Origin: Prevotella intermedia ATCC 25611 = DSM 20706
GTDB lineage: Bacteria; Bacteroidota; Bacteroidia; Bacteroidales; Bacteroidaceae
NCBI RefSeq assembly: GCF_001953955.1
Contig: NZ_CP019300.1
Location: forward strand, 248,001 to 312,000
Direction of reading: 5' to 3'
DNA length: 64,000 nt
A model generated the notes under the pieces. It saw only the letters and a program-made list of their open reading frames with translations. It did no database searches and was not told the DNA's origin. The position numbers and the translations under genes are program-made. Shown one piece after another: positions 1-64,000 of the stretch. How positions within the stretch are numbered: position 1 is the stretch's first letter; every line of letters starts with the position of its first letter.

Positions 1-306
1 CAATATAATTTGGTTACATTCTTTTGCCAATGGCAGCACCTTTTTTATATTAGCTACAAGGCGATTGTAGGCTTGACGCTGCTTATCGTTCTTAAATTCC
101 ATAGGTGGAAAGATGTAAATCTTGTTCGTGCGCACATATTGTATGCTGTCGCTGCCCACCTTTGCTTTGCCAATATGCACCATCGGCACAAATGTGGGAG
201 AGTTTAAGTCTACCACACGGTCTTCTGGATTAATATGTTCTTGCGCAAAACCGCTCACAGCGATAAGCAAGAAACAAAAGGCAAATATAATTCGACAGCA
301 TCTCAT
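1..306 (-). CDS. DUF4294-like exported protein (C-terminus cut off by window edge)
   Basis: This reading frame starts with ATG at 306 on the minus strand and runs off the left edge, so only the first 102 residues are visible. The first 22 or so residues form a signal peptide (MRCCR, a hydrophobic run, then a GFAQ cleavage site). After it come a VDLNSPTFVPMVHIGK segment and then RQAYNRLVANIKKVLPLAKE. This order, with an Arg-x-x-Tyr...Leu-x-x-Asn-x-Lys-Lys-Val-x-Pro helix, resembles the Bacteroidota-specific DUF4294 family of unknown function. The protein is probably periplasmic. It is divergently oriented from the lipoprotein gene at 439. The family call is from memory of the motif, so moderate confidence. 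Confidence 0.6.
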   Translation of the reverse strand, partial: MRCCRIIFAFCFLLIAVSGFAQEHINPEDRVVDLNSPTFVPMVHIGKAKVGSDSIQYVRTNKIYIFPPMEFKNDKQRQAYNRLVANIKKVLPLAKECNQIIL

Positions 307-314
307 AACGAGAG

Positions 315-322
315 CAAAAGTA
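315..322 (-). promoter_or_regulatory. Possible -7 element for the DUF4294 gene
   Basis: On the minus strand this reads TACTTTTG, fitting the Bacteroidetes -7 consensus TAnnTTTG. It lies 9 bp upstream of the ATG at 306, which would give a nearly leaderless transcript. No clear -33 TTTG is visible at the expected distance, so this is tentative. Confidence 0.3.
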
Positions 323-438
323 GCGATAATTTCGCAATCGAGTGCTTTTTTATATTATTTTATGGTTTTCTTATCTCAATAAATGCAGTGAATTGCCGTT
401 TATGTAAATAGAAAATTACAGCAAAAACATAAAGATTT

Positions 439-1029
439 ATGAAGCTAAAATATATAATCAGCAAAGGTATAATGGCACTGTCGGTAGTGTTTGCACTAAT
501 GGCTTGTAGCGAAAACATAGACTACGAGTACAGCAACTACCATTGCAACTTGGCGATTGACAACAGTGTGCATCTTGACGCAACACTTGCCAGCTCGATG
601 AATGCACTTTCGCCAGGTATATTCACAACGATAAAGCCACTTTATAAAGACGGAACAAGCTATTTCTATTTTAAGAACAATCAGGGAATGGAGTCGGAAA
701 AGCGTTTCAATGCGATTGACGAAAACTTGCAAAGCCACTTGCGCATAGGTATGAACAAAGGTCTTATAGTGGGCTTTGGCAACCTTGATACACCTGCCCG
801 CTTCTTTGCTTACGACTTGCAATGCCCCAATTGTTTCGACTTCAATGCCCTACCGATTCGCTCTTACGAACTAACGGTAAACGGAACAGGCATTGCTACT
901 TGCAAAACATGCAGACGAAGCTACAACCTTAACACAGGTGGCAACATCGTAAATGGCGAAAAGGGCAAAACAATGACACGTTACAGAGCAAGCACAGCAG
1001 GGGCATACGGAATGCTACGTGTACTTTAA
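439..1029 (+). CDS. Lipoprotein with two CxxC pairs (Rieske-like or zinc-ribbon-like)
   Basis: A 196-residue protein with a lipoprotein signal peptide (hydrophobic residues 11-21, lipobox ending at Cys23), so it should be membrane-anchored. The C-terminal half has two CxxC pairs, Cys129/Cys132 and Cys155/Cys158, about 23 residues apart, followed by a Tyr-Asn-Leu-Asn-x-Gly-Gly segment. That pattern recalls small Bacteroidales lipoproteins described as Rieske-like, but the His ligands of a true Rieske centre are not obvious. The four cysteines could instead hold zinc or form disulfides. It ends about 105 bp before tRNA-Leu and has no operon partner. The function is unknown. Confidence 0.7.
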   Translation: MKLKYIISKGIMALSVVFALMACSENIDYEYSNYHCNLAIDNSVHLDATLASSMNALSPGIFTTIKPLYKDGTSYFYFKNNQGMESEKRFNAIDENLQSHLRIGMNKGLIVGFGNLDTPARFFAYDLQCPNCFDFNALPIRSYELTVNGTGIATCKTCRRSYNLNTGGNIVNGEKGKTMTRYRASTAGAYGMLRVL

Positions 1030-1133
1030 GCACTGTATCAAGTATAAAATAACGAAGATTAAAGCGAGAAATACAAAAAAATATCAATTATCTTGTGAAA
1101 TTCGATATTTAGCATTATCTTTGCACACGGTTT

Positions 1134-1219
1134 GCCGCAATGGTGGAATTGGTAGACACGAGGGACTTAAAATCCCTTGGCCAGTAATGGCTGTGCGGGT
1201 TCAAGTCCCGCTCGCGGCA
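1134..1219 (+). tRNA. tRNA-Leu (anticodon UAA)
   Basis: An 86-nt class II tRNA. The anticodon stem-loop AGGGA-CTTAAAA-TCCCT places TAA at positions 34-36. The T arm is GCGGG-TTCAAGT-CCCGC, the D arm carries GGTGGAATTGGTAGAC, and there is a long variable arm after TTGG. The acceptor stem pairs GCCGCAA with TCGCGGC with one A-C mismatch at pair 6-67. The discriminator is A and the 3' CCA is not encoded, as is common in this phylum. It decodes UUA. Confidence 0.95.
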
Positions 1220-1325
1220 CTTTTAAAGACAGCGTATTAATGCGCTTACAAAATGAAAAGCATAGACGAGCACATTGCTCCCGATTAGCTTTTTGCTTTT
1301 ATACATTCAATTAAACATTGTCCAA

Positions 1326-2318
1326 ATGAAGCGAATAGTTTATTTTTTCTTACTATCCTTACTATTGGTTTCTTGTGGCGGACGCAGCGGATACTTTAAA
1401 ATTGATGGCAGATTGCTACACGTCAATCAAGGACAACTATTTGTTTATAGTCCTGAAGGCGTGATTGACGGACTCGATACCATACAAATAAAAGGTGGAC
1501 GCTTCACTTACGAAATACCTTGCCAGTTCAATGGCACACTTATAATTGTATTCCCGAACTATTCTACACACGCTATTTTCGCCGAACCAGGCGAAGCTGT
1601 GGAAATAAAAGCCGATGCTTCGCACTTGAAAGAGATGGAAGTAAAAGGCACAGACGATAACGAACTGATGGGAAAATTCCGCAAACAGATTGCATCAGCA
1701 TCGCCTCCAGAGGTTGTAAAATACGCTGTCCAGTTCGTAGAATCCCACCCAGAATCTCCCGTTAGCGTGTATTTGACAGAACGTTACCTTATTAATAATA
1801 AGAGAACAGACTACAAACAGACAGCCGAACTTATAAAACTAATGGAGAAAGAGCAACCGAAGAATGGCTCTTTGGCACGTTTGAAACAGCATTTACAAAG
1901 CTTACAGAACGGAAATGTTGGGCAACTGTTACCGAAATTCACGGTAAAAGACTTGAATGGAAATGTTATCACCAGTTCAAAGCTAAAAGACAAGAACACA
2001 ATTATTTGCACGTGGGCATCGTGGAGCGAAGAAAGTAAAGACATTCTCTTAACGCTTAACAGTATGGCGAAGAAGGGTGCAGCTACCGTAATAGGCGTTT
2101 GCGTAGACCCATCGGCAAAAGAAGCAAGACAATATATCAAGGAAAACGACATAACAGTTCCCAATATCTGCGACGGAGAGATGTTGGAGAGCAGACTAAT
2201 AAGAACTCTTGGGCTGACATCTGTACCCGACAACATCGTTCTAAACAACGGAAAGATAACCGAACGTAGGGTAGATGCCAACACGCTCAGAGAAAGAATG
2301 ATAAAGTTAGATATCTAA
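1326..2318 (+). CDS. TlpA/DUF4369-type thioredoxin-like lipoprotein lacking CxxC
   Basis: The start at 1326 is chosen because the lipoprotein signal MKRIVYFFLLSLLLVSC begins there, with the lipidated Cys at residue 17. It is 330 residues long. The N-terminal part (to about residue 120) has the DUF4369 pattern (KIDGRL...GQLFVYS, then FNGTLIIVFPN). The C-terminal part is a thioredoxin fold of the TlpA/AhpC type, with the strand IICTWASWSEES followed by VIGVCVDPS. The usual WCxxC active site is replaced by WASWS, so it cannot act as a normal dithiol oxidoreductase. Its stop codon directly touches the ATG of yifB, implying coupled translation. Envelope location is likely and the role is unknown. 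Confidence 0.8.
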   Translation: MKRIVYFFLLSLLLVSCGGRSGYFKIDGRLLHVNQGQLFVYSPEGVIDGLDTIQIKGGRFTYEIPCQFNGTLIIVFPNYSTHAIFAEPGEAVEIKADASHLKEMEVKGTDDNELMGKFRKQIASASPPEVVKYAVQFVESHPESPVSVYLTERYLINNKRTDYKQTAELIKLMEKEQPKNGSLARLKQHLQSLQNGNVGQLLPKFTVKDLNGNVITSSKLKDKNTIICTWASWSEESKDILLTLNSMAKKGAATVIGVCVDPSAKEARQYIKENDITVPNICDGEMLESRLIRTLGLTSVPDNIVLNNGKITERRVDANTLRERMIKLDI

Positions 2319-3860
2319 ATGCTTGTAAAAACTTATTGTGCTGCTGTAAACGGTATGGAAGTTACAACGGTTACAGTGGAAATAAGCATAACACGGGGTG
2401 TAATGTATCACCTCACAGGATTGGCTGACGTGGCTGTAAAAGAAAGCCACGACCGTATTGCTGCAGCACTATTAAACAATGGCTATCAGTTTCCAGTAGC
2501 CGATATAACCGCCAATCTTGCCCCTGCCGATTTACGCAAGGAAGGTTCAAGTTTCGACCTACCGCTTGCCATTGCTATTCTTGGCGCAACCGAAAAGATT
2601 GCTTCCGACCACCTTGGCGAATATATGCTTGTGGGAGAATTAAGCCTTGACGGAACTTTGCAACCCATTAAAGGTGCATTGCCGATAGCCATTAAGGCAC
2701 GGGCTGAAAAGTTTAAGGGACTGATTGTGCCGAAAGCGAACGAACACGAAGCAGCCGTGGTAGACACACTCGAAGTCTACGGTATGAACAACATAGGCGA
2801 AGTCATCAGTTTCCTTAACGATGCCTATACACAAGAGCCGTGCAAGGTAGACACACGCAAAGAATTCTACGAGAATCAATATACCAGCGATTTGGATTTT
2901 TCCGACGTTCGCGGACAGGAAAATGTAAAACGAGCATTAGAAGTAGCCGCCGCTGGTTCGCACAACGTCATTATGATAGGTCCTCCGGGTAGCGGAAAGA
3001 GTATGATGGCGAAGCGTTTGCCTTCCATACTGCCACCATTGGCACTTACCGAGAGCTTGGAAACAACGCAAATCCATTCTATTGCGGGGAAACTAAAGAA
3101 AGATACAGGACTCATAACGCAACGCCCATTCCGCAGCCCCCACCATACCATTTCAGAAGTAGCCTTGGTAGGCGGTGGAGCAAACCCGATACCAGGCGAA
3201 ATAACCTTAGCCCACAACGGGGTTTTATTCTGCGATGAGCTACCCGAGTTCAATAAACACACGCTCGAAGTATTGCGCCAACCATTAGAAGACCGCGCGA
3301 TTACCATTTCAAGAGCCAAATATACCGTTACTTACCCTTGCAGTTTTATGTTTGTAGCGAGTATGAACCCTTGCCCTTGTGGCTATTATGGCGATATTAC
3401 GCACCACTGTGTCTGCACGCCAGGGCAGATACAGCGTTACCTTTCAAAGATTTCGGGCCCGCTACTCGACCGTATCGACATACAGTGCGAAATATCTCCG
3501 CTTCCATTTAAAGACCTTTCGAAAGCCGAGCAAGGCGAAACGAGTGCCAATATTCGCGAACGTGTATTGAAAGCACGCAGCATTCAGACCGAAAGATTTA
3601 AGAATTACCCCAACATTCATTGCAATGCGCAGATGTCGGAACGTATGATTCACGAGTTTGCCGAACCCGATGAGCAATCGCTCGAAATACTTCGCAAAGC
3701 TATGGAAAGCCTTAAACTGTCGGCGCGTGCCTACAACCGTATTCTAAAAGTGGCACGTACCATAGCCGACCTCGACGCATCGACCAAGGTACAAGCCCAC
3801 CATATTGCCGAAGCCATTGGTTACAGAAGTCTTGACCGAGGCGATTGGGGCGAAAGATAA
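2319..3860 (+). CDS. yifB: YifB/ComM-family Mg-chelatase-like AAA+ ATPase
   Basis: A 513-residue protein, full length for the family. The N-terminal domain (about 1-170) is the ChlI/Lon-protease-like fold typical of YifB. The AAA+ module follows, with Walker A GPPGSGKSMMAKRLPS and the conserved RPFRSPHHTISEVALVGGG. Next are Walker B LFCDELPEF and the MNPCPCGYYG...C segment. In competent bacteria ComM is a hexameric helicase that extends heteroduplex during transformation. Whether that applies here is an inference. The ATG directly follows the stop of the thioredoxin-like gene. Confidence 0.92.
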   Translation: MLVKTYCAAVNGMEVTTVTVEISITRGVMYHLTGLADVAVKESHDRIAAALLNNGYQFPVADITANLAPADLRKEGSSFDLPLAIAILGATEKIASDHLGEYMLVGELSLDGTLQPIKGALPIAIKARAEKFKGLIVPKANEHEAAVVDTLEVYGMNNIGEVISFLNDAYTQEPCKVDTRKEFYENQYTSDLDFSDVRGQENVKRALEVAAAGSHNVIMIGPPGSGKSMMAKRLPSILPPLALTESLETTQIHSIAGKLKKDTGLITQRPFRSPHHTISEVALVGGGANPIPGEITLAHNGVLFCDELPEFNKHTLEVLRQPLEDRAITISRAKYTVTYPCSFMFVASMNPCPCGYYGDITHHCVCTPGQIQRYLSKISGPLLDRIDIQCEISPLPFKDLSKAEQGETSANIRERVLKARSIQTERFKNYPNIHCNAQMSERMIHEFAEPDEQSLEILRKAMESLKLSARAYNRILKVARTIADLDASTKVQAHHIAEAIGYRSLDRGDWGER

Positions 3861-3872
3861 TATAGTTTTTAT

Positions 3873-3903
3873 TTTGCTATTTTCTTAGTTTACAGTACCT
3901 TTG
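3873..3903 (+). promoter_or_regulatory. Promoter for the YidE/AspT-like transporter gene
   Basis: A -33 TTTG ends at 3876 and a perfect -7 TACCTTTG lies at 3896-3903, with a 19-bp spacer. This matches the Bacteroidetes primary sigma promoter. The start of transcription should be near 3910, leaving a leader of about 65 nt before the ATG at 3978. Confidence 0.7.
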
Positions 3904-3977
3904 CACTTGAAATATCAATAGAATGCGTAAGAAACAAATCGTATTAAACTACTAAAAATAGCTTAAAAAGTTAGAAG

Positions 3978-5639
3978 ATGGAATGGATAAACGGACTTTT
4001 CAGCATTTACTCGGCACTTCAAGGTGTAATCATTGTTTCGCTTGTATGTGCTGTCGGACTTGCTTTGGGTAAGATAAAGTTCGGCGGAGTATCTTTGGGT
4101 GTTGCCTTCGTGTTCTTCGTAGGCATTGCCGTAGGAAACTTCGGACTCAGTATGGACACACAGATGATGAAATATTGCGAGACCTTTGGGCTTGTATTAT
4201 TTGTCTACACGTTAGGATTGCACGTCGGTCCTAACTTTTTTAGTTCCCTGCTCCACGAGGGCAAGGCATTGAATATGTGGTCTTTGGCTGTTATTCTGCT
4301 CGGAACAGTTATGGCTGTCGGACTAACATACGCCCTTAACGTACCAATGAGCGATATGGTAGGTATCCTTAGTGGAGCAACAACCAACACGCCAGCCCTC
4401 GGTGCGGCACAACAGGCGTTGGAACACGTTGGCATCAGTGGCGGCCGTGCAGCCCTTGCAACGGCTGTAACCTATCCGCTCGGTGTTGTAGGCGTTATCT
4501 TCGCAATGATTGTTTTGCGCAAGCTCTTTGTAAAGCCCGAAGATTTAGAACTGAAAAACACCGACGAGGAAAACCATACCTATGTTGGACAATACGTTGT
4601 TGTAAATCCTGCCATCATTGGCAAAACTATTGCAGAAGTATCGCAAGGTTCTCACACTAAGTTTATTATATCCCGCATTTGGCGCGACGAAGCAGTAATA
4701 CTTCCAAAAGGCACTACGGTATTGGAAAACCACGACAATTTGCTCGTCATTGCCAACAAAGACGATGTGTCGAGTATAGAAATACTGTTTGGTCAAACCG
4801 TTCGACGCGACTGGAACAAGGAGCAAATAGACTGGAACAATATCGATTCGAATGTTGAAAGCCGCACCATTGTGCTCACAAAAGACGAGTTGAACGGCAA
4901 ACGACTTGGACAACTCCAACTCCGCGATACATGCGGTGTAAACGTTAGTCGCGTGTTGCGTGGCGACATCAAGCTGCTTGCCACCGAAGACCTGCGTTTG
5001 CGATATGGCGACCACCTGACGATTGTCGGAACTCCTAAAGCCGTAGACCACGCCGAAAACTTCCTTGGCAATTCCATAAAGACACTGAACGAGCCTAACC
5101 TCGGCAATATATTCCTCGGAATGATACTTGGCCTCGCCCTCGGAACCATTCCAATCACTTTGCCCGGTATGGATTCTCCTATCCGCTTAGGCATCGCGGG
5201 CGGTCCCATTATTATGGGAATCTTGGTCGGAACGTTTGCCCCACGCTTTCATATGGTATCTTATACCACCCGAAGCGCATCGCTTATGTTGCGCAAATTA
5301 GGGCTTTCGCTCTATCTGGCGTGCATCGGATTAGAAGCAGGTAAAGACTTCTTAGACACCGTAATCCGCCCCGAAGGCTTAATGTGGGTGGGCTTGGGCT
5401 TCCTGCTTACGGTGTTGCCCATCATCATTATTGCCATTATTGCTTTGCGAACGAAGAAATACGACTTCGGCACTATCTGCGGAATACTTTGCGGTGCAAT
5501 GGCAAACCCAATGGCGTTGGTTTATGCAAACGACACCACTAAGGGCGAAACATCTAACATCAGTTACGCTACGGTCTATCCGTTAGGAATGTTTATCCGA
5601 GTGATAATTGCTCAAGTGCTGGTAATGTTCTTTGTTTAG
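3978..5639 (+). CDS. Putative transporter with duplicated membrane domain and two RCK_C (TrkA-C) domains (YidE/AspT type)
   Basis: A 553-residue inner-membrane protein. Residues about 1-180 and 375-553 are two homologous hydrophobic halves; GILSGATTNTPALGAA in the first half corresponds to GILCGAMANPMALVYA in the second. The middle (about 200-365) is soluble and holds two TrkA-C/RCK_C domains. This is the layout of the YidE/YbjL and aspartate-alanine exchanger (AAEx) family. Substrate unknown; organic acid or amino acid exchange is possible by family analogy. It has its own promoter and a strong terminator downstream, so it is monocistronic. Confidence 0.88.
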   Translation: MEWINGLFSIYSALQGVIIVSLVCAVGLALGKIKFGGVSLGVAFVFFVGIAVGNFGLSMDTQMMKYCETFGLVLFVYTLGLHVGPNFFSSLLHEGKALNMWSLAVILLGTVMAVGLTYALNVPMSDMVGILSGATTNTPALGAAQQALEHVGISGGRAALATAVTYPLGVVGVIFAMIVLRKLFVKPEDLELKNTDEENHTYVGQYVVVNPAIIGKTIAEVSQGSHTKFIISRIWRDEAVILPKGTTVLENHDNLLVIANKDDVSSIEILFGQTVRRDWNKEQIDWNNIDSNVESRTIVLTKDELNGKRLGQLQLRDTCGVNVSRVLRGDIKLLATEDLRLRYGDHLTIVGTPKAVDHAENFLGNSIKTLNEPNLGNIFLGMILGLALGTIPITLPGMDSPIRLGIAGGPIIMGILVGTFAPRFHMVSYTTRSASLMLRKLGLSLYLACIGLEAGKDFLDTVIRPEGLMWVGLGFLLTVLPIIIIAIIALRTKKYDFGTICGILCGAMANPMALVYANDTTKGETSNISYATVYPLGMFIRVIIAQVLVMFFV

Positions 5640-5755
5640 CAAAGGAGGACTGATAATTTTAAAATTGTACTTTCACATTTTTGCACTCATTATACATCGC
5701 TATACTAGAAACTATAAAGATGTATCAAAAGTGCTGCATCTTTTTATATTATTCT

Positions 5756-5791
5756 AATAAGGCTTATTGGGAGTTCCCAATAAGCCTTATT
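5756..5791. terminator. Bidirectional terminator hairpin
   Basis: A perfect inverted repeat with 16-17 bp arms and a tiny loop (AATAAGGCTTATTGGG and its complement). It sits between the converging transporter gene and the T9SS surface-protein gene. A/T-rich tracts flank both sides, so it can serve both transcripts. Confidence 0.8.
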
Positions 5792-5864
5792 GAATTTACA
5801 GGGGTAATATATGTGTTTGAAAAATACACATCAACCCATTAACAACAATCTTATATATTGATAA

Positions 5865-8800
5865 TTATTTCTTTATAATGGTCTTGCCATTAACTATATA
5901 CATACCCTTTCTTATTCCTTTCAAAGAATGTATGTCCTTTGCAACGAGTTTTCCATCTATTGTGTAAAGATTAAAAGTTTTGTTAGAATCGGTTTCAATA
6001 CTCTTAACATCTGTAACCAGAGTAGCTCTTGTTGCTTCAGACTCACCACCTGCATAGACTGCAGAAACAGCATAATCGCCAGTACTGTTCGATGCCTCTG
6101 TATCGGTAAACTTACTTGGAATATCAGAATTAATACGTTTTATCAACTTGCTTCCACGATATATATTGTAAGCAACGACCTTTCCGCAACCTGCAGTATA
6201 GGTTATGTCGTCCAGCATTAGCATATAAGTATCAGCCGTATTGTTATGAATGGCAAAATAAGTGGCACCTTCTGGCAAAGTTGCAGAATACTGTTTCCAT
6301 ACACCACCGTCCACTATTACCTTTGTATTTGTTGGAATAAAATCGGCAATTGTTGTTCCTCCTTTTGAATAAAGCAATTCAATATTCTCAGGATAATTAA
6401 GTTCTGATGACTTAAAGTTGTTCGCCCAGAATGTAATGACTTGTTCCTTACCAGGAAGCGATGGTGAAATAAGCCAATTATCTGCTACGATAAATTGTGA
6501 ATTTTCTACGCTATAAAAAGATGACAGATAGCGTTCGCCACTATGTGGACGCAGACACGGATAATCGCCAAGTACTTTGTCTGTTAACCACGAAGCTGGT
6601 TCTACCAAAGTAAAAGCAAATCGTTTACCTTCGTTAGGGTGCGGATAGGAGCGACTAAACGGACCACGTGCGACACCTTTCTCCCCATATACCGATGTCC
6701 AATTACCAAAATCGTCAGTAGCCCAAGGTGTATAACTCTCAAAATCGTCGGTAACAACTTCAGAAGTTTCTACTATTTTCTGCCACTCTACAACTACCTT
6801 ACCATCACTTTGCATCGTTGCTGTTACGTTAGTAGGAGCTGTTTTTGTAGAAGAAAGCAACTCTACATTGGCTGTTGCTACATTATCATCAGGTGTAGCA
6901 TCTTCTTCCTCTGTTACAACTTCTGCTTTCAACAACAGTGGCGAAACATCTACAACCGTAGTAGGACACTTTAATGACACCGTGTTCTGTGCATGTGGAG
7001 CCAACGAGGCAGCTATAACTTTACTGTCTATTAAATCGTTTCCAGCATAAATCCGAACAGTATAGTTTGCTCTTTCAACACTTCCCATATTTCTGACATC
7101 TACCTTTGCAGTGATGGTCTCACCCTTACGCACCTTTGAAGGCGCATCAAGCAATATGCGCAAATCTTTCTCTACCACATCACGAACATAGATATTATCG
7201 AAGTATATCGTTTCTCCAGTTGGTGCCTGTGCAGTGAATGTAAATGTTATATAAGGCAGCACACTATATTCAGCGTCTATTTTTATAGAGGTAGTATGCC
7301 ATTCTTGTTTTGAATTATCTATGTTAGCATAGTCTACAATACACAGCTGTTTGGTTTCTTTGCCCGGCGCATCTATCTTCACAATAACCTTACCTTTTCC
7401 GTTTGGATCTGTCGAACGATTGGAGAAGACTAATGTAGGGCTGACAGCAGCTTTAATAGAAATCTTTCCAGAGCCCATCGTAGCACTATCTGTATCAGAA
7501 ACTGAAACGTATCCAGTACACCCACCATCGCCATCAGACGACATTCCTTGCATCAATTGGAAGGTTGATTTATCTGTTTCCGATACCCACCACATATTAT
7601 TATCCAAGCGACCATTCTTGAAATGTTCCTCGAATGGCAAAGTATAAGGTTCTCCGACAAGGATATTAGGCGACATAACGCGTGGTCCCTCTCCCATTTC
7701 GTTCTCAGATGAGAGTGCGTAGTTAATAATATCCTGCTGTCCTACGTTGGTTTTATACGGAATACTAATAGAAGTTTCCTTTACTTTCTTCACAAGTGTC
7801 AGTTTAGCTCCTGTGTTAGTTTCTTCTATTTCATAAACATTATAGAGAATGTCGGTTGGTTTAACATATCCACCGTGCGACCCTGTTGTTACAGCATTCC
7901 AAGTGAGCGTAATAGAATTCTCGGTCTGACTTGTTTGAATATTTGTTGGCGCAACGGGCGTATCCAAACCTACGTACACTTCTATTTTCTTGCTTTCCTT
8001 TCCTTCTCCCATCAAGTTCTTTGCAATAACAGAATAGGTATTAACTCCCTGCTCTGCCTCATTGTCTACATACTGATAAGAGCCATTCGGTTCTATATTC
8101 TCCATTTCTCCTATCTTCGACCCATTACGCATAATGTCTATGGTGAGCGGTGTTTCAAGCTTTGCACCATCAATAGCTGTCTCTGGAGCTACAAAGTCTA
8201 TTGTAGCCTTCAAACTACCATCGCTGGCTGCTTTAACCGATACTATGTCGGCTTCGTTAGGAGCTTTCGTTGAGTTGCCCTCAACTGATATATCATCAAT
8301 TATCAGTTGCCAAAACCATTCGACATCACTTGTGCAATGAAATCCGAAATAATACACTCCATCAGCTGTTGGAGTAAATGTTTTCTTAATGGTTTGGTAC
8401 TCAGTATTGGTTAACTTCTGTTGTTCAACGAGTACATTGGTCATTGCGGCAACGGTGGCATCGCTTCCGTATTTCACTTCCAATAACTCAGGATAAGATA
8501 TTCCTTTCGTTGCTACACGATAAGAAATATTGTACATCATATTTGCCTTCAAACTCAGTGGTGGGCTTATAAGCCAGTCATCGTGGCTATAGTCGCCATA
8601 CTGCATCTGAACTGCTGATTGTCCTGTTTCGTTGTCGTGAAAATAACTCCACGTATTGCCGTCTTTATTATTATCAATAATGGTAAATGAAGTTAGCGCA
8701 TTTTCATTATCAAACCCTTCTCTAAATGGCAATTCTACTACACCGCTTGGCGATTTTTTCATAAAGGATTCAGCATTAATACGCTTTTGAGTACGCTTAT

Positions 8801-9032
8801 TAGAACTAAATAGCAGATTTCTACTTGATGGTAAATTTAAATTTTGTCTTTTAAATCCAGTCATAGACCCTTGCACATTAGTAGAAGAAGACTTACTTTC
8901 AGCAGTAACCAATTGCCGTGTGGGCTGTTCCATAGAGGTTTTTTCATACTGCTGTGCCCTAACAGTTATTGTAAAAAGTCCTATTAAGGCTGTAGTTGTT
9001 ACAAGAAACAGTTTCGATAAATATCTATCCAT
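5865..9032 (-). CDS. Type IX-secreted surface protein with cleaved-adhesin and fibronectin III-like domains
   Basis: A 1055-residue secreted protein. A signal peptide occupies residues 1-26. Three choice-of-anchor/cleaved-adhesin-like jelly rolls are suggested by FREGFDNE at about 103, PFEEHFKNG near 470 and DDFESYTPW near 770. Each is followed by a DxWLISPxL or equivalent signature. Fibronectin III-like stretches (TSQTENSITLTWNAV) and a CARDB-like segment (APSKVRKGETITAKVDVRN) lie between. The end carries a T9SS type A sorting domain (FNLYTIDGKLVAKD...GMYIVNGK...IIKK). It should be exported by the Sec system, carried over the outer membrane by T9SS and anchored to lipopolysaccharide. Related domains occur in gingipain/haemagglutinin adhesins, but no protease domain is present. 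Confidence 0.88.
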   Translation of the reverse strand: MDRYLSKLFLVTTTALIGLFTITVRAQQYEKTSMEQPTRQLVTAESKSSSTNVQGSMTGFKRQNLNLPSSRNLLFSSNKRTQKRINAESFMKKSPSGVVELPFREGFDNENALTSFTIIDNNKDGNTWSYFHDNETGQSAVQMQYGDYSHDDWLISPPLSLKANMMYNISYRVATKGISYPELLEVKYGSDATVAAMTNVLVEQQKLTNTEYQTIKKTFTPTADGVYYFGFHCTSDVEWFWQLIIDDISVEGNSTKAPNEADIVSVKAASDGSLKATIDFVAPETAIDGAKLETPLTIDIMRNGSKIGEMENIEPNGSYQYVDNEAEQGVNTYSVIAKNLMGEGKESKKIEVYVGLDTPVAPTNIQTSQTENSITLTWNAVTTGSHGGYVKPTDILYNVYEIEETNTGAKLTLVKKVKETSISIPYKTNVGQQDIINYALSSENEMGEGPRVMSPNILVGEPYTLPFEEHFKNGRLDNNMWWVSETDKSTFQLMQGMSSDGDGGCTGYVSVSDTDSATMGSGKISIKAAVSPTLVFSNRSTDPNGKGKVIVKIDAPGKETKQLCIVDYANIDNSKQEWHTTSIKIDAEYSVLPYITFTFTAQAPTGETIYFDNIYVRDVVEKDLRILLDAPSKVRKGETITAKVDVRNMGSVERANYTVRIYAGNDLIDSKVIAASLAPHAQNTVSLKCPTTVVDVSPLLLKAEVVTEEEDATPDDNVATANVELLSSTKTAPTNVTATMQSDGKVVVEWQKIVETSEVVTDDFESYTPWATDDFGNWTSVYGEKGVARGPFSRSYPHPNEGKRFAFTLVEPASWLTDKVLGDYPCLRPHSGERYLSSFYSVENSQFIVADNWLISPSLPGKEQVITFWANNFKSSELNYPENIELLYSKGGTTIADFIPTNTKVIVDGGVWKQYSATLPEGATYFAIHNNTADTYMLMLDDITYTAGCGKVVAYNIYRGSKLIKRINSDIPSKFTDTEASNSTGDYAVSAVYAGGESEATRATLVTDVKSIETDSNKTFNLYTIDGKLVAKDIHSLKGIRKGMYIVNGKTIIKK

Positions 9033-9169
9033 ACTTTAATACTTTGCAACACTTTAGATTAATAATAGGTCAAAATAAATTAATAAATTCGTCTTAGATT
9101 TAAATATTCCATCAGAGCATACACTTACCAAGTGTTGCAATAAAGTAAACTACACCCTAATAGATTTTA

Positions 9170-9177
9170 CAAAGATA
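9170..9177 (-). promoter_or_regulatory. -7 element for the T9SS surface-protein gene
   Basis: On the minus strand this reads TATCTTTG, a perfect TAnnTTTG. The -33 region is not recognisable. It implies a leader of about 130 nt. That leader contains complementary sequences (9041-9054 and 9131-9146, sharing AAGTGTTGCA) that could form a stem just ahead of the start codon. Confidence 0.45.
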
Positions 9178-9593
9178 CATATTTTTACTTTTATTTAGTA
9201 ATTAAAATACTAATATTTATCAGAGAAATATATATTAAAACAGAATTATAAGCTACTTTTTTGTAATATTCGGTGTGCCAAATTAATAAATATAAAAAAG
9301 GCTTACCCTTTTATAACAAAAGAATTTAGGATTTACCAATATGTTATAAAACATTAATAACATGTGGATAAAAACCTGCATTTGTTAAAAAACAAGCGTG
9401 AAACAATGGCAGGAAGGCGGCTTTTTTGCGTGAAAGAATAATTATTTGTAAATAATCGCAGCATTTATGTGCAGCAATAATATTCTGTGTGTCAATATAT
9501 TGTATTCTAATATGGTAATTTTGTGCAACGAAATGCAAGGAAAGTATTCGTAAAACGAACAATAAATGTAACGTATAAAACTAAATTGCCTTA

Positions 9594-9681
9594 TAAAAGC
9601 TATTGTCTTGCAACACCAAACCTACGTTTTTACTCGACAAAAGCTATTGTTTTACATTCTCAAAGCGTAGGTTTGACAAAA
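9594..9681. repeat. Divergent relative of the dispersed 190-bp element
   Basis: This stretch has the same alternating A-tract/T-tract architecture as elements A-G. Tracts begin at about 9595, 9606, 9618, 9627, 9639, 9650, 9662 and 9672. It shares fragments such as AAAGCTATTGTTTTAC and AAAGCGTAGGTTTG. It includes an inverted pair CAAACCTACG / CGTAGGTTTG. The element ends are not preserved, so it is either an old decayed copy or a separate variant. Confidence 0.5.
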
Positions 9682-9827
9682 TAAAAATATTTTTATCGCA
9701 GAACAATCGCTTTTTTCTTTGTTCCACAAATCTATTTCATCAATTCAGCTTAGCTTTTTTCGAGAAACACTTTTATACATTTTTTAATAATAGAGAGCGT
9801 ACAGTAAAAGTTATTTTTAAACACTCT

Positions 9828-10427
9828 TTATGGGAAGATTTTATTCATAAGTGGCTTCAATATATCTTCATACAAGGCTTTCCTGTTAATTACAGGACAC
9901 ACTTCATTGCCTGTGATTTGGAATGATGGTATCATACAGATTACATAAACACTGCCGTCTATAAAGTATGGAACTGCATACAAAGGTGCTTTGCATTCGT
10001 CTATCATAAAATATTCCCTGTCAAATGTACCGATGCTCCACCCTGTTTCCGCCGACTTCAAGGCAATAATAGTCATCGCATCTTTCTGTACGCTGTCTTT
10101 AAGCAGCCCTATCTCTTTTGTCGAAATAGAAAGAGAATGGGTCAGCCATTGAGCATTCAAACCCTTCAATATTGCACTTATAAGCTTAGTATCAACTTTA
10201 TTTTTGTTTATACCTGTAAAGGTTTTACCTGTCCATTGCAAGGTATAAGTTTCTTTTTCCGATATAATTCGATAGCTTGGTGCACTCAGATTTTCTATCG
10301 AATCTACCTTCTGTGCTTTGCAATTATATAGTTGTGTCTTATCGTTTGTAAACGCAAATGCAGTTAGTTTGGTGCAGCTAACGAGCATACAAATTAGATA
10401 TACGATACGCAATTCTAATCTTTTCAT
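9828..10427 (-). CDS. Exported protein of unknown function
   Basis: A 199-residue protein with an N-terminal signal sequence (residues about 5-25, ending FAFTND or at a possible lipobox Cys). The rest is mixed alpha/beta without a motif I recognise. It contains KTFTGINKNKVDTKLISAI and a hydrophobic AVPYFIDGSVYVICMIPSF segment. It stands alone between long intergenic regions. The signal peptide and normal composition support a real gene, but function cannot be assigned. Confidence 0.65.
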   Translation of the reverse strand: MKRLELRIVYLICMLVSCTKLTAFAFTNDKTQLYNCKAQKVDSIENLSAPSYRIISEKETYTLQWTGKTFTGINKNKVDTKLISAILKGLNAQWLTHSLSISTKEIGLLKDSVQKDAMTIIALKSAETGWSIGTFDREYFMIDECKAPLYAVPYFIDGSVYVICMIPSFQITGNEVCPVINRKALYEDILKPLMNKIFP

Positions 10428-10598
10428 ACAGTTTTACCCTTTTATTCTATACTTAGACCGTTCTCAATAATTTGTTGTAAAAGTAGTATTTTTTTCTGAT
10501 TGTCGTTTCCTTTGCTGCTTTAATAATTCTTAATGGGCTGCGTTTTCAGAAATCTGGCAAAGTATAATAAAAATAACTAAAAAACCATCTCTATTCCG

Positions 10599-10617
10599 TA
10601 ATTTTGCAGTACTTTTG
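10599..10617 (+). promoter_or_regulatory. Candidate -7 elements for the GH3-family gene
   Basis: Two overlapping matches to TAnnTTTG occur, TAATTTTG at 10599-10606 and TACTTTTG at 10610-10617. They lie 25-43 bp upstream of the ATG at 10642. No clear -33 TTTG accompanies either, so which one is used cannot be decided. Confidence 0.4.
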
Positions 10618-10641
10618 TAATTTAAAATAATTGGATAAGAA

Positions 10642-12165
10642 ATGAATCTTACAAGCATAGTAAATAAGTTGTACTTCCATCCTCGTCGTCGCGATTTGGA
10701 ACGTTATATCAACGAGGGCGAAGCTATCCAACGCGAAATATTACAATACTTGGTAAAGCGCGGAAAAGATACGGAATATGGAAGAAACCATTTGTTTTCT
10801 ACTATCAAGTCGTACGAAGACTTTGCGCAAAACATACCTGTAAACACCTACGAAGAACTGAAAGACGACATCGACCGTATGCGACACGGCGAGAAAGACA
10901 TATTGTGGCCCGGACAAGTGAAGTGGTATGCAAAGTCGTCGGGCACGACAAACGATAAGAGTAAGTTCATTCCAATCACGCACGAGGGCTTGCAGACACT
11001 GCATTATCAAGGTGGCAAAGACGTTGTGGCTTATTACTTAAGCAACAATCCTGACAGCAGGCTTTTCAGCGGTAAGGGTCTTATACTCGGCGGAAGCCAT
11101 TCGCCAAACTATAACCTGCCCAATTCGCTCGTTGGAGATTTGAGTGCCATTCTCATAGAGAACATCAATCCGTTGGCAAACCTTGTGCGTGTGCCTTCAA
11201 AAGAGGTGGCACTGCTGAGCGACTTCGAGGTAAAGCGCGACCGTATCGCCCGCGAAACGCTCTCGCAGAACGTTACCAACATTTCGGGAGTGCCGTCGTG
11301 GATGCTGTCGGTGTTGGTTCGAGTGATGGAACTGACAGGAAAGCAACATCTGCAAGAGGTTTGGCCAAACTTGGAAGTATTCTTCCACGGTGGTATAGCA
11401 TTTACGCCGTATCGTAAGCAATACGAGCAGCTCATCACAAAGTCGGATATGAAGTATATGGAAACATACAATGCGTCAGAAGGATTCTTCGGTATTCAAG
11501 ACGACCCGAACGATGAAAGTATGTCGTTGATGCTCGATTACGGTGTGTTCTACGAGTTCTTACCTATGGACGAGTACGAAAACGAAAAGCCAAACATCGT
11601 TCCGTTAGAAGGCGTAGAGGTTGGGCGCAACTATGCAATGCTCATCAGCACAGCCTGCGGATTGTGGCGTTACGAAATCGGCGATACGGTTCGGTTCACT
11701 TCCACCCGTCCTTACAAGTTCGTTATTACAGGTCGCACCAAGTATTTCATCAATGCTTTCGGCGAAGAACTTATCATGGACAATGCCGAAAAAGGCTTGG
11801 AAACAGCTTGTAAAGCTACTGGCGCACAGATTTCAGAGTATACGGCAGCACCCATTTTTATGGACGCCAATGCCAAGTGTCGCCACCAATGGCTCATCGA
11901 ATTTACGAAAGAGCCCAATGATATTCACGAATTTGAACGCATCTTAGACAGTAAACTGCAAGAAATAAACTCCGATTACGAGGCCAAACGCTTCCACGAT
12001 ATAACGTTGCAGCAGTTAGAAGTGGTGGTGGCAAGAAAGGATTTGTTCAACGATTGGCTGAAGTCGAAAGGCAAACTTGGCGGACAACACAAGGTGCCAC
12101 GACTGTCGAACAACCGTAAAAACATCGAAGAGATGTTGTCGATGAATAAGGAAAAGGAAGAATAA
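10642..12165 (+). CDS. GH3-family (auxin-responsive promoter family) acyl-adenylating enzyme homologue
   Basis: A 507-residue full-length member of the GH3 family, which belongs to the ANL adenylating superfamily. Visible family signatures are the phosphate-binding AKSSGTTNDKSKFIPIT near residue 95, YNASEGFFGIQDD near 275, and GLWRYEIGDTVRFT followed by FVITGRTKYFINAFGEEL near 345-375. Plant members join amino acids to jasmonate or auxin. The bacterial members are common in Bacteroidota and their substrate is unknown to me. The next gene, an Ig-like lipoprotein, follows after 75 bp and may be cotranscribed. Confidence 0.88.
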   Translation: MNLTSIVNKLYFHPRRRDLERYINEGEAIQREILQYLVKRGKDTEYGRNHLFSTIKSYEDFAQNIPVNTYEELKDDIDRMRHGEKDILWPGQVKWYAKSSGTTNDKSKFIPITHEGLQTLHYQGGKDVVAYYLSNNPDSRLFSGKGLILGGSHSPNYNLPNSLVGDLSAILIENINPLANLVRVPSKEVALLSDFEVKRDRIARETLSQNVTNISGVPSWMLSVLVRVMELTGKQHLQEVWPNLEVFFHGGIAFTPYRKQYEQLITKSDMKYMETYNASEGFFGIQDDPNDESMSLMLDYGVFYEFLPMDEYENEKPNIVPLEGVEVGRNYAMLISTACGLWRYEIGDTVRFTSTRPYKFVITGRTKYFINAFGEELIMDNAEKGLETACKATGAQISEYTAAPIFMDANAKCRHQWLIEFTKEPNDIHEFERILDSKLQEINSDYEAKRFHDITLQQLEVVVARKDLFNDWLKSKGKLGGQHKVPRLSNNRKNIEEMLSMNKEKEE

Positions 12166-12240
12166 AGCTACTTCATAGAAACACATAGGATTGTATTCAA
12201 GCTGCAAAGCGATATAAAACGAACAATATTTTAAAGGGTT

Positions 12241-14265
12241 ATGAACAAACAGAGCATAAAGAATATGGGTTGGAAAGCAGGAAGTGTAACAACTTTCTGC
12301 CTGCTTCTGCTTACTGTTTTCGCATGTGCAAAGATGGGAGAACCTGATGGCGGTTGGTACGACGAAACACCACCGCACATTCTCGGCACATCGCCTGCCG
12401 ACGGTTCGAACGATGTAAACAGCAAGAAAGTTACCATTCTTTTCGATGAGTTCATAACGCTCAGCAACCCAACCGAGAAAGTTGTAGTGTCTCCGCCGCA
12501 GTTGGAAACGCCTGAAATAAAGGTAAGTGGCAGGAAAATTACTGTGGAACTGCAAGATAAACTAAAGGAAAATACCACTTACACGATTGACTTCTCGGAC
12601 GCTATCGCCGATAACAACGAGGGAAACCCAATGGGCAACTATACCTATTCGTTCTCTACGGGCAATCAAATAGACACAATGGAAGTGGCAGGGTATGTGC
12701 TTGAAGCCCAAAACTTAGAGCCTGTAAAAGGCATTTTGGTAGGACTTTACAGCAATCAGAGCGACACTGCCTTCCAACACGAACCGATGTTGCGTGTTGC
12801 GCGAACCGACGGAAGCGGGCGTTTCGTTATAAAAGGTGTTGCAAAAGGCGATTATCGCATTTATGCGCTGCAAGATATGGACGGCAATTATAGGTTCAAT
12901 CAGCAAAGCGAAAAGTTGGCTTTCACCCCCGAAATCATTATGCCTTCGTGGAAACCAGACGTGCGTCAGGATACAATCTGGAGCGATTCGCTGCGTATTG
13001 CTGATATTAAGCGAGTGCCTTACACGCACTTTCTACCCGACGATGTTGTGCTTACGGCTTTCACAGAAATACAAACCAATCGCCATTTCTTGAAGTCGGA
13101 GCGCAAAAGTGCCGACCATTTCACGCTGTTTTATAGCTATGGACACGCCGAATTGCCCGAAATTAAGGGCTTGAACTTTAATGAAAAGAATGCTTTCATT
13201 ACCGAACCGAGTCTGAATCAAGACACAATTACCTACTGGCTTCGCGATACGATGCTCGTCAATCAGGACACGCTGCGTATGCAACTTTCCTATATGGCAA
13301 CCGATTCATTAGGTTCATTGGTGAAACAGACCGACACTTTGGAAGTATTGGCGAAGATTCCGTATGAGAAACGGTTGAAACGACAACAAGAGGATTACGA
13401 TAAATGGAAGAAACAGCAAAGCAAAAACAAGGAAAAAGGAAAGCCGTATCAGACCGAATATCCTAAAACTCCATTAGAGGTAAAGATAAAAGTCGCTTCG
13501 CAAATGGCACCCGACGAAAACCCTATGTTTATTTTGCCGTCGCCGATAGCTCTCTGCGACACATCGAAGATACATCTTTACGAAAAAGTAGATACGGTTT
13601 GGCAAAACGCCAAGTATCAGTTTGGCAGCCTACCAGGCGTTCCTCGTCAATACAAACTTGTGGGTGAATGGAACTTCGGCAGCGAATACAGCCTCGAACT
13701 CGACTCTGCCGCCTTCATAGACATATACGGCAAGGTGTCGATGAAGACGAAACAGAGCATAAAAGTAAGCTCGCCAGAAGAATACAGCACGCTTATCGTG
13801 TCGTTACAAGGTATGGACGGCAAGAACTGTCTGCTGCAATTGCTGAACGAATCGGACAAACCGATAAAGGAAATAACAGCAAAAGGAAACGAAGCAACAT
13901 TCTATTACGTGAAGCCGGGCACATTCTACCTGCGCTTAATCGTAGACGACAACGACAACGGACGTTGGGATACAGGACTTTACAGCAAGCAACAGCAACC
14001 CGAAGCTGTGTACTACTACACAAAAGAAATAGAATGTAAAGCCAAACGCGACGTCAGAATAACGTGGAATCCGCGCCAAACGCCGCTTTATCAGCAGAAA
14101 CCAGCAAAGATAACCAAGCAAAAGGCAGAGGAAAAACAAAAGATAAGAAGGCGCAACTACGACCGTGCAAAGAAGTTGGGATTAGATTATAATCCACGAA
14201 ACGGATTGGTAGAGAAAGCCAAAAAGAAAGTAAAAAACGACGTAACCAAAACTCCTTCGAAATAA
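12241..14265 (+). CDS. Ig-like domain lipoprotein
   Basis: A 674-residue protein with a lipoprotein signal peptide (hydrophobic residues about 15-28, lipobox TVFAC). A bacterial Ig-like (SbsA-type Big_5) domain follows at about 40-140 (PPHILGTSPADGSNDVNSKKVTILFDE...LKENTTYTIDFSDAIAD). Next comes a carboxypeptidase-regulatory-like segment (VAGYVLEAQNLEPVKGILVGLY) and a long Bacteroidota-specific tail ending in a Lys/Arg-rich stretch. It is a conserved envelope protein of unknown role. It is located just after the GH3-family gene and ends at a strong terminator. Confidence 0.82.
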   Translation: MNKQSIKNMGWKAGSVTTFCLLLLTVFACAKMGEPDGGWYDETPPHILGTSPADGSNDVNSKKVTILFDEFITLSNPTEKVVVSPPQLETPEIKVSGRKITVELQDKLKENTTYTIDFSDAIADNNEGNPMGNYTYSFSTGNQIDTMEVAGYVLEAQNLEPVKGILVGLYSNQSDTAFQHEPMLRVARTDGSGRFVIKGVAKGDYRIYALQDMDGNYRFNQQSEKLAFTPEIIMPSWKPDVRQDTIWSDSLRIADIKRVPYTHFLPDDVVLTAFTEIQTNRHFLKSERKSADHFTLFYSYGHAELPEIKGLNFNEKNAFITEPSLNQDTITYWLRDTMLVNQDTLRMQLSYMATDSLGSLVKQTDTLEVLAKIPYEKRLKRQQEDYDKWKKQQSKNKEKGKPYQTEYPKTPLEVKIKVASQMAPDENPMFILPSPIALCDTSKIHLYEKVDTVWQNAKYQFGSLPGVPRQYKLVGEWNFGSEYSLELDSAAFIDIYGKVSMKTKQSIKVSSPEEYSTLIVSLQGMDGKNCLLQLLNESDKPIKEITAKGNEATFYYVKPGTFYLRLIVDDNDNGRWDTGLYSKQQQPEAVYYYTKEIECKAKRDVRITWNPRQTPLYQQKPAKITKQKAEEKQKIRRRNYDRAKKLGLDYNPRNGLVEKAKKKVKNDVTKTPSK

Positions 14266-14276
14266 AAGGTTATAGG

Positions 14277-14329
14277 AAATAAGAAAAACGTAATTACATT
14301 TATACTTTGTAATTACGTTTTTCTTATTT
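14277..14329. terminator. Bidirectional terminator hairpin
   Basis: A 22-bp perfect stem (AAATAAGAAAAACGTAATTACA and its complement) with a 9-nt loop. It separates the converging Ig-like lipoprotein and AAA ATPase genes. Its A/T-rich outer arms give U-runs in both directions. Confidence 0.85.
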
Positions 14330-14416
14330 TATAATTGAGTTTCCGCAAAGCCATAGTTATGTTTTTAAAAGCTCGAACCTTCCAAACAGCAAGTTAAAGG
14401 CTTAGCGGAAAGAAGA

Positions 14417-15550
14417 TTATAGCATTACTTTTCTTTGTATCCATTTGGCAAAAACGGGGTCGGTCATTACCGTTTCTTCTCCTCGTTTCTCTATTAAATC
14501 GCGCTCCAACAGAGCCGTTTTCAGTCGGTTGATATTAGAATAACTGCCTAATTTATACTCTTCGCGCACTTCAGAGAGTCCAAAATCCTTCGTAACTCCA
14601 GACGCTATGGCACGTAGGAAATTCAACTGATACTCCGAAAGTGGTTCTATCATCTGCATAAAAAGAATTTCGTTCGTTGCCAAAAGGTCGTTCATCGCCT
14701 GCTTCACATCTTCTTCGGTTACAGTTTCTCCCTCTTCCTTCTGTGTGAACACAAGCCAAGAAAGCTGCTGAACGTATGCCGAGTAGTTCTCCGTGAACTT
14801 GCAAATGTCTTTCGCCAACGCACGACTAATCGTTCTTTTGCCGTCTGCAAAGTGGCTGACAATATATTCCACCCAATCGGCTGTTGCTATTTTATCCAAT
14901 GAAATAATATCGCCAAACTGGTAGAAAGGCATACTGCGGTGCAGGAATATAGCACTCATAAGGTGATGTTTGCTTCCGAAAAGACAATACGACACCTGCT
15001 TTTGGTGCTGCCATACAGTTCTCAAGCGGGCTTGTATTTGCTTGCTGTTCGCCATTTCTCCTATCTGTTGAAACTCGTCTATGCAGATAACAATGCGTTT
15101 CCCTTTCTTTATGGCAATCTTTTCAGCCATTCCCAACACTTCTTCTGGTGTATGCGTCTTGGGCGTAATGCCTAAAGAAATGGCAAAATCGGCGTTAGGT
15201 TCCGGGCTGAAAGAGATTTTAGGAGTAAGCCGATAAATAAATTCCTTAGCCTCTTCGAGCCACAATTCGTACTTCGAAGCAGTCTGTTTCAACACCTCTG
15301 CAGCCAATTTATTGTAGAAATCGTATTCGCTTTTACAGCCAAATATGTCCAAATAAACCGTAATAATATCTTCCTCGTCAAGCTTATTGCAGACATGCTT
15401 CACCAACGAGGTCTTTCCCAATCGCCTCGGCGACATCAATATAACGTTGATACCACCTCTGAAATTATCCAACAGACGCTTTGTTTCCTGCTCTCTTCCG
15501 ATGAAATTATAATCGGAAACAGCGACTCCATAAACAAATCTCTTGCACAT
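14417..15550 (-). CDS. Solitary AAA ATPase of the archaeal-ATPase (STAND-like) type
   Basis: A 377-residue protein. After an FIGREQE box at about residue 16 comes a Walker A with PRRLGKTSLV near 45 and a Walker B IVICIDEFQQ near 165. A sensor region FGSKHHLMSAIF follows, then a C-terminal winged-helix-like half (NFLRAIASGVTKDFGLSEVREEYKLGS...LLERDLIEKRGEE). This is the layout of the archaeal ATPase family, often transferred between genomes, whose cellular role is poorly known. It has no partner gene nearby. The promoter region carries an unusual palindromic direct repeat. A short 15-bp hairpin-like tail at 14417 leads to the terminator shared with the preceding gene. Confidence 0.82.
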   Translation of the reverse strand: MCKRFVYGVAVSDYNFIGREQETKRLLDNFRGGINVILMSPRRLGKTSLVKHVCNKLDEEDIITVYLDIFGCKSEYDFYNKLAAEVLKQTASKYELWLEEAKEFIYRLTPKISFSPEPNADFAISLGITPKTHTPEEVLGMAEKIAIKKGKRIVICIDEFQQIGEMANSKQIQARLRTVWQHQKQVSYCLFGSKHHLMSAIFLHRSMPFYQFGDIISLDKIATADWVEYIVSHFADGKRTISRALAKDICKFTENYSAYVQQLSWLVFTQKEEGETVTEEDVKQAMNDLLATNEILFMQMIEPLSEYQLNFLRAIASGVTKDFGLSEVREEYKLGSYSNINRLKTALLERDLIEKRGEETVMTDPVFAKWIQRKVML

Positions 15551-15581
15551 AATATGATGTTTTTAGTTCATCTGACGTTTG

Positions 15582-15612
15582 CAAATATAGCAAAAAAAAA
15601 GCAATCACACAA
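15582..15612 (-). promoter_or_regulatory. Promoter of the AAA ATPase gene
   Basis: On the minus strand a -7 TATATTTG lies at 15582-15589. A TTG at 15610-15612 lies in the -33 position with a 20-bp spacer. The -33 end falls inside the palindromic repeat at 15604-15645. Confidence 0.5.
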
Positions 15613-15645
15613 GTTTGTGTGATACAAACTTGTGTGATACCAACT
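15604..15645. promoter_or_regulatory. Operator-like palindromic tandem repeat
   Basis: The 20-bp near-palindrome ATCACACAAGTTTGTGTGAT (9-bp arms, GT centre) is followed directly by a second 15-bp unit, ACAAACTTGTGTGAT. A partial third unit ACCAACTTGT completes the array. The tandem period is 15 bp. It overlaps the predicted -33 position of the AAA ATPase promoter, which is where a repressor would bind. No regulator is encoded next to it. Confidence 0.5.
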
Positions 15646-15703
15646 TGTAGAGCCAATAATCAAAGCGTAAATTCGATGCAAGAATTACGCTAATATACTA
15701 TTT

Positions 15704-16019
15704 ATAAGATACTTAAAGAAAGAATTGATTACGATTCGATATGCTTATAATGAGAAAGAAGTGAAGTTTCTTCGGCAAGTTCTTACACCAAATTCACGCT
15801 ATTCCATGAATAAAAAGAAGCTAATAAAAGTGTAAATATTTTTCACAAGCTTATCTATTACGTAACTATCTAACCGTCAGTGTATTACAAAACCTATTGT
15901 TTTGCGTTCCAAAAGCGGCTGTTTTGCACGGTAAAAGTGTAGGTTTTGCATCGCAAAAGAGCCGCTTTCGCAACGTCAAAGCGCAGTTATCACTTTTTAA
16001 CAGAATTATCTTTACAAAA
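15704..16019 (+). repeat. Dispersed element copy A (extended form)
   Basis: The 190-bp core runs from 15830 (GTGTAAATATTT) to 16019 (TTTACAAAA). Tracts of AAAA or TTTT begin at 15889, 15900, 15911, 15922, 15933, 15944, 15955 and 15966, exactly 11 bp apart. An inverted repeat pairs AAAGCGGCT at about 15912 with AGCCGCTTT at about 15959. The flank 15704-15829 is shared with copy C (27381-27506), so the full element may be about 316 bp. It lies 45 bp beyond the stop of the PAP2 gene. Confidence 0.85.
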
Positions 16020-16064
16020 CTGATGCACTTCAACAGCGATGTATGGCAAAAATAAAAAGGAGCT

Positions 16065-17039
16065 TTACCGCTCCTTTTTCACCATTCCCCTTGTAAAATA
16101 GAACAACGGGAGATATACCAAGACTGCCGAAACAACACCTGCTACGGCGTCTACAAGATAGTGCGCTTGAATGTAAACCGTAGCGCAGCAAAGGAAAAAA
16201 TAGAGCGGAGCGAGCACGGCAAGCAACTTGTAATTGCGTGCATGTCCTATCAAGAACATACAAATGGTGCTGATTCCAACGTGCGAACTTGGGAAAGCTG
16301 CCGTTGGACGCTCGCCTGCTGCCTTGGCATCTTCTACTAACTGGTAGAAAAAACCGTCGGTATAACCGGGGCTTGGCAAACAGTCTTGATGCAGATTGAA
16401 GTAGTCGTGCACGTTAGGAAATACGCCTGCTACTATATTCTCCATTCCTACTGCCTTATAATAGAACGTAGGACCTGCCACAGGAACAAAGATAAAGACC
16501 ACATAATAGATGAAAAACGAAGCCAACATGATAAAGGCTACACGTTCGAATTCCTTGTAACGCCATATAAAAAAGTAAAATACCGTCAGCGCAATCATAG
16601 GATAATAAGCCGCATAACCCATATCGAAAAGCTCGCTGAAGACAGCATCGGGCAACTCTTTAGAGAACAGCAATGCTGGCTGATAGCCAAAAATATTCTG
16701 TTCCCACTGTGCAAACACGTGGTCGAGATTAGGCAAAAGCCTGTTGAATTCGTAAGTATCGGGATACCACCACGCAAGCAAGCCGAGCTGTGCAGCCACT
16801 CTTGCAAGGCGAGTGAAGCGACAGGGGAAGATACGGTACACCAACCACAGTGCAGCCGTTATGGCAACGATGCGCAATCGCCCATAAATCATAGCTTCGG
16901 GCGTCTCCATTTTGGTGTAAAAAAACAGAATCAGCACGAACGTGAACACCATATAAGCTGCCGCTGCCCACTCTATTGCCATCAATCCCTTTAGCGGTTT
17001 CTTCTCTATTCGGAAGAGGTCGAGTATGAATTTTACCAT
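16065..17039 (-). CDS. PAP2-superfamily membrane phosphatase or phosphotransferase (Aur1/Ipt1-like)
   Basis: A 324-residue polytopic protein with about six to eight membrane segments. The PAP2 catalytic signatures are visible near the C-terminus, FPSSHVGIST at about 252 and QAHYLVDAVAG at about 292. The length and N-terminal helices resemble the PAP2_3 group, which includes inositol-phosphorylceramide synthase-like enzymes, more than the short PAP2 phosphatases. It probably acts on a lipid phosphate at the inner membrane. The epimerase-like gene lies 30 bp upstream on the same strand, so the two form an operon. A sphingolipid role is an inference. Confidence 0.82.
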   Translation of the reverse strand: MVKFILDLFRIEKKPLKGLMAIEWAAAAYMVFTFVLILFFYTKMETPEAMIYGRLRIVAITAALWLVYRIFPCRFTRLARVAAQLGLLAWWYPDTYEFNRLLPNLDHVFAQWEQNIFGYQPALLFSKELPDAVFSELFDMGYAAYYPMIALTVFYFFIWRYKEFERVAFIMLASFFIYYVVFIFVPVAGPTFYYKAVGMENIVAGVFPNVHDYFNLHQDCLPSPGYTDGFFYQLVEDAKAAGERPTAAFPSSHVGISTICMFLIGHARNYKLLAVLAPLYFFLCCATVYIQAHYLVDAVAGVVSAVLVYLPLFYFTRGMVKKER

Positions 17040-17069
17040 TTTTATCCTTAATATCAGTTATCCTTCTTT

Positions 17070-18080
17070 TTAAATCCAACCATTCTCTTTATACCAATCC
17101 ATCGTTTCTTTCACGCCTCGCGCTAAGTCGTACTGTGGATTATAGCCGAGGTCGTCGATGGTTGGCTGTATGTTGCAACGCCAATTCCGCTGCTTCAGTA
17201 TTTGATACTTATCGTTGTTCAGCGGCGAAAGCTTGCCCGTTATACGGCCTAATATATCGCCAAAGAAAGTAACGATGCGCAAAAAGGCGATAGGAGCCTT
17301 TATTCTAATCCGCCAAGGCTTGCCCAATTCAGCGTGAATAAGATTGCTGAAAGTGGTGCTTTGATATACTTTTCCGTCGGTAAGGAAGTACGCACGCCCT
17401 GTTTTCCCCCTATCAAGTGCGAGGAAAACAGCTTGCACAAGGTCTTTTACATAAACAAACGTAATGTCCTGACGCTGAAAACCCACCGAGAAATCAGTAT
17501 GTCCCTTTATCGATTTCGCCATTAGGAAGTAGTCTTTCTCCCTCGGTCCGTACACACCCGTAGGACGAAGCGTTATGTAAGGCAACGTTTTTCCGTTGCA
17601 GGAAACGCTTGCCAATACTTTCTCTGCCTGCAATTTACTCTCGCCGTAAGCCGTATTGGGGCGTGGAATATCGGTTTCGTCAATGTCCTTGTAGGGCAAT
17701 TGCTCGTGAATGGCACCGTAAACGCTGAGGCTTGAAACGAAAACGAAACGCTCAAGCGGCATGTTCAGCGATAAAAGCGCATTTGCAAAATGCTGCGTTC
17801 CTTGTGTATTGATGCGGAAGAAATCGTCCCTCTTCACGCATTTCGTAGCTCCTGCCGCATGCACAACGTAGTCGAAGCAGTACGGCCGTAGCTGTTCGAT
17901 AAGCCGTTCTTCCGACGAAAAGTCAAGCTCAATAAAGTTTATGCGCTCGTCTTGCAAGTATTTGCGCGACGAAGTAGCACGCATTGCTGCCCACACTTCC
18001 ATGTCGTGGCGCAATGCTTCCTCAACGATGAACGAGCCAATAAAGCCCGAAGCTCCTGTTATTAATATTCTTTTTTTCAT
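17070..18080 (-). CDS. NAD-dependent epimerase/dehydratase (extended SDR)
   Basis: The start at 18080 is chosen because the Rossmann motif begins there (MKKRILITGASGFIGSFIVEE, a GxxGxxG). It gives 336 residues. The catalytic Ser-Tyr-Lys is visible as SSLSVYG followed by YGESKLQAE (YxxxK). RPTGVYGPREKDYFLMAKSI is the substrate-binding part. Members of this subgroup are conserved in Bacteroidales, and one has been reported to be a 3-ketosphinganine reductase. Together with the adjacent Aur1-like PAP2 gene this suggests a sphingolipid step, though a sugar-nucleotide enzyme cannot be excluded. It is the first gene of the two-gene operon, with a TATCTTTG -7 element upstream. Confidence 0.83.
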   Translation of the reverse strand: MKKRILITGASGFIGSFIVEEALRHDMEVWAAMRATSSRKYLQDERINFIELDFSSEERLIEQLRPYCFDYVVHAAGATKCVKRDDFFRINTQGTQHFANALLSLNMPLERFVFVSSLSVYGAIHEQLPYKDIDETDIPRPNTAYGESKLQAEKVLASVSCNGKTLPYITLRPTGVYGPREKDYFLMAKSIKGHTDFSVGFQRQDITFVYVKDLVQAVFLALDRGKTGRAYFLTDGKVYQSTTFSNLIHAELGKPWRIRIKAPIAFLRIVTFFGDILGRITGKLSPLNNDKYQILKQRNWRCNIQPTIDDLGYNPQYDLARGVKETMDWYKENGWI

Positions 18081-18101
18081 TAAAATAATGTGAAACGCTT
18101 G

Positions 18102-18109
18102 CAAAGATA
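18102..18109 (-). promoter_or_regulatory. -7 element for the epimerase/PAP2 operon
   Basis: It reads TATCTTTG on the minus strand, a perfect -7 match 22 bp upstream of the ATG at 18080. No good -33 is visible. The divergent rnr gene starts only 76 bp away, so the two promoters overlap closely. Confidence 0.5.
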
Positions 18110-18155
18110 CGAACTTTTTTGTTACTTTGTAAATATAATTAAAGCGCAATTGACA

Positions 18156-20431
18156 ATGGGAAAGGAAAAAAAGAGTAAAAGACGATTGACGAAAGCAGAA
18201 CTTGCTGAACAGATAAAAGGTTTTTTCCAAACGCAACCAGACGAGACTTTTAGTTTAAAACATATATTCAAAGCCTTAAAACTAACTACGCACCCCCTTA
18301 AAATGCTTGCCATTGACGTGATGGAGGAAATGGCGTGGGACGACTATCTTGCGAAAGTCGGCGAGAATGCTTACACGCTTAACACCAAAGGACAAGTGCA
18401 AGAGGGTGTCTTTCTTAGGAAATCGAACGGTAAAAACTCTTTCCTTCCCGACGATGGTGGTACTCCTGTTTTCATTTCAGAGCGCAATTCCATGTCGGCA
18501 CTCAATGGCGACAGGGTAAAAGTGCAGTTCTTTGCGCGCCGTCGCAACCATATAAAGGAGGCAATGGTTATCGAAATCTTGCAAAGAAAGAAGGAAACCT
18601 TTGTCGGACGACTGCAAGTAGAACCCGAAATAGCTTTCCTCATAACGCAGGAAAATCTCTTTGTGCACGACATTCTTATCCCAAAGAAAGCCTTGAATGG
18701 CGGAAAGACCGACGACAGAGCCGTTGTTAGAATTACGAAATGGCCCGATGCAAACCATAAGAACCTTGTGGGCGAAGTGGTAGACATACTCGGACAGGCA
18801 GGCGACAATGATGTAGAGATGAACACAATCCTTGCGCAATACGGCTTGCCTTACAAGTATCCGAAGGCAGTGGAGGAAGCAGCAGAAAAGATTAGTGCTG
18901 AGATAACGCTGCAAGACATTGCCGAACGCGAGGATTTCCGCAATATTTGGACTTGCACCATCGACCCTGAAGATGCGAAAGACTTCGACGATGCGCTTTC
19001 CATTCGTAAGTTAGAGAGTGGCTTATGGGAGGTTGGCGTCCACATAGCCGATGTTTCTCACTATGTAAAAGAGGGCGATATAATCGACAGGGAAGCACAA
19101 AAGCGTGCCACATCTATCTATCTTGTAGACCGCACCATACCGATGTTGCCCGAACGTCTTTGCAATTTAATATGTTCGCTCCGCCCCAACGAGGATAAAT
19201 TGGCATACAGTGCCATCTTCCAATTAGACGATAATGCGGAAGTAAAGCACTTCCACTTGGCACACACCATTATAAAAAGCGACCGCCGTTATGCTTACGA
19301 AGAAGTGCAACAGCTGTTGGAAGACAATGGCGTTGCAGACGGAACAGGCGAACCAGCACCCACTCCAGGCAAGGAAGGGTATAAGGGAGAGTATGCCGAA
19401 AAACTCATTATGCTCGACTGTCTGGCAAAGAAGCTGCGTGCAGAACGCATCAAGAAAGGTAGCGTGAAGTTCGATTCAGAAGAACTCCACTTCGATATAG
19501 ACGAACACGGAAAGCCTACCCGTTGTTATTTTAAGCGTTCGAAAGACGCCAATAAGCTCATCGAAGAGTTTATGTTGCTTGCCAATAAATACGTTGCACA
19601 GCACGTAGGAAAGGTTGTACGTGGCAAGAAGGCAAAGACATTGCCCTACCGTGTGCACGACAATCCCGACCCACAGAAGTTCGAAAACCTTCGCCAGTTC
19701 TCTGCAAAGTTCGGCTACAAGCTGAAATCGTCGGGCACTAAGGGCGCAACAGCGCGTGCATTGAACGCATTGATGGACGAAGTGGCGGGCAAAAGCGAAC
19801 AGAAGGTAATTCAAACTGTTGCCCTGCGCTCTATGATGAAAGCAAAATATACCACACACAACATAGGGCACTTCGGACTTGCATTCGACTATTACACCCA
19901 CTTTACATCTCCCATACGCCGTTATCCCGACACAATGGTGCACCGCTTGCTCACTCGCTACGAGCAGGGGGGCACTCTGCCAACCAAGACTACATTGAAG
20001 AGCTTTGCGAACACAGCTCGGATATGGAGCAAGTGGCACAGAATGCCGAACGCGATTCCATTAAATACAAGATGGTAGAGTTTATGGGCGACCACCTCGG
20101 CGAATGCTACGATGCCCACATCAGCGGCATTCAAAGCTATGGTATCTATGCTGAAATAGACGAAAACCACTGCGAAGGTATGATACCGATGCGCGATTTG
20201 GACGACGATTACTACGAATTCGACGAGAAAAACTATTGTCTTGTCGGGCGTCGCCGCCACCACAAGTACCAATTGGGCGACCCTATACGCATTCAGGTGG
20301 CAAATGCGAACTTAGAACGAAAGCAGCTCGACTTTACCTTAGCTGACGACCAAGAGGACAAGATGCCCACAAGAGCACCTCTGAACACTAAATCGGGCAG
20401 ACCGACAAAGGTACGAAGAAGACGCAGATAA
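18156..20431 (+). pseudogene. rnr: Ribonuclease R with a one-base frameshift in a G-tract
   Basis: The ATG at 18156 precedes MGKEKKSKRRLTKAELAEQ, a basic RNase R start. Cold-shock OB domains, the RNB catalytic region (TIDPEDAKDFDDALS, Asp-rich magnesium site) and the C-terminal S1 domain plus a basic tail (VRRRRR) are all present. The frame breaks at a G6 run, 19967-19972. With seven Gs the reading continues as EQGGHSANQDYIEELCEHSS into MEQVAQNAERD and on to 20431, giving 758 residues, normal for the family. As written, the protein would lose its S1 domain and end at 20078. A homopolymer sequencing error is the simplest explanation; slippage is possible. RNase R degrades structured RNA from the 3' end. 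Confidence 0.88.
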
Positions 20432-20439
20432 ACACGTAA

Positions 20440-21252
20440 ATGATGATGAAACGACTCGAAATAGCAATCGTTTGCCTGCTCATAGCACTTGCTGCACAGG
20501 CACAAGAACAGCAATATCTTCGACTGAAGGGCTACTACCGTGTTTATCAGTCTACCGACTTTATGCTTAGCTATTTCATCGACGGTATGGTTGAAATGTA
20601 TGTACCGCTCGATACAACCGCCAAGAAAGCGACCTTCGTAGACCGCAAGTTTCTTGGCGAACGCCGACGAAAAGCCAAACAAGCCAATGGAGACGAAACG
20701 TTTGTCCGCATAAACATGCCAGCTTTAGAGTCGGTACCACTCATCGAAAGCATTAAAAGCGAGGAATATTCCACCCGAAACAATGGCGACATTTACCGCT
20801 GGGCTGACAAATGCGGTACGATAACCCTGCACAAGTTTCCCGACCAAAAGATTGCAACCACCGGAATAACCATTAAAATGGATAATCTGACGGGGCAACG
20901 CAACCACGAAATAGAGATGAACCAACTGAAGATGTATGGCATCATTGCACGTATGACGCAGTTCGACGAGCAGGAAACCTATGCAGAACACGCAGGAACA
21001 TACACCTTAAACGATTTGTTCTCGGCGCACAAGCACCAAACCTTTATGGCGCGCTACCGTGGCGAGGACGTAGACGAACAGATAGATGTATGGTCTGATT
21101 TTTACGTAATCGACCGAACCACAATATCTGAAAAGGAAATGAAGCGCATTAAGAAAGCCAAAAACAACACACTAACTTTCAATATCCCCCCTTCTGTCCC
21201 ACAGTTAGACGATAATATCTTACAGGCGTGGACACAAATGGTGGAATATTAA
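20440..21252 (+). CDS. Exported protein of unknown function
   Basis: A 270-residue protein with a clear signal peptide (MMMKRLEIAIVCLLIALAAQAQ, cleavage after AQA). The mature part begins YLRLKGYYRVYQSTDFMLSYFIDGMVEMYVP and is rich in beta-strand patterns. I recognise no catalytic motif or family. It starts 8 bp after the rnr stop, so it is probably cotranscribed with rnr. It ends at a good intrinsic terminator. Likely periplasmic or outer-membrane associated. Confidence 0.75.
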   Translation: MMMKRLEIAIVCLLIALAAQAQEQQYLRLKGYYRVYQSTDFMLSYFIDGMVEMYVPLDTTAKKATFVDRKFLGERRRKAKQANGDETFVRINMPALESVPLIESIKSEEYSTRNNGDIYRWADKCGTITLHKFPDQKIATTGITIKMDNLTGQRNHEIEMNQLKMYGIIARMTQFDEQETYAEHAGTYTLNDLFSAHKHQTFMARYRGEDVDEQIDVWSDFYVIDRTTISEKEMKRIKKAKNNTLTFNIPPSVPQLDDNILQAWTQMVEY

Positions 21253-21262
21253 TTTCTAAACG

Positions 21263-21310
21263 AAACGATTTGCAGCTGCCTATATTCAGCATTTGCAAAT
21301 CGTTTTTTTT
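21263..21310 (+). terminator. Intrinsic terminator of the rnr transcript
   Basis: A 12-bp stem (AAACGATTTGCA with TGCAAATCGTTT) followed directly by a run of eight T residues. Confidence 0.85.
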
Positions 21311-21316
21311 ATAACG

Positions 21317-21506
21317 TTTTGTAAAGATAATTCTGTTAAAAAGTGATAACTGCGCTTTGACATTGCGAAAGCGGCTGTTTTACGATGCAAAACCTACGCT
21401 TTTACCGTGCAAAACAGCCGCTTTTGGAACGCAAAACAATAGGTTTTGCAATACGTTGATATACAGATAGTTATATAATAGTTATACTTGTGAAAAATAT
21501 TTACAC
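21317..21506 (-). repeat. Dispersed element copy B
   Basis: 190 bp, in the opposite orientation to copy A. It begins TTTTGTAAAGATAATTCTG and ends with GAAAAATATTTACAC. The central inverted repeat is perfect here (AAAGCGGCTGTTTT with AAAACAGCCGCTTT). It belongs to the subfamily carrying GTGATAACTGCGCTTTG. It occupies most of the 449-bp gap between the rnr transcript terminator and the RluA-family gene. Confidence 0.85.
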
Positions 21507-21701
21507 TTTTATTGTTTGTTTTCCGATTATAAAACAAGAAATTCAGGCGTATTTTATACTCGTATAAGTAGATTGTCTTGCATTGAATAATCTAAATAAA
21601 AAATGTTCGTAAACATAATATTTGCAGTGTGGGAGCAGTATTGCGAACGAAAAGCAGTATATTTGCAAGGCTATTCTTTAATAGGATAAAAACAGCGGAA
21701 A

Positions 21702-23399
21702 ATGGAAGATAAGTGTTTTCATAGATTGCCAAATGGCAATGAGGTGGCAGCTTTGGGCAAGGCGAAAGTCTTTCCCAATCCTTTCTTTTACGAACCTTCT
21801 CCGCTTGCACGCATTGCTGCCACTTTGTTGCAACAGTCGCTCCCTGTGCTGAAAGAGGGCAAAATGTTTGGCGTTCTAATAGTGGAAAACAAGGGCGAGT
21901 TAGGTTATCTGCAAGCTTATTCGGGACAATTGGAAGGTGTTAGCGACGATGGTTTCGTGCCGCTTGTATTCGATTACTTGCAGTCCGATGGATATTTTAA
22001 GACGCACGAAGCTGAAATAACGGCATTAAACTGCGAAATTGAAACGTTGAAGCAGTCGGACGATTATGCAAAAGCAGTAAAAAAACTTGCCGACCTTAAA
22101 GTTGAAGCGCAGAAAGTTGTGGCAGAGGCACAGCAGGCAATGGCAGTAGCGAAGCAGTTGCGCGACGAACGGCGGAAGAAAACCTTTGTTTCGGAGGACG
22201 AACAAAAGGAAATGATTCGCGAAAGTCAGTATATGAAGGCAGAATTGCATCGAACCAAGAAGCGGTATGCAGCGTTGTTGGAAACGGCAGAAGCAGAAAC
22301 GGAGGAGTATAACAAGAAAATAGCGCAGCTGAAGAATATTCGTAAACGCAAGTCTGATGAACTTCAACGTTGGCTTTTCTCGCAATTCACTTTCTTGAAT
22401 GCAAAGGGCGAGCGTAGCGACTTGCTGTCTATCTTCCGCAATTACTATTTGCAACATAGTCCGCAGTCGGTACTCGCCACGCATTTTGCCACTATGGGCG
22501 AACAGGCGACGCTGTTTCCACCATCTGGAACGGGCGAGTGTTGCGAACCAAAACTGCTTCAATACGCTTTTTCGCACGGTATGCGCCCTGTGGAAATGGC
22601 AATGTTCTGGTGGGGAGAGCCGCCGAAAACCGAGATACGGCAGCACGGACAGTTCTATCCAGCGTGCAATGGGAAGTGTAAACCCTTGCTGACGTGGATA
22701 TTAAAAGGTATGAATGTGGCTGCCAATGCGTTGGAAACGGAAAGCGAACAAAGTATAGATATTGTTTACGAAGACCCCGATTTGGCAATTATAGTGAAGC
22801 CAAGCGGTATGCTCACCATGCTTGGGCGCAGCAACCGACCATCTGTTGAAACCATCTTGCGCCAACGATGGAACAACAACGATACGCCCATCATCGTGCA
22901 TCGCCTCGATATGGCAACCAGCGGACTACTTGTGGTGGCACGAAACAAACAAGCACACAAGCATCTGCAGGCACAATTCAAGGCAAAAACAGTTAAGAAA
23001 CGCTATGTAGCCTTGCTATCTACCAAGTTGTTAGATAGGGTTGAATTGCCCAAAAAAGGCACTATTTCGCTACCATTGTGTGCCGATGTACTCGACAGAC
23101 CGCGCCAGATTGTAGATAGAAACAAAGGAAAATCAGCCATTACACATTATAGAATAATAGGAAAAACGCCTTTGTCAGACAGTCGTTATAGCGAGGCAGT
23201 AAAGGTGGAACTAAGTCCTATAACAGGGCGCACACACCAATTGCGAGTTCATTGTGCACACCCTGAAGGTTTGGCGTGCCCCATTCTTGGCGATACGCTA
23301 TACGGAAAACGTGCAGACAGACTCTACCTGCACGCCGAATATCTTGAATTTACGCACCCAACTACGGGAAAACGCATTCGTTTCGAGAAGAAAATATAA
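21702..23399 (+). CDS. RluA-family pseudouridine synthase with long N-terminal coiled-coil extension
   Basis: A 565-residue protein. The C-terminal third (about 345-565) is an RluA-type pseudouridine synthase domain, with IVYEDPDLAIIVKPSGMLT, the catalytic motif HRLDMATSGLLVVA (Asp nucleophile) and ITGRTHQLRVHCAHP. The preceding part contains a Lys/Glu/Ala-rich coiled coil (about 110-230) and a conserved region with QRWLFSQFTFLNAKGE. This long form is common in Bacteroidota. The target uridine in rRNA or tRNA cannot be read from the sequence. It has no close operon partner, and the DnaA-box cluster follows it. Confidence 0.88.
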   Translation: MEDKCFHRLPNGNEVAALGKAKVFPNPFFYEPSPLARIAATLLQQSLPVLKEGKMFGVLIVENKGELGYLQAYSGQLEGVSDDGFVPLVFDYLQSDGYFKTHEAEITALNCEIETLKQSDDYAKAVKKLADLKVEAQKVVAEAQQAMAVAKQLRDERRKKTFVSEDEQKEMIRESQYMKAELHRTKKRYAALLETAEAETEEYNKKIAQLKNIRKRKSDELQRWLFSQFTFLNAKGERSDLLSIFRNYYLQHSPQSVLATHFATMGEQATLFPPSGTGECCEPKLLQYAFSHGMRPVEMAMFWWGEPPKTEIRQHGQFYPACNGKCKPLLTWILKGMNVAANALETESEQSIDIVYEDPDLAIIVKPSGMLTMLGRSNRPSVETILRQRWNNNDTPIIVHRLDMATSGLLVVARNKQAHKHLQAQFKAKTVKKRYVALLSTKLLDRVELPKKGTISLPLCADVLDRPRQIVDRNKGKSAITHYRIIGKTPLSDSRYSEAVKVELSPITGRTHQLRVHCAHPEGLACPILGDTLYGKRADRLYLHAEYLEFTHPTTGKRIRFEKKI

Positions 23400-23485
23400 G
23401 GTAATGGTTCGTATTCAATAGAAACTTATTGGTAGAAACAACTTTTCGTTTTGTTGTTGAAAAGTAGGCATTGAGAATTTTCAAA

Positions 23486-23803
23486 TGTGGATAACTTTAT
23501 GGATAACTCGGTTAATAACTTTAAAATAATCTCTGACTTATCCACAACAAACAAGACGGAACAAAGTTATAGAGAATAAACACAGAGTTATTAATGTGCT
23601 TTTATAGAAGTTTTACACAGCTTTTGTAAGATAAAAGATATAAACTTATTATCTTTGCAGGATAGAGTGGAAATGTGGATAACTGCAAATATTGGTTGAA
23701 TATCAATAAGAAAGCAAAGCATAGGAGTGTGGATAACTTTTATTCACGGGTTGATAACCAAATATGCAAGGAATTGATAAAAAACTTATAAACGATATCC
23801 ACA
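23486..23803. other. oriC: Candidate chromosomal replication origin (DnaA-box cluster)
   Basis: Four exact copies of the DnaA box (TTATCCACA or TGTGGATAA) lie at 23486-23494, 23538-23546, 23674-23682 and 23728-23736. Two single-mismatch copies lie at 23498-23506 (TATGGATAA) and 23795-23803 (ATATCCACA). All are in a non-coding spacer of 476 bp that is very AT-rich on the right side (23740-23875), where an unwinding element could lie. In Bacteroidota oriC is often not next to dnaA, so the absence of dnaA here is not against it. Gene strand bias around it is mixed. Confidence 0.6.
23622..23657 (+). promoter_or_regulatory. Promoter inside the DnaA-box region, reading toward the DUF3108 gene
   Basis: A perfect -7 TATCTTTG lies at 23650-23657. 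A TTTTG at 23622-23626 is slightly too far upstream (23 bp), so the -33 match is weak. The DnaA boxes at 23674 and 23728 would lie just downstream of the start and could repress it. Confidence 0.45.
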
Positions 23804-23875
23804 ACCTATCATACTACTATTTTCTTTTTTCTTTTGAAAAGAATAAATAAGAATATAATGTAACGAACAAGAAAA

Positions 23876-24697
23876 ATGGGGAATAAGATGAAAAAGTTAA
23901 AGTTTTATATAGCGTCTGTTTTATTGTTGCTTTCTGTATCAGCTTCGGCACAATGCTCGTTTCGCAACACGGCTTTCAATGATGGTGAATACTTGAATTA
24001 TAACCTTTACTTTAACTGGAAATTTGTTTGGGTAAAGGTAGGAACAGCCTCATGGTACACCGTTTCATCTATTTACGAAGGCACACCTGCCTATCGTGCC
24101 TCGCTTACAACACGTGGAAACGGAAAGTTGGACAACTATTTCGTAATGCGCGATACACTGCTTTGTTACAATACAAAGGACTTGGCACCGCTTTATTATC
24201 GCAAAGGTGCAAAGGAAGGAAAGCGATATACGGTAGACGAAGTGTTCTATTCTTATCCGAATGGGAAAGTTCAGACAAAGCAACACCGAATAGACAACGA
24301 TGGAGAACAACATTGGAAAACCAGTTCGCAAAAGGAATGTGTTTACGATATGATGAGTATTTTCCTGCGTGCACGAAGCTTTAATCCTGCAAGTTGGAAG
24401 AAAGGATATGTTGTAGACTTCCCATTGATAAGTGGAAAAACTCTGTTGCCAGCACGAATAATATATAATGGTAAGAAAACAATAAAGGCTGACAACGATA
24501 AAAAATATCGTTGTTTGGAGCTTGCTTACTATGAAAAGGAAGACGGAAAGTGGCGCAACCTTGCCAATTTCTTTATTACCGACGACGACAACCATATTCC
24601 TGTTCGTTTGGATATGAATTTAAAGTTTGGTTCTGCCAAGGCTTTTCTTATATCAATGAAGGGAATACGCCACAAAATAGCATCGCAAGTGAATTGA
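23876..24697 (+). CDS. DUF3108 exported protein
   Basis: A 273-residue protein with a signal peptide (MKKLKFYIASVLLLLSVSASAQ; the true start may be this Met at 23888 rather than the ATG at 23876). The mature part begins with FNDGEYLNYNLYFNWKFVWVKVGTASW. Then come LTTRGNGKLDNYFVMRDTLL and YDMMSIFLRARSFNPASWKKGY, the order typical of DUF3108. It is a beta-rich envelope protein of unknown function, common in Bacteroidota. The candidate oriC lies immediately upstream. Confidence 0.82.
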   Translation: MGNKMKKLKFYIASVLLLLSVSASAQCSFRNTAFNDGEYLNYNLYFNWKFVWVKVGTASWYTVSSIYEGTPAYRASLTTRGNGKLDNYFVMRDTLLCYNTKDLAPLYYRKGAKEGKRYTVDEVFYSYPNGKVQTKQHRIDNDGEQHWKTSSQKECVYDMMSIFLRARSFNPASWKKGYVVDFPLISGKTLLPARIIYNGKKTIKADNDKKYRCLELAYYEKEDGKWRNLANFFITDDDNHIPVRLDMNLKFGSAKAFLISMKGIRHKIASQVN

Positions 24698-24766
24698 AAA
24701 CGCTTTTTCGTCGAAAAGAATAAGCGAAGTGGTCGAAAATTGTTTTCGACCTTTTTATATTATAGT

Positions 24767-24774
24767 TATCTTTG
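24767..24774 (+). promoter_or_regulatory. -7 element for the outer-membrane beta-barrel gene
   Basis: TATCTTTG, 25 bp upstream of the ATG at 24799, with a TTTTC at the -33 position about 20 bp further upstream. It shows that the upstream in-frame ATG at 24772 cannot be the start. Confidence 0.6.
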
Positions 24775-24798
24775 CAGCAAAATAAAAAACAACGAACA

Positions 24799-27270
24799 AT
24801 GAGGATAAAGAAAACATTACTGACATTGGCATTGGTGTGGATAGCCACAGCTATGAATGCCCAAACGACAACAATTACAGGCGAATTGCTTGATTCGCTT
24901 ACGCGTGAAAGCGAACCGTTTGCTACAATTCGTGTGTTCAAAGGTGGAAAAATGGACAAGCCTGTTGCAATGTCTGTTACCGACGACGGTGGTAAAATAT
25001 TGCAGAAGGTGGACGGAACGGGCAACTTTACTGTTACAATCAGTTCTATGGGACGTAAGATGATAACACGAAAAGTGCACCTTAGCGCTGCAAATCCTAC
25101 TTTAAGCCTTGGTACTATCTTGGTGCAAGACGATGAAAAGATGATGAAGGGTGTGGAAGTAGTAGCACAAAAGCCACTCGTAAAGATGGAAACCGACAAG
25201 ATGAGCTACGATATAGAGAATGATGTGGACAGCAAATCGAAGACAGTGCTCGATATGTTGCGCAAGGTTCCGATGGTAACGGTAGATGGACAAGACAACA
25301 TTACCGTGAACGGACAAGGTTCTTTCAAAGTCTATGTAGACGGAAAGCCGAACGTAATGTTCTCTGCCAATCCTTCGCAGATATTCAAATCGATGCCGGC
25401 CTCATCTGTCAAGTCGATTGAAGTTGTTACCAACCCAGGTGCAAAGTACGATGCCGAAGGTGTCGGCGGCGTGCTGAACATCGTTATGAACAAAACTACT
25501 GGAACTCAACAGAGAATGAATGGTTACAACGGAAATGCGAGTGCGATGGTAAGCAACTTTGGTTGGCGTGGCTCTATGTTTGTCAGCGGACAGCAAGGAA
25601 AACTCACTTACAGTATCAATGCGATGCACAACCATATGGAAACCAATGATGCAGAAATTACAAACGAACGTACTTCTACCGACGGAACAAAGATGTATTC
25701 GTTCCAAAAGAGTAGGACAAAGGTGCCTTTCAATATGGCTAACATCAGTTTAGGCTACGAATTGGATTCTATGAGCAACATTGGTGCTTCTATTGGATTA
25801 ATGGATTACAGTATAAAAACTATGGGACACCCTATTACAACCTTCTCAGGTGGAAAGTTTGGCAGCGGTTTCTCGTATGGCAACGACATGATGTCGCTCA
25901 ATAAAAGTACTTCTTTCAATGGAAACGTAGACTATCAATGCTTCCTGAACAGTGAACGAACAAGCAATATAACCTTGAGTTATTTGTTCACGACAGCTCC
26001 TGCAGCAACCGAAAGTCGCAACATTTATGACCCATTGCCAACAGGAATACCCCTCAAACTGAACAATCTCTACTCTGATGCAGATACACGTGGCACAGAA
26101 CACACGTTCCAAACCGACTATACAACACCGTTGTCGAAGAACCAAACACTTAATGCTGGTGCCAAATTCATTGGTCGCAGAAACATTTCTGATTCTAAAT
26201 TCTATAATATTATAGACGGTAAGGAAGTCTTCGATACCAACAACAGCGTGAATTACAAGAACAAACAGAGTATCTTAGCTTCGTACATAGAGTATAAACT
26301 CACGTTGGGAAAATTTAGTGCAAAGGCTGGTACACGCTACGAACATACATGGGAGAATGTCGAATTCATACTTGGAAAGGGCGATAATTTCAAGAAGAAC
26401 TATGGTAATTTGGTTCCTTCAGCAAGTTTCACTTATAATATCGGTGCTGCTATCAATATCGGTGTGAACTACAGTATGCGCATATTGCGCCCTGGAATTT
26501 CGTTCCTCAACCCTTACATCGACCGTTCTACACCGACTGTACTCAGCTATGGCAATCCAAACCTCGATGTGGAAGAAAGCCACAACGTTAGTCTTGTGTT
26601 CAATGCCTTTACTCCGAAGTTTATGATAAACCTTACTTTGGGCGAAGCATTTGCGAACAACCAGATAGAACAGTATTCGTTTATGGACGCCAACGGCATA
26701 TTGAACACTACCTACGGCAACATTGTACGCAGTCGTTGGACCAACTTCAGCACGTTTATAAACTATTCCATAACGCCAAACACGCGTATCTACCTTAACG
26801 GTGGCTTCGATTATGGCGATATGCGTTCCGATAAACTCAACCAAAAGAAGCATGCTTGGCAGGCAATGGCATTCATCGGACTGCAACAAACCTTGCCTTG
26901 GAACGTGAAGATGAGCATCAATACGGGTGGTATGACGAAGCGACACACCTTGCAAGGACACGGAAGCAGTTTCAATATGATAAACATTGCCTTGGCAAAA
27001 GACTTCTTCAAGGAAAAGCTGAATGTAAGTGTGAACTACTTTACACCATTCTCTGGCAAGATGGAATACACTCAACACAACGAAGGTACCGACTTTACAC
27101 AAAAGATGAATATGGTTATACATGTTCAGCAAATAGGTTTAACCCTTACATGGAACTTCGGTAACACCAAGAAACAATTCCAAACAAATAAGAGCAACAT
27201 ATCTAACGACTTCCAAGAAAAGAAAAACGACAATCAAGTTGGTGGAGTTGGCACTGGAATAGGTATGTAA
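24799..27270 (+). CDS. Outer membrane beta-barrel protein (TonB-receptor-like, carboxypeptidase-regulatory N-domain)
   Basis: The start at 24799 (MRIKKTLLTLALVWIATAMNAQ) gives a clean signal peptide and an 823-residue protein. Residues about 25-110 form a carboxypeptidase-regulatory-like domain (ITGELLDS...PFATIRVFK). A plug-like part follows, with VVAQKPLVKMETDKMSYDIE, LRKVPMVTVDGQDNITVNG and GAKYDAEGVGGVLNIVM. The rest is a repeated amphipathic beta-strand pattern ending in LTLTWNFGNTK. This matches the outer membrane beta-barrel family OMP_b-brl_3 rather than SusC proper. No TonB box is obvious. It is probably an outer-membrane channel or receptor with unknown ligand. Confidence 0.85.
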   Translation: MRIKKTLLTLALVWIATAMNAQTTTITGELLDSLTRESEPFATIRVFKGGKMDKPVAMSVTDDGGKILQKVDGTGNFTVTISSMGRKMITRKVHLSAANPTLSLGTILVQDDEKMMKGVEVVAQKPLVKMETDKMSYDIENDVDSKSKTVLDMLRKVPMVTVDGQDNITVNGQGSFKVYVDGKPNVMFSANPSQIFKSMPASSVKSIEVVTNPGAKYDAEGVGGVLNIVMNKTTGTQQRMNGYNGNASAMVSNFGWRGSMFVSGQQGKLTYSINAMHNHMETNDAEITNERTSTDGTKMYSFQKSRTKVPFNMANISLGYELDSMSNIGASIGLMDYSIKTMGHPITTFSGGKFGSGFSYGNDMMSLNKSTSFNGNVDYQCFLNSERTSNITLSYLFTTAPAATESRNIYDPLPTGIPLKLNNLYSDADTRGTEHTFQTDYTTPLSKNQTLNAGAKFIGRRNISDSKFYNIIDGKEVFDTNNSVNYKNKQSILASYIEYKLTLGKFSAKAGTRYEHTWENVEFILGKGDNFKKNYGNLVPSASFTYNIGAAINIGVNYSMRILRPGISFLNPYIDRSTPTVLSYGNPNLDVEESHNVSLVFNAFTPKFMINLTLGEAFANNQIEQYSFMDANGILNTTYGNIVRSRWTNFSTFINYSITPNTRIYLNGGFDYGDMRSDKLNQKKHAWQAMAFIGLQQTLPWNVKMSINTGGMTKRHTLQGHGSSFNMINIALAKDFFKEKLNVSVNYFTPFSGKMEYTQHNEGTDFTQKMNMVIHVQQIGLTLTWNFGNTKKQFQTNKSNISNDFQEKKNDNQVGGVGTGIGM

Positions 27271-27319
27271 TTTTCCAATTGAATTTGACTTTTAAGTCGA
27301 TATAATAACTGATACAAAT

Positions 27320-27359
27320 AAATATGGCGTCATATCCCAAAGGGTATGACGCCATATTT
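27320..27359 (+). terminator. Terminator of the outer-membrane beta-barrel gene
   Basis: A 15-bp perfect stem (AAATATGGCGTCATA and its complement) extended by CCC/GGG, followed by TTGTTTTC. It lies 50 bp after the stop at 27270. Confidence 0.8.
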
Positions 27360-27380
27360 GTTTTCAATAGAATTAAACCA

Positions 27381-27696
27381 ATAAGATGCTTAAAGAAAGA
27401 ACTGATTATAATTCAATATGCTTATAATCAAAAAGAAGTGAAGTTTATTCGTTTAGTTCTTACACCAAATTCACGTTATGCAATGACCGAAAAGAAGGTA
27501 ATAAAGGTGTAAATATTTTTCGTAAAGATAACTATCGCTTAACTCTCTAATCATCAACGCATTACAAAACCTATTGTTTTGCGTTCCAAAAGCGGCTCTT
27601 TTGCACGGTAAAAGCGTAGGTTTTGCAATGCAAAACAGCCGCTTTCGCAACGCCAAAGCGCAGTTATCACTTTTTAACAGAATTATCTTTACAAAA
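27381..27696 (+). repeat. Dispersed element copy C (extended form)
   Basis: The 190-bp core is 27507-27696 (GTGTAAATATTT to TTTACAAAA), with the alternating A/T tracts at 11-bp steps. The upstream flank from 27381 (ATAAGATGCTTAAAGAAAGA) matches the flank of copy A over about 125 bp. It lies between the beta-barrel terminator and the ispG terminator structure. Confidence 0.85.
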
Positions 27697-27766
27697 TTAA
27701 ACAGAAAATCTCTCACAGTTTCAGTAGGAAGTTTCCTAAAGAATACTTGAGAGATTTTCTGTTTAA
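27697..27766 (-). terminator. Large hairpin, probable ispG terminator
   Basis: Arms of 19 bp (TTAAACAGAAAATCTCTCA and its complement) at 27697-27715 and 27748-27766. They enclose a small second hairpin TAGGAA-GT-TTCCTA. It sits 37 bp beyond the ispG stop and abuts copy C of the dispersed element exactly. Confidence 0.7.
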
Positions 27767-27803
27767 CCTATTTTCTTATACCGAACTAACGTATGTTATA
27801 GCT

Positions 27804-29705
27804 TTATTTTTGGTCGTTTTTAATCAGTGCAAGCAAATGTTCTACGGCATCTTCTTCGGGTATGTTCTTCTCTACGCATACCTTTTTGCGGTACAGACTC
27901 ACTTTTTTCAGACCTGCACCGACGTATCCATAATCGGCATCAGCCATTTCGCCGGGACCGTTTACAATGCAACCCATAATGCCAATCTTTAAGCCTGTCA
28001 TACCTTTTGTGGCTTCTTTTATGCGTGCAATGGTGGTGCGGAGGTCGTAAAGCGTGCGACCGCAACCAGGGCAAGATATGTATTCGGTCTTCACCATGCG
28101 TAATCTGCCTGCCTGAAGAATGCCAAAAGCAGTTTGCTCCACATCGTCTTGCGAAATGTTACCATTGTTCATAAGCCACAAACCGTCGGTCAGTCCGTCA
28201 ATCATCAATGCGCCCATATCGGCGGCAGCAGATAGTTGGAATTGTTCTTTTGCGCTTGGTTCGTTGGCGTTTTCATTGCTTTCGTCAGCCGAGAATTGGT
28301 ACATCTGTGCAAAAACGACAGGGTTTTCCACGCCTGCAATTATCATTTGGTGAACCAACGCACGCTGTTCGGCGAGCTTGTTCTGATGAGAACTTACGCA
28401 AACTACCACTACTTCGGGGTGGTATTTCAAGCAAGCGAGAAACTCTTCCGACGGTGTTCCATACTTCAGAACCAAGAATTTCATCTTCGACTTCACGGTT
28501 CCGATGAACGGAATGGCAGGAGTTGGGAAGATTGGGAAAACGTTTTCGGAAGGCAATTCGCCCTTTGCTGCCAATTCAATATAGGCATTGTAGTCGATAA
28601 TATATTTCTGTCCGCTCTTCAGCTCTGCTGGTAACGCATCGTTTACGTAGATGTAATCGGGCGTTGGAAGCGTAGAAGCGACGTCGGCATTTTGTTCTTT
28701 TGTGTTGCGGGTAGCTATTACAACAGGAACGTTTTCGCCACCGATGTTTTCCACTGCCTTGGTTTTTCTGCGTTCAGGGCGCAGATAATCGAAGTCTTTG
28801 GAGGTTTCGGCAGGAACAATAATATGTCCTTTCTTCTGACGAATATAGCGTGCCAAGTATTTTGCAACAGGTATTTCGCATTCGGGTTCTTCGCTTAGCG
28901 ACACGCGGATAGTGTCGCCAATGCCGTCGTTCAGCAGCGCACCAATGCCCACAGCACTCTTTATGCGTCCGTCTTCGCCCTCGCCAGCTTCCGTAACGCC
29001 AAGATGGAGCGGATAGTTCATACCCTCTTTCCCCATTTCAGCCACAAGAAGGCGCACCGAACGCACCATTACCACCGTGTTGGAAGCCTTGATGGAAATA
29101 ACAATATCGTTGAAATCGTGCTTTTTAAAGATACGCAGAAACTCCATACAGCTCTCTACAATGCCTTCGGGCGTATCGCCATAACGCGACATAATACGGT
29201 CGGAAAGGCTGCCGTGGTTTACACCTATGCGCACCGCCGTATGATTTTCTTTGCATATCTGAATAAAAGGTGTTAGGCGGTCTTCTATTCTTTTGAGTTC
29301 TTTGGCATATTCCTCGTCGGTATATTCCAATATCTTGAATGTACGTCCGGGGTCTACATAGTTGCCAGGATTAATGCGAACCTTCTCTGCATACAGTGCT
29401 GCCACGTCGGCAACATTCGCATTGAAGTGAACATCGGCGCAGAGAGGTGTCGTAATACCTTCTGCACGCAGTTGCGCATTAATATTCTTGAGGTTTTCTG
29501 CCTCGCGTTTTCCTTGTGTAGTAAGTCTTACAAGCTCACCGCCCGCAGCGATAATGCGCTTTGCCTGCGCCACACTCGCCTCGGTGTCGTTGGTGTTTGT
29601 GGTTGTCATTGATTGGATTCTGACAGGATTATCGCCTCCCATATCCAACGCACCAACGTGTGTAACAGAACTTTTCCTACGTTCGTAATTGAATAAATCT
29701 ATCAT
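27804..29705 (-). CDS. ispG: 4-hydroxy-3-methylbut-2-enyl diphosphate synthase (GcpE)
   Basis: The start at 29705 is chosen because the family N-terminus is MIDLFNYERRKSSVTHVG, giving 633 residues. That is the long form with an inserted domain found in Bacteroidota, chlamydiae and plants. The TIM-barrel signature GGDNPVRIQSMTTT is at the start. The 4Fe-4S ligands CPGCGRTLYDL and MGCIVNGPGE are at the end. The enzyme makes HMBPP in the methylerythritol isoprenoid pathway. The purE gene lies 118 bp upstream on the same strand, with a small hairpin (29767-29785) between. Confidence 0.95.
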   Translation of the reverse strand: MIDLFNYERRKSSVTHVGALDMGGDNPVRIQSMTTTNTNDTEASVAQAKRIIAAGGELVRLTTQGKREAENLKNINAQLRAEGITTPLCADVHFNANVADVAALYAEKVRINPGNYVDPGRTFKILEYTDEEYAKELKRIEDRLTPFIQICKENHTAVRIGVNHGSLSDRIMSRYGDTPEGIVESCMEFLRIFKKHDFNDIVISIKASNTVVMVRSVRLLVAEMGKEGMNYPLHLGVTEAGEGEDGRIKSAVGIGALLNDGIGDTIRVSLSEEPECEIPVAKYLARYIRQKKGHIIVPAETSKDFDYLRPERRKTKAVENIGGENVPVVIATRNTKEQNADVASTLPTPDYIYVNDALPAELKSGQKYIIDYNAYIELAAKGELPSENVFPIFPTPAIPFIGTVKSKMKFLVLKYGTPSEEFLACLKYHPEVVVVCVSSHQNKLAEQRALVHQMIIAGVENPVVFAQMYQFSADESNENANEPSAKEQFQLSAAADMGALMIDGLTDGLWLMNNGNISQDDVEQTAFGILQAGRLRMVKTEYISCPGCGRTLYDLRTTIARIKEATKGMTGLKIGIMGCIVNGPGEMADADYGYVGAGLKKVSLYRKKVCVEKNIPEEDAVEHLLALIKNDQK

Positions 29706-29823
29706 TTTTACCTTTCGAGCGTTAAGTTTTAGGGTGTTGAGCAATACGAATAAAGACGTACGGTTGAAGCATTTCAGCAATGCTTACGCTTGTCTTAACC
29801 TTCGATGCTTGGGTTCCTTTCTC

Positions 29824-30330
29824 TTAACACTTAAATTTATAGTCCTTTATTTCAGCCAATTCTTGGTTGGCTTTTTCTATTTTCTGCCCTAAAGTAGCCT
29901 TCCATTGTTCTACTTTCTTAGCAATTTCTTCATCTCCGAGTGCCATCATTTCAGCTGCTAATATCGCTGCATTCTGTGCACCGTTTACGCCTACGGTGGC
30001 AACAGGTATGCCTGGAGGCATCTGAATGATGGAAAGCATGGCGTCTAAGCCGTCTAACATACCTTTGATAGGCACACCGATTACGGGCAAAGAGGTTGAG
30101 GCTGCAATAACACCAGGCAATGCTGCCGCCATACCTGCACCGGCAATAATCACCTTAATGCCACGTTCTTTCGCCTCTTTGGCAAACTTTTCTACTGCCG
30201 TAGGGGTGCGATGAGCCGAAAGTGCATTCACTTCAAACGGTATTTCGTATTGTTCCAACCACTTGCAAGCTTTCTCCATGACTGGAAGGTCGCTTGTAGA
30301 ACCCATAATAATGCTGACCAATGGTTTCAT
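29824..30330 (-). CDS. purE: N5-carboxyaminoimidazole ribonucleotide mutase
   Basis: The start at 30330 (MKPLVSIIMGSTSDLPVMEKA) gives 168 residues, normal for PurE. Conserved GSTSD near the start and SAHRTP near 42 bind the substrate. AGMAAALPGVIAA and GVPIKG follow. It acts in purine synthesis after PurK. The gene is 26 bp downstream of the PAP2-like gene, in the rpoN group. Confidence 0.94.
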   Translation of the reverse strand: MKPLVSIIMGSTSDLPVMEKACKWLEQYEIPFEVNALSAHRTPTAVEKFAKEAKERGIKVIIAGAGMAAALPGVIAASTSLPVIGVPIKGMLDGLDAMLSIIQMPPGIPVATVGVNGAQNAAILAAEMMALGDEEIAKKVEQWKATLGQKIEKANQELAEIKDYKFKC

Positions 30331-30356
30331 AATATCTTTGTTTTTATTTTTTGTTT

Positions 30357-30974
30357 TTATATTAATATGATTGTAAAAAATGCGCTGATGATGCCTAAAA
30401 AGAATCCTGCCGTAACCTGTGTAAGCGTGTGTTGTCGCAATATAATGCGGCTCGAACCCACTATTCCCGATGCTATGATGACCAAACAGAGCCACCACAC
30501 GGGATTGAAACTAAGCATAAAAGAGAATGCCAGCAACGCTCCCAGCACGCCACCAATCGCTGCGGTGTGGGTAGATATCTTCCACCACACGTTGATAATG
30601 GCACAAAGTATTTGTATAACCAATGCCACAATCAGGATAGACGTTATCAAATGCGGCAAATGCAGCAGGTTCATGACGTAGAAACAAGTGAAATAGCAGA
30701 GTATGGAAATAACGTAGGGCACCATTCTGCGTTCCTTTTGTCCCAACTGTAAAGGCGTCCAGCCGTGGTATTGTCTGTAAAGATGAATGAGCAAACTCGG
30801 TATGAGCACGGTGAAAAGATAAACCATCAGTATCAACGACAACTTAACCTGCCACGGAAACATACTCAGGTAGGAGAAAATGAATATCGCCAAGATACCC
30901 ACAACGGGCAGATAGAATGGCGTGAGTAGCATACTCGCTATTCGTGCAGTCAATATGATGTTCTTTTCGTTCAT
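30357..30974 (-). CDS. Small PAP2-like membrane protein
   Basis: A 205-residue polytopic protein with about six membrane segments. A PAP2-type catalytic pair is visible as STHTAAIGG near 133 and RIILRQHTLTQVTAG near 180. The first PAP2 motif (KxxxxxxRP) is weak, perhaps QKERRMVPY near 79. It is likely a lipid phosphatase such as an undecaprenyl pyrophosphate phosphatase, but the substrate cannot be read. Located 34 bp downstream of rpoN and 26 bp upstream of purE. Confidence 0.7.
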   Translation of the reverse strand: MNEKNIILTARIASMLLTPFYLPVVGILAIFIFSYLSMFPWQVKLSLILMVYLFTVLIPSLLIHLYRQYHGWTPLQLGQKERRMVPYVISILCYFTCFYVMNLLHLPHLITSILIVALVIQILCAIINVWWKISTHTAAIGGVLGALLAFSFMLSFNPVWWLCLVIIASGIVGSSRIILRQHTLTQVTAGFFLGIISAFFTIILI

Positions 30975-31008
30975 ATTTTTATGTGTCGTACCAATTTTCT
31001 TGGTTTGC

Positions 31009-32520
31009 TTATTCCTTGCGCAGACGGGCTACGGGTAGGTTCAGTTGCTCACGATACTTTGCCACTGTGCGCCTTGCAATGGGGAAACCTTTCTCTTTCA
31101 TCACCTTTGCCAGAGCGTCGTCGCTAAGCGGTTTCTGTTTGTTTTCATTATCGATGATTTCCCGTAAAACCACTTTTATCTTTCTTGTAGACATTTCTTC
31201 TCCGTCTTCCGTAGTATAACTGTCAGTAAAGAAGAAACGAAGAGGGAATGTTCCCCACCTTGTTTGTGCGTATTTAATGTTGCTTACACGCGAAATAGTA
31301 GATATATCGAGACCTGTTTTCTCGGCAATATCTTTCAATATCATAGGCTTCAAGTCGGCTTCGTTGCCTTCTTGGAAGAATTTCTTCTGTATTTCGATGA
31401 TGGCTTTCATCGTTGTGTAAAGCGTGTTTCGGCGTTGCTTAATGGCTTCTATAAAGCCTTGAGCCTTTTCCACCTTGCCTTTTGCATAGAGCAACGCCTC
31501 TTTTTCCTGTCGGTTCATACCCTGCTTGTTGTCTTTGTAGGCTGCCAACATATCGTTGAAGCTCTGCGAAACGTGCAGTTCGGGTAGGTTTCCGTAGTTC
31601 AAAGTGAAGCTGATGTTTCCGTTATCGTCGGTGTCGATGATGAAGTCGGGCGTTATTTGCTGCACGTTTCTGCCCATTGTTTCGCCCATCGATGCTCCAG
31701 GCTTTGGGTTCAGCTTGCGTATCTCGGCTTGCAGTGCCTTTATTTGGAGGTCGGAAAGCGATAGAGCAGCTTGTATCTTGTTCCAATGCTTCTTCGTGAA
31801 AGCATCGAAGTGTTCGGTAAAAATGGTTTTCAGATAGCCATACACGTTGCCGTTGCGTTCCCATTCTCCATCTGTTACCTTGCGTTTTATTTGCAGGAGC
31901 AGGCATTCTTGCAGCGAGCGTGCGCCAATACCGGCAGGGTCGAAGTCTTGCAACAGCTTCAGCGTGTCGGCTATTTCCTGTTCTTCGCAGTCTATACCGT
32001 GGTAAATGGCAAGTTCGTCAGCTATTACATCAAGCTCCTTGCGTAGCAATCCATCGTCGTCGAGGCTGCCAATGAGGTATTCCAGTATGGCTTTCTGCCT
32101 TTCGGTAAGCACCCTTTCGCCCACTTGTTCGTTGAGTTTGTCGATGAACGATGTAGTGTCGCCATACACAATTTCCTCGTAGTCGGCATTGTCTTGGCGT
32201 TGCCGTCCGTCGTAGACAGGCAGTTCGTCGTCGCCTCCCATACGTTCGAGTGCCTTGTCGAGTGCGTCTTGTCGCTCTTGCTGTTCCTGTTGTGCGTCGA
32301 AATCGTCGTTGCCAACCTCCGTGTTGTCTGTTCCTTCAGAGAGTTCGCCCTCTTCCCGTCCTTTTTCCAATGCAGGATTATCGTCTAATTCGGCATTTAC
32401 ACTTTCCTCCAATTCGGTCAATGGCATTTCAAGCAACTTCACTTGCAGCATCTGTTGCTGCGAAAGTCGCTGCACTTGCAGTTGTCGTTGCTCTTGTATC
32501 TGTATTTGTTCTTGTGCCAT
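31009..32520 (-). CDS. rpoN: RNA polymerase sigma-54 factor
   Basis: A 503-residue protein with the three sigma-54 regions. The Gln/Leu-rich N-terminus (QEQRQLQVQRLSQQQMLQVKLLEMPLTELE) is the activator-interacting domain. An acidic linker is followed by the core-binding domain (GSLDDDGLLRKELDVIADEL). The C-terminal RpoN box ARRTVAKYRE lies close to the end. It needs an AAA+ enhancer-binding activator, none of which is encoded in this window. It follows a conserved unknown gene by 45 bp, with a possible -7 TAATTTTG (32540-32547) in that gap. Confidence 0.95.
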   Translation of the reverse strand: MAQEQIQIQEQRQLQVQRLSQQQMLQVKLLEMPLTELEESVNAELDDNPALEKGREEGELSEGTDNTEVGNDDFDAQQEQQERQDALDKALERMGGDDELPVYDGRQRQDNADYEEIVYGDTTSFIDKLNEQVGERVLTERQKAILEYLIGSLDDDGLLRKELDVIADELAIYHGIDCEEQEIADTLKLLQDFDPAGIGARSLQECLLLQIKRKVTDGEWERNGNVYGYLKTIFTEHFDAFTKKHWNKIQAALSLSDLQIKALQAEIRKLNPKPGASMGETMGRNVQQITPDFIIDTDDNGNISFTLNYGNLPELHVSQSFNDMLAAYKDNKQGMNRQEKEALLYAKGKVEKAQGFIEAIKQRRNTLYTTMKAIIEIQKKFFQEGNEADLKPMILKDIAEKTGLDISTISRVSNIKYAQTRWGTFPLRFFFTDSYTTEDGEEMSTRKIKVVLREIIDNENKQKPLSDDALAKVMKEKGFPIARRTVAKYREQLNLPVARLRKE

Positions 32521-32565
32521 AATAACCTGAATTATGTTTGCAAAATTACGAAAAAAGAAACATAA

Positions 32566-33213
32566 TCATTTGAAATAATGGTGCAATTCTTCTACCAATA
32601 CAGAAAGTTTCTTTGTATCGGCGTTGCCATATCTATCCCAAATGTTCTGACAAGGCAGCAAAAGGGGCGAAATCATAAGGTCGTCGTGGTTCAGATAAGG
32701 GTCGCAAAACCGATATACGTCCATAATTTCCACCACTCGGCGGGCGGTTATGCCCAACAGTTGTGCCACTTCTTTCACTTCGGGAGTTTCTTCTGCCATT
32801 GTGATAGGGGTGAGATGGAAATACAAATCGAGCACAACGATGAGTGCAGCAGGCGTCAGGTCGGTGGCTTTCTCTATAGGCAGGAAGTCTTTTTCAAAGG
32901 TTTCCTCTGCTTCCACACCTTCGTAGAACTTCTCAGGCTTTCCAAATCCTTTCATTCCCCTTATGCGTTTCACTTCTTTTCGCAGCTTGTTGGGGTTGTT
33001 GGCGTATGTTTCCCAAAGTGTTTGCAGGCTTGGAATGTCTTTTCTTGCAAGTTGTTCCATCTTTTCCGATAGCATACGTGGCGGAATGTGCAGTTCCAAA
33101 CTAAGCTCAACCATCGAACGAGCGTAAGTTGGTTTAATGCCTATGGGTTTCTTCAGATATATTTGCAAGAGCAGAAGCCAATATTCTTCCGTCCATAATG
33201 GGTGTGTTGCCAT
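32566..33213 (-). CDS. Conserved protein of unknown function upstream of rpoN
   Basis: A 215-residue soluble protein, helix-rich, without signal peptide. Visible features are TEEYWLLLLQIYLKKPIGIKP near the start, a Lys-rich KLRKEVKRIRGMKGFGKPEKF, and LLGITARRVVEIMDVYRFCDPYLN near 170, which could be a helix-turn-helix. I recognise no named family. It is the first gene of the rpoN group and has a strong promoter. Cytoplasmic. Confidence 0.7.
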   Translation of the reverse strand: MATHPLWTEEYWLLLLQIYLKKPIGIKPTYARSMVELSLELHIPPRMLSEKMEQLARKDIPSLQTLWETYANNPNKLRKEVKRIRGMKGFGKPEKFYEGVEAEETFEKDFLPIEKATDLTPAALIVVLDLYFHLTPITMAEETPEVKEVAQLLGITARRVVEIMDVYRFCDPYLNHDDLMISPLLLPCQNIWDRYGNADTKKLSVLVEELHHYFK

Positions 33214-33239
33214 AAGTCAAATGCAGTTAATGATTATGG

Positions 33240-33271
33240 CAAAGTTACTTATTTTAAGTTTAATAACCAAA
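33240..33271 (-). promoter_or_regulatory. Promoter of the rpoN group
   Basis: On the minus strand a -33 TTTG (33268-33271) and a -7 TAACTTTG (33240-33247) are separated by 20 bp. This is an excellent Bacteroidetes promoter. It lies 26 bp upstream of the ATG at 33213. Confidence 0.75.
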
Positions 33272-33321
33272 TTTTTCATTATATCATTGTGTTGGAATAT
33301 GAAACAAGATGAATACCTTAT

Positions 33322-33511
33322 TTTTGTAAAGATAATTCTGTTAAAAAGTGATAACTGCGCTTTGACATTGCGAAAGCGGCTCTTTTGCGATGCAAAACAT
33401 ACGCTTTTACCGTGCAAAACAGCCGCTTTTGGAACGCAAAACAATAGGTTTTATAATACTCTGATAACGAGTTAGTTATACAATATATATGTTTATAAAA
33501 AATATTTACAT
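33322..33511 (-). repeat. Dispersed element copy D
   Basis: 190 bp, from TTTTGTAAAGATAATTCTG to AAAATATTTACAT, in the orientation of copy B. It lies in a divergent intergenic region, between the rpoN-group promoter and the promoter of the head-GIN lipoprotein. Its central inverted repeat has one mismatch. Subfamily with GTGATAACTGCGCTTTG. Confidence 0.85.
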
Positions 33512-33578
33512 TCTTATCATCTTCTTTTCGTTTATGAAATAAGTTATATTACTAAAATAGACTATTCGAGAAAATGTG

Positions 33579-33586
33579 TATCTTTG
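33579..33586 (+). promoter_or_regulatory. -7 element upstream of the head-GIN lipoprotein
   Basis: A perfect TATCTTTG without a clear -33. It would give a leader of about 190 nt before the ATG at 33784. I see no convincing short gene in that leader. Confidence 0.45.
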
Positions 33587-33783
33587 CCTACAACTATACT
33601 TTGGCTTATTGCGAAGACAAAGGCAATGGAAAGGAACAAGTACTGGTATTGGAAAGTCTGCCTTAATCTTATGCAATATAAAAAGTTGTAGTGGGCAGCA
33701 TTTATTATATAATAAAAATATTTATCGGATTGATGTCACAAAGCCACGCTTACTACGTACTAAGGGTAAACAATCAAAACAAA

Positions 33784-34725
33784 ATGCTTATGAAACGACT
33801 ATTTTTTTGCTGTGCCATACTTCTTGGAGTGATGAACAGCTGTGCAACAAAGCCAAAAGAGAAACGTAATGCCATTACCGTTACTACTTCGACAGCCATT
33901 ATTACCCAAAGCTACAATGTGAAAGGCTTTAGCGGGATTGACATTGGTATGATTGGAAATGTGGAATACGTGCAGGGCGACACATACAGTGTCAGTATTA
34001 CAGCACCCAGAAACATCATTGCAAACACGGAGGTGAGCAATAAAAACGGACTTCTCAGAATACATTGGAAGGAAGGCACAAAGCATAAAGACAAGGACGA
34101 ATGCAAGAAGACACCCATCATAAGAATAACATCGCCTCGTATGGACATTATCGATATGTACGGTGTGAACGATTTTAAGGCGAAGAACATGAAAGGTGGA
34201 GACATGAAAATCGACCTTAGTGGTGTAAATTCGTTGCATATAGACAACCTTTCAAGCGAATCGCTGACACTGAACATGAGCGGTGTGGTAGATGGAAAGA
34301 TAAACATAAATGCGAAGAAAGTTAAGTTTGATGGAACTGGTGTCATCGATATAACATCGTCTGTAAGCTCTGATGACTTCAAGATAATAAACAGCGGGGC
34401 GGGCGAATATAAGGTTACGTTCAGCGGAAAGAAAGGCAGAATAGACAATGCTGGCAATGGAGAAATCAGACTGAAAGCTACAAAAACCGATTTATTGGAC
34501 ATTGTAAATTCGGGTTACGGCGAGTTTAATCTTAACTTTAAAGGAGGTGAAGGCAGGATTAATAATACTGGAAACGGGGAAGTAAAAGCCGATTTGGAAT
34601 GCCAACGCATCGTGGTAACAAATGCAGGCTTCGGCGAAGTAACGCTTGCAGGTACTGCCGATGATGTTCAGATAGACAATCAAGGTGTTTCACACGTAGA
34701 TAGCTCCAAGTTGAATAAATATTAA
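33784..34725 (+). CDS. Head-GIN domain lipoprotein (DUF2807)
   Basis: The start is placed at 33784 (or 33790) because the lipoprotein signal MKRLFFCCAILLGVMNSC begins there. The frame open upstream has no coding character. The mature protein, about 290 residues, has the head-GIN/DUF2807 pattern: NVKGFSGIDIGMIGNVEYVQGD, then repeated strands ending in Asn-Gly-Gly or Asn-x-Gly (NSGAGEYKVTFSGKKGRIDNAGNGEI, and twice more). The repeats suggest a right-handed beta-helix. Such proteins are often coded next to ECF sigma factors, as here (23 bp before the sigma gene). Function is unknown. Confidence 0.85.
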   Translation: MLMKRLFFCCAILLGVMNSCATKPKEKRNAITVTTSTAIITQSYNVKGFSGIDIGMIGNVEYVQGDTYSVSITAPRNIIANTEVSNKNGLLRIHWKEGTKHKDKDECKKTPIIRITSPRMDIIDMYGVNDFKAKNMKGGDMKIDLSGVNSLHIDNLSSESLTLNMSGVVDGKININAKKVKFDGTGVIDITSSVSSDDFKIINSGAGEYKVTFSGKKGRIDNAGNGEIRLKATKTDLLDIVNSGYGEFNLNFKGGEGRINNTGNGEVKADLECQRIVVTNAGFGEVTLAGTADDVQIDNQGVSHVDSSKLNKY

Positions 34726-34748
34726 AAGCGTGTATTAACTGCCTGTGA

Positions 34749-35222
34749 ATGACAGAAACAGAGTTTAAACAAGAAGCCGCCACCGCGCGACCGAAACTCA
34801 TTAGCATCGCCCTGCGCTATCTGAAAAACAGCGATGAGGCGGAAGACATTGTGCAAGATGCAATGTTACGACTATGGCAGATACATACCGAACTCAATTT
34901 GCCGCTCATGCCCATCGCTTCTGTCATTACTAGGAATATTGCTATCGACCGCCTGCGCTATGCTATGCCACACACGGCAATAAGCAGTTTGCAAGCCATA
35001 CAGGCGGAAGAACGTACAGAAACCGATGAACGCATCGACAGAATGTTGCGCATTATGAACGCTTTGCCTACATTCCAGCAAACCATTCTGCGTTTGCGAC
35101 ACATCGACGGAATGGAATATGCCGACATTGCACAGATTACGGGCAGTACCGAAGCAGCCATACGGCAGGCTGTCAGTCGTGCCAGACGAGCAGTTTTAAA
35201 GCAATATAAAAATGGAAAATAA
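34749..35222 (+). CDS. ECF-type RNA polymerase sigma factor
   Basis: A 157-residue protein. Region 2 is visible as LRYLKNSDEAEDIVQDAMLRLW, with NIAIDRLR following it. Region 4 is LPTFQQTILRLRHIDGMEYADIAQITGSTEAAIRQAVSRARR, with a clear helix-turn-helix. It directs RNA polymerase to a dedicated promoter set in response to envelope signals. The gene overlaps the next by 11 bp, and that gene encodes a single-pass membrane protein that fits an anti-sigma factor. Confidence 0.9.
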   Translation: MTETEFKQEAATARPKLISIALRYLKNSDEAEDIVQDAMLRLWQIHTELNLPLMPIASVITRNIAIDRLRYAMPHTAISSLQAIQAEERTETDERIDRMLRIMNALPTFQQTILRLRHIDGMEYADIAQITGSTEAAIRQAVSRARRAVLKQYKNGK

Positions 35223-35754
35223 AGAAATAAAACTACTGATTGACAAGTTCTTGGACGGCGAAACCACACTCGGCGAGGAGCAAAGCCTTTACGCTTACTT
35301 TCGCTCGGAGCATGTATTGCCCGAATACTTGCACTATCGGGAAATGTTTCTCGACTTTGCTGCCGTTCAGCAACTGTCCGAACATATTGAAGAAACACCA
35401 AAACAGCTGACACGAACAAACACTGTTACGCTTCGTCGCATCATCGCCATTGCTGCTTCTCTACTGTTTTTGCTTGGCATTTATATCTTTTACGGGCAGT
35501 ATCAAGACCACCAATTGGCAAGGAAATATGCAGGAAGCTACACTATTGTCAATGGAGTTAGGAACGACAATCTGCACGAAATAAAAGGAAAACTGAAGGA
35601 AACGTTTGCCGAAGCCGACCGAATAGCACAGAAAGTACAGAGTCAAGCCGTGATAGAAAATGCCGAAACGGAAGTGCTTGAAAGCATTGACGACCCTAAA
35701 CAGCGCAAAGCATTGGAACAACTGTTGAATACTGACGGCGAAACAACGCTGTAA
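35212..35754 (+). CDS. Probable membrane anti-sigma factor
   Basis: A 180-residue protein overlapping the ECF sigma gene by 11 bp. The cytoplasmic N-terminus (ELIDKFLDGETTLGEEQSLYAYF-like, with the actual residues DKFLDGETTLGEEQ) resembles Bacteroidota anti-sigma/regulatory N-domains that begin with a short LLDxFLxGxTTLxEE motif. One transmembrane segment (IIAIAASLLFLLGIYIFY) lies at about 72-90, followed by a periplasmic helical tail. The position and topology, rather than a recognised domain, support the call. Confidence 0.75.
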   Translation: MENKEIKLLIDKFLDGETTLGEEQSLYAYFRSEHVLPEYLHYREMFLDFAAVQQLSEHIEETPKQLTRTNTVTLRRIIAIAASLLFLLGIYIFYGQYQDHQLARKYAGSYTIVNGVRNDNLHEIKGKLKETFAEADRIAQKVQSQAVIENAETEVLESIDDPKQRKALEQLLNTDGETTL

Positions 35755-35790
35755 CAACGATACAAAACCATAAATATAAGGAAGGAAAAA

Positions 35791-36174
35791 ATGAAGAAAT
35801 ACATAATAACATTCATTGTTTGCTTGCTGACAACGCTTGCCGCAAAGGCGCAAAACAGCATCGACAATCTTGTGGAACGTTATTCTTCGTCGGGTGGTTC
35901 TTCCTTCACAACAGCTGTAAAACGCAATCCGCAAACCCAAAAAGTGGTGAAAGTTGTGAAGACACTCGAAACCGATAATGGCGAAGGAAATACCTTTTAC
36001 CGCGCATTTAAACGCGAAGCACGTACGGGAAGCTGGACCGACAAGGTGGCAAATAACGAACATACTACCCTACTTGTGGTGGAAAAGCCCCAGCAAACTC
36101 GCATCTATATGCTGAAACGCAATAGTGGCAACTACGGACAAGTAAAGGTAACGATTATCATACAGCCGAAATAA
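35791..36174 (+). CDS. Small exported protein of the sigma-factor operon
   Basis: A 127-residue protein with a signal peptide (MKKYIITFIVCLLTTLAAKAQ). The mature part is NSIDNLVERYSSSGGSSFTTAVKRNP, then TFYRAFKREARTGSW and a strand TTLLVVEKPQQTRIYML. It lacks a motif I can name. Small exported proteins in this position are common in Bacteroidales sigma/anti-sigma operons. It follows the anti-sigma gene by 36 bp and may be a signal-sensing partner or a regulated output. Confidence 0.72.
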   Translation: MKKYIITFIVCLLTTLAAKAQNSIDNLVERYSSSGGSSFTTAVKRNPQTQKVVKVVKTLETDNGEGNTFYRAFKREARTGSWTDKVANNEHTTLLVVEKPQQTRIYMLKRNSGNYGQVKVTIIIQPK

Positions 36175-36294
36175 AATCTTTCTCATAGCAATGCGGAAAG
36201 GGTATATCGCTATTTAAAAGTTAATACTTTAGCTCTCATAGATTGATTTCTCAATGCTTAATTAGACGTATAGCATATTCTTATCAGCACAAAC

Positions 36295-36338
36295 AAACCG
36301 CTATCAAACAGTTTTTGCTTCGTTTGGTAGCGGTTTTT
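36295..36338 (+). terminator. Terminator of the sigma-factor operon
   Basis: A 15-bp stem (AAACCGCTATCAAAC with GTTTGGTAGCGGTTT, one G-U pair) with a 12-nt loop and a T run. It lies 120 bp after the last gene and could also end the converging HXXEE operon. Confidence 0.75.
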
Positions 36339-36372
36339 ATTATCTTCAAATCTATGCTGACAAGGGTAGTTG

Positions 36373-36906
36373 CTATTTATTACCTTTTTCCCAACGTTGA
36401 AACCTATCCATAAAGAAGAATGCAGAAAACAAGCTTAGTATGGTAAGAACAATGCCAATGGCCGCCCATAAAAGCATTTGCGAGAAGGATAGAACTGTTG
36501 TTTTTGAGAATTCAGCAAAAGAATAGATGCAGTAAGGCAATGTCAGGAGGCTTGTAATGATAACGGGCACATATTTTCGATATACAATCCACTGCGCAAT
36601 ATGCATTAAAAGGTGAACGGAATACCCTGTCAATGCAGCAAACCACCATTGATATTCACCTGTCCAAACGGAGCAAAACGAAACAACAGAAATAAGTATG
36701 AACTCGTGAGCAGTACCAACGGCAAAGGTGGAAGTAGAATAATCGAAAACTCCTCGTCGGGTAAAGAACGATTCGATTTTAGGGAATCGTTTTCTCAATT
36801 CTTCCCTATTCCTGTCTATCCAACGTCTAAACATAATAATTTCCTCGTATTCGTGAATCATAAACACGAAAGGAAGAAGCATCATTATTAAGTTTATTCT
36901 TGCCAT
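36373..36906 (-). CDS. HXXEE-domain membrane protein
   Basis: A 177-residue protein with about four to five membrane segments. The HXXEE motif is visible as HEYEE at residue about 18, followed by a cytoplasmic-like stretch RRWIDRNREELRKRF. Further His residues (TAHEFI, HLLMHIAQ) lie in the membrane parts and could bind metal. The family is widespread and uncharacterised. It is the last gene of the four-gene accessory operon. Confidence 0.78.
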   Translation of the reverse strand: MARINLIMMLLPFVFMIHEYEEIIMFRRWIDRNREELRKRFPKIESFFTRRGVFDYSTSTFAVGTAHEFILISVVSFCSVWTGEYQWWFAALTGYSVHLLMHIAQWIVYRKYVPVIITSLLTLPYCIYSFAEFSKTTVLSFSQMLLWAAIGIVLTILSLFSAFFFMDRFQRWEKGNK

Positions 36907-36921
36907 AACCTCCCTTGTTAT

Positions 36922-37482
36922 TTACTTCAAATTACCGATGTTGTTTTTCCAATCCTCTAAAGTGATTTTGGTAAAATGCTCTGTGCGAACTTCGTTCAGC
37001 AATGGAACAGGTTTGTTGTCTTCTGTATGGCTGTAAACGAATCCGCATTTCTCTTGTGCTCGTTTCGATTTCTCGTTGCCATCGTAGTATCCACACCAAA
37101 CCGTAGTTTGCCGTAAGTTCTCAAAAGCATACCGAAGCAATTTGTTTACGGCTTCAGGAATCAAGCCTTGTCCCCAATAGGGCTCACCAATCCAATAACC
37201 TATTTCACACTCATTGTCTGCCATTTTTGCACTGTGGATTTCACTTCTTGCGGTCATTATCCCAATGCTGCCGACAGCTTCGCCCGTTTCTTTCAACACA
37301 ACCGCATAGGTTTCAGGAGCAGAGAGTACTGCCTTTATAATTTCACGACTGTTCTCTACACTTGTATGCGGTGGCCAACCAGCAATAGGACCAACATTCG
37401 GATTCCGTGCATACTTGTATAATGCTTCAGCATCGCTTTCTTTCCATGCTCTCAATAGCAGGCGTTTTGTTTGTAGTTCCAT
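36922..37482 (-). CDS. GNAT N-acetyltransferase (RimJ/RimL type)
   Basis: A 186-residue protein beginning MELQTKRLLLRAWKESDAEALYKYARNPNVG, typical of RimJ/RimL-like acetyltransferases. The acetyl-CoA-binding loop is GYWIGEPYWGQGLIPEAVNKLLRYAF (QGLIxEA). The substrate is not predictable; small molecules or N-terminal residues are known for relatives. It is 15 bp upstream of the HXXEE gene and 60 bp downstream of the ClbS-like gene. Confidence 0.88.
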   Translation of the reverse strand: MELQTKRLLLRAWKESDAEALYKYARNPNVGPIAGWPPHTSVENSREIIKAVLSAPETYAVVLKETGEAVGSIGIMTARSEIHSAKMADNECEIGYWIGEPYWGQGLIPEAVNKLLRYAFENLRQTTVWCGYYDGNEKSKRAQEKCGFVYSHTEDNKPVPLLNEVRTEHFTKITLEDWKNNIGNLK

Positions 37483-37542
37483 ACTTTTTTCTTATCTTCC
37501 ACGTTTCTTTATTAGCCTTATTATAAGATTTCTATTGTTTGT

Positions 37543-38076
37543 TTATTGTGTTTTAATATGTACTTTTATTTTCTTTATCGCCCAATCATAATGGCTTGAA
37601 GTTGCTGAAACACTATAAGAACCAAGCGTAGAGGTGCCCGTCCAATCGAATATGCCCTTGTTAAAGAGTTCGTTGTCAGAGAAAGTTGCAATCAATTCCA
37701 TTACTTGTTGATGGCTTTCTTTTAACATTGCCTTTGCATCTGATAGCGATGTGTTTTGATGTTTCTTCCAAAACTCCACGTTCATTACTGGATATGTTTT
37801 CCAATTATAAGGCTCAGGAAGAAAAGATTTGCATTCTCCCTCACGATTGGAGTTTATCCAATTCAGTAACAACTGATGCCATTCATACAGATGAACAAGT
37901 ACATCGCGCAGATTTTTGTCCCTGCTCCAATGTGCTTCTTTGCCCATTGCAGCCATTTTTTCTGCAAAGGTTGCTGTCTGTAGCTCTTCGCTCATACTGT
38001 CTATGAGCTTCCACATCTTCTCAAATTGTCCATTAGCAGATGTTATTAAATCCACTTTTGTTGTTGCTCGTGCCAT
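37543..38076 (-). CDS. ClbS/DfsB-family four-helix bundle protein
   Basis: A 177-residue protein. The family signature includes TKVDLITSANGQFEKMWKLID, then VLVHLYEWHQLLLNWI and SYSVSATSSHYDWAIKKIKVHIK at the end. ClbS protects colibactin producers by hydrolysing its cyclopropane; DfsB-type relatives belong to the DinB-like bundles. No colibactin genes are here, so the role is probably a general detoxification or an unknown one. The gene is 8 bp downstream of the kinase-DUF3781 gene. Confidence 0.83.
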   Translation of the reverse strand: MARATTKVDLITSANGQFEKMWKLIDSMSEELQTATFAEKMAAMGKEAHWSRDKNLRDVLVHLYEWHQLLLNWINSNREGECKSFLPEPYNWKTYPVMNVEFWKKHQNTSLSDAKAMLKESHQQVMELIATFSDNELFNKGIFDWTGTSTLGSYSVSATSSHYDWAIKKIKVHIKTQ

Positions 38077-38084
38077 TGTTTTTT

Positions 38085-38885
38085 TTATATTTTATCAGTT
38101 GAAATAACTCTGAATGTACAAGAGTTAACGGTGATACGGATATGTTCTGTATCATTAGTTATATAATAGTTCTTTCCTTTTTTCAGGAAATGATTCGTGT
38201 CTGTATGCATGATAATGTCTGAAATAAAACTTTCTATTTCTTGTGGCGATAGATAAAGTCCGAGCTTTCGGTTTATTCTGTCATACACAAATTTTGTATA
38301 ACAGAGCTTTTCTATGATGGTTGCTTTCAGCGAATCGTCTATGCTTTCATATTCTTGACCATCTCCTTTTTGCGAAAGACTATCGGCAACCTTTTCTTTT
38401 AGTTCGGTTTGGCATTGTTTAATGGTCTTTCCTGCTGTGTCAATGATGATGCGGTTTTTGTGCCACTCGTGATATTCTCGGTTTTCTATGTCGTTCCACA
38501 CAGGCAGTTTCATATTTGCTACTTCTGCATTTCTCTGTTTTGCACGCTTCTTGTGTTCTGTCTTATCCGAACAAACAACCTCAATGTTTACGAAACGGCA
38601 GTTGTTATTGACAGCAACATCTTCCCATTCTCGCCTTGTCAGTTCAATAGGGTTGCAGCAATCAGCCACTACATTGTTGCCCAATTGCAGATTGTCGGCT
38701 GCCATACGATATGCCAACCGATAGCCTTCCCCCTCAACATCGATATGGCATAAGTCTTTCAAACCTTGTTCAATGGTATCAATGCGTAGGTAAACCGCTT
38801 CGAAATACTTTACAACAGACTTTGCAAGCGTGGATTTTCCTACTGCTGGCAGTCCAGAGAATATAAAGAGGATAGCTTTATTCAT
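38085..38885 (-). CDS. P-loop kinase fused to a DUF3781-like domain
   Basis: A 266-residue protein with two parts. Residues 1-165 form a small-molecule/zeta-toxin-like kinase: Walker A FSGLPAVGKSTLAKS, LRIDTIEQGL as the substrate Asp site, and VVADCCNPIELTRREWEDVA. Residues about 185-266 match the DUF3781 pattern: EKLCYTKFVYDRINRKLGL, then HFLKKGKNYYITNDTEHIRITVNSCTFRVI. DUF3781 usually occurs as a free-standing protein. The fusion suggests that the two act together. First gene of the accessory operon. The substrate is unknown. Confidence 0.75.
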   Translation of the reverse strand: MNKAILFIFSGLPAVGKSTLAKSVVKYFEAVYLRIDTIEQGLKDLCHIDVEGEGYRLAYRMAADNLQLGNNVVADCCNPIELTRREWEDVAVNNNCRFVNIEVVCSDKTEHKKRAKQRNAEVANMKLPVWNDIENREYHEWHKNRIIIDTAGKTIKQCQTELKEKVADSLSQKGDGQEYESIDDSLKATIIEKLCYTKFVYDRINRKLGLYLSPQEIESFISDIIMHTDTNHFLKKGKNYYITNDTEHIRITVNSCTFRVISTDKI

Positions 38886-39006
38886 AGTGCGCCTACATAT
38901 AAAAAACTTTCTTTACATTATATAATGATTGCTATTTAAATCTGCAAACTATTAAAAGAATGCTTTTGGATAATTCTTTTACTCTTCAGCAAGAATTGAT
39001 TTTGGA

Positions 39007-39014
39007 CAAAATTA
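39007..39014 (-). promoter_or_regulatory. Possible -7 element for the accessory operon
   Basis: It reads TAATTTTG on the minus strand, about 120 bp upstream of the ATG at 38885. No -33 is visible. The TACACGTA repeat cluster lies about 90 bp further upstream. Confidence 0.3.
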
Positions 39015-39100
39015 GTAGTTAATACTGGCATTATAAAAAATGATAGGTTAAAAAAATAAAACGTGGATAATCATTTAGAATTGCTTGTTAGGTGAATTAC

Positions 39101-39176
39101 TTACACGTAAAGAAATATTTACTTACACGTAGAAAAATATTTCTTTACGTGTAGATAAATTATTATTTACACGTAA
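39101..39176. repeat. Cluster of four TACACGTA motifs with a 19-bp inverted repeat
   Basis: Four copies of TTACACGTA or its complement occur at about 39101, 39123, 39146 and 39167. Between the first and third copies there is a perfect inverted repeat (39101-39120 with 39135-39153), each arm TACACGTAAAGAAATATTT. It lies between the end of the acyltransferase gene and the accessory operon. It could terminate the leuS-porZ transcript or bind a regulator of the accessory genes. Confidence 0.55.
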
Positions 39177-39220
39177 GTAATTTGGGAAAGAAGAATTTTG
39201 TGGGATATTTTTGCAGTGGT

Positions 39221-40231
39221 TTACGCTTTGTCTGCTGCTTTTGGAGGCTGTTGAACAATAAAGCCTAAGTAGCGGTAGACTGCCCACGCAATAATGGAAG
39301 TAAGGGCGTAGACGAGCAGGAAGGCGAGGAGAACACGGTGGTAGTGCCCCGAATAGCCCATATCGGTGCGTTGGAGCAGGGCGGAAACAATGAGGGGTAT
39401 GCCGCCAGAAAAAAAGTAGTAGACGAGGCTGCGGCGTCCTGTCCATTCCAACCAAGCAACGCTTTTCAGCTGTTTGGCTAAACTTACGAGGAACAGGGTG
39501 CACACAAAGGCATCGAAAACAAATACGTACCAATTGTTGATGCGTATGGGTTCGACAAGCAGAGTTATGCCCTGTGTATGTTCATATACTTTTATGATAA
39601 CTAAAAGTACGAATAGAAAGAATGATGATGATAGGTTGTGGAAACGGTGGAAAACGCTTTCCCACTTGTGGTAGAAGTAGCCGAAACAGAGAATGGGCAA
39701 TGCCATACAGGCGTTTTCTATTTGCCAATAAAGGTCGGAACAATGTGTGGAAAGAAGATAACAAGCTGCTGAGGCTGCAAGGGCGAGTATTGACAATCCC
39801 CAAGTTTTGCCTTTGCACGCCCATAATGCTGTGGAAAACACGATTTCTGCAACGATGAGGGCAGCTACAAACCACGATGCTTGCCCTGCGAGGACGGAGA
39901 ACAGGGTGTCAGTAACATCGAAACCGTGTGCGAAAGCTTTCGGAATGGCTATGAAAGTGGTGAACAGGAAGTAGGGCAACAGCAAGTAGCGTGCGATGTA
40001 GGTGAGCTTATGGCGCAGCGAAAACGGTTTTTCCTTGTAGAAAAGATAGCCTGAGAGAAAGAAAAAGGCGACCAACACATTGGCTACATAGTAGTTGTAG
40101 CCGATGATGTTGTCGCCTGTGTAGTATATTTCGGTATGGTCGAGCAATATAGCTACCATACAGAAGCCCCGCAAAAGGTCTATCCAGTGTTTGCGCTTGG
40201 GTTTCGTTAGTTCACGATTGCTATCTTGCAT
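39221..40231 (-). CDS. Acyltransferase-3 family membrane protein
   Basis: A 336-residue polytopic protein with about ten membrane segments. The N-terminal motif RKHWIDLLRGFCMVAILLDHTEIYY holds the conserved Arg and His of acyltransferase family 3. ASWFVAALIVAEIVF is a second conserved block. Such enzymes O-acylate surface sugars or lipids. It overlaps the 3' end of porZ by 25 bp, so its translation is coupled to porZ. That position favours a role in modifying surface polysaccharide or lipopolysaccharide. Confidence 0.83.
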   Translation of the reverse strand: MQDSNRELTKPKRKHWIDLLRGFCMVAILLDHTEIYYTGDNIIGYNYYVANVLVAFFFLSGYLFYKEKPFSLRHKLTYIARYLLLPYFLFTTFIAIPKAFAHGFDVTDTLFSVLAGQASWFVAALIVAEIVFSTALWACKGKTWGLSILALAASAACYLLSTHCSDLYWQIENACMALPILCFGYFYHKWESVFHRFHNLSSSFFLFVLLVIIKVYEHTQGITLLVEPIRINNWYVFVFDAFVCTLFLVSLAKQLKSVAWLEWTGRRSLVYYFFSGGIPLIVSALLQRTDMGYSGHYHRVLLAFLLVYALTSIIAWAVYRYLGFIVQQPPKAADKA

Positions 40232-42234
40232 ACTGTTCCGTTATTGCCTTCTTGGTCAGCCGTCTGCACCATATAAATTCCCGATGCCACACGTTTTCCG
40301 TTTAAGTCGTTGCCGTCCCACGTGAATGTACCGCCGTTGCTCGTGCCCTTTGCCACAAGTATGCCGTTGGTGGTAACTACTTTCACGTCGGAATTGTAAG
40401 CTAAGCCAACTACCGTTATCAGTCCTTTGTAGTCTGGGCGGACAGGGTTTGGATAGGCGTAGGCATCGCCGTTGTCTGGATTGTCAGACGGTTTTGTTGC
40501 ATCGCCCATATACGAACAAAGTCCTTTGTCTGTTCCGAAGAACACTTCGCCCGTCTTGTCGTCGATGGCAATGCTCTCTATGTTGTTTGAAAGGAGCTTG
40601 CTGTTGCTGCTCAGGAAGTGTTGTACCTGCTTCATATTGTCGGCACTGATGAGGTAAGCACCGTTGCCATTCGTGCCAAACCACTTGCGTCCGCCGCCAT
40701 CAATCGCCATACACGAAATGTCTACGCCTGCCAATAGGTAGTCGGCAAGGTTTGTTCCGTCGTTGCGTGGCACCTTTATCTGCTCGAAAATAGCCTCTGA
40801 AGGGTTTTGCATCTGCTCGGTAGTGAGTCGGAGCGGCCCTACGTTCGTGCCTATCCAAAGGTTCTGATAGGCATCTTCCTGCACGCAACGCATTTGTATA
40901 ACCATAATGGACGAGCCGTCTTGGTTCTTGAAATTATGGAAAACGCTTAGCTTGTCGGTTTCAGGATTATAGCAGAACAAGCCCGGTGCTTCGTAGTGGC
41001 TGTTTACAAACCATATTAAACCGCGGCTGTCGAGAATGGGTCGGCGCATCACTTGCAGGCTTAATCCCTTGTTCATCAGCTCTGGTTTAGAGTGGTCGGT
41101 CATAGTTCCGTCGGGCGAAAGCTTCAGCAATGAAGTTGTTTTGGTACCGCTGTTCAGTATCCACAAGTTGTTTTTGCGGTCGAAAACCAATCCTTGAATT
41201 GGCACATAGTCGTTGCCCAACTCCATACCTTTATTTATGGTGGGGCGCAGAAGACTGTTGTCTTTGTTGAAATACCTCTTTAACTTGCCGTTCAGAAATT
41301 CGTATAAGCCTGCTCGTCCGCCCACAAATACGTGTTCGGGGTTCCGTGGGTCTACTGCCAAACAGTTCATATCGTGATAGTAGTAGCCTGTTATCTTGTC
41401 CAATTCGTCTTGGAAGATGCTCCATTCGTCTTTCTTCAACACCTGAACGGTGCCTGCTTGGTTGAGTCCTACTGCGCCCGGCTCGAACGCTCCGCCCGTT
41501 GTATAGAGGCGGTCGTTAAGATATTGCATAAAGAAAAAGCGGTTGTACTTGGGTCCGCCTGGCAGTAACGGCTTCACTTTCTCCATCAGTTCGGGCGCAA
41601 TGGTTTTGCTTTGTGCAACGAAGTCGCCTGTTCTTTTCCAATTGTTTCTATCCAATAGGTTGTCGGAAAGCAAGGCTCGGTAGAGTCCTCGTTCGCTGCT
41701 TGCAGCGTAAATATAATTGCCTTCGATGTAAGTATAGTCTACGTTGAAGCCAAGATTGTAGGTATCGCTGATTTCAGCCCTGCCAACGTTTATCTTCAAC
41801 ACGCCAAATCCAGTTGAAACGTAGCAATATGCCCCATCGGTATAAAGACTGTTTATCTTCTTGTTGGCTGTCATCGCCTTTCTGTAATAGTCGGGCAAGC
41901 TGACGATTTCGCCTTTCTGGGTAAGCATATCTATGTTTTGGTTGGCATAAACGATAACCAAGCGTTTGGCAACGTTGTTCCATGCGATGAAGTCAATGTC
42001 GGTATCGTTCAGTCCGTTTACCTTGTCGAAGGTCTGAATGCTGTTGTCCTTTTCGTTGTAAGTGTAAAGATTGTCGGACGCAAGCACATAAAGCAGGTTG
42101 CCGCCCTTCTCTATCCACTGCACATTGCTGTATGCCATATAGTTTTTCCACGTACCTATGCCACTGCCGAAAGTGTGGAGCGGAAGCACAAGAAGCAAGC
42201 AAGCGAGTGCAAATATATATGTTCTTTTTATCAT
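40207..42234 (-). CDS. porZ: PorZ-like type IX secretion beta-propeller protein
   Basis: A 675-residue exported protein with a signal peptide (residues 1-22). The two-component-regulator-type beta-propeller is seen in WKNYMAYSNVQWIEKGGNLLYVLASDNLYTYNEKDNS, later propeller blades DIDFIAWNNVAKRLVIVY and NNIESIAIDDKTGEVFFGTDKGLCSY. The C-terminus is a T9SS type A sorting domain (YPNPVRPDYKG...GIYMVQT). PorZ works with the T9SS sortase PorU to attach cargo proteins to anionic lipopolysaccharide. It sits between a glycosyltransferase and an acyltransferase gene, with an ATGA overlap of the former. Confidence 0.8.
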   Translation of the reverse strand: MIKRTYIFALACLLLVLPLHTFGSGIGTWKNYMAYSNVQWIEKGGNLLYVLASDNLYTYNEKDNSIQTFDKVNGLNDTDIDFIAWNNVAKRLVIVYANQNIDMLTQKGEIVSLPDYYRKAMTANKKINSLYTDGAYCYVSTGFGVLKINVGRAEISDTYNLGFNVDYTYIEGNYIYAASSERGLYRALLSDNLLDRNNWKRTGDFVAQSKTIAPELMEKVKPLLPGGPKYNRFFFMQYLNDRLYTTGGAFEPGAVGLNQAGTVQVLKKDEWSIFQDELDKITGYYYHDMNCLAVDPRNPEHVFVGGRAGLYEFLNGKLKRYFNKDNSLLRPTINKGMELGNDYVPIQGLVFDRKNNLWILNSGTKTTSLLKLSPDGTMTDHSKPELMNKGLSLQVMRRPILDSRGLIWFVNSHYEAPGLFCYNPETDKLSVFHNFKNQDGSSIMVIQMRCVQEDAYQNLWIGTNVGPLRLTTEQMQNPSEAIFEQIKVPRNDGTNLADYLLAGVDISCMAIDGGGRKWFGTNGNGAYLISADNMKQVQHFLSSNSKLLSNNIESIAIDDKTGEVFFGTDKGLCSYMGDATKPSDNPDNGDAYAYPNPVRPDYKGLITVVGLAYNSDVKVVTTNGILVAKGTSNGGTFTWDGNDLNGKRVASGIYMVQTADQEGNNGTVCKIAIVN

Positions 42235-43121
42235 TTTCTTATCGAATTATAGTGTAAGAAATAAACGAGTTTATAGATATTAAACAAGAAAACACTCGGA
42301 TTATTGCCTTTAAGGTTGTGTTTTAATGGTTTATGTAGGAGTTTGTAAAGCCACGCCCCTACCCTGTCGGTGTGCATTTTGTGTAGCTTTTCAGCCATTT
42401 CCAACAGGTTTGAATAGCCTTTCAGCTCTGTTTGGAAGGTGGAAAGGGTGCGCAGGGCTTCTTCTGTCTTGTGTAGAAACACTTCGTTGGGTTCGAAATC
42501 GTCGAACAAAACGGGGTTGTCAATGTGGTTTACATGGGCGTTTAATGCTTTGAAGCGTTTTCCAAGCAACACATCTTCAAAGCCGTAGTGCTTTATTTCC
42601 TCGTTGTAAGGGGTTGTTCCTACCAGCTTTCGGTGCGCCATAAAGTTGGTGCTGAGGTGCTGATAAGGTGTTTTCCTTCGGTTTTCGGCACTGATAGCTT
42701 CTTTTGAAGCGTGCTCGTAGCGGTATCTGAGGTTGTTGCCCCATCTGTTTTCGTCTTCAACAATGCTGATTCCGCCCACTACGACGTCGCCTTCGGCTTG
42801 CAGATAGTTGTGTATGAACTGGGTATTGTTGAGCGAAAGGTCGCCGTCGATGAATAAAATCCATTCTTTCGACGATTGCGAAACAAGATAATTGCGGATT
42901 GCCGACCGACCGACGTTGCGTTCCCGCTCTATGTAACGCACACCGTCGAGGCGCGTAATGGCTCTGTTTTCGGCTATGAACCGTTTGTCGGGCGATGCGT
43001 CGTCGGCTACAATAATCTCGAAATCTGCCCCTTCTGCTACACACTGTCGCTGCAATTCGCCGACGAGTGCGGTGCAAATGCAGTTGTAAGTGGGCAGCAG
43101 AATGGACAAACTCTTACTCAT
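42231..43121 (-). CDS. Family 2 glycosyltransferase
   Basis: A 296-residue cytoplasmic enzyme. The GT2 start is visible as LSILLPTYNCICTALVGELQRQC and EIIVADDASPDKRFI. The metal-binding acidic motif is ILFIDGDLSL (DGD). A late conserved block is YGFEDVLLGKRFKALNAHV (ED). No membrane anchor. It transfers a sugar from a nucleotide donor, probably to a surface glycan. Its ATG overlaps the rdgB stop as TAATG, and its stop overlaps the porZ start as ATGA. Confidence 0.87.
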   Translation of the reverse strand: MSKSLSILLPTYNCICTALVGELQRQCVAEGADFEIIVADDASPDKRFIAENRAITRLDGVRYIERERNVGRSAIRNYLVSQSSKEWILFIDGDLSLNNTQFIHNYLQAEGDVVVGGISIVEDENRWGNNLRYRYEHASKEAISAENRRKTPYQHLSTNFMAHRKLVGTTPYNEEIKHYGFEDVLLGKRFKALNAHVNHIDNPVLFDDFEPNEVFLHKTEEALRTLSTFQTELKGYSNLLEMAEKLHKMHTDRVGAWLYKLLHKPLKHNLKGNNPSVFLFNIYKLVYFLHYNSIRK

Positions 43122-43699
43122 TACAGTTGCTTTAGATATTCGGCGAGCTTGCGAACGGCACGAGCTCGGTGCGAAATTTGGTTCTTAATGTCTTCTCCAA
43201 GTTCGGCAAAACTCTTGTCGTAGCCCTCTGGAACAAAGATAGGGTCGTAGCCAAAGCCCTCCGTTCCCGACTTTTCGGTGGCGATATAGCCCTCTACCCT
43301 GCCTTCAAACTGATGTTCCTTACCGTCGATAATCAACGAAACCACCGTGCGGAAGTGGGCTTTCCTGTTTGTTGTATCGCCCAACTTATGGAGCAGTTTG
43401 CGCATATTGGCTTCGCTGTCGTGGTCGGTGTGCTCGTCGTAGCGTGCCGAATGCACACCCGGTTCGCCGTTAAGGGCATCTACTTCAAGCCCTGTGTCGT
43501 CGGCAAAGCAATTCAAATGATAGTTGTCGTAGATGTAATGCGACTTTATGCTTGCATTTCCTTCCAATGTTTCGGCTGTTTCGGGTATGTCCACATCGCA
43601 GCCAATATCCTTTAGCGACACAACATCAAAGTCGTTTCCGAGAATGTCTTTAATCTCAGAAAGCTTGTGTTTGTTGTTCGTTGCAAATACTATTTTCAT
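43121..43699 (-). CDS. rdgB: XTP/dITP pyrophosphatase (RdgB/HAM1)
   Basis: The start at 43699 begins [20 protein letters not shown], the family N-terminus, giving 192 residues. [22 protein letters not shown] and [19 protein letters not shown] carry the catalytic and substrate residues; SHRARA ends the nucleotide pocket. It removes non-canonical purine triphosphates. It follows yitT by 1 bp in the leuS operon. Confidence 0.94.
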
Positions 43700-43700
43700 T

Positions 43701-44672
43701 TTATTGTTCGTTGTTTGTTGTCGGATAGACTTGCGAAAGCACCTTCTCGGCATTCTTTGTGTTCACTTTTATGCTGTCGAAGCCTTCTCCGAACACACCT
43801 ATTACTGAACTCTGACTGACAAATGCCGATGGGTCGATAATCTTAACGATGCGGAAAATAGACTGACTTTCGTTGCGTTTTGCCATTAAGCAGATTACTT
43901 TCACGTCCTTTCCAGTGTACCAGCCGTGTCCGTCGAGTATGGTTATGCCTCGGTCGCGCTCTTGCATAATGGCGTCAGCAATCTCTTCATACTTCTTTGA
44001 AAAGATGAGAAACTGCACCGATTGACGTCTTAGGTTCATTACGTGGTCGAGCATAAAGCACTCAATAAACATAGTACACAAACCGAAAACAACTTTGTGT
44101 AAACGTTCTACGTATGTTCCGAACTGTGGGAAAAGCATACAACTGCCGATGATGCATATATCGACAGCCATCAATACCTGCCCCAACGAAATGTTTTTAT
44201 ACTTGTTTATGCAGGCTGCCACAATATCCGTGCCGCCCATACTGCTGCCATTGAGGAAGATAATAGCCATTGCCGTACCCGTAATACAGCACCCCACGAT
44301 GAGCGACATAAACTTTTGGTCTTCGCCCAGTATCTTTACGAAGTGTCCGCTCGCATCTACGGGCATTAATTCTTGGGCAAATTTCAGCATAAAATATAAG
44401 ACCACGATTGCATAAATGGTCTTCATCATAAACTTAAAGCCCAAGATTTTCAACGCAACACCTAACAATGCGAGGTTGACAATCATATAAGTGTTCTCCA
44501 GTTTAAACTCTGTTGCATAGTAAATAATGGCTGATAAACCTGTTACACCACCTGTTACAATTTCGTAAGGCATTAAGAATACCGTGAATGCCGCTGCATA
44601 CAGAAGCAGACCGAGTGTTACTAAGACGTAGTCTTTTACCTCGCTTCTGATTAATTGTTGATTTACTGTCAT
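43701..44672 (-). CDS. YitT-family membrane protein with DUF2179 domain
   Basis: The ATG at 44672 ([17 protein letters not shown]) is preferred over the in-frame GTG at 44693. The protein has 323 residues. The first 200 hold about five or six membrane segments with the YitT signature [22 protein letters not shown] and [23 protein letters not shown]. The C-terminal domain is DUF2179 ([27 protein letters not shown]). The transported substrate is unknown. It is located 64 bp downstream of leuS, after a hairpin. Confidence 0.9.
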
Positions 44673-44689
44673 ATCCTGATAATCATTGA

Positions 44690-44726
44690 GCACATTCGTG
44701 GCTGTACTTTCAGTTCACGAATGTGC
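44690..44726. terminator. Hairpin between leuS and the YitT gene
   Basis: An inverted repeat with 11-bp arms (GCACATTCGTG and its complement) 11 bp after the leuS stop. On the minus strand it is not followed by a U-run, so it is more likely a partial terminator or an RNA-stability element than a full stop signal. Confidence 0.5.
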
Positions 44727-44736
44727 CGTTTTTATT

Positions 44737-47586
44737 TTATTTAAAAACGATATTTACAATCTTCTTTGGTACAACTATCACCTTTACGATAGTCTTTCCT
44801 TCTGTGTATTTCAAACTTCTTTCGTCGCTTACAGCTGCCTTTTCAATGTCTTCCTTGCTGGCATTGGTTGGGAAAGTCATTTGGAAGCGAGCTTTTCCGT
44901 TGAACGAAATGGTCAGCTGAACTTCGTTTTCAGCCAGATTGGCTTCGTCCCAAGTCGGCCATTGTGCATCGCAGACGCTGCCATTCTCGCCGATAGACTC
45001 CCATAGTTCTTCGGCAATGTGTGGCGCAAACGGTGCTATCAGTATGAGCAATGTGCGTAATAGTTCGCGATTGTTGCATTTTTGCTGTCCCAACTCGTTC
45101 ACACAAATCATGAAAGCAGAGATAGCAGTGTTGTAAGAGAACTGTTCTATGTCGCCCGAAACCTTTTTAATGAGCTTATGCACGCTCTTCAGCGATTCCT
45201 TTGAAGGCTCGTTGTCGTTCAATTCCTGCTGATACAGCTTCCAGAATTTCTTCAGGAAGCGGAAACAACCGTCGATACCGTTGGTGTCCCAAGGCTTGCT
45301 TGCCTCGACAGGTCCAAGGAACATTTCGTACAAACGCAAGGTATCGGCACCATATTGCGCTACAATGTCGTCGGGATTGACAACGTTGAACATCGACTTC
45401 GACATCTTTTCTACCGCCCAACCACAGATATACTTACCGTCTTCAAGTATAAACTCGGCGTTTTCGTATTCGGGTCGCCACGCCTTGAAAGCCTCAACGT
45501 CGAGCACATCGGCATGGACAATGTTCACATCTACGTGGATAGGCGTTGTTTCGTATTCGCCTTTCAGTCCGTGGCTCACAAATACGGGAGCTTTGGAATG
45601 GTCGTCTGAATTGATACGATATACGAAGTTGGAACGTCCTTGTATCATTCCTTGGTTCACCAACTTTTCGTATGGCTCTTCCTTGCAGCTGTAACCGTAG
45701 TCGTAAAGGAACTTGTTCCAGAAACGGCTGTATATCAAGTGTCCTGTTGCATGCTCTGTTCCGCCTACATAAAGGTCTACATTCTGCCAATATTCGTTGG
45801 CTTCCTTGCCCACCAAAGCCTCGTCGTTGTGTGGGTCCATATAGCGAAGATAGTATGCAGAACTGCCTGCAAAGCCCGGCATTGTGTTCAGTTCCAATGG
45901 GAAAACAGTCTTGTTGTCTATCAATTCCTTGTCTACAATCTTCTTGTTCTGTTCGTCCCAAGCCCAAGCCTTGGCGCGTCCCAATGGCGGCTCGCCCGTT
46001 TCGGTAGGTTCAAACTTGTCGATTGAAGGCAATTCGAGCGGCAAACAATCTGCTGGAACCATATAAGGCATACCGTCTTTATAGTAAACTGGGAAGGGTT
46101 CGCCCCAATAACGCTGGCGTGAGAAAATAGCATCGCGCAGGCGATAGTTCACTTTCACTTTACCCAAACCTTGTTCTGTAACATACTTCTTGGTAGCTTT
46201 AATGGCTTCTTTCACCGTAAGTCCGTTCAAAGAGAAGCCTCCTTCAACTGGTTTCTCGGGACTATTGATGACGATACCTTCTTTTGCGTCGAAGCTTTCT
46301 TCCGAAACGTCGGCACCTTCGATAAGCGGACGGATTGGAAGACCGAAGTGTTTGGCAAACGCATAGTCGCGGCTATCGTGCGCTGGCACTGCCATAATTG
46401 CACCTGTGCCATAGCCTGAAAGCACGTATTCTGATATATAGATAGGCAAATCCTCGCCCGTGAAGGGGTTAATGCCATGAGAACCTGTGAAGACACCTGT
46501 AACTTTGCGGTCGGTCATACGGTCGCGCTCGGTTCGTTTCTTCACGTACGCCAAGTATTCTTCTACCTCCGCCTTCTGTTCGTCAGTCGTAAGCTCTGGA
46601 ACCAATTCGCTTTCGGGTGCAAGCACCATAAAGGTTACACCGAACATTGTGTCGGCACGTGTCGTAAAAATGGTGATGTCGTGTTCTATTTCCTTATCGC
46701 CTGCGGGTGTAAAGCTTTTAAATACAACCTCTGTACCCTCTGAACGGCCAATCCAGTTGCGCTGTGTCTCTTTCATAGAGTCCGACCAACTCACCTTTTC
46801 CAAGCCGTCTAACATACGCTGGGCGTAAGCTGACACACGCAAACACCATTGTTTCATTTTCTTCTGAACAACAGGATAGCCGCCACGCTCGCTGACACCG
46901 TCTACAACTTCGTCGTTTGCAAGCACCGTTCCTAAACCCGGACACCAGTTCACCATTGTTTCGCCAAGATAAGCGATACGGTAGTTCATCAGCGTTTCTT
47001 GCTGTTCCTTCTCGCTCATGCTCGTCCAATCGCGGGCAGAGAACATTTTTTCTTCGCTCTGTGCTACGTTGAGGTTGAGTGTCCCTTCTTCTTCAAAGTG
47101 GCGAACGAGGTCGGAAATGGGTTTTGCCTTGCCCTCGTTATAGTCGTAATACGACTCGAACATACGCTGAAAAGCCCACTGCGTCCAATGATAGTACTGT
47201 GGGTCGCAGGTGCGCACTTCGCGGTCCCAGTCGAAACAAAAGCCTATTTTGTCCAACTGTTCGCGGTATCGTGCAATGTTCTTGTCGGTTGTGATGGACG
47301 GGTGCTGTCCTGTTTGAATGGCATACTGCTCGGCAGGCAATCCGTAAGCGTCGTATCCCATTGGGTTTAACACGTTGAAACCCTTCAGACGCTTGTAGCG
47401 TGCATAGATGTCGCTGGCTATGTAGCCGAGTGGGTGCCCCACGTGTAGCCCTGCTCCCGATGGATATGGGAACATATTCAGCACGTAGAACTTTTGCTTG
47501 TTCTTATCTTCAACAACCTTATAGGTTTTGTTTTCAACCCATTTCTTCTGCCATTTCTTCTCAATGTCTGTGAAGTTGTATTCCAT
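44737..47586 (-). CDS. leuS: Leucyl-tRNA synthetase
   Basis: The start at 47586 ([16 protein letters not shown]) gives 949 residues. The class I signature is HVGHPLGY near 43, and the second is KMSKS near 715. The editing CP1 domain lies between, with [12 protein letters not shown]. It charges tRNA-Leu, one of which is coded at the start of this window. It is the first gene of an apparent six-gene operon ending with the acyltransferase. Confidence 0.96.
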
Positions 47587-47705
47587 TCTTATGTTTGTTT
47601 TATTTTTATTTCGTTGTCTGTGAACCATAATTTCGGTAAGGCGAAACGGCTTCCCCCTACCCTATGCTTAGTCCATTTATTAACAATGTGTTACTATCCA
47701 AGTTG

Positions 47706-47736
47706 CAAAATTACAAATTTTAATAGGTATAACAAG
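47706..47736 (-). promoter_or_regulatory. Promoter of the leuS operon
   Basis: On the minus strand a -7 TAATTTTG lies at 47706-47713 with a CTTG at 47733-47736 in the -33 position (19-bp spacer, one mismatch). It would give a leader of about 110 nt. Confidence 0.5.
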
Positions 47737-47974
47737 TCTTTTACCGAATTAATTTGGTGAAAAGCGGAAAAGAACGGGCAGTTGAAGGTAATTGTTTGGT
47801 AGAAATAAGATGGGATATGGTTTTCCTTTTTTGCTGCTTGAGGGCGGTGTTGGGGTAAGTTGGGGCGTGGTTTATTGCTTTCTTGGCACTGGATAAGAAA
47901 GGGTTTATATAGTGTTTCTAGTCTTCCTAGGATTTCTAGAAACTTTCAGCCAACACGTGGGAAAATCGCCTCGG

Positions 47975-48165
47975 TTTTGTAAAGATAATTCGTTGAGAAA
48001 ACGGTAATTTCGATTTTGCATTGCGAAAGCGGCTCTTTTGCAACGCAAAACCTACGCTTTTACCGTGCAAAACAGCCGCTTTTGCAATGTAAAACAATAG
48101 GTTTTGTAATGCGCTGATAAAGAAGATGTTACACGATAGATATACTTTGAAAAATTCTTTACACT
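47975..48165 (-). repeat. Dispersed element copy E
   Basis: 191 bp from TTTTGTAAAGATAATTCG to TTCTTTACAC. Together with copy G it forms a second subfamily, with CGGTAATTTCGATTTTGC instead of GTGATAACTGCGCTTTG. It retains the alternating tracts and the GCGGCT/AGCCGC inverted repeat. It lies about 105 bp from the GT9 stop. Confidence 0.85.
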
Positions 48166-48269
48166 ATTTCTACCCCTGTAAAGTAAGGTGTATGGGTAGG
48201 AGTTTGTACAGGTTTGTTTTGCAGTAGATGTTGTTATTTAGACTTAATTGCAGTATAAAATAAACTATA

Positions 48270-49310
48270 TTACAAGTTTAACCGCTCAATAATGGCACTT
48301 GGGGCTATGCTGTACATACATTCGAAGTCGCCACGGTGGCACGGTTTGTTGCCGAATACGGAGCAAGGGCGGCATTCCAGTTCGGTGTTTTGCACGGCAT
48401 CGTCCTCTTTTTGGTTCCAGCCGAGGAAGCCACAGTAAGGGTGAGTAGCTCCCCAGATGCTTACAACGCGCGTGCCGACGAGCGAAGCAAGGTGCATATT
48501 GGCACTGTCCATCGAAATCATTGTGTCGAGATGGCTTATCAATACGAGTTCTTCGTTCAGTCCGTGCAGCACTTCCGATGCACAAGTGCAGCCTTTATAC
48601 TTCGTAGCCCACGTGTTGAGTATCTGTTTTTCTTCCTTTCCACCGCCAAAAAAGAATATTCGGAGATTGCTGTATTCGGTGGAAAGCACCTTTACCACCT
48701 CTTCCATCTTCTCTTTTGGATACATCTTGCCGTTGTGGGCAGCAAAGGGAGCAATGCCTATCCAGCGTTCGCCGTCGGGCTTTTCACCTATTATATTAGG
48801 GAGCTGCGACAGCTGATTGCCACCGTTTGCGAATAAAGAAGTGAAAGAAAGGTCGATGGGATAGCCCAGTTTGCTTAAAACTTCTGCGTAGTTCTGGAAC
48901 GATGTGGGCTGTTGTTCCATTACTTTATCCTTCTGTCGGCACAGCTTGCGCTTACCGTTCTTGTGCTTGTCGATGTGCGCTGTCTTGTATCCGCAAAGGG
49001 TAAAGCGTGTTCGTATGTATTTCGAGCGTAGCACATCGTGGAAATCGGCAATGGCTGTAGGCTGTTTTGCCTTCAGCCTGCCGTATAGTTGGTTCAGTCC
49101 CTTAATGCCCTTGTATTCGTTTTTCAAGTCGGCTGCAATGAAATCCACATTCTTTGGCATATGGCTGAAGAATGCTTTGGCAAATGGACGGGAAAGAACG
49201 CTGATGCGAAGGTCGGGATATTGATGTGTAAGGGAATAGACCACAGGAACCGTCATAGCAACGTCGCCCATAGCAGAAAACCGTATGATGATGATGTGGT
49301 CGGTCTTCAC
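48270..49310 (-). CDS. Family 9 glycosyltransferase (heptosyltransferase-like)
   Basis: A 346-residue enzyme. The GT9 pattern is seen in IIIRFSAMGDVAMTVPVVYSL at the start, GERWIGIAPFAAHNGKMYPKEKMEEVV in the middle, and ISMDSANMHLASLVGTRVVSIWGATHP near 275. Four late cysteines (LECRPCSVFGNKPCHRGDFEC) are common in Bacteroidota members. It adds a heptose or similar sugar to the lipopolysaccharide core. It follows the DUF4254 gene by 3 bp. Confidence 0.9.
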   Translation of the reverse strand: MKTDHIIIIRFSAMGDVAMTVPVVYSLTHQYPDLRISVLSRPFAKAFFSHMPKNVDFIAADLKNEYKGIKGLNQLYGRLKAKQPTAIADFHDVLRSKYIRTRFTLCGYKTAHIDKHKNGKRKLCRQKDKVMEQQPTSFQNYAEVLSKLGYPIDLSFTSLFANGGNQLSQLPNIIGEKPDGERWIGIAPFAAHNGKMYPKEKMEEVVKVLSTEYSNLRIFFFGGGKEEKQILNTWATKYKGCTCASEVLHGLNEELVLISHLDTMISMDSANMHLASLVGTRVVSIWGATHPYCGFLGWNQKEDDAVQNTELECRPCSVFGNKPCHRGDFECMYSIAPSAIIERLNL

Positions 49311-49313
49311 CTT

Positions 49314-49916
49314 TTACTTTTTGTAGAGTACAGGGTTTGTAGCTGGGTCGTTGTACATCTTCATCTGGCGATAAACCTTCATGTACTTGCGTCCTGCCTG
49401 AATGTCGTCGAGCAATTGGTCGATAGCCGTTCCAAGATCTACCTGCTGTTCGAGCAGCACGTTCAGCTTGTTCTGGCACTTCTGAATGTGTTCTGCCGAT
49501 GCGTCGGTGCGTTCAGCTTGCTCCTTCATGTGGTATATTTTGAGCGCAAGAATAGACAGGCGGTCTACTGCCCACGCCGGACTTTCAGTATTGATAGTGG
49601 CTCCTTCCTGTATTTTCACGTCCGAATAGAGTTGGCGGAAGTAAGAGTCAATCTGTTCTACAAGGTCTGTACGGTCTTGGTTGGAACGGTCGATGCGACG
49701 CTTCAAGCTCATTCCGTCTTCAGGAACGATGTGCGGGTCGCGTATAAGGTCTTCAAAATGCCACTGAACCGTGTCAATCCAACACTTCAAATACAATCTG
49801 TTTTCAATAGAATCTCTTTCGTATGGATTATTAATAGGTGTGTCTACATTATCCGTGATGTGGTAATCGCGGATAGCTTGATTAAAAATCTCATTGCAAT
49901 GTTCCGTAAATGACAT
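49314..49916 (-). CDS. DUF4254 protein
   Basis: A 200-residue helical cytoplasmic protein matching DUF4254: AIRDYHITDNVDTPINNPYERDSIE near the start, WIDTVQWHFEDLIRDPHI, and KRRIDRSNQDRTDLVEQIDSYF. The C-terminal part is a long coiled coil (CQNKLNVLLEQQVDLGTAIDQLL). The family is regularly coded next to GT9 genes in Bacteroidota, as here, implying a role in core-glycan synthesis, but its activity is unknown. Confidence 0.85.
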   Translation of the reverse strand: MSFTEHCNEIFNQAIRDYHITDNVDTPINNPYERDSIENRLYLKCWIDTVQWHFEDLIRDPHIVPEDGMSLKRRIDRSNQDRTDLVEQIDSYFRQLYSDVKIQEGATINTESPAWAVDRLSILALKIYHMKEQAERTDASAEHIQKCQNKLNVLLEQQVDLGTAIDQLLDDIQAGRKYMKVYRQMKMYNDPATNPVLYKK

Positions 49917-49940
49917 ATTTCTGCTCTTTTAATTTTTCTG

Positions 49941-49972
49941 CAAATATAGTTCAAATAAATCATATACACAAA
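49941..49972 (-). promoter_or_regulatory. Promoter of the DUF4254-GT9 operon
   Basis: On the minus strand a -33 TTTG (49969-49972) and a -7 TATATTTG (49941-49948) with a 20-bp spacer. A strong match 25 bp upstream of the start codon. Confidence 0.75.
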
Positions 49973-50195
49973 ATAAAAGCAAGGCATTTTTATCCGAGAA
50001 AGCCTCAATGTTGTAAAAAATACATTAAATTGATGTGCCAATATGGTTGAGAACGATGTACCGAACAAATGGAAGTAATGTTATAATCATCTATTATAAT
50101 GGCTTGATTTAGCGCAATATAATATCAAAAGTGCTGTTTTTATTGCACAAATGTATATGTTTTGTGCATAGATGAGTGCTTTTTTAAGCAAAAAA

Positions 50196-50227
50196 TTTGC
50201 GTGTATGAAAAAATTATCTTTCCTTTG
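50196..50227 (+). promoter_or_regulatory. Promoter of acpP
   Basis: A -33 TTTG (50196-50199) and a -7 TTCCTTTG (50220-50227, one mismatch) with a 20-bp spacer. The leader is about 50 nt to the ATG at 50284. Confidence 0.6.
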
Positions 50228-50283
50228 CAGCCGAATTTTAGAATTTAGAAAGTTAATAGTAAACATTTTAAAACTTAACAATT

Positions 50284-50520
50284 ATGTCAGAAATTGAATC
50301 AAAGGTAAAAGCAATTATCGTAGATAAGCTCGGTGTAGACGAGGCAGAAGTAAAGCCAGAAGCAAGTTTCACAAACGACCTTGGTGCTGATTCTTTGGAT
50401 ACAGTAGAACTTATCATGGAGTTTGAGAAGGAATTTGGTATCTCTATTCCAGACGATAAGGCAGAAAAGATCGCTACTGTAGGCGATGCTATTGCTTATA
50501 TCCAAGAGAACGCAAAGTAA
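50284..50520 (+). CDS. acpP: Acyl carrier protein
   Basis: 78 residues, acidic and helical, the normal size. The phosphopantetheine attachment site is the Ser in [16 protein letters not shown]. It carries growing chains in fatty acid synthesis. The fabF gene follows on the same strand after a 255-bp structured spacer. Confidence 0.97.
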
Positions 50521-50538
50521 GAAGATATATAAATGATG

Positions 50539-50560
50539 GTTGGGAGCTTCGGCTTCCAAC
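50539..50560 (+). terminator. UUCG-loop hairpin after acpP
   Basis: A stem GTTGGGAGC / GCTTCCAAC (one G-U pair) closed by a TTCG tetraloop. The T content after it is weak. It may be a partial terminator or a 3' stabiliser that raises acpP over fabF expression. Confidence 0.55.
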
Positions 50561-50594
50561 TGACTTTTAATCTTTAACATTTACTTATTTCTTA

Positions 50595-50732
50595 CTTAGG
50601 TTTCGTTCATTCAGACTCTAAGACAAGAAAAAAGAGTTAAGGAGTTAAGCCAATCGTTTTACTTACGTTTCATAAGTGTATAGTAGAACCCTTTGCTTAA
50701 CTCCTTAATTCTATATCTGAAAGAAACCTAAG
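50595..50732 (+). ncRNA. Nested long hairpin in the acpP-fabF spacer
   Basis: Three nested pairings can be read. CTTAGGTTTC (50595-50604) pairs with GAAACCTAAG (50723-50732). TTCAGA (50610-50615) pairs with TCTGAA (50717-50722). TTAAGGAGTTAAGC (50637-50650) pairs with GCTTAACTCCTTAA (50695-50708). The result is one 138-nt structure ahead of fabF. It could be a leader element, a processing site or an attenuator. No T-run follows, so it is not an intrinsic terminator. Confidence 0.5.
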
Positions 50733-50775
50733 AGCGTCTCGTAATCACGATGACAGAATTTAAATCAGCAAATTA

Positions 50776-52038
50776 ATGGAATTAAAAAGAGTAGTAGTAA
50801 CAGGACTTGGTGCAGTTACTCCATTGGGAAATAATCCTGAAGAAACTTGGAAAGCAATGCTTGAAGGTAAGAGTGGTGCAGCTCCTATTACTTATTTCGA
50901 TACAACTAATTTTAAAGCAAAGTTCGCTTGCGAGGTTAAAAACCTTAATGTGAACGATTATATCGACCGTAAAGAAGCGCGTAAGCTCGACCGTTACACA
51001 CAGTTGGCACTCATCAGTGCCATTCAAGGTGTAGAAGATTGTGGCATCGACTTGGAGAAAGCCGACAAAAATCGCATCGGTGTGGTTTACGGAGTTGGTA
51101 TTGGCGGTATTAAAACCTTTGAAGAAGAAATCGGTTATTACGCACTTCATAAGGAAGACGGCCCTAAATTCAATCCTTTCTTCATACCAAAGATGATTGC
51201 CGACATTGCTTCTGGACACATCAGCATTCGTTTTGGTTTCCACGGTCCTAACTTCACCACAACATCGGCTTGTGCATCGTCTACCAATGCTATTGCCACA
51301 GCGTTCAATTTAATTCGCTTGGGCAAGGCTGATATGATTGTCAGTGGTGGTGCTGAGGCCGCTATTACCGAGGCAGGAGTAGGCGGTTTCACTGCAATGC
51401 ACGCACTTTCAACTCGCAATGATGACCCAGAACGCGCTTCACGTCCATTCTCAGCAAGCCGAGACGGCTTCGTTATGGGTGAAGGAGCAGGCTGCTTGAT
51501 TCTCGAAGAGTTAGAACACGCAAAGGCTCGTGGTGCTAAGATATACGCAGAGTTGGTTGGTGAGGGCGAATCTGCCGATGCTCACCACATCACAGCGTCT
51601 CACCCAGAAGGCTTGGGTGCAAATTTGGTAATGCAAGCAGCACTCGACGATGCAGGTTTGAAGCCCGAAGACATCGACTACATCAATGTTCACGGTACAT
51701 CAACTCCTGTTGGCGACGTTTCAGAAGTAAAGGCTATTGTTCAGCTTTTCGGCGATTCTGCCTACAAACTCAATATTTCGTCTACCAAGAGTATGACAGG
51801 ACACTTGCTTGGAGCTGCTGGTGCAGTTGAAGCAATGGCTTGTGTGCTCTCTGTTCAAAACGATATTATCCCTCCAACAATCAACCACGAAGAGGACGAT
51901 AAGGACGAAGAAATTGATTACAATTTGAATTTTACGTTCAATAAGGCTCAAAAACGCGAAGTACGTGCTGCACTTAGCAACACATTCGGCTTTGGTGGCC
52001 ACAATGCTTGCGTGATTTTCAAGAAGTATGCTGAATAA
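50776..52038 (+). CDS. fabF: 3-oxoacyl-ACP synthase II
   Basis: 420 residues, normal for FabF. The catalytic triad is visible: Cys in TTSACASSTNAIA near 166, His in VHGTSTPVGD near 305 and His in TKSMTGHLLGAAGAVEA near 342. It elongates acyl-ACP chains by condensation with malonyl-ACP. The end overlaps rnc by 11 bp. Confidence 0.96.
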   Translation: MELKRVVVTGLGAVTPLGNNPEETWKAMLEGKSGAAPITYFDTTNFKAKFACEVKNLNVNDYIDRKEARKLDRYTQLALISAIQGVEDCGIDLEKADKNRIGVVYGVGIGGIKTFEEEIGYYALHKEDGPKFNPFFIPKMIADIASGHISIRFGFHGPNFTTTSACASSTNAIATAFNLIRLGKADMIVSGGAEAAITEAGVGGFTAMHALSTRNDDPERASRPFSASRDGFVMGEGAGCLILEELEHAKARGAKIYAELVGEGESADAHHITASHPEGLGANLVMQAALDDAGLKPEDIDYINVHGTSTPVGDVSEVKAIVQLFGDSAYKLNISSTKSMTGHLLGAAGAVEAMACVLSVQNDIIPPTINHEEDDKDEEIDYNLNFTFNKAQKREVRAALSNTFGFGGHNACVIFKKYAE

Positions 52039-52987
52039 AATAATAGATAGAATAAAGCTCCCTTTCCGCAAGGAAAAGGAGCTTTATTTGTCTTTATACC
52101 AAATAATAGGGGTGCTTCCTCACAATCTTTCCTACTATAAAACGGCACTCTTGCACAAGAGTGTGGCACGAAGGAACGAGAAAGGAAAGCCCGTTAACAA
52201 CGAACGCTTAGAGTTTTTGGGCGATGCCATATTAGATGCCATCGTGGGCGATATTGTTTATGAGCATTTCCCTGGCAAACGCGAAGGCTTTCTTACCAAT
52301 ACTCGCTCGAAGATAGTGCAGCGCGAGACCCTCAATAAGTTGGCGAACGACTTGGGAATAACGAAGTTAATTCTGTCAAGCGGGCACTCGCAGTCGCACA
52401 ATAGCTATCTTGGCGGCAATGCGTTCGAGGCTTTGGTAGGCGCGTTATACCTTGACCACGGCTACACAGCCTGCATGAAGTTTATGAAACGGCAAATCTT
52501 AGGCGAGCTTATCAATATTGATAAGGTGGCTTATAAGGAAGTAAACTTCAAGTCGAAACTCATAGAATGGACACAGAAACACAAGATAAATCTTGAGTTT
52601 AAGCCGCTTTCTTTCGGTAAAGACAAAGAAGGCAGCCCCACTTTCAGCTTCCAAGTTGTATTGGAAGGCATTGCCTGTGGCGAAGGAAATGGCTATTCAA
52701 AGAAGGAAAGTCAGCAAGAAGCAGCCAAAATAACCCTCCAACGTATTCGCAAAGAGGTGAATTTTGCTGATGGAATATTTGAAGCCAAGAAGAACCGCCT
52801 TGCTTTGGAAGAACCAACAGACTCCGACACCGTTGCAACAACGGAAGTGGAAGAACTCATATTGCCGTCGAGTACAGTGCAAAGCGATACCCTTTCCGTT
52901 GTAGAAACGCAAGAACAACCTTCCGTTATTGATGTAAACGAGAAAGAAAACATCATCGCCGAAGCCGAAGCAAAGGCGTTTCAGTAG
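52028..52987 (+). CDS. rnc: Ribonuclease III
   Basis: 319 residues. The catalytic signature ERLEFLGDAILDAIVGDI is near 60, and FEALVGALYLDHG holds the second acidic site near 138. A double-stranded RNA binding domain is at about 177-245 (PTFSFQVVLEGIACGEGNGYS...KKESQQEAAKITL). A tail of about 65 acidic residues (EEPTDSDTVATTEVEE...) extends beyond the usual end. It processes rRNA and double-stranded RNA. The start overlaps fabF. Confidence 0.94.
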   Translation: MLNKIIDRIKLPFRKEKELYLSLYQIIGVLPHNLSYYKTALLHKSVARRNEKGKPVNNERLEFLGDAILDAIVGDIVYEHFPGKREGFLTNTRSKIVQRETLNKLANDLGITKLILSSGHSQSHNSYLGGNAFEALVGALYLDHGYTACMKFMKRQILGELINIDKVAYKEVNFKSKLIEWTQKHKINLEFKPLSFGKDKEGSPTFSFQVVLEGIACGEGNGYSKKESQQEAAKITLQRIRKEVNFADGIFEAKKNRLALEEPTDSDTVATTEVEELILPSSTVQSDTLSVVETQEQPSVIDVNEKENIIAEAEAKAFQ

Positions 52988-53086
52988 CAAGACAGAGGCG
53001 AATAAAGCCCACGTAAAGTATGCTCAAGATTTAGAACCGAAGTGCAAAATAATGTTCTATTGATGATTAATATCAAAATAAAACAG

Positions 53087-53094
53087 TATTTTTG
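53087..53094 (+). promoter_or_regulatory. -7 element for the ychF-lgt operon
   Basis: TATTTTTG, 31 bp upstream of the ATG at 53126. The nearest TTG upstream is 24 bp away, too far for a good -33. Confidence 0.45.
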
Positions 53095-53125
53095 CACCAA
53101 AAGAAAATAAACGTTTATTTAGAAT

Positions 53126-54229
53126 ATGGCATTAAAATGTGGTATAGTAGGTTTGCCAAACGTGGGCAAATCTACACTTTTCAACTGTCTGAGCAGTGCC
53201 AAGGCGCAGGCAGCCAACTTTCCTTTCTGCACGATAGAACCCAATTTGGGGGTTATTACCGTGCCCGACGAGCGTTTGAACAAGCTCGCCGAAATTGTTC
53301 ACCCAGGGCGAATAGTGCCTGCTACCTGCGAGATTGTAGACATTGCAGGTCTTGTTAAGGGTGCAAGCAAGGGCGAAGGATTGGGCAACAAGTTCCTTGG
53401 CAACATTCGCGAATGCGATGCTATCATTCACGTTATTCGCTGTTTCGAGGACGATAATATCGTTCGTGAAGGCGGTGCAGCAGTAAATCCGATTGAAGAC
53501 AAGGAGATTATAGATACCGAACTCCAACTGAAAGACCTTGAAACCATCGAGGCGCAACTTGCCAAACAGCAGAAAATGGCGGCTGCAGGCAACAAAGATG
53601 CCAAGGTAATGGTGTCTGTGCTCGATGCTTATAAAGCGGTGCTGGAGCAAGGCAAGAACGCCCGTAGCGTGCAATTTGAGAGCAAAGAAGAACAACAGGC
53701 AGCTCACGACTTGTTCCTTCTTACCACAAAGCCTGTGCTTTACGTTTGCAACGTGGACGAAAACAGTGCAAAGGACGGTAACGAATACAGCAAGCAAGTA
53801 GAGAAAATCGCTGCCGAAGAAGGCGCAGAAGCGATGATTATTGCTGCCAAGACCGAAGAAGACATTGCGTCGTTAGAGAGTTACGAAGACAAGAAGCTCT
53901 TCCTCGACGAACTCGGATTGGAGCAAAGCGGTGTAAACCGCCTCATTAACAAGGCTTACCACCTCTTGAATCTTCAGACATTCATCACCGCAGGCGAGAT
54001 GGAAGTAAAGGCGTGGACGTTCCAGAAAGGTTGGAAAGCCCCTCAATGTGCAGGCGTTATCCACACCGATTTTGAGAAAGGGTTCATTCGTGCAGAGGTT
54101 ATCAAGTACGAAGACTATTTGAAGTACGGTTCTGAAGCTGCCGTCCGCGAAGCTGGAAAGCTTGGCGTAGAAGGCAAAGAATACATTGTGCAGGACGGCG
54201 ACATTATGCACTTCCGTTTCAACGTATAG
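53126..54229 (+). CDS. ychF: Obg-like ATPase YchF
   Basis: 367 residues, full length. The G1 loop is [13 protein letters not shown]3 is [20 protein letters not shown], and the G4 site is VCNVDE instead of NKxD, which explains ATP preference in the family. The C-terminal TGS-like domain includes [28 protein letters not shown]. It associates with ribosomes and affects stress responses. lgt follows after 18 bp. Confidence 0.96.
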
Positions 54230-54247
54230 TTCAGGGAGGAATAAAAG

Positions 54248-55090
54248 ATGCTGAACAATCTGCTTTATATAGCTTGGCAACCCGACGAATACCTTGTGCG
54301 CTTCGGCTCAATGGGCATTCGTTGGTACGGAATGTGCTGGCTTGTGGGCTTTGCCGTTGCATATTTCCTTATGCGATGGCTCTTCAAACGCCACAAGATA
54401 GCCGACGAAAAGTTCGACCCGATGTTTGTTTACGTCTTCCTTGGCGCATTTATCGGTGCCCGATTGGGGCATTGTTTCTTTTACGAACCGCAAGACTTCT
54501 TCGACTCGTGGCAGCATTTCGTTGAGATATTTCTCCCTATAAAGTTCCTTGCTGGCGGCGGTTGGAAGTTCGTAGGCTATCAAGGCTTGGCTTCCCACGG
54601 CGGAGTTATCGGACTCCTCGTTGGTCTTTACCTTTACATAAAGCGCACAAAGCTGAATGCTTGGGTCGTGTTAGACTTTATGGGCATCTGTTCTACCGTA
54701 ACATCGGTGTTCATTCGCTTGGGCAATCTGATGAATTCGGAGATTATCGGAAAGGTAACCGATGTGCCTTGGGCGTTCGTTTTCTACGATGTCGATACCT
54801 ATCCGCGCCACCCCGGACAGCTTTACGAGGCGATTGCCTACTTTGTTTTCTTCTGGGTTATCTTCCTTATTTATAGGAAATATCCTAAGAAAGTGGGTAC
54901 AGGACTTTACTTCGGCTTATGCCTTGCGCTTATTTTCACTTTCCGTTTCTTCATCGAATACACAAAGGAAGTGCAAGTAGACTTCGAGGCTGGCTTGCCA
55001 ATTGATATGGGACAGATACTCAGCATACCGTTTATAGCACTCGGTATATGGTCGGTTATGCGGTCGAGAGGGAAAGAATACAATGCGTAA
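54248..55090 (+). CDS. lgt: Prolipoprotein diacylglyceryl transferase
   Basis: 280 residues with about seven membrane segments. The family signatures are GARLGHCFFYEP near 77, SHGGVIGLL near 117 and RLGNLMNSEIIG near 157 (the RxGNxxNxE core). It transfers diacylglycerol to the lipobox cysteine, the first step for the several lipoproteins coded in this window. It is downstream of ychF in one operon with a terminator after it. Confidence 0.95.
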   Translation: MLNNLLYIAWQPDEYLVRFGSMGIRWYGMCWLVGFAVAYFLMRWLFKRHKIADEKFDPMFVYVFLGAFIGARLGHCFFYEPQDFFDSWQHFVEIFLPIKFLAGGGWKFVGYQGLASHGGVIGLLVGLYLYIKRTKLNAWVVLDFMGICSTVTSVFIRLGNLMNSEIIGKVTDVPWAFVFYDVDTYPRHPGQLYEAIAYFVFFWVIFLIYRKYPKKVGTGLYFGLCLALIFTFRFFIEYTKEVQVDFEAGLPIDMGQILSIPFIALGIWSVMRSRGKEYNA

Positions 55091-55108
55091 AATATGCAAT
55101 AATATAAA

Positions 55109-55137
55109 AGGTAGGAAGTTTTTCCTGCCTTTTTTTA
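55109..55137 (+). terminator. Intrinsic terminator after lgt
   Basis: A stem AGGTAGGAA / TTCCTGCCT (one mismatch or G-U) with a T-rich loop, followed by seven T residues. Confidence 0.85.
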
Positions 55138-55169
55138 TTCCCTTCTTACCTTATTTTATGTGAATAATC

Positions 55170-55200
55170 TTTATAATGTGAAATAAAATGTGTAAGTTTG
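55170..55200 (+). promoter_or_regulatory. Promoter for the methyltransferase leader
   Basis: A -7 TAAGTTTG at 55193-55200 and a TTTA at 55170-55173 in the -33 position (19-bp spacer, one mismatch). Transcription should start near 55207, about 300 nt before the methyltransferase ATG. Confidence 0.55.
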
Positions 55201-55206
55201 CAAATG

Positions 55207-55511
55207 AGTAAAAGCGTCCATCAGGAAATTGATGGTTCGACAAAGCTCAAATTTTTGTTGGTAAATAAATAACAAGCGTTTGCTGTTTATTCTATAAAAC
55301 GTTCTGGAAACTTGGCCGTAGAAAGAACCAATGCAGTTGGAATAAGTTGTAAACGTCTGCGCAATATGCGTGGGCGTTTAACTTATCTTCTGCATTGTGG
55401 GTTCGGCCAAGTACCTCAGAACGTGGATAAGTTTGCGTCCACGTTCTTTCGTATTTGGTCGTTCCTCGTTTTTAATTGAGTATTCGGTATTCGTGCAAAG
55501 TAACTTTTACT
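55207..55511 (+). ncRNA. Long structured leader RNA with competing hairpins
   Basis: A stem of about 126 nt spans 55299-55424. It pairs ACGTTCTG with CAGAACGT, ACTTGGCCG with CGGCCAAGT, AATGCAG with CTGCATT, and ATAAGTT with AACTTAT. AAACGTC continues to a loop near 55363-55367. A second perfect 10-bp hairpin, AGAACGTGGA with TCCACGTTCT (55418-55447), reuses AGAACGT, so the two structures exclude each other. It is either the leader of the methyltransferase gene or a separate small RNA ending near a T-run at 55469-55473. I recognise no known RNA family. Confidence 0.5.
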
Positions 55512-56483
55512 ATGGCGAATAAAACTTTAACCTTAGCCAAAAAGGCTAAGAACGATGAGTTCTACACGCAACTTGGCGATATAGAACGAGAAATGAAACA
55601 CTACAAACAACATTTTAAGGGAAAGACAGTGCTGTGCAACTGCGACGACCCACGTGTGAGCAACTTCTTTAAGTATTTTGCTCTGAACTTTGAACTATTG
55701 GGCTTGAAAAGGCTTATTGCTACTTGCTACAAGAGTAAAGAAATCAATACCTTCTCTCAAAACAATTCGGAACAAGCCGTTTATATTGTTTACGAAGGCG
55801 ATAAAAACGACAACCATATCGTTGATAATGAAGAAATAGAGGTTAAACCATTAAAAGGAGATGGCGATTTTCGCAGCAAAGAATGTGTAGAACTATTAAA
55901 GCAAGCCGACATAGTCGTTACTAATCCGCCCTTTTCTTTGTTCCGTGAGTATATTACACAGTTAATAGAGTATGATAAAAGTTTCATTGTAATAGGTAAT
56001 TACAATGCAATAACCTATAAGGAAATATTCCCTTTGATAAAAAATAATAAGTTATGGCTCGGCAATGGCTTTTCAGGCGGAAATGCTTATTTTAATATTA
56101 TCCCTACTGGGCGTACATTTGCAAATGGTGTATATGATGAAAGTACACAGTTAGTAAAGTTCCGTAACTGCTGTTGGTATACGAATCTTGATATTCAAAA
56201 ACGCCATGAAGAACTTATTTTGTACAAACGTTATAGTCCAGAAGAATATCCAAAGTACGATAATTATGATGCTATCAACGTTAATAAAGTAAAGGAAATA
56301 CCGATGGACTATGATGGAGTAATGGGCGTTCCAATAACTTTTATGGATAAGTACAACCCTAAGCAGTTTGAAATAGTAGGCATTGATAGATACGTTGCAG
56401 ATAATCCAAATTATGGACATCGCTTTACTATTAGTGGAAAAGAGATTTATGCAAGAATATTAATTAGAAGAAAGACTTTATAA
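55512..56483 (+). CDS. EcoRI-family adenine-specific DNA methyltransferase
   Basis: The start at 55512 gives 323 residues and begins MANKTLTLAKKAKNDEFYTQ, the M.EcoRI-type N-terminus. VLCNCDDPRVSNFFKYFALNF and LKRLIATCY follow, both characteristic of the family. The adenine-methyltransferase motif IV NPPF is at 138-141 in ADIVVTNPPFSLFREY. The enzyme should methylate N6 of an adenine in a short site; GAATTC is the M.EcoRI site, but the site here is not determined. An EcoRI-like endonuclease is not next to it; instead a DUF262-HNH gene follows after 71 bp. A structured leader precedes it. Confidence 0.88.
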   Translation: MANKTLTLAKKAKNDEFYTQLGDIEREMKHYKQHFKGKTVLCNCDDPRVSNFFKYFALNFELLGLKRLIATCYKSKEINTFSQNNSEQAVYIVYEGDKNDNHIVDNEEIEVKPLKGDGDFRSKECVELLKQADIVVTNPPFSLFREYITQLIEYDKSFIVIGNYNAITYKEIFPLIKNNKLWLGNGFSGGNAYFNIIPTGRTFANGVYDESTQLVKFRNCCWYTNLDIQKRHEELILYKRYSPEEYPKYDNYDAINVNKVKEIPMDYDGVMGVPITFMDKYNPKQFEIVGIDRYVADNPNYGHRFTISGKEIYARILIRRKTL

Positions 56484-56554
56484 TATTGTTGTTTGTGAAA
56501 CAAAAAAGAGAGCATAATAAAATATATATAGAAAGCTTTATATAGTAAGTAATT

Positions 56555-57658
56555 ATGAAAATAGAATTAAAACCTATCAAATTAAAAGACCTTTTTCAAG
56601 GATATAAAGATGATGCCGAAGAGGGTGTAGTGGCTTATGGCGAACTTCTTGATGTTCGTCCGAAATATCAACGTGAGTTTGTTTATAAAGACGAACAACG
56701 CAATGCTGTAATTGACACGGTGCGAAAAGGCTTTCCTCTCAATGTAATGTATTGGGTGAAAAAAGACGATGGTGGCTTCGAGGTGTTGGACGGGCAGCAG
56801 CGCACGCTTAGTATTTGCCAATATCTTAGCAACGATTTCTCTATAAAAGAAGAGTATTTCCACACCCTGACAGACGACCAACAAGCGCAAATACTGGATT
56901 ACGAACTAATGGTTTACTTCTGTGAAGGTACCGACAGCGAGAAGTTGGAATGGTTTAAAACCATCAATATAGCTGGAGAAAAGCTCTACGACCAAGAATT
57001 GCGCAATGCTGTATATACGGGAGAATGGCTCACCGATGCAAAACGCCACTTCTCGAAGACAGGTTGTCCTGCTATGGGATTGGGCGATAAGTATGTGAAA
57101 GGTGTAGCAATACGCCAAGAAATTTTACAGCTTGTATTGTGTTGGATTAACGATGGGGCGAAAGGAACACCCGATGAGAAGATACGACAATATATGGCAG
57201 ACCATCAACACGATGCCAATGCCAACGAATTGTGGCTCTATTTCGTGCAAGTTATAAACTGGGTGCAGACCATTTTCCCAACTTACCGACGTGAAATGAA
57301 AGGAGTGCCATGGGGAATACTTTACAACGAGTTTGGACAACAGCCGTTAGACACAAAGAAACTTGAAGATGAAGTTGCGAAACTTATGGCAGACGATGAA
57401 GTGCAGAACAAGAAAGGCATTTACGAATATGTGCTTACACGAAACGAAAAGTATTTGAATATTCGCACTTTCGAGCAGCGTATAAGTCGTGCGGTATATG
57501 AAAAGCAGCAAGGAATTTGCCCTATTTGTGGAGAACATTTCGATATTGAAGATATGGAAGCTGACCATATTATACCTTGGCACAAAGGTGGAAAGACGGA
57601 AAAAGACAATTGTCAGATGCTTTGTATGAAGTGTAATCGCACTAAATCGGGGAAGTAG
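56555..57658 (+). CDS. DUF262-HNH nuclease (GmrSD/BrxU-like)
   Basis: 367 residues. The DUF262 domain is visible in LLDVRPKYQREFVYKDEQRN at about 31-50 and the nucleotide-binding VLDGQQRTLS at about 77-86. The C-terminal HNH domain runs from about 318: ICPICGEHFD, then ADHIIPWHKGG and CMKCNRTKSGK, with two CxxC zinc pairs and the catalytic His. Such proteins are NTP-dependent, often modification-sensitive, nucleases in phage defence. The tandem arrangement with a methyltransferase suggests a restriction partner that spares methylated DNA. Whether it cuts unmodified or modified DNA cannot be read from sequence. Confidence 0.88.
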   Translation: MKIELKPIKLKDLFQGYKDDAEEGVVAYGELLDVRPKYQREFVYKDEQRNAVIDTVRKGFPLNVMYWVKKDDGGFEVLDGQQRTLSICQYLSNDFSIKEEYFHTLTDDQQAQILDYELMVYFCEGTDSEKLEWFKTINIAGEKLYDQELRNAVYTGEWLTDAKRHFSKTGCPAMGLGDKYVKGVAIRQEILQLVLCWINDGAKGTPDEKIRQYMADHQHDANANELWLYFVQVINWVQTIFPTYRREMKGVPWGILYNEFGQQPLDTKKLEDEVAKLMADDEVQNKKGIYEYVLTRNEKYLNIRTFEQRISRAVYEKQQGICPICGEHFDIEDMEADHIIPWHKGGKTEKDNCQMLCMKCNRTKSGK

Positions 57659-57712
57659 TTTTTTAGATGTAAAGGAGTTGTTATAGCAGAAAATAGCCCT
57701 TGTTTTGTAAAG

Positions 57713-57892
57713 ATAATTCTCTTAAAAAATGATAACTGCGCTTTGGCATTGCGAAAGCGGCTCTTTTGCGCTGCAAAACCTACGCTTTTACCGTGCAAAA
57801 GAGCCGCTTTTGGAACGCAAAACAATAGGTTTTGCAAAGTGTTGATAACGAGATAGTTAGACAGTGGATATTGTTTTGAAAAATATTTACAC
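57713..57892 (-). repeat. Dispersed element copy F
   Basis: 180 bp from TTTTGTAAAGATAATTCTC to AAATATTTACAC, reaching the mutS stop codon (57894). The central inverted repeat is perfect (AAAGCGGCTCTTTTGC with GCAAAAGAGCCGCTTT). It lies between the converging DUF262-HNH and mutS genes. Confidence 0.85.
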
Positions 57893-57893
57893 C

Positions 57894-60560
57894 TTATTTG
57901 CTGTTTGGAAGTACAATTCGCTTGATTTCGTTGAGCTTATTCAACGCCTCAACAGGTGTAAGGTTGTTGATGTCCAAGCCTATGATTTCGTCGCGTATCT
58001 GCGTCAGTACAGGGTCATCGAGTTGGAAGAACGAAAGCTGAACCCCTTCCCTACTCTGCTCAAGCTTCTCTGCCGACGGCTTTCCTACACTGCCTACCTG
58101 CGCATTGTCAGCTTCCAATTCTTTCAAGACAACGTTCGCACGCTTCACAATCGACTTTGGCATACCGGCAATGTCGGCTACGTGAATACCGAAAGAGTGC
58201 TCGCTGCCGCCTCGTTCCAGTTTTCTCACGAAGATAATCTTGCCGTCCACCTCTTTCACAGATACGTTGAAGTTCTTTATTCGGCGGAAGTTCTTTGCCA
58301 TTTCGTTCAGTTCGTGGTAGTGCGTGGCGAAGAGTGTACGTGCCGCAGCACGCGGTTGTTCGTGCAGATACTCTACGATAGCCCACGCTATGCTGATGCC
58401 GTCGTAGGTACTTGTGCCACGTCCAAGCTCGTCGAAGAGTACCAACGAGCGGGGTGTAACATTGTTCAGAATGTTCGATGCCTCAGTCATTTCAACCATA
58501 AAAGTAGATTCTCCGAGCGAAATATTGTCGGAAGCACCCACTCGTGTGAAAACTTTATCGACCAAACCGATTCTTGCGCCCTCTGCTGGGACGAAACTAC
58601 CTATCTGCGCCAATAGTACTATGAGTGCGGTTTGACGCAACAGAGCCGATTTACCAGCCATATTCGGACCTGTTATCATCATAATCTGCTGTTGCTCGTT
58701 GTCGAGATATACGTCGTTGGGTATGTATGGTTCGCCAAGCGGCAGTTGGGTTTCTATTACGGGGTGGCGGCCTTTCTTTATGTCAATCACCATACTGTCG
58801 TCTACCACGGGGCGCACATACTTGTTTTCTTCGGCTATGTTTGCGAATGCCAACAAGCAGTCGAGGCGTGCCACAAGGTTGGCATTGATTTGTATTTGCG
58901 GGATAAACTCCTGCATATCCTGCACCAATTCGTTGAAAAGACGTGCTTCGAGAGCGAGTATTTTCTCGTCGGCACCAAGTATTTTGGCTTCGTATTCCTT
59001 CAGCTCTGGGGTAATGTAGCGTTCTGCCTGCGCAAGGGTTTGCTTGCGAATCCAGTCGGCAGGCACCTTGTCTTTAAAGGTATTGCGCACTTCAAGGTAG
59101 TATCCGAAAACGTTGTTGAAGCCTATCTTCAGCGAATTGATGCCTGTTTGAGCCGCTTCTTTCTCCTGAATGTCGAGCAAAACCTGCTTTCCGTTGTCGC
59201 GAATGGAGCGTAATTCGTCCAGTTCGGCGTTGAAACCGTGCGCAATCACGTCGCCTTTGGCAACCAAGTGTGGAGGGTCGGGCTTTATTTCCTGCTCTAT
59301 TCGGTCGCGAATAGACTCGCAGAGGTTCAGCTGTTCCCCTACCCGCTTCAAGGCTTCGTTGTTCGCATAGAGGCAAGCGGTCTTCATTGGCTGTATCGCA
59401 CGTAAGGCTATCTTCAGCTGAACCACCTCTCTCGGTGACACTCTGCCTGCTGCCACCTTTGAAATGATGCGTTCCAAGTCGCCCATACGGTGGAGTTGGT
59501 CGTTCAGGCATTGACGGAAATCGGGCTCGCGGAAGTAGTATTCCACTATGTCCAATCGCTCGTTAATGGGCTTTACGTCCTTCAATGGGAACACAAGCCA
59601 GCGATGCAGCATTCTGCCACCCATTGGTGTGATGGTTCTGTCTACTACGTTGAGCAGCGACGAACCGTCCTCCTGCATGGGTGCGACAAGTTCCAAGGAA
59701 CGAATGGTGAAGCGGTCGAGTCGCACATACTTCTCTTCTTCGATGCGAGCGAGCGACGTTATGTGGTTGATGTTGGTGTGCTGGGTCAGTTCCAAGTACT
59801 GCATAATAGCCCCGGCAGCTATTACTCCGTTGTTCAGATGGTCTACACCGAAACCCTTTAGGTTCTTTGTTCCGAAGTGTTTCAGTAGTTTTTGCCGTGC
59901 AGAAAGGTCGGTAAACACCCAGTCTTCCATTTCATACACACACAGGCGTGTACCGAAATGGCGTTCAAAGTCAGACTTTCGGGCACGGTCGTACAGCACT
60001 TCCTTTGGCGAAAAGTTGCCAATGAGCTTTTCAACATAGTCGAACGTGCCCTCACCAGTGAGAAATTCGCCTGTCGAAATGTCGAGAAAGCTCACACCAC
60101 AAGAACCTTTGCCGAAGTGAACAGCCGCCAAGAAGTTGTTTTCCTTGTAGTTCAGCACGTTGTCGCCCATAGCAACGCCAGGCGTAACAAGTTCCGTTAT
60201 GCCTCGTCGCACCATTTTGTCTTCGGCAGACAAGCCCCGTTTGCCCTTCAAAGCCTCACGTTTCTTCTTCGGGTCTTCGAGTTGGTCGCATATTGCTACA
60301 CGTTTTCCAGCACGAATAAGCTTTGGCAAGAAAGTGTCGAGTGCGTGATGAGGAAATCCAGCCATCTCGTCGCCCGCTGCTGCACCGTTGTTTCGGCGTG
60401 TCAGCGTTATGCCGAGTATTTTAGAAGCTTCTATGGCATCGTCGCAATACGTTTCGTAGAAGTCGCCACACCTAAAGAGCATTAACGCATCGGGGTGCTT
60501 CTCTTTCATCGAAAAGAATTGTCGCATCATCGGAGTGAGCCCTTTGTTGTCTTTTGCCAT
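57894..60560 (-). CDS. mutS: DNA mismatch repair protein MutS
   Basis: 888 residues. The mismatch-reading Phe-x-Glu is in [10 protein letters not shown] near 37. Walker A is [18 protein letters not shown] near 635 and Walker B is [16 protein letters not shown] near 715. The connector, clamp and core domains lie between. It detects mismatches and recruits MutL. It has a strong promoter and ends at dispersed element F. Confidence 0.97.
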
Positions 60561-60606
60561 ATTGTTTTTACCTTTCTTACCTTTCGTTGTCGTAATTCGT
60601 GAAATG

Positions 60607-60638
60607 CAAAAATACGAATTTTCGGCATATTGTCCAAA
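60607..60638 (-). promoter_or_regulatory. Promoter of mutS
   Basis: On the minus strand a -33 TTTG (60635-60638) and a -7 TATTTTTG (60607-60614) are separated by 20 bp. A strong match 46 bp upstream of the ATG. Confidence 0.75.
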
Positions 60639-60691
60639 CGATAGCCAATTTATTTGGGCTTTGTCTGATAGTCTGTTTCAAGAAATCGGCA

Positions 60692-62185
60692 CTATAATCT
60701 GAAACCGATTCCGAGCCTTGCATTGTAAGTCGTTGTGTGGCAATTGGGGCGATAGCAGTAATGGAAATTGCGGAAAACAAAGAGCGAAGAAGCCTCCATA
60801 AACCAATGTTTCGACAACGAAATTTCTATTTTGGGTTGTAAAAGAAAGGTTACTGCCCTGCCACGGTCGCCCATAACGCTGTAATCAACGTATTCTTTTG
60901 TTTCGTCTTCATCTTCGTAGCTATGCCAAGAAGCAAGGTATTTCATATCGGAAAGTAAGCGAAAGCGGACGAAAGACCCATAATCGATGCCCGAATAGTT
61001 TTTAATGCTGTAACCGCTGCCCACGCTGTAATCGCGGTTGTAGCGGTTGTCGTGATAATCGGATAGGGCACCGCCCAGCAAAACACCATTGAAGTATAGC
61101 TCGGAAAAGCATTTAAATCGTCCTGACTCATAGTACCACGCTACACCAACGCCCATACTTGCGGCTTCAGACACCTTATAAGGCACGGTGCCCTTGATGG
61201 AATCGGTGGAGTAGAAGTCGAAATTCTGATACAATCCTATGGTTGCCGTGCTGTTATTGGTTTGCAGCAATGGCCATTGGCGCAGCTGTCCGATGATGTT
61301 TGCATTGCTGACGAGCGATAGTTCCATACTGGGACTAACCCCTAAGTCTACTCTAAAGAAGTCGTAAGGGCGTTTGTTAGAGGCATTGACGGGCGAACCG
61401 TAAGAGAAACTGATGTTGAAAACAGGCCGATAGTCAGGCTTTATACCTGTGGTATGGCTGTTGAGCATTTGCGCGCTTCCGAGAATGGAAAAGTGGAGTG
61501 GGGTATTGTTGATTGTTTCCAGACTGCTGCGAGTGTTGGTTGTGCGGAAAGCGGTGCCCGTTACCATTCGTGTTAAACCTCGGGAAGGGTTCAACACCAT
61601 ACCGATTATTTCGCGAACGACACGCTCACAGCCACGTTTGCGGTTGTCGAAAATGCGGTTTGAAATTCTATGTAGTACTTCGCCCATAGCCAATCCACCT
61701 GCCGATGTTGCCAAAAAGTCGTTGATGGAAGGACGTTCCATTTCTCCGCTGATTTCCCACATCAAGCTTCCACCAACGACGTAGGGTATCGCCTCAACGT
61801 AGGATAAGCCGTTGCTACGTGCTGCGTTGTAATAGATTGAGCCGTGATAGGGGTGCGAAAACAAGTTGGTTCTGAAGATATCGCTGTCCCAATACCATTT
61901 TGTGGGCGACAGATTCCTACCTATCGTCTTCCACGTAACCTTTGAAAAGGGGGCGTCGAGTATGTATCTGTCGAAAGCGAGAATAGCAAGATTAGCACCA
62001 ACTACGTGTGTTGCGGTGCGCCAAGGATATTTCCGAACTGCTGTATCTTCGGGAATAGAGTCTTGCTGCTGTGTTATCTCTATTTTAATTGAATCCTTAT
62101 AATTATCAAGCTGTGTATTACTGACGGTTGAATCCGCTTGAGCGGCAAACAGATTGGCCAGCAATAATATATTTGCAAGTAGCAT
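60692..62185 (-). CDS. DUF3943 outer-membrane-like protein
   Basis: 497 residues with a signal peptide (LLANILLLANLFAAQA). The DUF3943 region is visible from about 60 to 190: THVVGANLAILAFDRYILD, FRTNLFSHPYHGSIYYNAARSNGLSYVEAIPY and VGGSLMWEISGEMERPSINDF. The C-terminal half has the alternating strands of a beta-barrel and ends in ARLGIGFRL, a typical outer-membrane terminal strand. The function is unknown. It is not close to any other gene on its strand. Confidence 0.83.
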   Translation of the reverse strand: MLLANILLLANLFAAQADSTVSNTQLDNYKDSIKIEITQQQDSIPEDTAVRKYPWRTATHVVGANLAILAFDRYILDAPFSKVTWKTIGRNLSPTKWYWDSDIFRTNLFSHPYHGSIYYNAARSNGLSYVEAIPYVVGGSLMWEISGEMERPSINDFLATSAGGLAMGEVLHRISNRIFDNRKRGCERVVREIIGMVLNPSRGLTRMVTGTAFRTTNTRSSLETINNTPLHFSILGSAQMLNSHTTGIKPDYRPVFNISFSYGSPVNASNKRPYDFFRVDLGVSPSMELSLVSNANIIGQLRQWPLLQTNNSTATIGLYQNFDFYSTDSIKGTVPYKVSEAASMGVGVAWYYESGRFKCFSELYFNGVLLGGALSDYHDNRYNRDYSVGSGYSIKNYSGIDYGSFVRFRLLSDMKYLASWHSYEDEDETKEYVDYSVMGDRGRAVTFLLQPKIEISLSKHWFMEASSLFVFRNFHYCYRPNCHTTTYNARLGIGFRL

Positions 62186-62421
62186 CTATACAGTCTTTCT
62201 TGGCGTAAAGATAGCCAATATTGTGATAATCAAATAAAAAGACAGATAGGTTTTAACTACAATTATGATTAGAAGAATGCTTTATTGTTTTTTTAATGGT
62301 CGGTCTATATTTACCGAATACCGATATATAGTTTCGCTTTTCCGAATAGAAAGAACCCTTTAGCTGTCTGTTCTGCTACCCTTGTATTCTTCGTTTCATA
62401 GGCGGAAAACAGACGATAATA

Positions 62422-62611
62422 ATGTAAAAGTTTTTCACAAACATAAATCTTGTGTAACTCGTTAGTTATCAATGCGTTGCAAAACCTATTGTTTTGCGTT
62501 CCAAAAGCGGCTGTTTTGCACGGTAAAAGCGTAGGTTTTGCATTGCAAAAGAGCCGCTTTCGCAATGCCAAATCGAAATTATCGTTTTTCCTATAAATTA
62601 TTTTTACAAAA
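62422..62611 (+). repeat. Dispersed element copy G
   Basis: 190 bp from ATGTAAAAGTTTTTCAC to TTTACAAAA, in the orientation of copy A. It belongs to the second subfamily with copy E (TCGAAATTATCG in this orientation). The alternating tracts and the GCGGCT/AGCCGC inverted repeat are kept. It lies in the 519-bp divergent gap between the DUF3943 and YbjQ-like genes, and the rest of that gap shows nothing definite. Confidence 0.85.
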
Positions 62612-62704
62612 GTAGAAGGCAATTACAACTTTTAGAGAAATATTCCGTTAAAAGGGTAGGGCAGTCAAAGCGATTGCCAATTAAAACTTAAAGAAAAAGA
62701 AATT

Positions 62705-63022
62705 ATGATTCTTACAACAACTCCAAACATCGAAGGTTATAAGATTTTAGAGTACAAAGGACTTGTAACGGGTGAAACAATTATTGGTGCAAACTTTATA
62801 AAAGACTTCTTTGCAGGTATCAGAGACATTGTAGGCGGACGCAGCAAGTCGTACGAAAAGGTGTTGCAGGAAGGCAAGGAAACTTCTGTTCGGGAAATGA
62901 TGCAACGTGCGCAGGAATTGGGCGCAAACGCTATTGTGGGCATCGACATCGATTATGAGACAGTAGGGCAGGGCGGTTCGATGCTGATGGTGGCTTGTTC
63001 GGGCACCGCAGTGCGTATATAA
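62705..63022 (+). CDS. YbjQ/UPF0145 family protein
   Basis: 105 residues, full length. It follows the family pattern [24 protein letters not shown], then [14 protein letters not shown] [22 protein letters not shown], and [24 protein letters not shown]. The members are small cytoplasmic oligomers, sometimes called heavy-metal-binding, but the biochemical role is uncertain. It ends at a terminator shared with cysS. Confidence 0.9.
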
Positions 63023-63026
63023 TAAA

Positions 63027-63100
63027 AGGAATTAAAGCGTAAAGGGCAATTTCAAGAGGTTGTTTTTATCCTTCTGATTCCCTTTGCGCTTTAACTCCTT
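63027..63100. terminator. Bidirectional terminator between the YbjQ-like gene and cysS
   Basis: Complementary arms at about 63027-63046 (AGGAATTAAAGCGTAAAGGG) and 63080-63100 (CCCTTTGCGCTTTAACTCCTT), about 18 paired bases with a few mismatches. It separates the converging genes. Confidence 0.7.
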
Positions 63101-63116
63101 GTTTAGCTTTTATCTT

Positions 63117-64000
63117 TTATTTATCCAACTTCCAAGTTACGCCGTCTTTGGTATCTTTCACTTGGAAACCAGCTTCGGCAAGAGCGTCGCGTATCTGGTC
63201 GCTCACAGCCCAGTCTTTATTGGCTTTTGCTTTCGCACGCAAGTCGAGCACCATATCCACTACTTTGCCGTAAGCAGCCTCTCGTGCGTCGTTGTTGGCA
63301 CCACGTTCGTTTACCAAACCAAGAATATCGAAAGCAAAAAGACGCATCGTTTCGCTGAGTTCCTTTAGGTCTTCTTCGCTGATTTGCGCTTTATGGTCGA
63401 TAAGCAGGTTCACTATGTGGCACGCCTCGAACAGATTTGAGATGACAGCAGGTGTCATAAGGTCGTCGTTCATTGCATCGTAGCACTTTTGGCGCAATGC
63501 CGCAACGAACTTCTTGGTATTCTCGTCGCTTGCTGCAGCAGTCTGAATGCGTTTCAAATCCTCTATGGCGTTCATCAGTCTTTCGTATCCTTTCTGTGCA
63601 GCTTGCAGGGCTTCGTTCGAGAAGTCTACCGTTCCGCGGTAGTGAGCAGACAGAATGAAGAAGCGAATGGTCATAGGCGAATAAGCCTGTTCTAAGGTTT
63701 CGTGGTTGCCTGTGAAGAATTGCTCCAACGTAATGAAGTTGTTGAGCGACTTGCCCATCTTCTGTCCGTTGATGGTAATCATATTGTTGTGCATCCAATA
63801 CTTCACCATTTCTTCGCCCTGCGATGCCACAGCCTGTGCTATCTCGCACTCGTGGTGAGGGAAAACCAAGTCCATGCCACCGCCGTGAATGTCGAAATGC
63901 TTGCCAAGATACTTTCTTCCCATTGCCGTACATTCGCAATGCCAGCCCGGGAAGCCGTCGCTCCAAGGCGAAGGCCAGCGCATGATGTGTTCAGGCATAG
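63117..64000 (-). CDS. cysS: Cysteinyl-tRNA synthetase (N-terminus cut off by window edge)
   Basis: The last 294 residues are visible; the N-terminal part with the HIGH motif lies beyond the right edge. Zinc-site residues are in [14 protein letters not shown] and HHECEIAQA. The second class I motif is [10 protein letters not shown] instead of KMSKS, which is seen in some members. A helical anticodon-binding domain forms the rest. It charges tRNA-Cys. Confidence 0.95.

Follow-up and report, generated by a model that had tools for sequence, protein, structure and literature searches.

The oral-bacterium repeat PINSR of Prevotella intermedia as a probable modular, non-autonomous element with a palindrome-array core and an IS982-bounded long form

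The window analysed here, a stretch of 64,000 nucleotides from Prevotella intermedia ATCC 25611 = DSM 20706, holds seven intergenic copies (A–G) of a repeat that we take to be PINSR, published from oral Prevotella. We consider it probable, at roughly 0.6, that PINSR is a modular non-autonomous element composed of an array core, a form of about 455 bp bounded by IS982-type ends, and paired unit centres that are copied between units. The core, four 22-bp palindromic units between arms, would be one branch of a Prevotella-wide array superfamily. In the P. intermedia group it would have joined a unit of about 455 bp with IS982-family inverted repeats at both ends. Insertion of that unit, most likely catalysed in trans by the IS982 transposase, would have duplicated 7 bp of target. 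Most copies would be old, having lost the IS982 ends or never had them, and would persist where they are least harmful, i.e., after genes and chiefly between convergent genes. One unit pair would be kept complementary, so that a long hairpin can form; because centres would be copied between units and between elements, a species could replace them widely while keeping the pair.

More tentatively, with odds slightly below even, PINSR may be the P. intermedia branch of palindrome arrays whose hairpin is inherited as a structure and not as a sequence. A small set of 7-bp centres would be particular to each species, both partners would be swapped together at orthologous loci by copying between units and elements, and at least once capture between IS982 ends would have made arrays mobile. 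The IS982-ended long form, the genus-wide 22-bp arrays and the complementary centre pairs go beyond the section on PINSR in PMC4755523. If true, our reading corrects the published view that this abundant repeat lacks inverted repeats and is no MITE, and it names the resident transposase as a testable candidate mover. Hundreds of short palindromes also allow paired turnover to be tracked at orthologous loci, which bears on whether selection or template switching drives the evolution of hairpin sequences.

The copies lie where an earlier note on this DNA had placed them, between genes and in both orientations, except that copy F does not start at 57713 (Table 1). "Near-identical", as that note had called them, is an overstatement: identities are 61–87% in two direct families and 80–91% in near-full-length inverted pairs, and the pairwise mean over 68 copies is about 79%. 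These 68 are the full-length copies in 764 kb of the P. intermedia genome, window included (one per 11.2 kb), and the genome search that had been suggested thus finds the repeat well beyond the window. Genome-wide, single units with at most one mismatch number 893, against 12 for a reversed control pattern. The TGTAAA/TTTACA termini pointed out earlier are real, but insertion of the long form took place at other ends: on the core alone their match is imperfect, and conservation overshoots them by an average of about 17 bp on the left and 38 bp on the right, reaching about 97 and 165 bp, respectively, in a subset of copies.

PINSR was named in 2015 (Naito et al., PMC4755523) as a 188-bp repeat present 177 and 184 times, respectively, in two strains of P. 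intermedia. Our repeat (length about 188 bp) agrees with it in length, intergenic place, scale of copy number, host group, lack of coding sequence and role in inversions, and we equate the two on these descriptive features. The earlier note knew of no description, and its claim of novelty falls because the repeat matches a named family, an outcome which that note itself had held to be decisive; our search of a literature collection with few subscription journals found no description other than PMC4755523. In its section on the repeat, that paper states that PINSR has "no terminal inverted repeats" and is for that reason "distinct from" MITEs; the paper also confines it to one clade by PCR. In contrast, we find that long copies end in IS982-type inverted repeats, that diverged copies occur in P. 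aurantiaca and P. pallens, and that related arrays occur across the genus.

Table 1. PINSR copies, their extensions and a second array in the window
Feature	Position	Strand	Remarks
PINSR core, copy A	15830..16019	-	four-unit array 15887-15971
Right extension of copy A	15665..15825	-	ends in IS982-type terminal repeat 15665-15684, 15/20 positions
PINSR core, copy B	21317..21506	+	array 21365-21449
PINSR core, copy C	27507..27696	-	array 27564-27648
Left extension of copy C	27697..27792	-	ends in IS982-type terminal repeat 27773-27792, 18/20 positions
Right extension of copy C, partial	27373..27502	-	outer repeat 13/20, too degenerate for a confident call
PINSR core, copy D	33322..33511	+	array 33370-33454
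PINSR core, copy E	47975..48165	+	array 48023-48107; left flank of a second type
PINSR core, copy F	57703..57892	+	array 57751-57835; adjoins mutS stop codon
PINSR core, copy G	62422..62611	-	array 62479-62563
Degenerate unit array without PINSR arms, second array family	~9586-9713		

The four units of the core follow the 22-bp pattern GCAAAAS-N5-STTTTGC and lie between conserved arms. Arrays of this kind span Prevotella as a genus (65 of 398 genomes; the control stayed silent) and are scarcely found outside it. At the place of copy D, an array is also present in P. falsenii, P. aurantiaca, P. pallens, P. disiens and P. corporis. Nearly all arrays read, whatever the species, keep the 22-bp register, with A4 and T4 tracts every 11 bp, and the centres are species-specific. 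All of this would suit phased sites bound by a nucleoid or other DNA-binding protein, with centres that shift as the specificity of the protein shifts. We regard such a role as improbable, however, given that no protein has been identified and that it would leave the complementarity of particular units unexplained.

Short, clustered intergenic palindromes of species-specific sequence also recall REP/BIME elements and their RAYT transposases, as outlined in PMC3733652 and PMC6006769, the latter of which places such enzymes in Bacteroidetes. Judged against those outlines, PINSR differs in its exact 22-bp period, in having no GTAG tag rule and in having no Y1 transposase: PF01797 has no match in the P. 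intermedia genome, nor in 8 of the 13 other array-bearing genomes tested. We therefore rejected spread by a Y1 (RAYT-like) enzyme, the REP-type mobility mentioned in the earlier note, and give it hardly any weight.

The long form carries the evidence for IS982. Longer flanks are kept in 25 of the 129 copies examined (left extension in 18, right in 19, both in 12), and the fullest copies, of about 455 bp, end in inverted repeats of about 20 bp like those of a resident IS982-family insertion sequence; these repeats of the long copies lie beyond the core by about 100 and 165 bp. A score of at least 14/20 against the IS repeat is reached by 12/18 left-extended and 13/19 right-extended copies, versus 1/111 and 1/110 of the copies that lack the extension on that side. 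The resident IS, which occurs five times in the stretches read, is 1,025 bp long, and its transposase belongs to the IS982 family (NF033520, 3.4e-84, over the cut-off). PMC4755523 assigns to ISPi1 a 7-bp duplication and the same repeats as ISPg3; the resident IS, an ISPi1/ISPg3-like parent, is probably ISPi1. One IS copy (C1:218882) has TATCAAA present twice. In the nine long copies in which both repeats were called, the 7-bp flanks agree at 7, 6, 6, 5, 3, 3, 2, 1 and 1 positions, i.e., at 5–7 in four copies and at 1–3 in five. The one perfect duplication, that of L017, consists of the simple repeat TATATAT, which tells against the preferred reading.

Junctions taken from local alignments gave one clean empty site: in the relative G017 (L327:12508) a 455-bp unit lies between TAAAACA and TAGAACA, where the P. 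intermedia genome has a single TAAGACG, with aligned flanks of 613 and 619 bp at 89 and 94%. None of the four other presence/absence loci compared was clean. At C1:173184 of P. intermedia the two genomes differ by an indel of about 405 bp that has no terminal repeats and may reflect a deletion in G017, and the junctions at C72:41398, L337:13177 and L331:15036 of G017 were not clean. The place after mutS in P. pallens was also set aside, as the neighbour may differ.

The anatomy and this empty site are direct observations, and the act of transposition by the IS982 transposase is our reading of them. The dispersed, non-coding nature that the earlier note had attributed to the repeat holds, and its suggestion of movement in trans as for a MITE fits the long form, with its resident-IS982 inverted repeats, flank agreement in several copies and one empty site; it may or may not extend to most copies, for which we found no IS982 ends. 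The long form is a MITE, with ends other than TGTAAA/TTTACA. Like MITEs of IS elements, it is non-coding, has the terminal repeats of a resident IS and shows 7-bp flank duplication; its interior, however, is a palindrome array that has a wider history of its own, rather than a deleted IS. By description, the long form shares an internal tandem repeat with a MITE of Porphyromonas gingivalis, a related oral bacterium, inside which lies a minisatellite (PMC4596501). The right extension contains an inner, inward repeat, and the long unit may therefore be composite, which also counts against the simple form of our explanation.

Core-only copies are a difficulty. Neither extension is present in 104 of the 129 copies, whose spread we can infer only indirectly because they have no such flanks, and 16 copies have a different left flank in common. 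Target duplications, which the four best long copies do suggest, are not clear at core-only ends (best offset 6/80, control 4/80). No IS982 repeat lies near the arrays of another species (G378), and a further genome (G065) has arrays and no IS982 match. All of these observations weigh against the modular reading, and several fit an alternative in which the core is itself mobile, moved by an enzyme that recognises the ends TTGTAAAGATAATT and TTGTGAAAAATATTTAC, with the IS982-bounded form a late capture of one core copy. Consistent with this, the end motif is nearly absent outside the elements in the 764 kb, and the core-type arrays of G378 have similar TTGTAAAGATATTTC motifs at their ends and no IS982 repeats. 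On the other hand, no target duplication was found at core ends, no enzyme has been linked to the core ends, and the longer, transposase-encoding relative that the earlier note had proposed to look for was not seen in the 764 kb read. We hold core mobility to be somewhat unlikely, though the most serious of the alternatives. Phage or plasmid vehicles were rejected: 50,697 phage records gave no match, one record of a plasmid collection matched (a P. nigrescens replicon), and the core was found in 5 of 83 viral-contig stretches holding an end motif.

To return to the modular reading, a complementary pair of unit centres is present in 65 of 68 copies, whereas 2,000 shuffles reach at most 60, and which units pair varies between copies. 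When 7/7 pairing is demanded the excess is modest (39/68 vs 31.6; 42 of 2,000 shuffles are as high), which weakens the case for pairing; in G378, the excess was not significant with 19 arrays and was significant with 38. Rechecking orthology with 1,200-bp flanks kept 6 of 12 initial copies of G017; five of those dropped had no match beyond shared extensions, or none whatever, and the sixth narrowly missed the mark (1,185 bp of one flank at 84.7%). Centres differ at all six secure loci, and at four of them both partners changed with pairing kept.

It is possible, therefore, to regard the core as a functional RNA or DNA hairpin under selection, such as a bidirectional transcription terminator or a 3′-end stabiliser, in which unit pairing is what is selected. 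The pairing in 65/68 copies (despite varying partners) and the paired changes would be expected, and for one copy taken as an example, the fold of either strand is better than that of shuffles (z -2.8 and -3.9). Placement agrees as well: copies occupy 27 of 66 convergent junctions, compared with 33/403 tandem and 8/65 divergent ones. This convergent bias was not seen in other species, however, which counts against a selected hairpin and against our own account alike. At tandem junctions, the median start of a copy is 134 bp past the stop of the upstream gene, a long way for a primary terminator; the outer stem shows no covariation; and template switching between inverted units would also give perfect pairs. 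No Rfam model reached its gathering score for the element, the only match in the window being a tRNA. We judge a purely selected hairpin to be unlikely. Hairpin-templated copying and selection on an RNA or single-stranded DNA hairpin both fit the turnover, and our preference is for copying combined with weak selection.

Promoters at the element ends were considered too, as TATCTTTAC is one base off the promoter box of this genome, TAnnTTTGC; the motif is rare before genes, where 265 upstream regions hold TATCTTTAC twice and TATCTTTGC 34 times, and the idea was dropped. As to individual places, a sequence similar to the left extension of copy C is present at the corresponding place in P. falsenii. 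More generally, the repeats sit where the genome has been rearranged.

All seven copies of the intergenic repeat of about 190 bp that the earlier note had claimed for the window were found, in both orientations and at the places it gave, except that copy F starts earlier (table). The repeat had been thought undescribed, but it was already named PINSR in 2015 (PMC4755523). That paper gives its length as 188 bp, places it between genes and counts 177 and 184 copies in two P. intermedia strains; it adds P. nigrescens as a further host and, from PCR, P. falsenii and P. disiens. Because the repeat lacks terminal inverted repeats, the paper holds it distinct from MITEs. In 764 kb of the host genome, window included, a profile picked out 68 full-length copies (score >100, over 170 model positions). 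The two host contigs, C1 and C2, measure 1.97 and 0.71 Mb, and their copies differ as groups (0/2,000 permutations equally strong). In a genome search, 40 of 293 candidates were scored, and those 40 span nearly the entire query at 86–100% identity. Judged by one protein, the closest named hits to the host are P. aurantiaca, P. pallens, P. falsenii and P. disiens, at 89–94%; the host is probably P. intermedia or a very close neighbour.

PINSR copies in the window, IS982-type terminal repeats beside them, and arrays of a second family on host contig C1
Feature	Position	Strand	Coordinates
Copy A	15830-16019	-	window
Copy B	21317-21506	+	window
Copy C	27507-27696	-	window
Copy D	33322-33511	+	window
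Copy E	47975-48165	+	window
Copy F	57703-57892	+	window
Copy G	62422-62611	-	window
Terminal repeat, right side of copy A	15665-15684		window
Terminal repeat, left side of copy C	27773-27792		window
Second array family	109500, 436400, 464560, 549680, 560950		C1 stretch (add 148000)

In the PINSR core, four 22-bp units stand between arms of about 48 bp (left) and about 55 bp (right). Each unit reads GCAAAAS-N5-STTTTGC plus a 3-bp linker, and A4 and T4 tracts therefore recur every 11 bp. The 7-bp unit centres, most commonly GCGGCTS, CCTACGC, SAGCCGC and CAATAGG, swap positions among units, while frames specific to position persist: unit 1 opens with GCGAAA in 64/68 copies, and units 2 and 3 close with TTTTAC (66/68) and TTTTGG (52/68). 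Of the 68 host copies, 65 hold one or more pairs of centres that are complementary at 6 or 7 of 7 positions (units 1-3 in 50, 1-2 in 13, 2-3 in 2); 2,000 shuffles of each unit column, which ignored descent, averaged 49.9 such copies and never exceeded 60. Perfect pairing occurs in 39 copies versus 31.6 after shuffling (42/2,000 shuffles as high). Arrangement types are, however, scattered over a tree of the arms in which 47/65 inner branches are open: they require 24 changes against a shuffled mean of 25.4 (44/200 shuffles as low).

Centres turn over at orthologous loci. Genome G017, whose MutS is 98% identical to that of the host, carries 35 copies in 389 kb, six of them securely orthologous to host copies (≥400 bp of flanking sequence matching at ≥85%), five of these on both sides. 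At least one centre differs at all six loci, and a complementary pair is present at five; at four, both partners of the host pair differ at three or more of 7 bases and pairing is still kept, as after mutS, where GCGGCTC/GAGCCGC in the host corresponds to CCGTAGG/CCTACGG in G017. Perfect pairs occur in 28 of 34 G017 copies, compared with an average of 18.2 and a peak of 26 in shuffles; at the 6/7 level 31 copies have a pair versus 27.2 shuffled (23/2,000 as high).

Unit arrays form a genus-wide superfamily. A two-unit pattern was found in 77/398 Prevotella genomes, the host included; a reversed-pattern control was positive in 12 of the 77, leaving 65, of which 22 have at least 10 matches. In a family sample the pattern occurs in 19/47 genomes of the genus versus 3/202 of other genera, these with one match apiece. 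Centres are species-specific: RNYGCCC in genome G378, GGTCATS-like in another, and CGGNCCG in two genomes in which the reversed control was also positive. At the copy D site, P. falsenii has centres nearly identical to those of the window copy, P. aurantiaca and P. pallens retain arms and array with different centres, and P. disiens and P. corporis have arrays without PINSR arms. In the 38 arrays of G378, neighbouring opposite units are perfectly complementary in 19/37 cases versus 9.7 expected (1/4,000 as high) and neighbouring same-orientation units are identical in 6/94 versus 18.7 (3/4,000 as low); complementarity between opposite units is not in excess at a distance of two (6/42 versus 6.7 expected) and is in deficit at a distance of three (1/39 versus 8.6).

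Inserts at presence/absence loci exceed the length of the core. Iterated profiles applied to 129 copies from the host and G017 showed that 18 extend on the left and 19 on the right, including 12 that extend on both sides. The outermost 20 bp or so of the extensions, ACGTGAGTTCGATATAAGAA, also terminates a resident 1,025-bp element encoding an IS982-family transposase (NF033520, 3.4e-84; Pfam DDE_Tnp_1_3). This element occurs five times in the stretches examined, two of them with identical flanks that may be a single duplicated copy; the host genome has 16 matches to this transposase family, 14 above cut-off. The terminal repeat (≥14/20) is present in 12/18 copies with the left extension versus 1/111 without, and in 13/19 with the right extension versus 1/110 without; the right extension has a further, inner repeat that faces inward and lies some 38 bp away from the core. 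Both repeats were called (≥13/20) in nine copies, spanning 451–529 bp, whose 7-bp flanks agree at 7, 6, 6, 5, 3, 3, 2, 1 and 1 positions. A tenth, G017 L327:12508, places 455 bp between TAAAACA and TAGAACA, and the matching host site, C1:558717-558723, has a single TAAGACG with both flanks aligned: the one clean case of the empty site that the note had suggested seeking. It is very probable that IS982 transposition moves the long form.

Of the 129 copies, 104 have neither extension. Target duplications appear as flank agreement in several long copies; none is prominent or clear at the core ends of 80 core-only copies. Sixteen copies share a second type of left flank; we observed in it a further palindromic repeat, TAGGGGCGTGATTTATCACGTTCCT (for example at C1 stretch positions 13670, 34678 and 486676). 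No IS982 repeat was found near the G378 arrays, and genome G065 has arrays and no IS982 match. Since most copies are without extensions and these arrays are without IS982, the core is a module that ranges beyond its association with IS982. The IS982 transposase would move PINSR, but that it was the chief route for all copies of the P. intermedia group is somewhat doubtful. We hypothesize, at a little under even odds (about 0.45), that PINSR is a branch of Prevotella-wide palindrome arrays, its hairpin inherited as structure and not as sequence, with both partners swapped together, and mobilised at least once between IS982 ends. Centres may be copied by template switching or conversion, and a hairpin role of any kind is putative.

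With 536 genes from a purpose-built caller, PINSR occupies 27/66 convergent, 33/403 tandem and 8/65 divergent junctions in the host. At tandem junctions it starts a median of 134 bp past the upstream stop and ends a median of 278 bp before the downstream start, never closer than 134 bp. The convergent bias is not general, since 57 classed loci of other species (4 more were unclassable) split into 13 convergent, 33 tandem and 11 divergent. Inversions between PINSRs are also reported in PMC4755523. In P. falsenii the segment adjoining copy B is inverted, and at a PINSR it meets the gene that neighbours copy C, the outcome expected if these inverted copies had recombined. Two segments that lie 42 kb from each other in the host are brought together at a PINSR in P. 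nigrescens.

Several further observations concern these elements. An IS982 copy seemingly lies within a PINSR right arm at host C2:138320-139131, so that the right end stands alone. Two near-identical stretches of C2 in inverted orientation, near 10 kb and 79 kb, are a large inverted duplication; each has a PINSR right end on its own, and their IS982 copies share the same flanks. An ISL3-family element (NF033550, 7.4e-98; C1:173995-175298) interrupts unit 1 of a PINSR copy and has GCGAAAGC on either side. A second array family in the host has arms unlike PINSR, around GTGCAACGAAATG and TTTTCAAAATTAACA (table), and a third arm type, GAAATATCTTTACAG and TTTGTAAAGATATTTT, accompanies arrays on C2 near 89.9, 92.5 and 167.9 kb. 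PINSR copies also occur in IMG/VR contigs L251, L253, L301, L305 and L322, perhaps prophage-flanking host DNA. The 568-kb P. nigrescens replicon NZ_CP082843.1, listed as a plasmid, carries replication and biosynthesis genes and looks like a second chromosome. Finally, the host promoter box TAnnTTTGC peaks 25–75 nt upstream of starts (134 sense versus 62 antisense, 265 regions).
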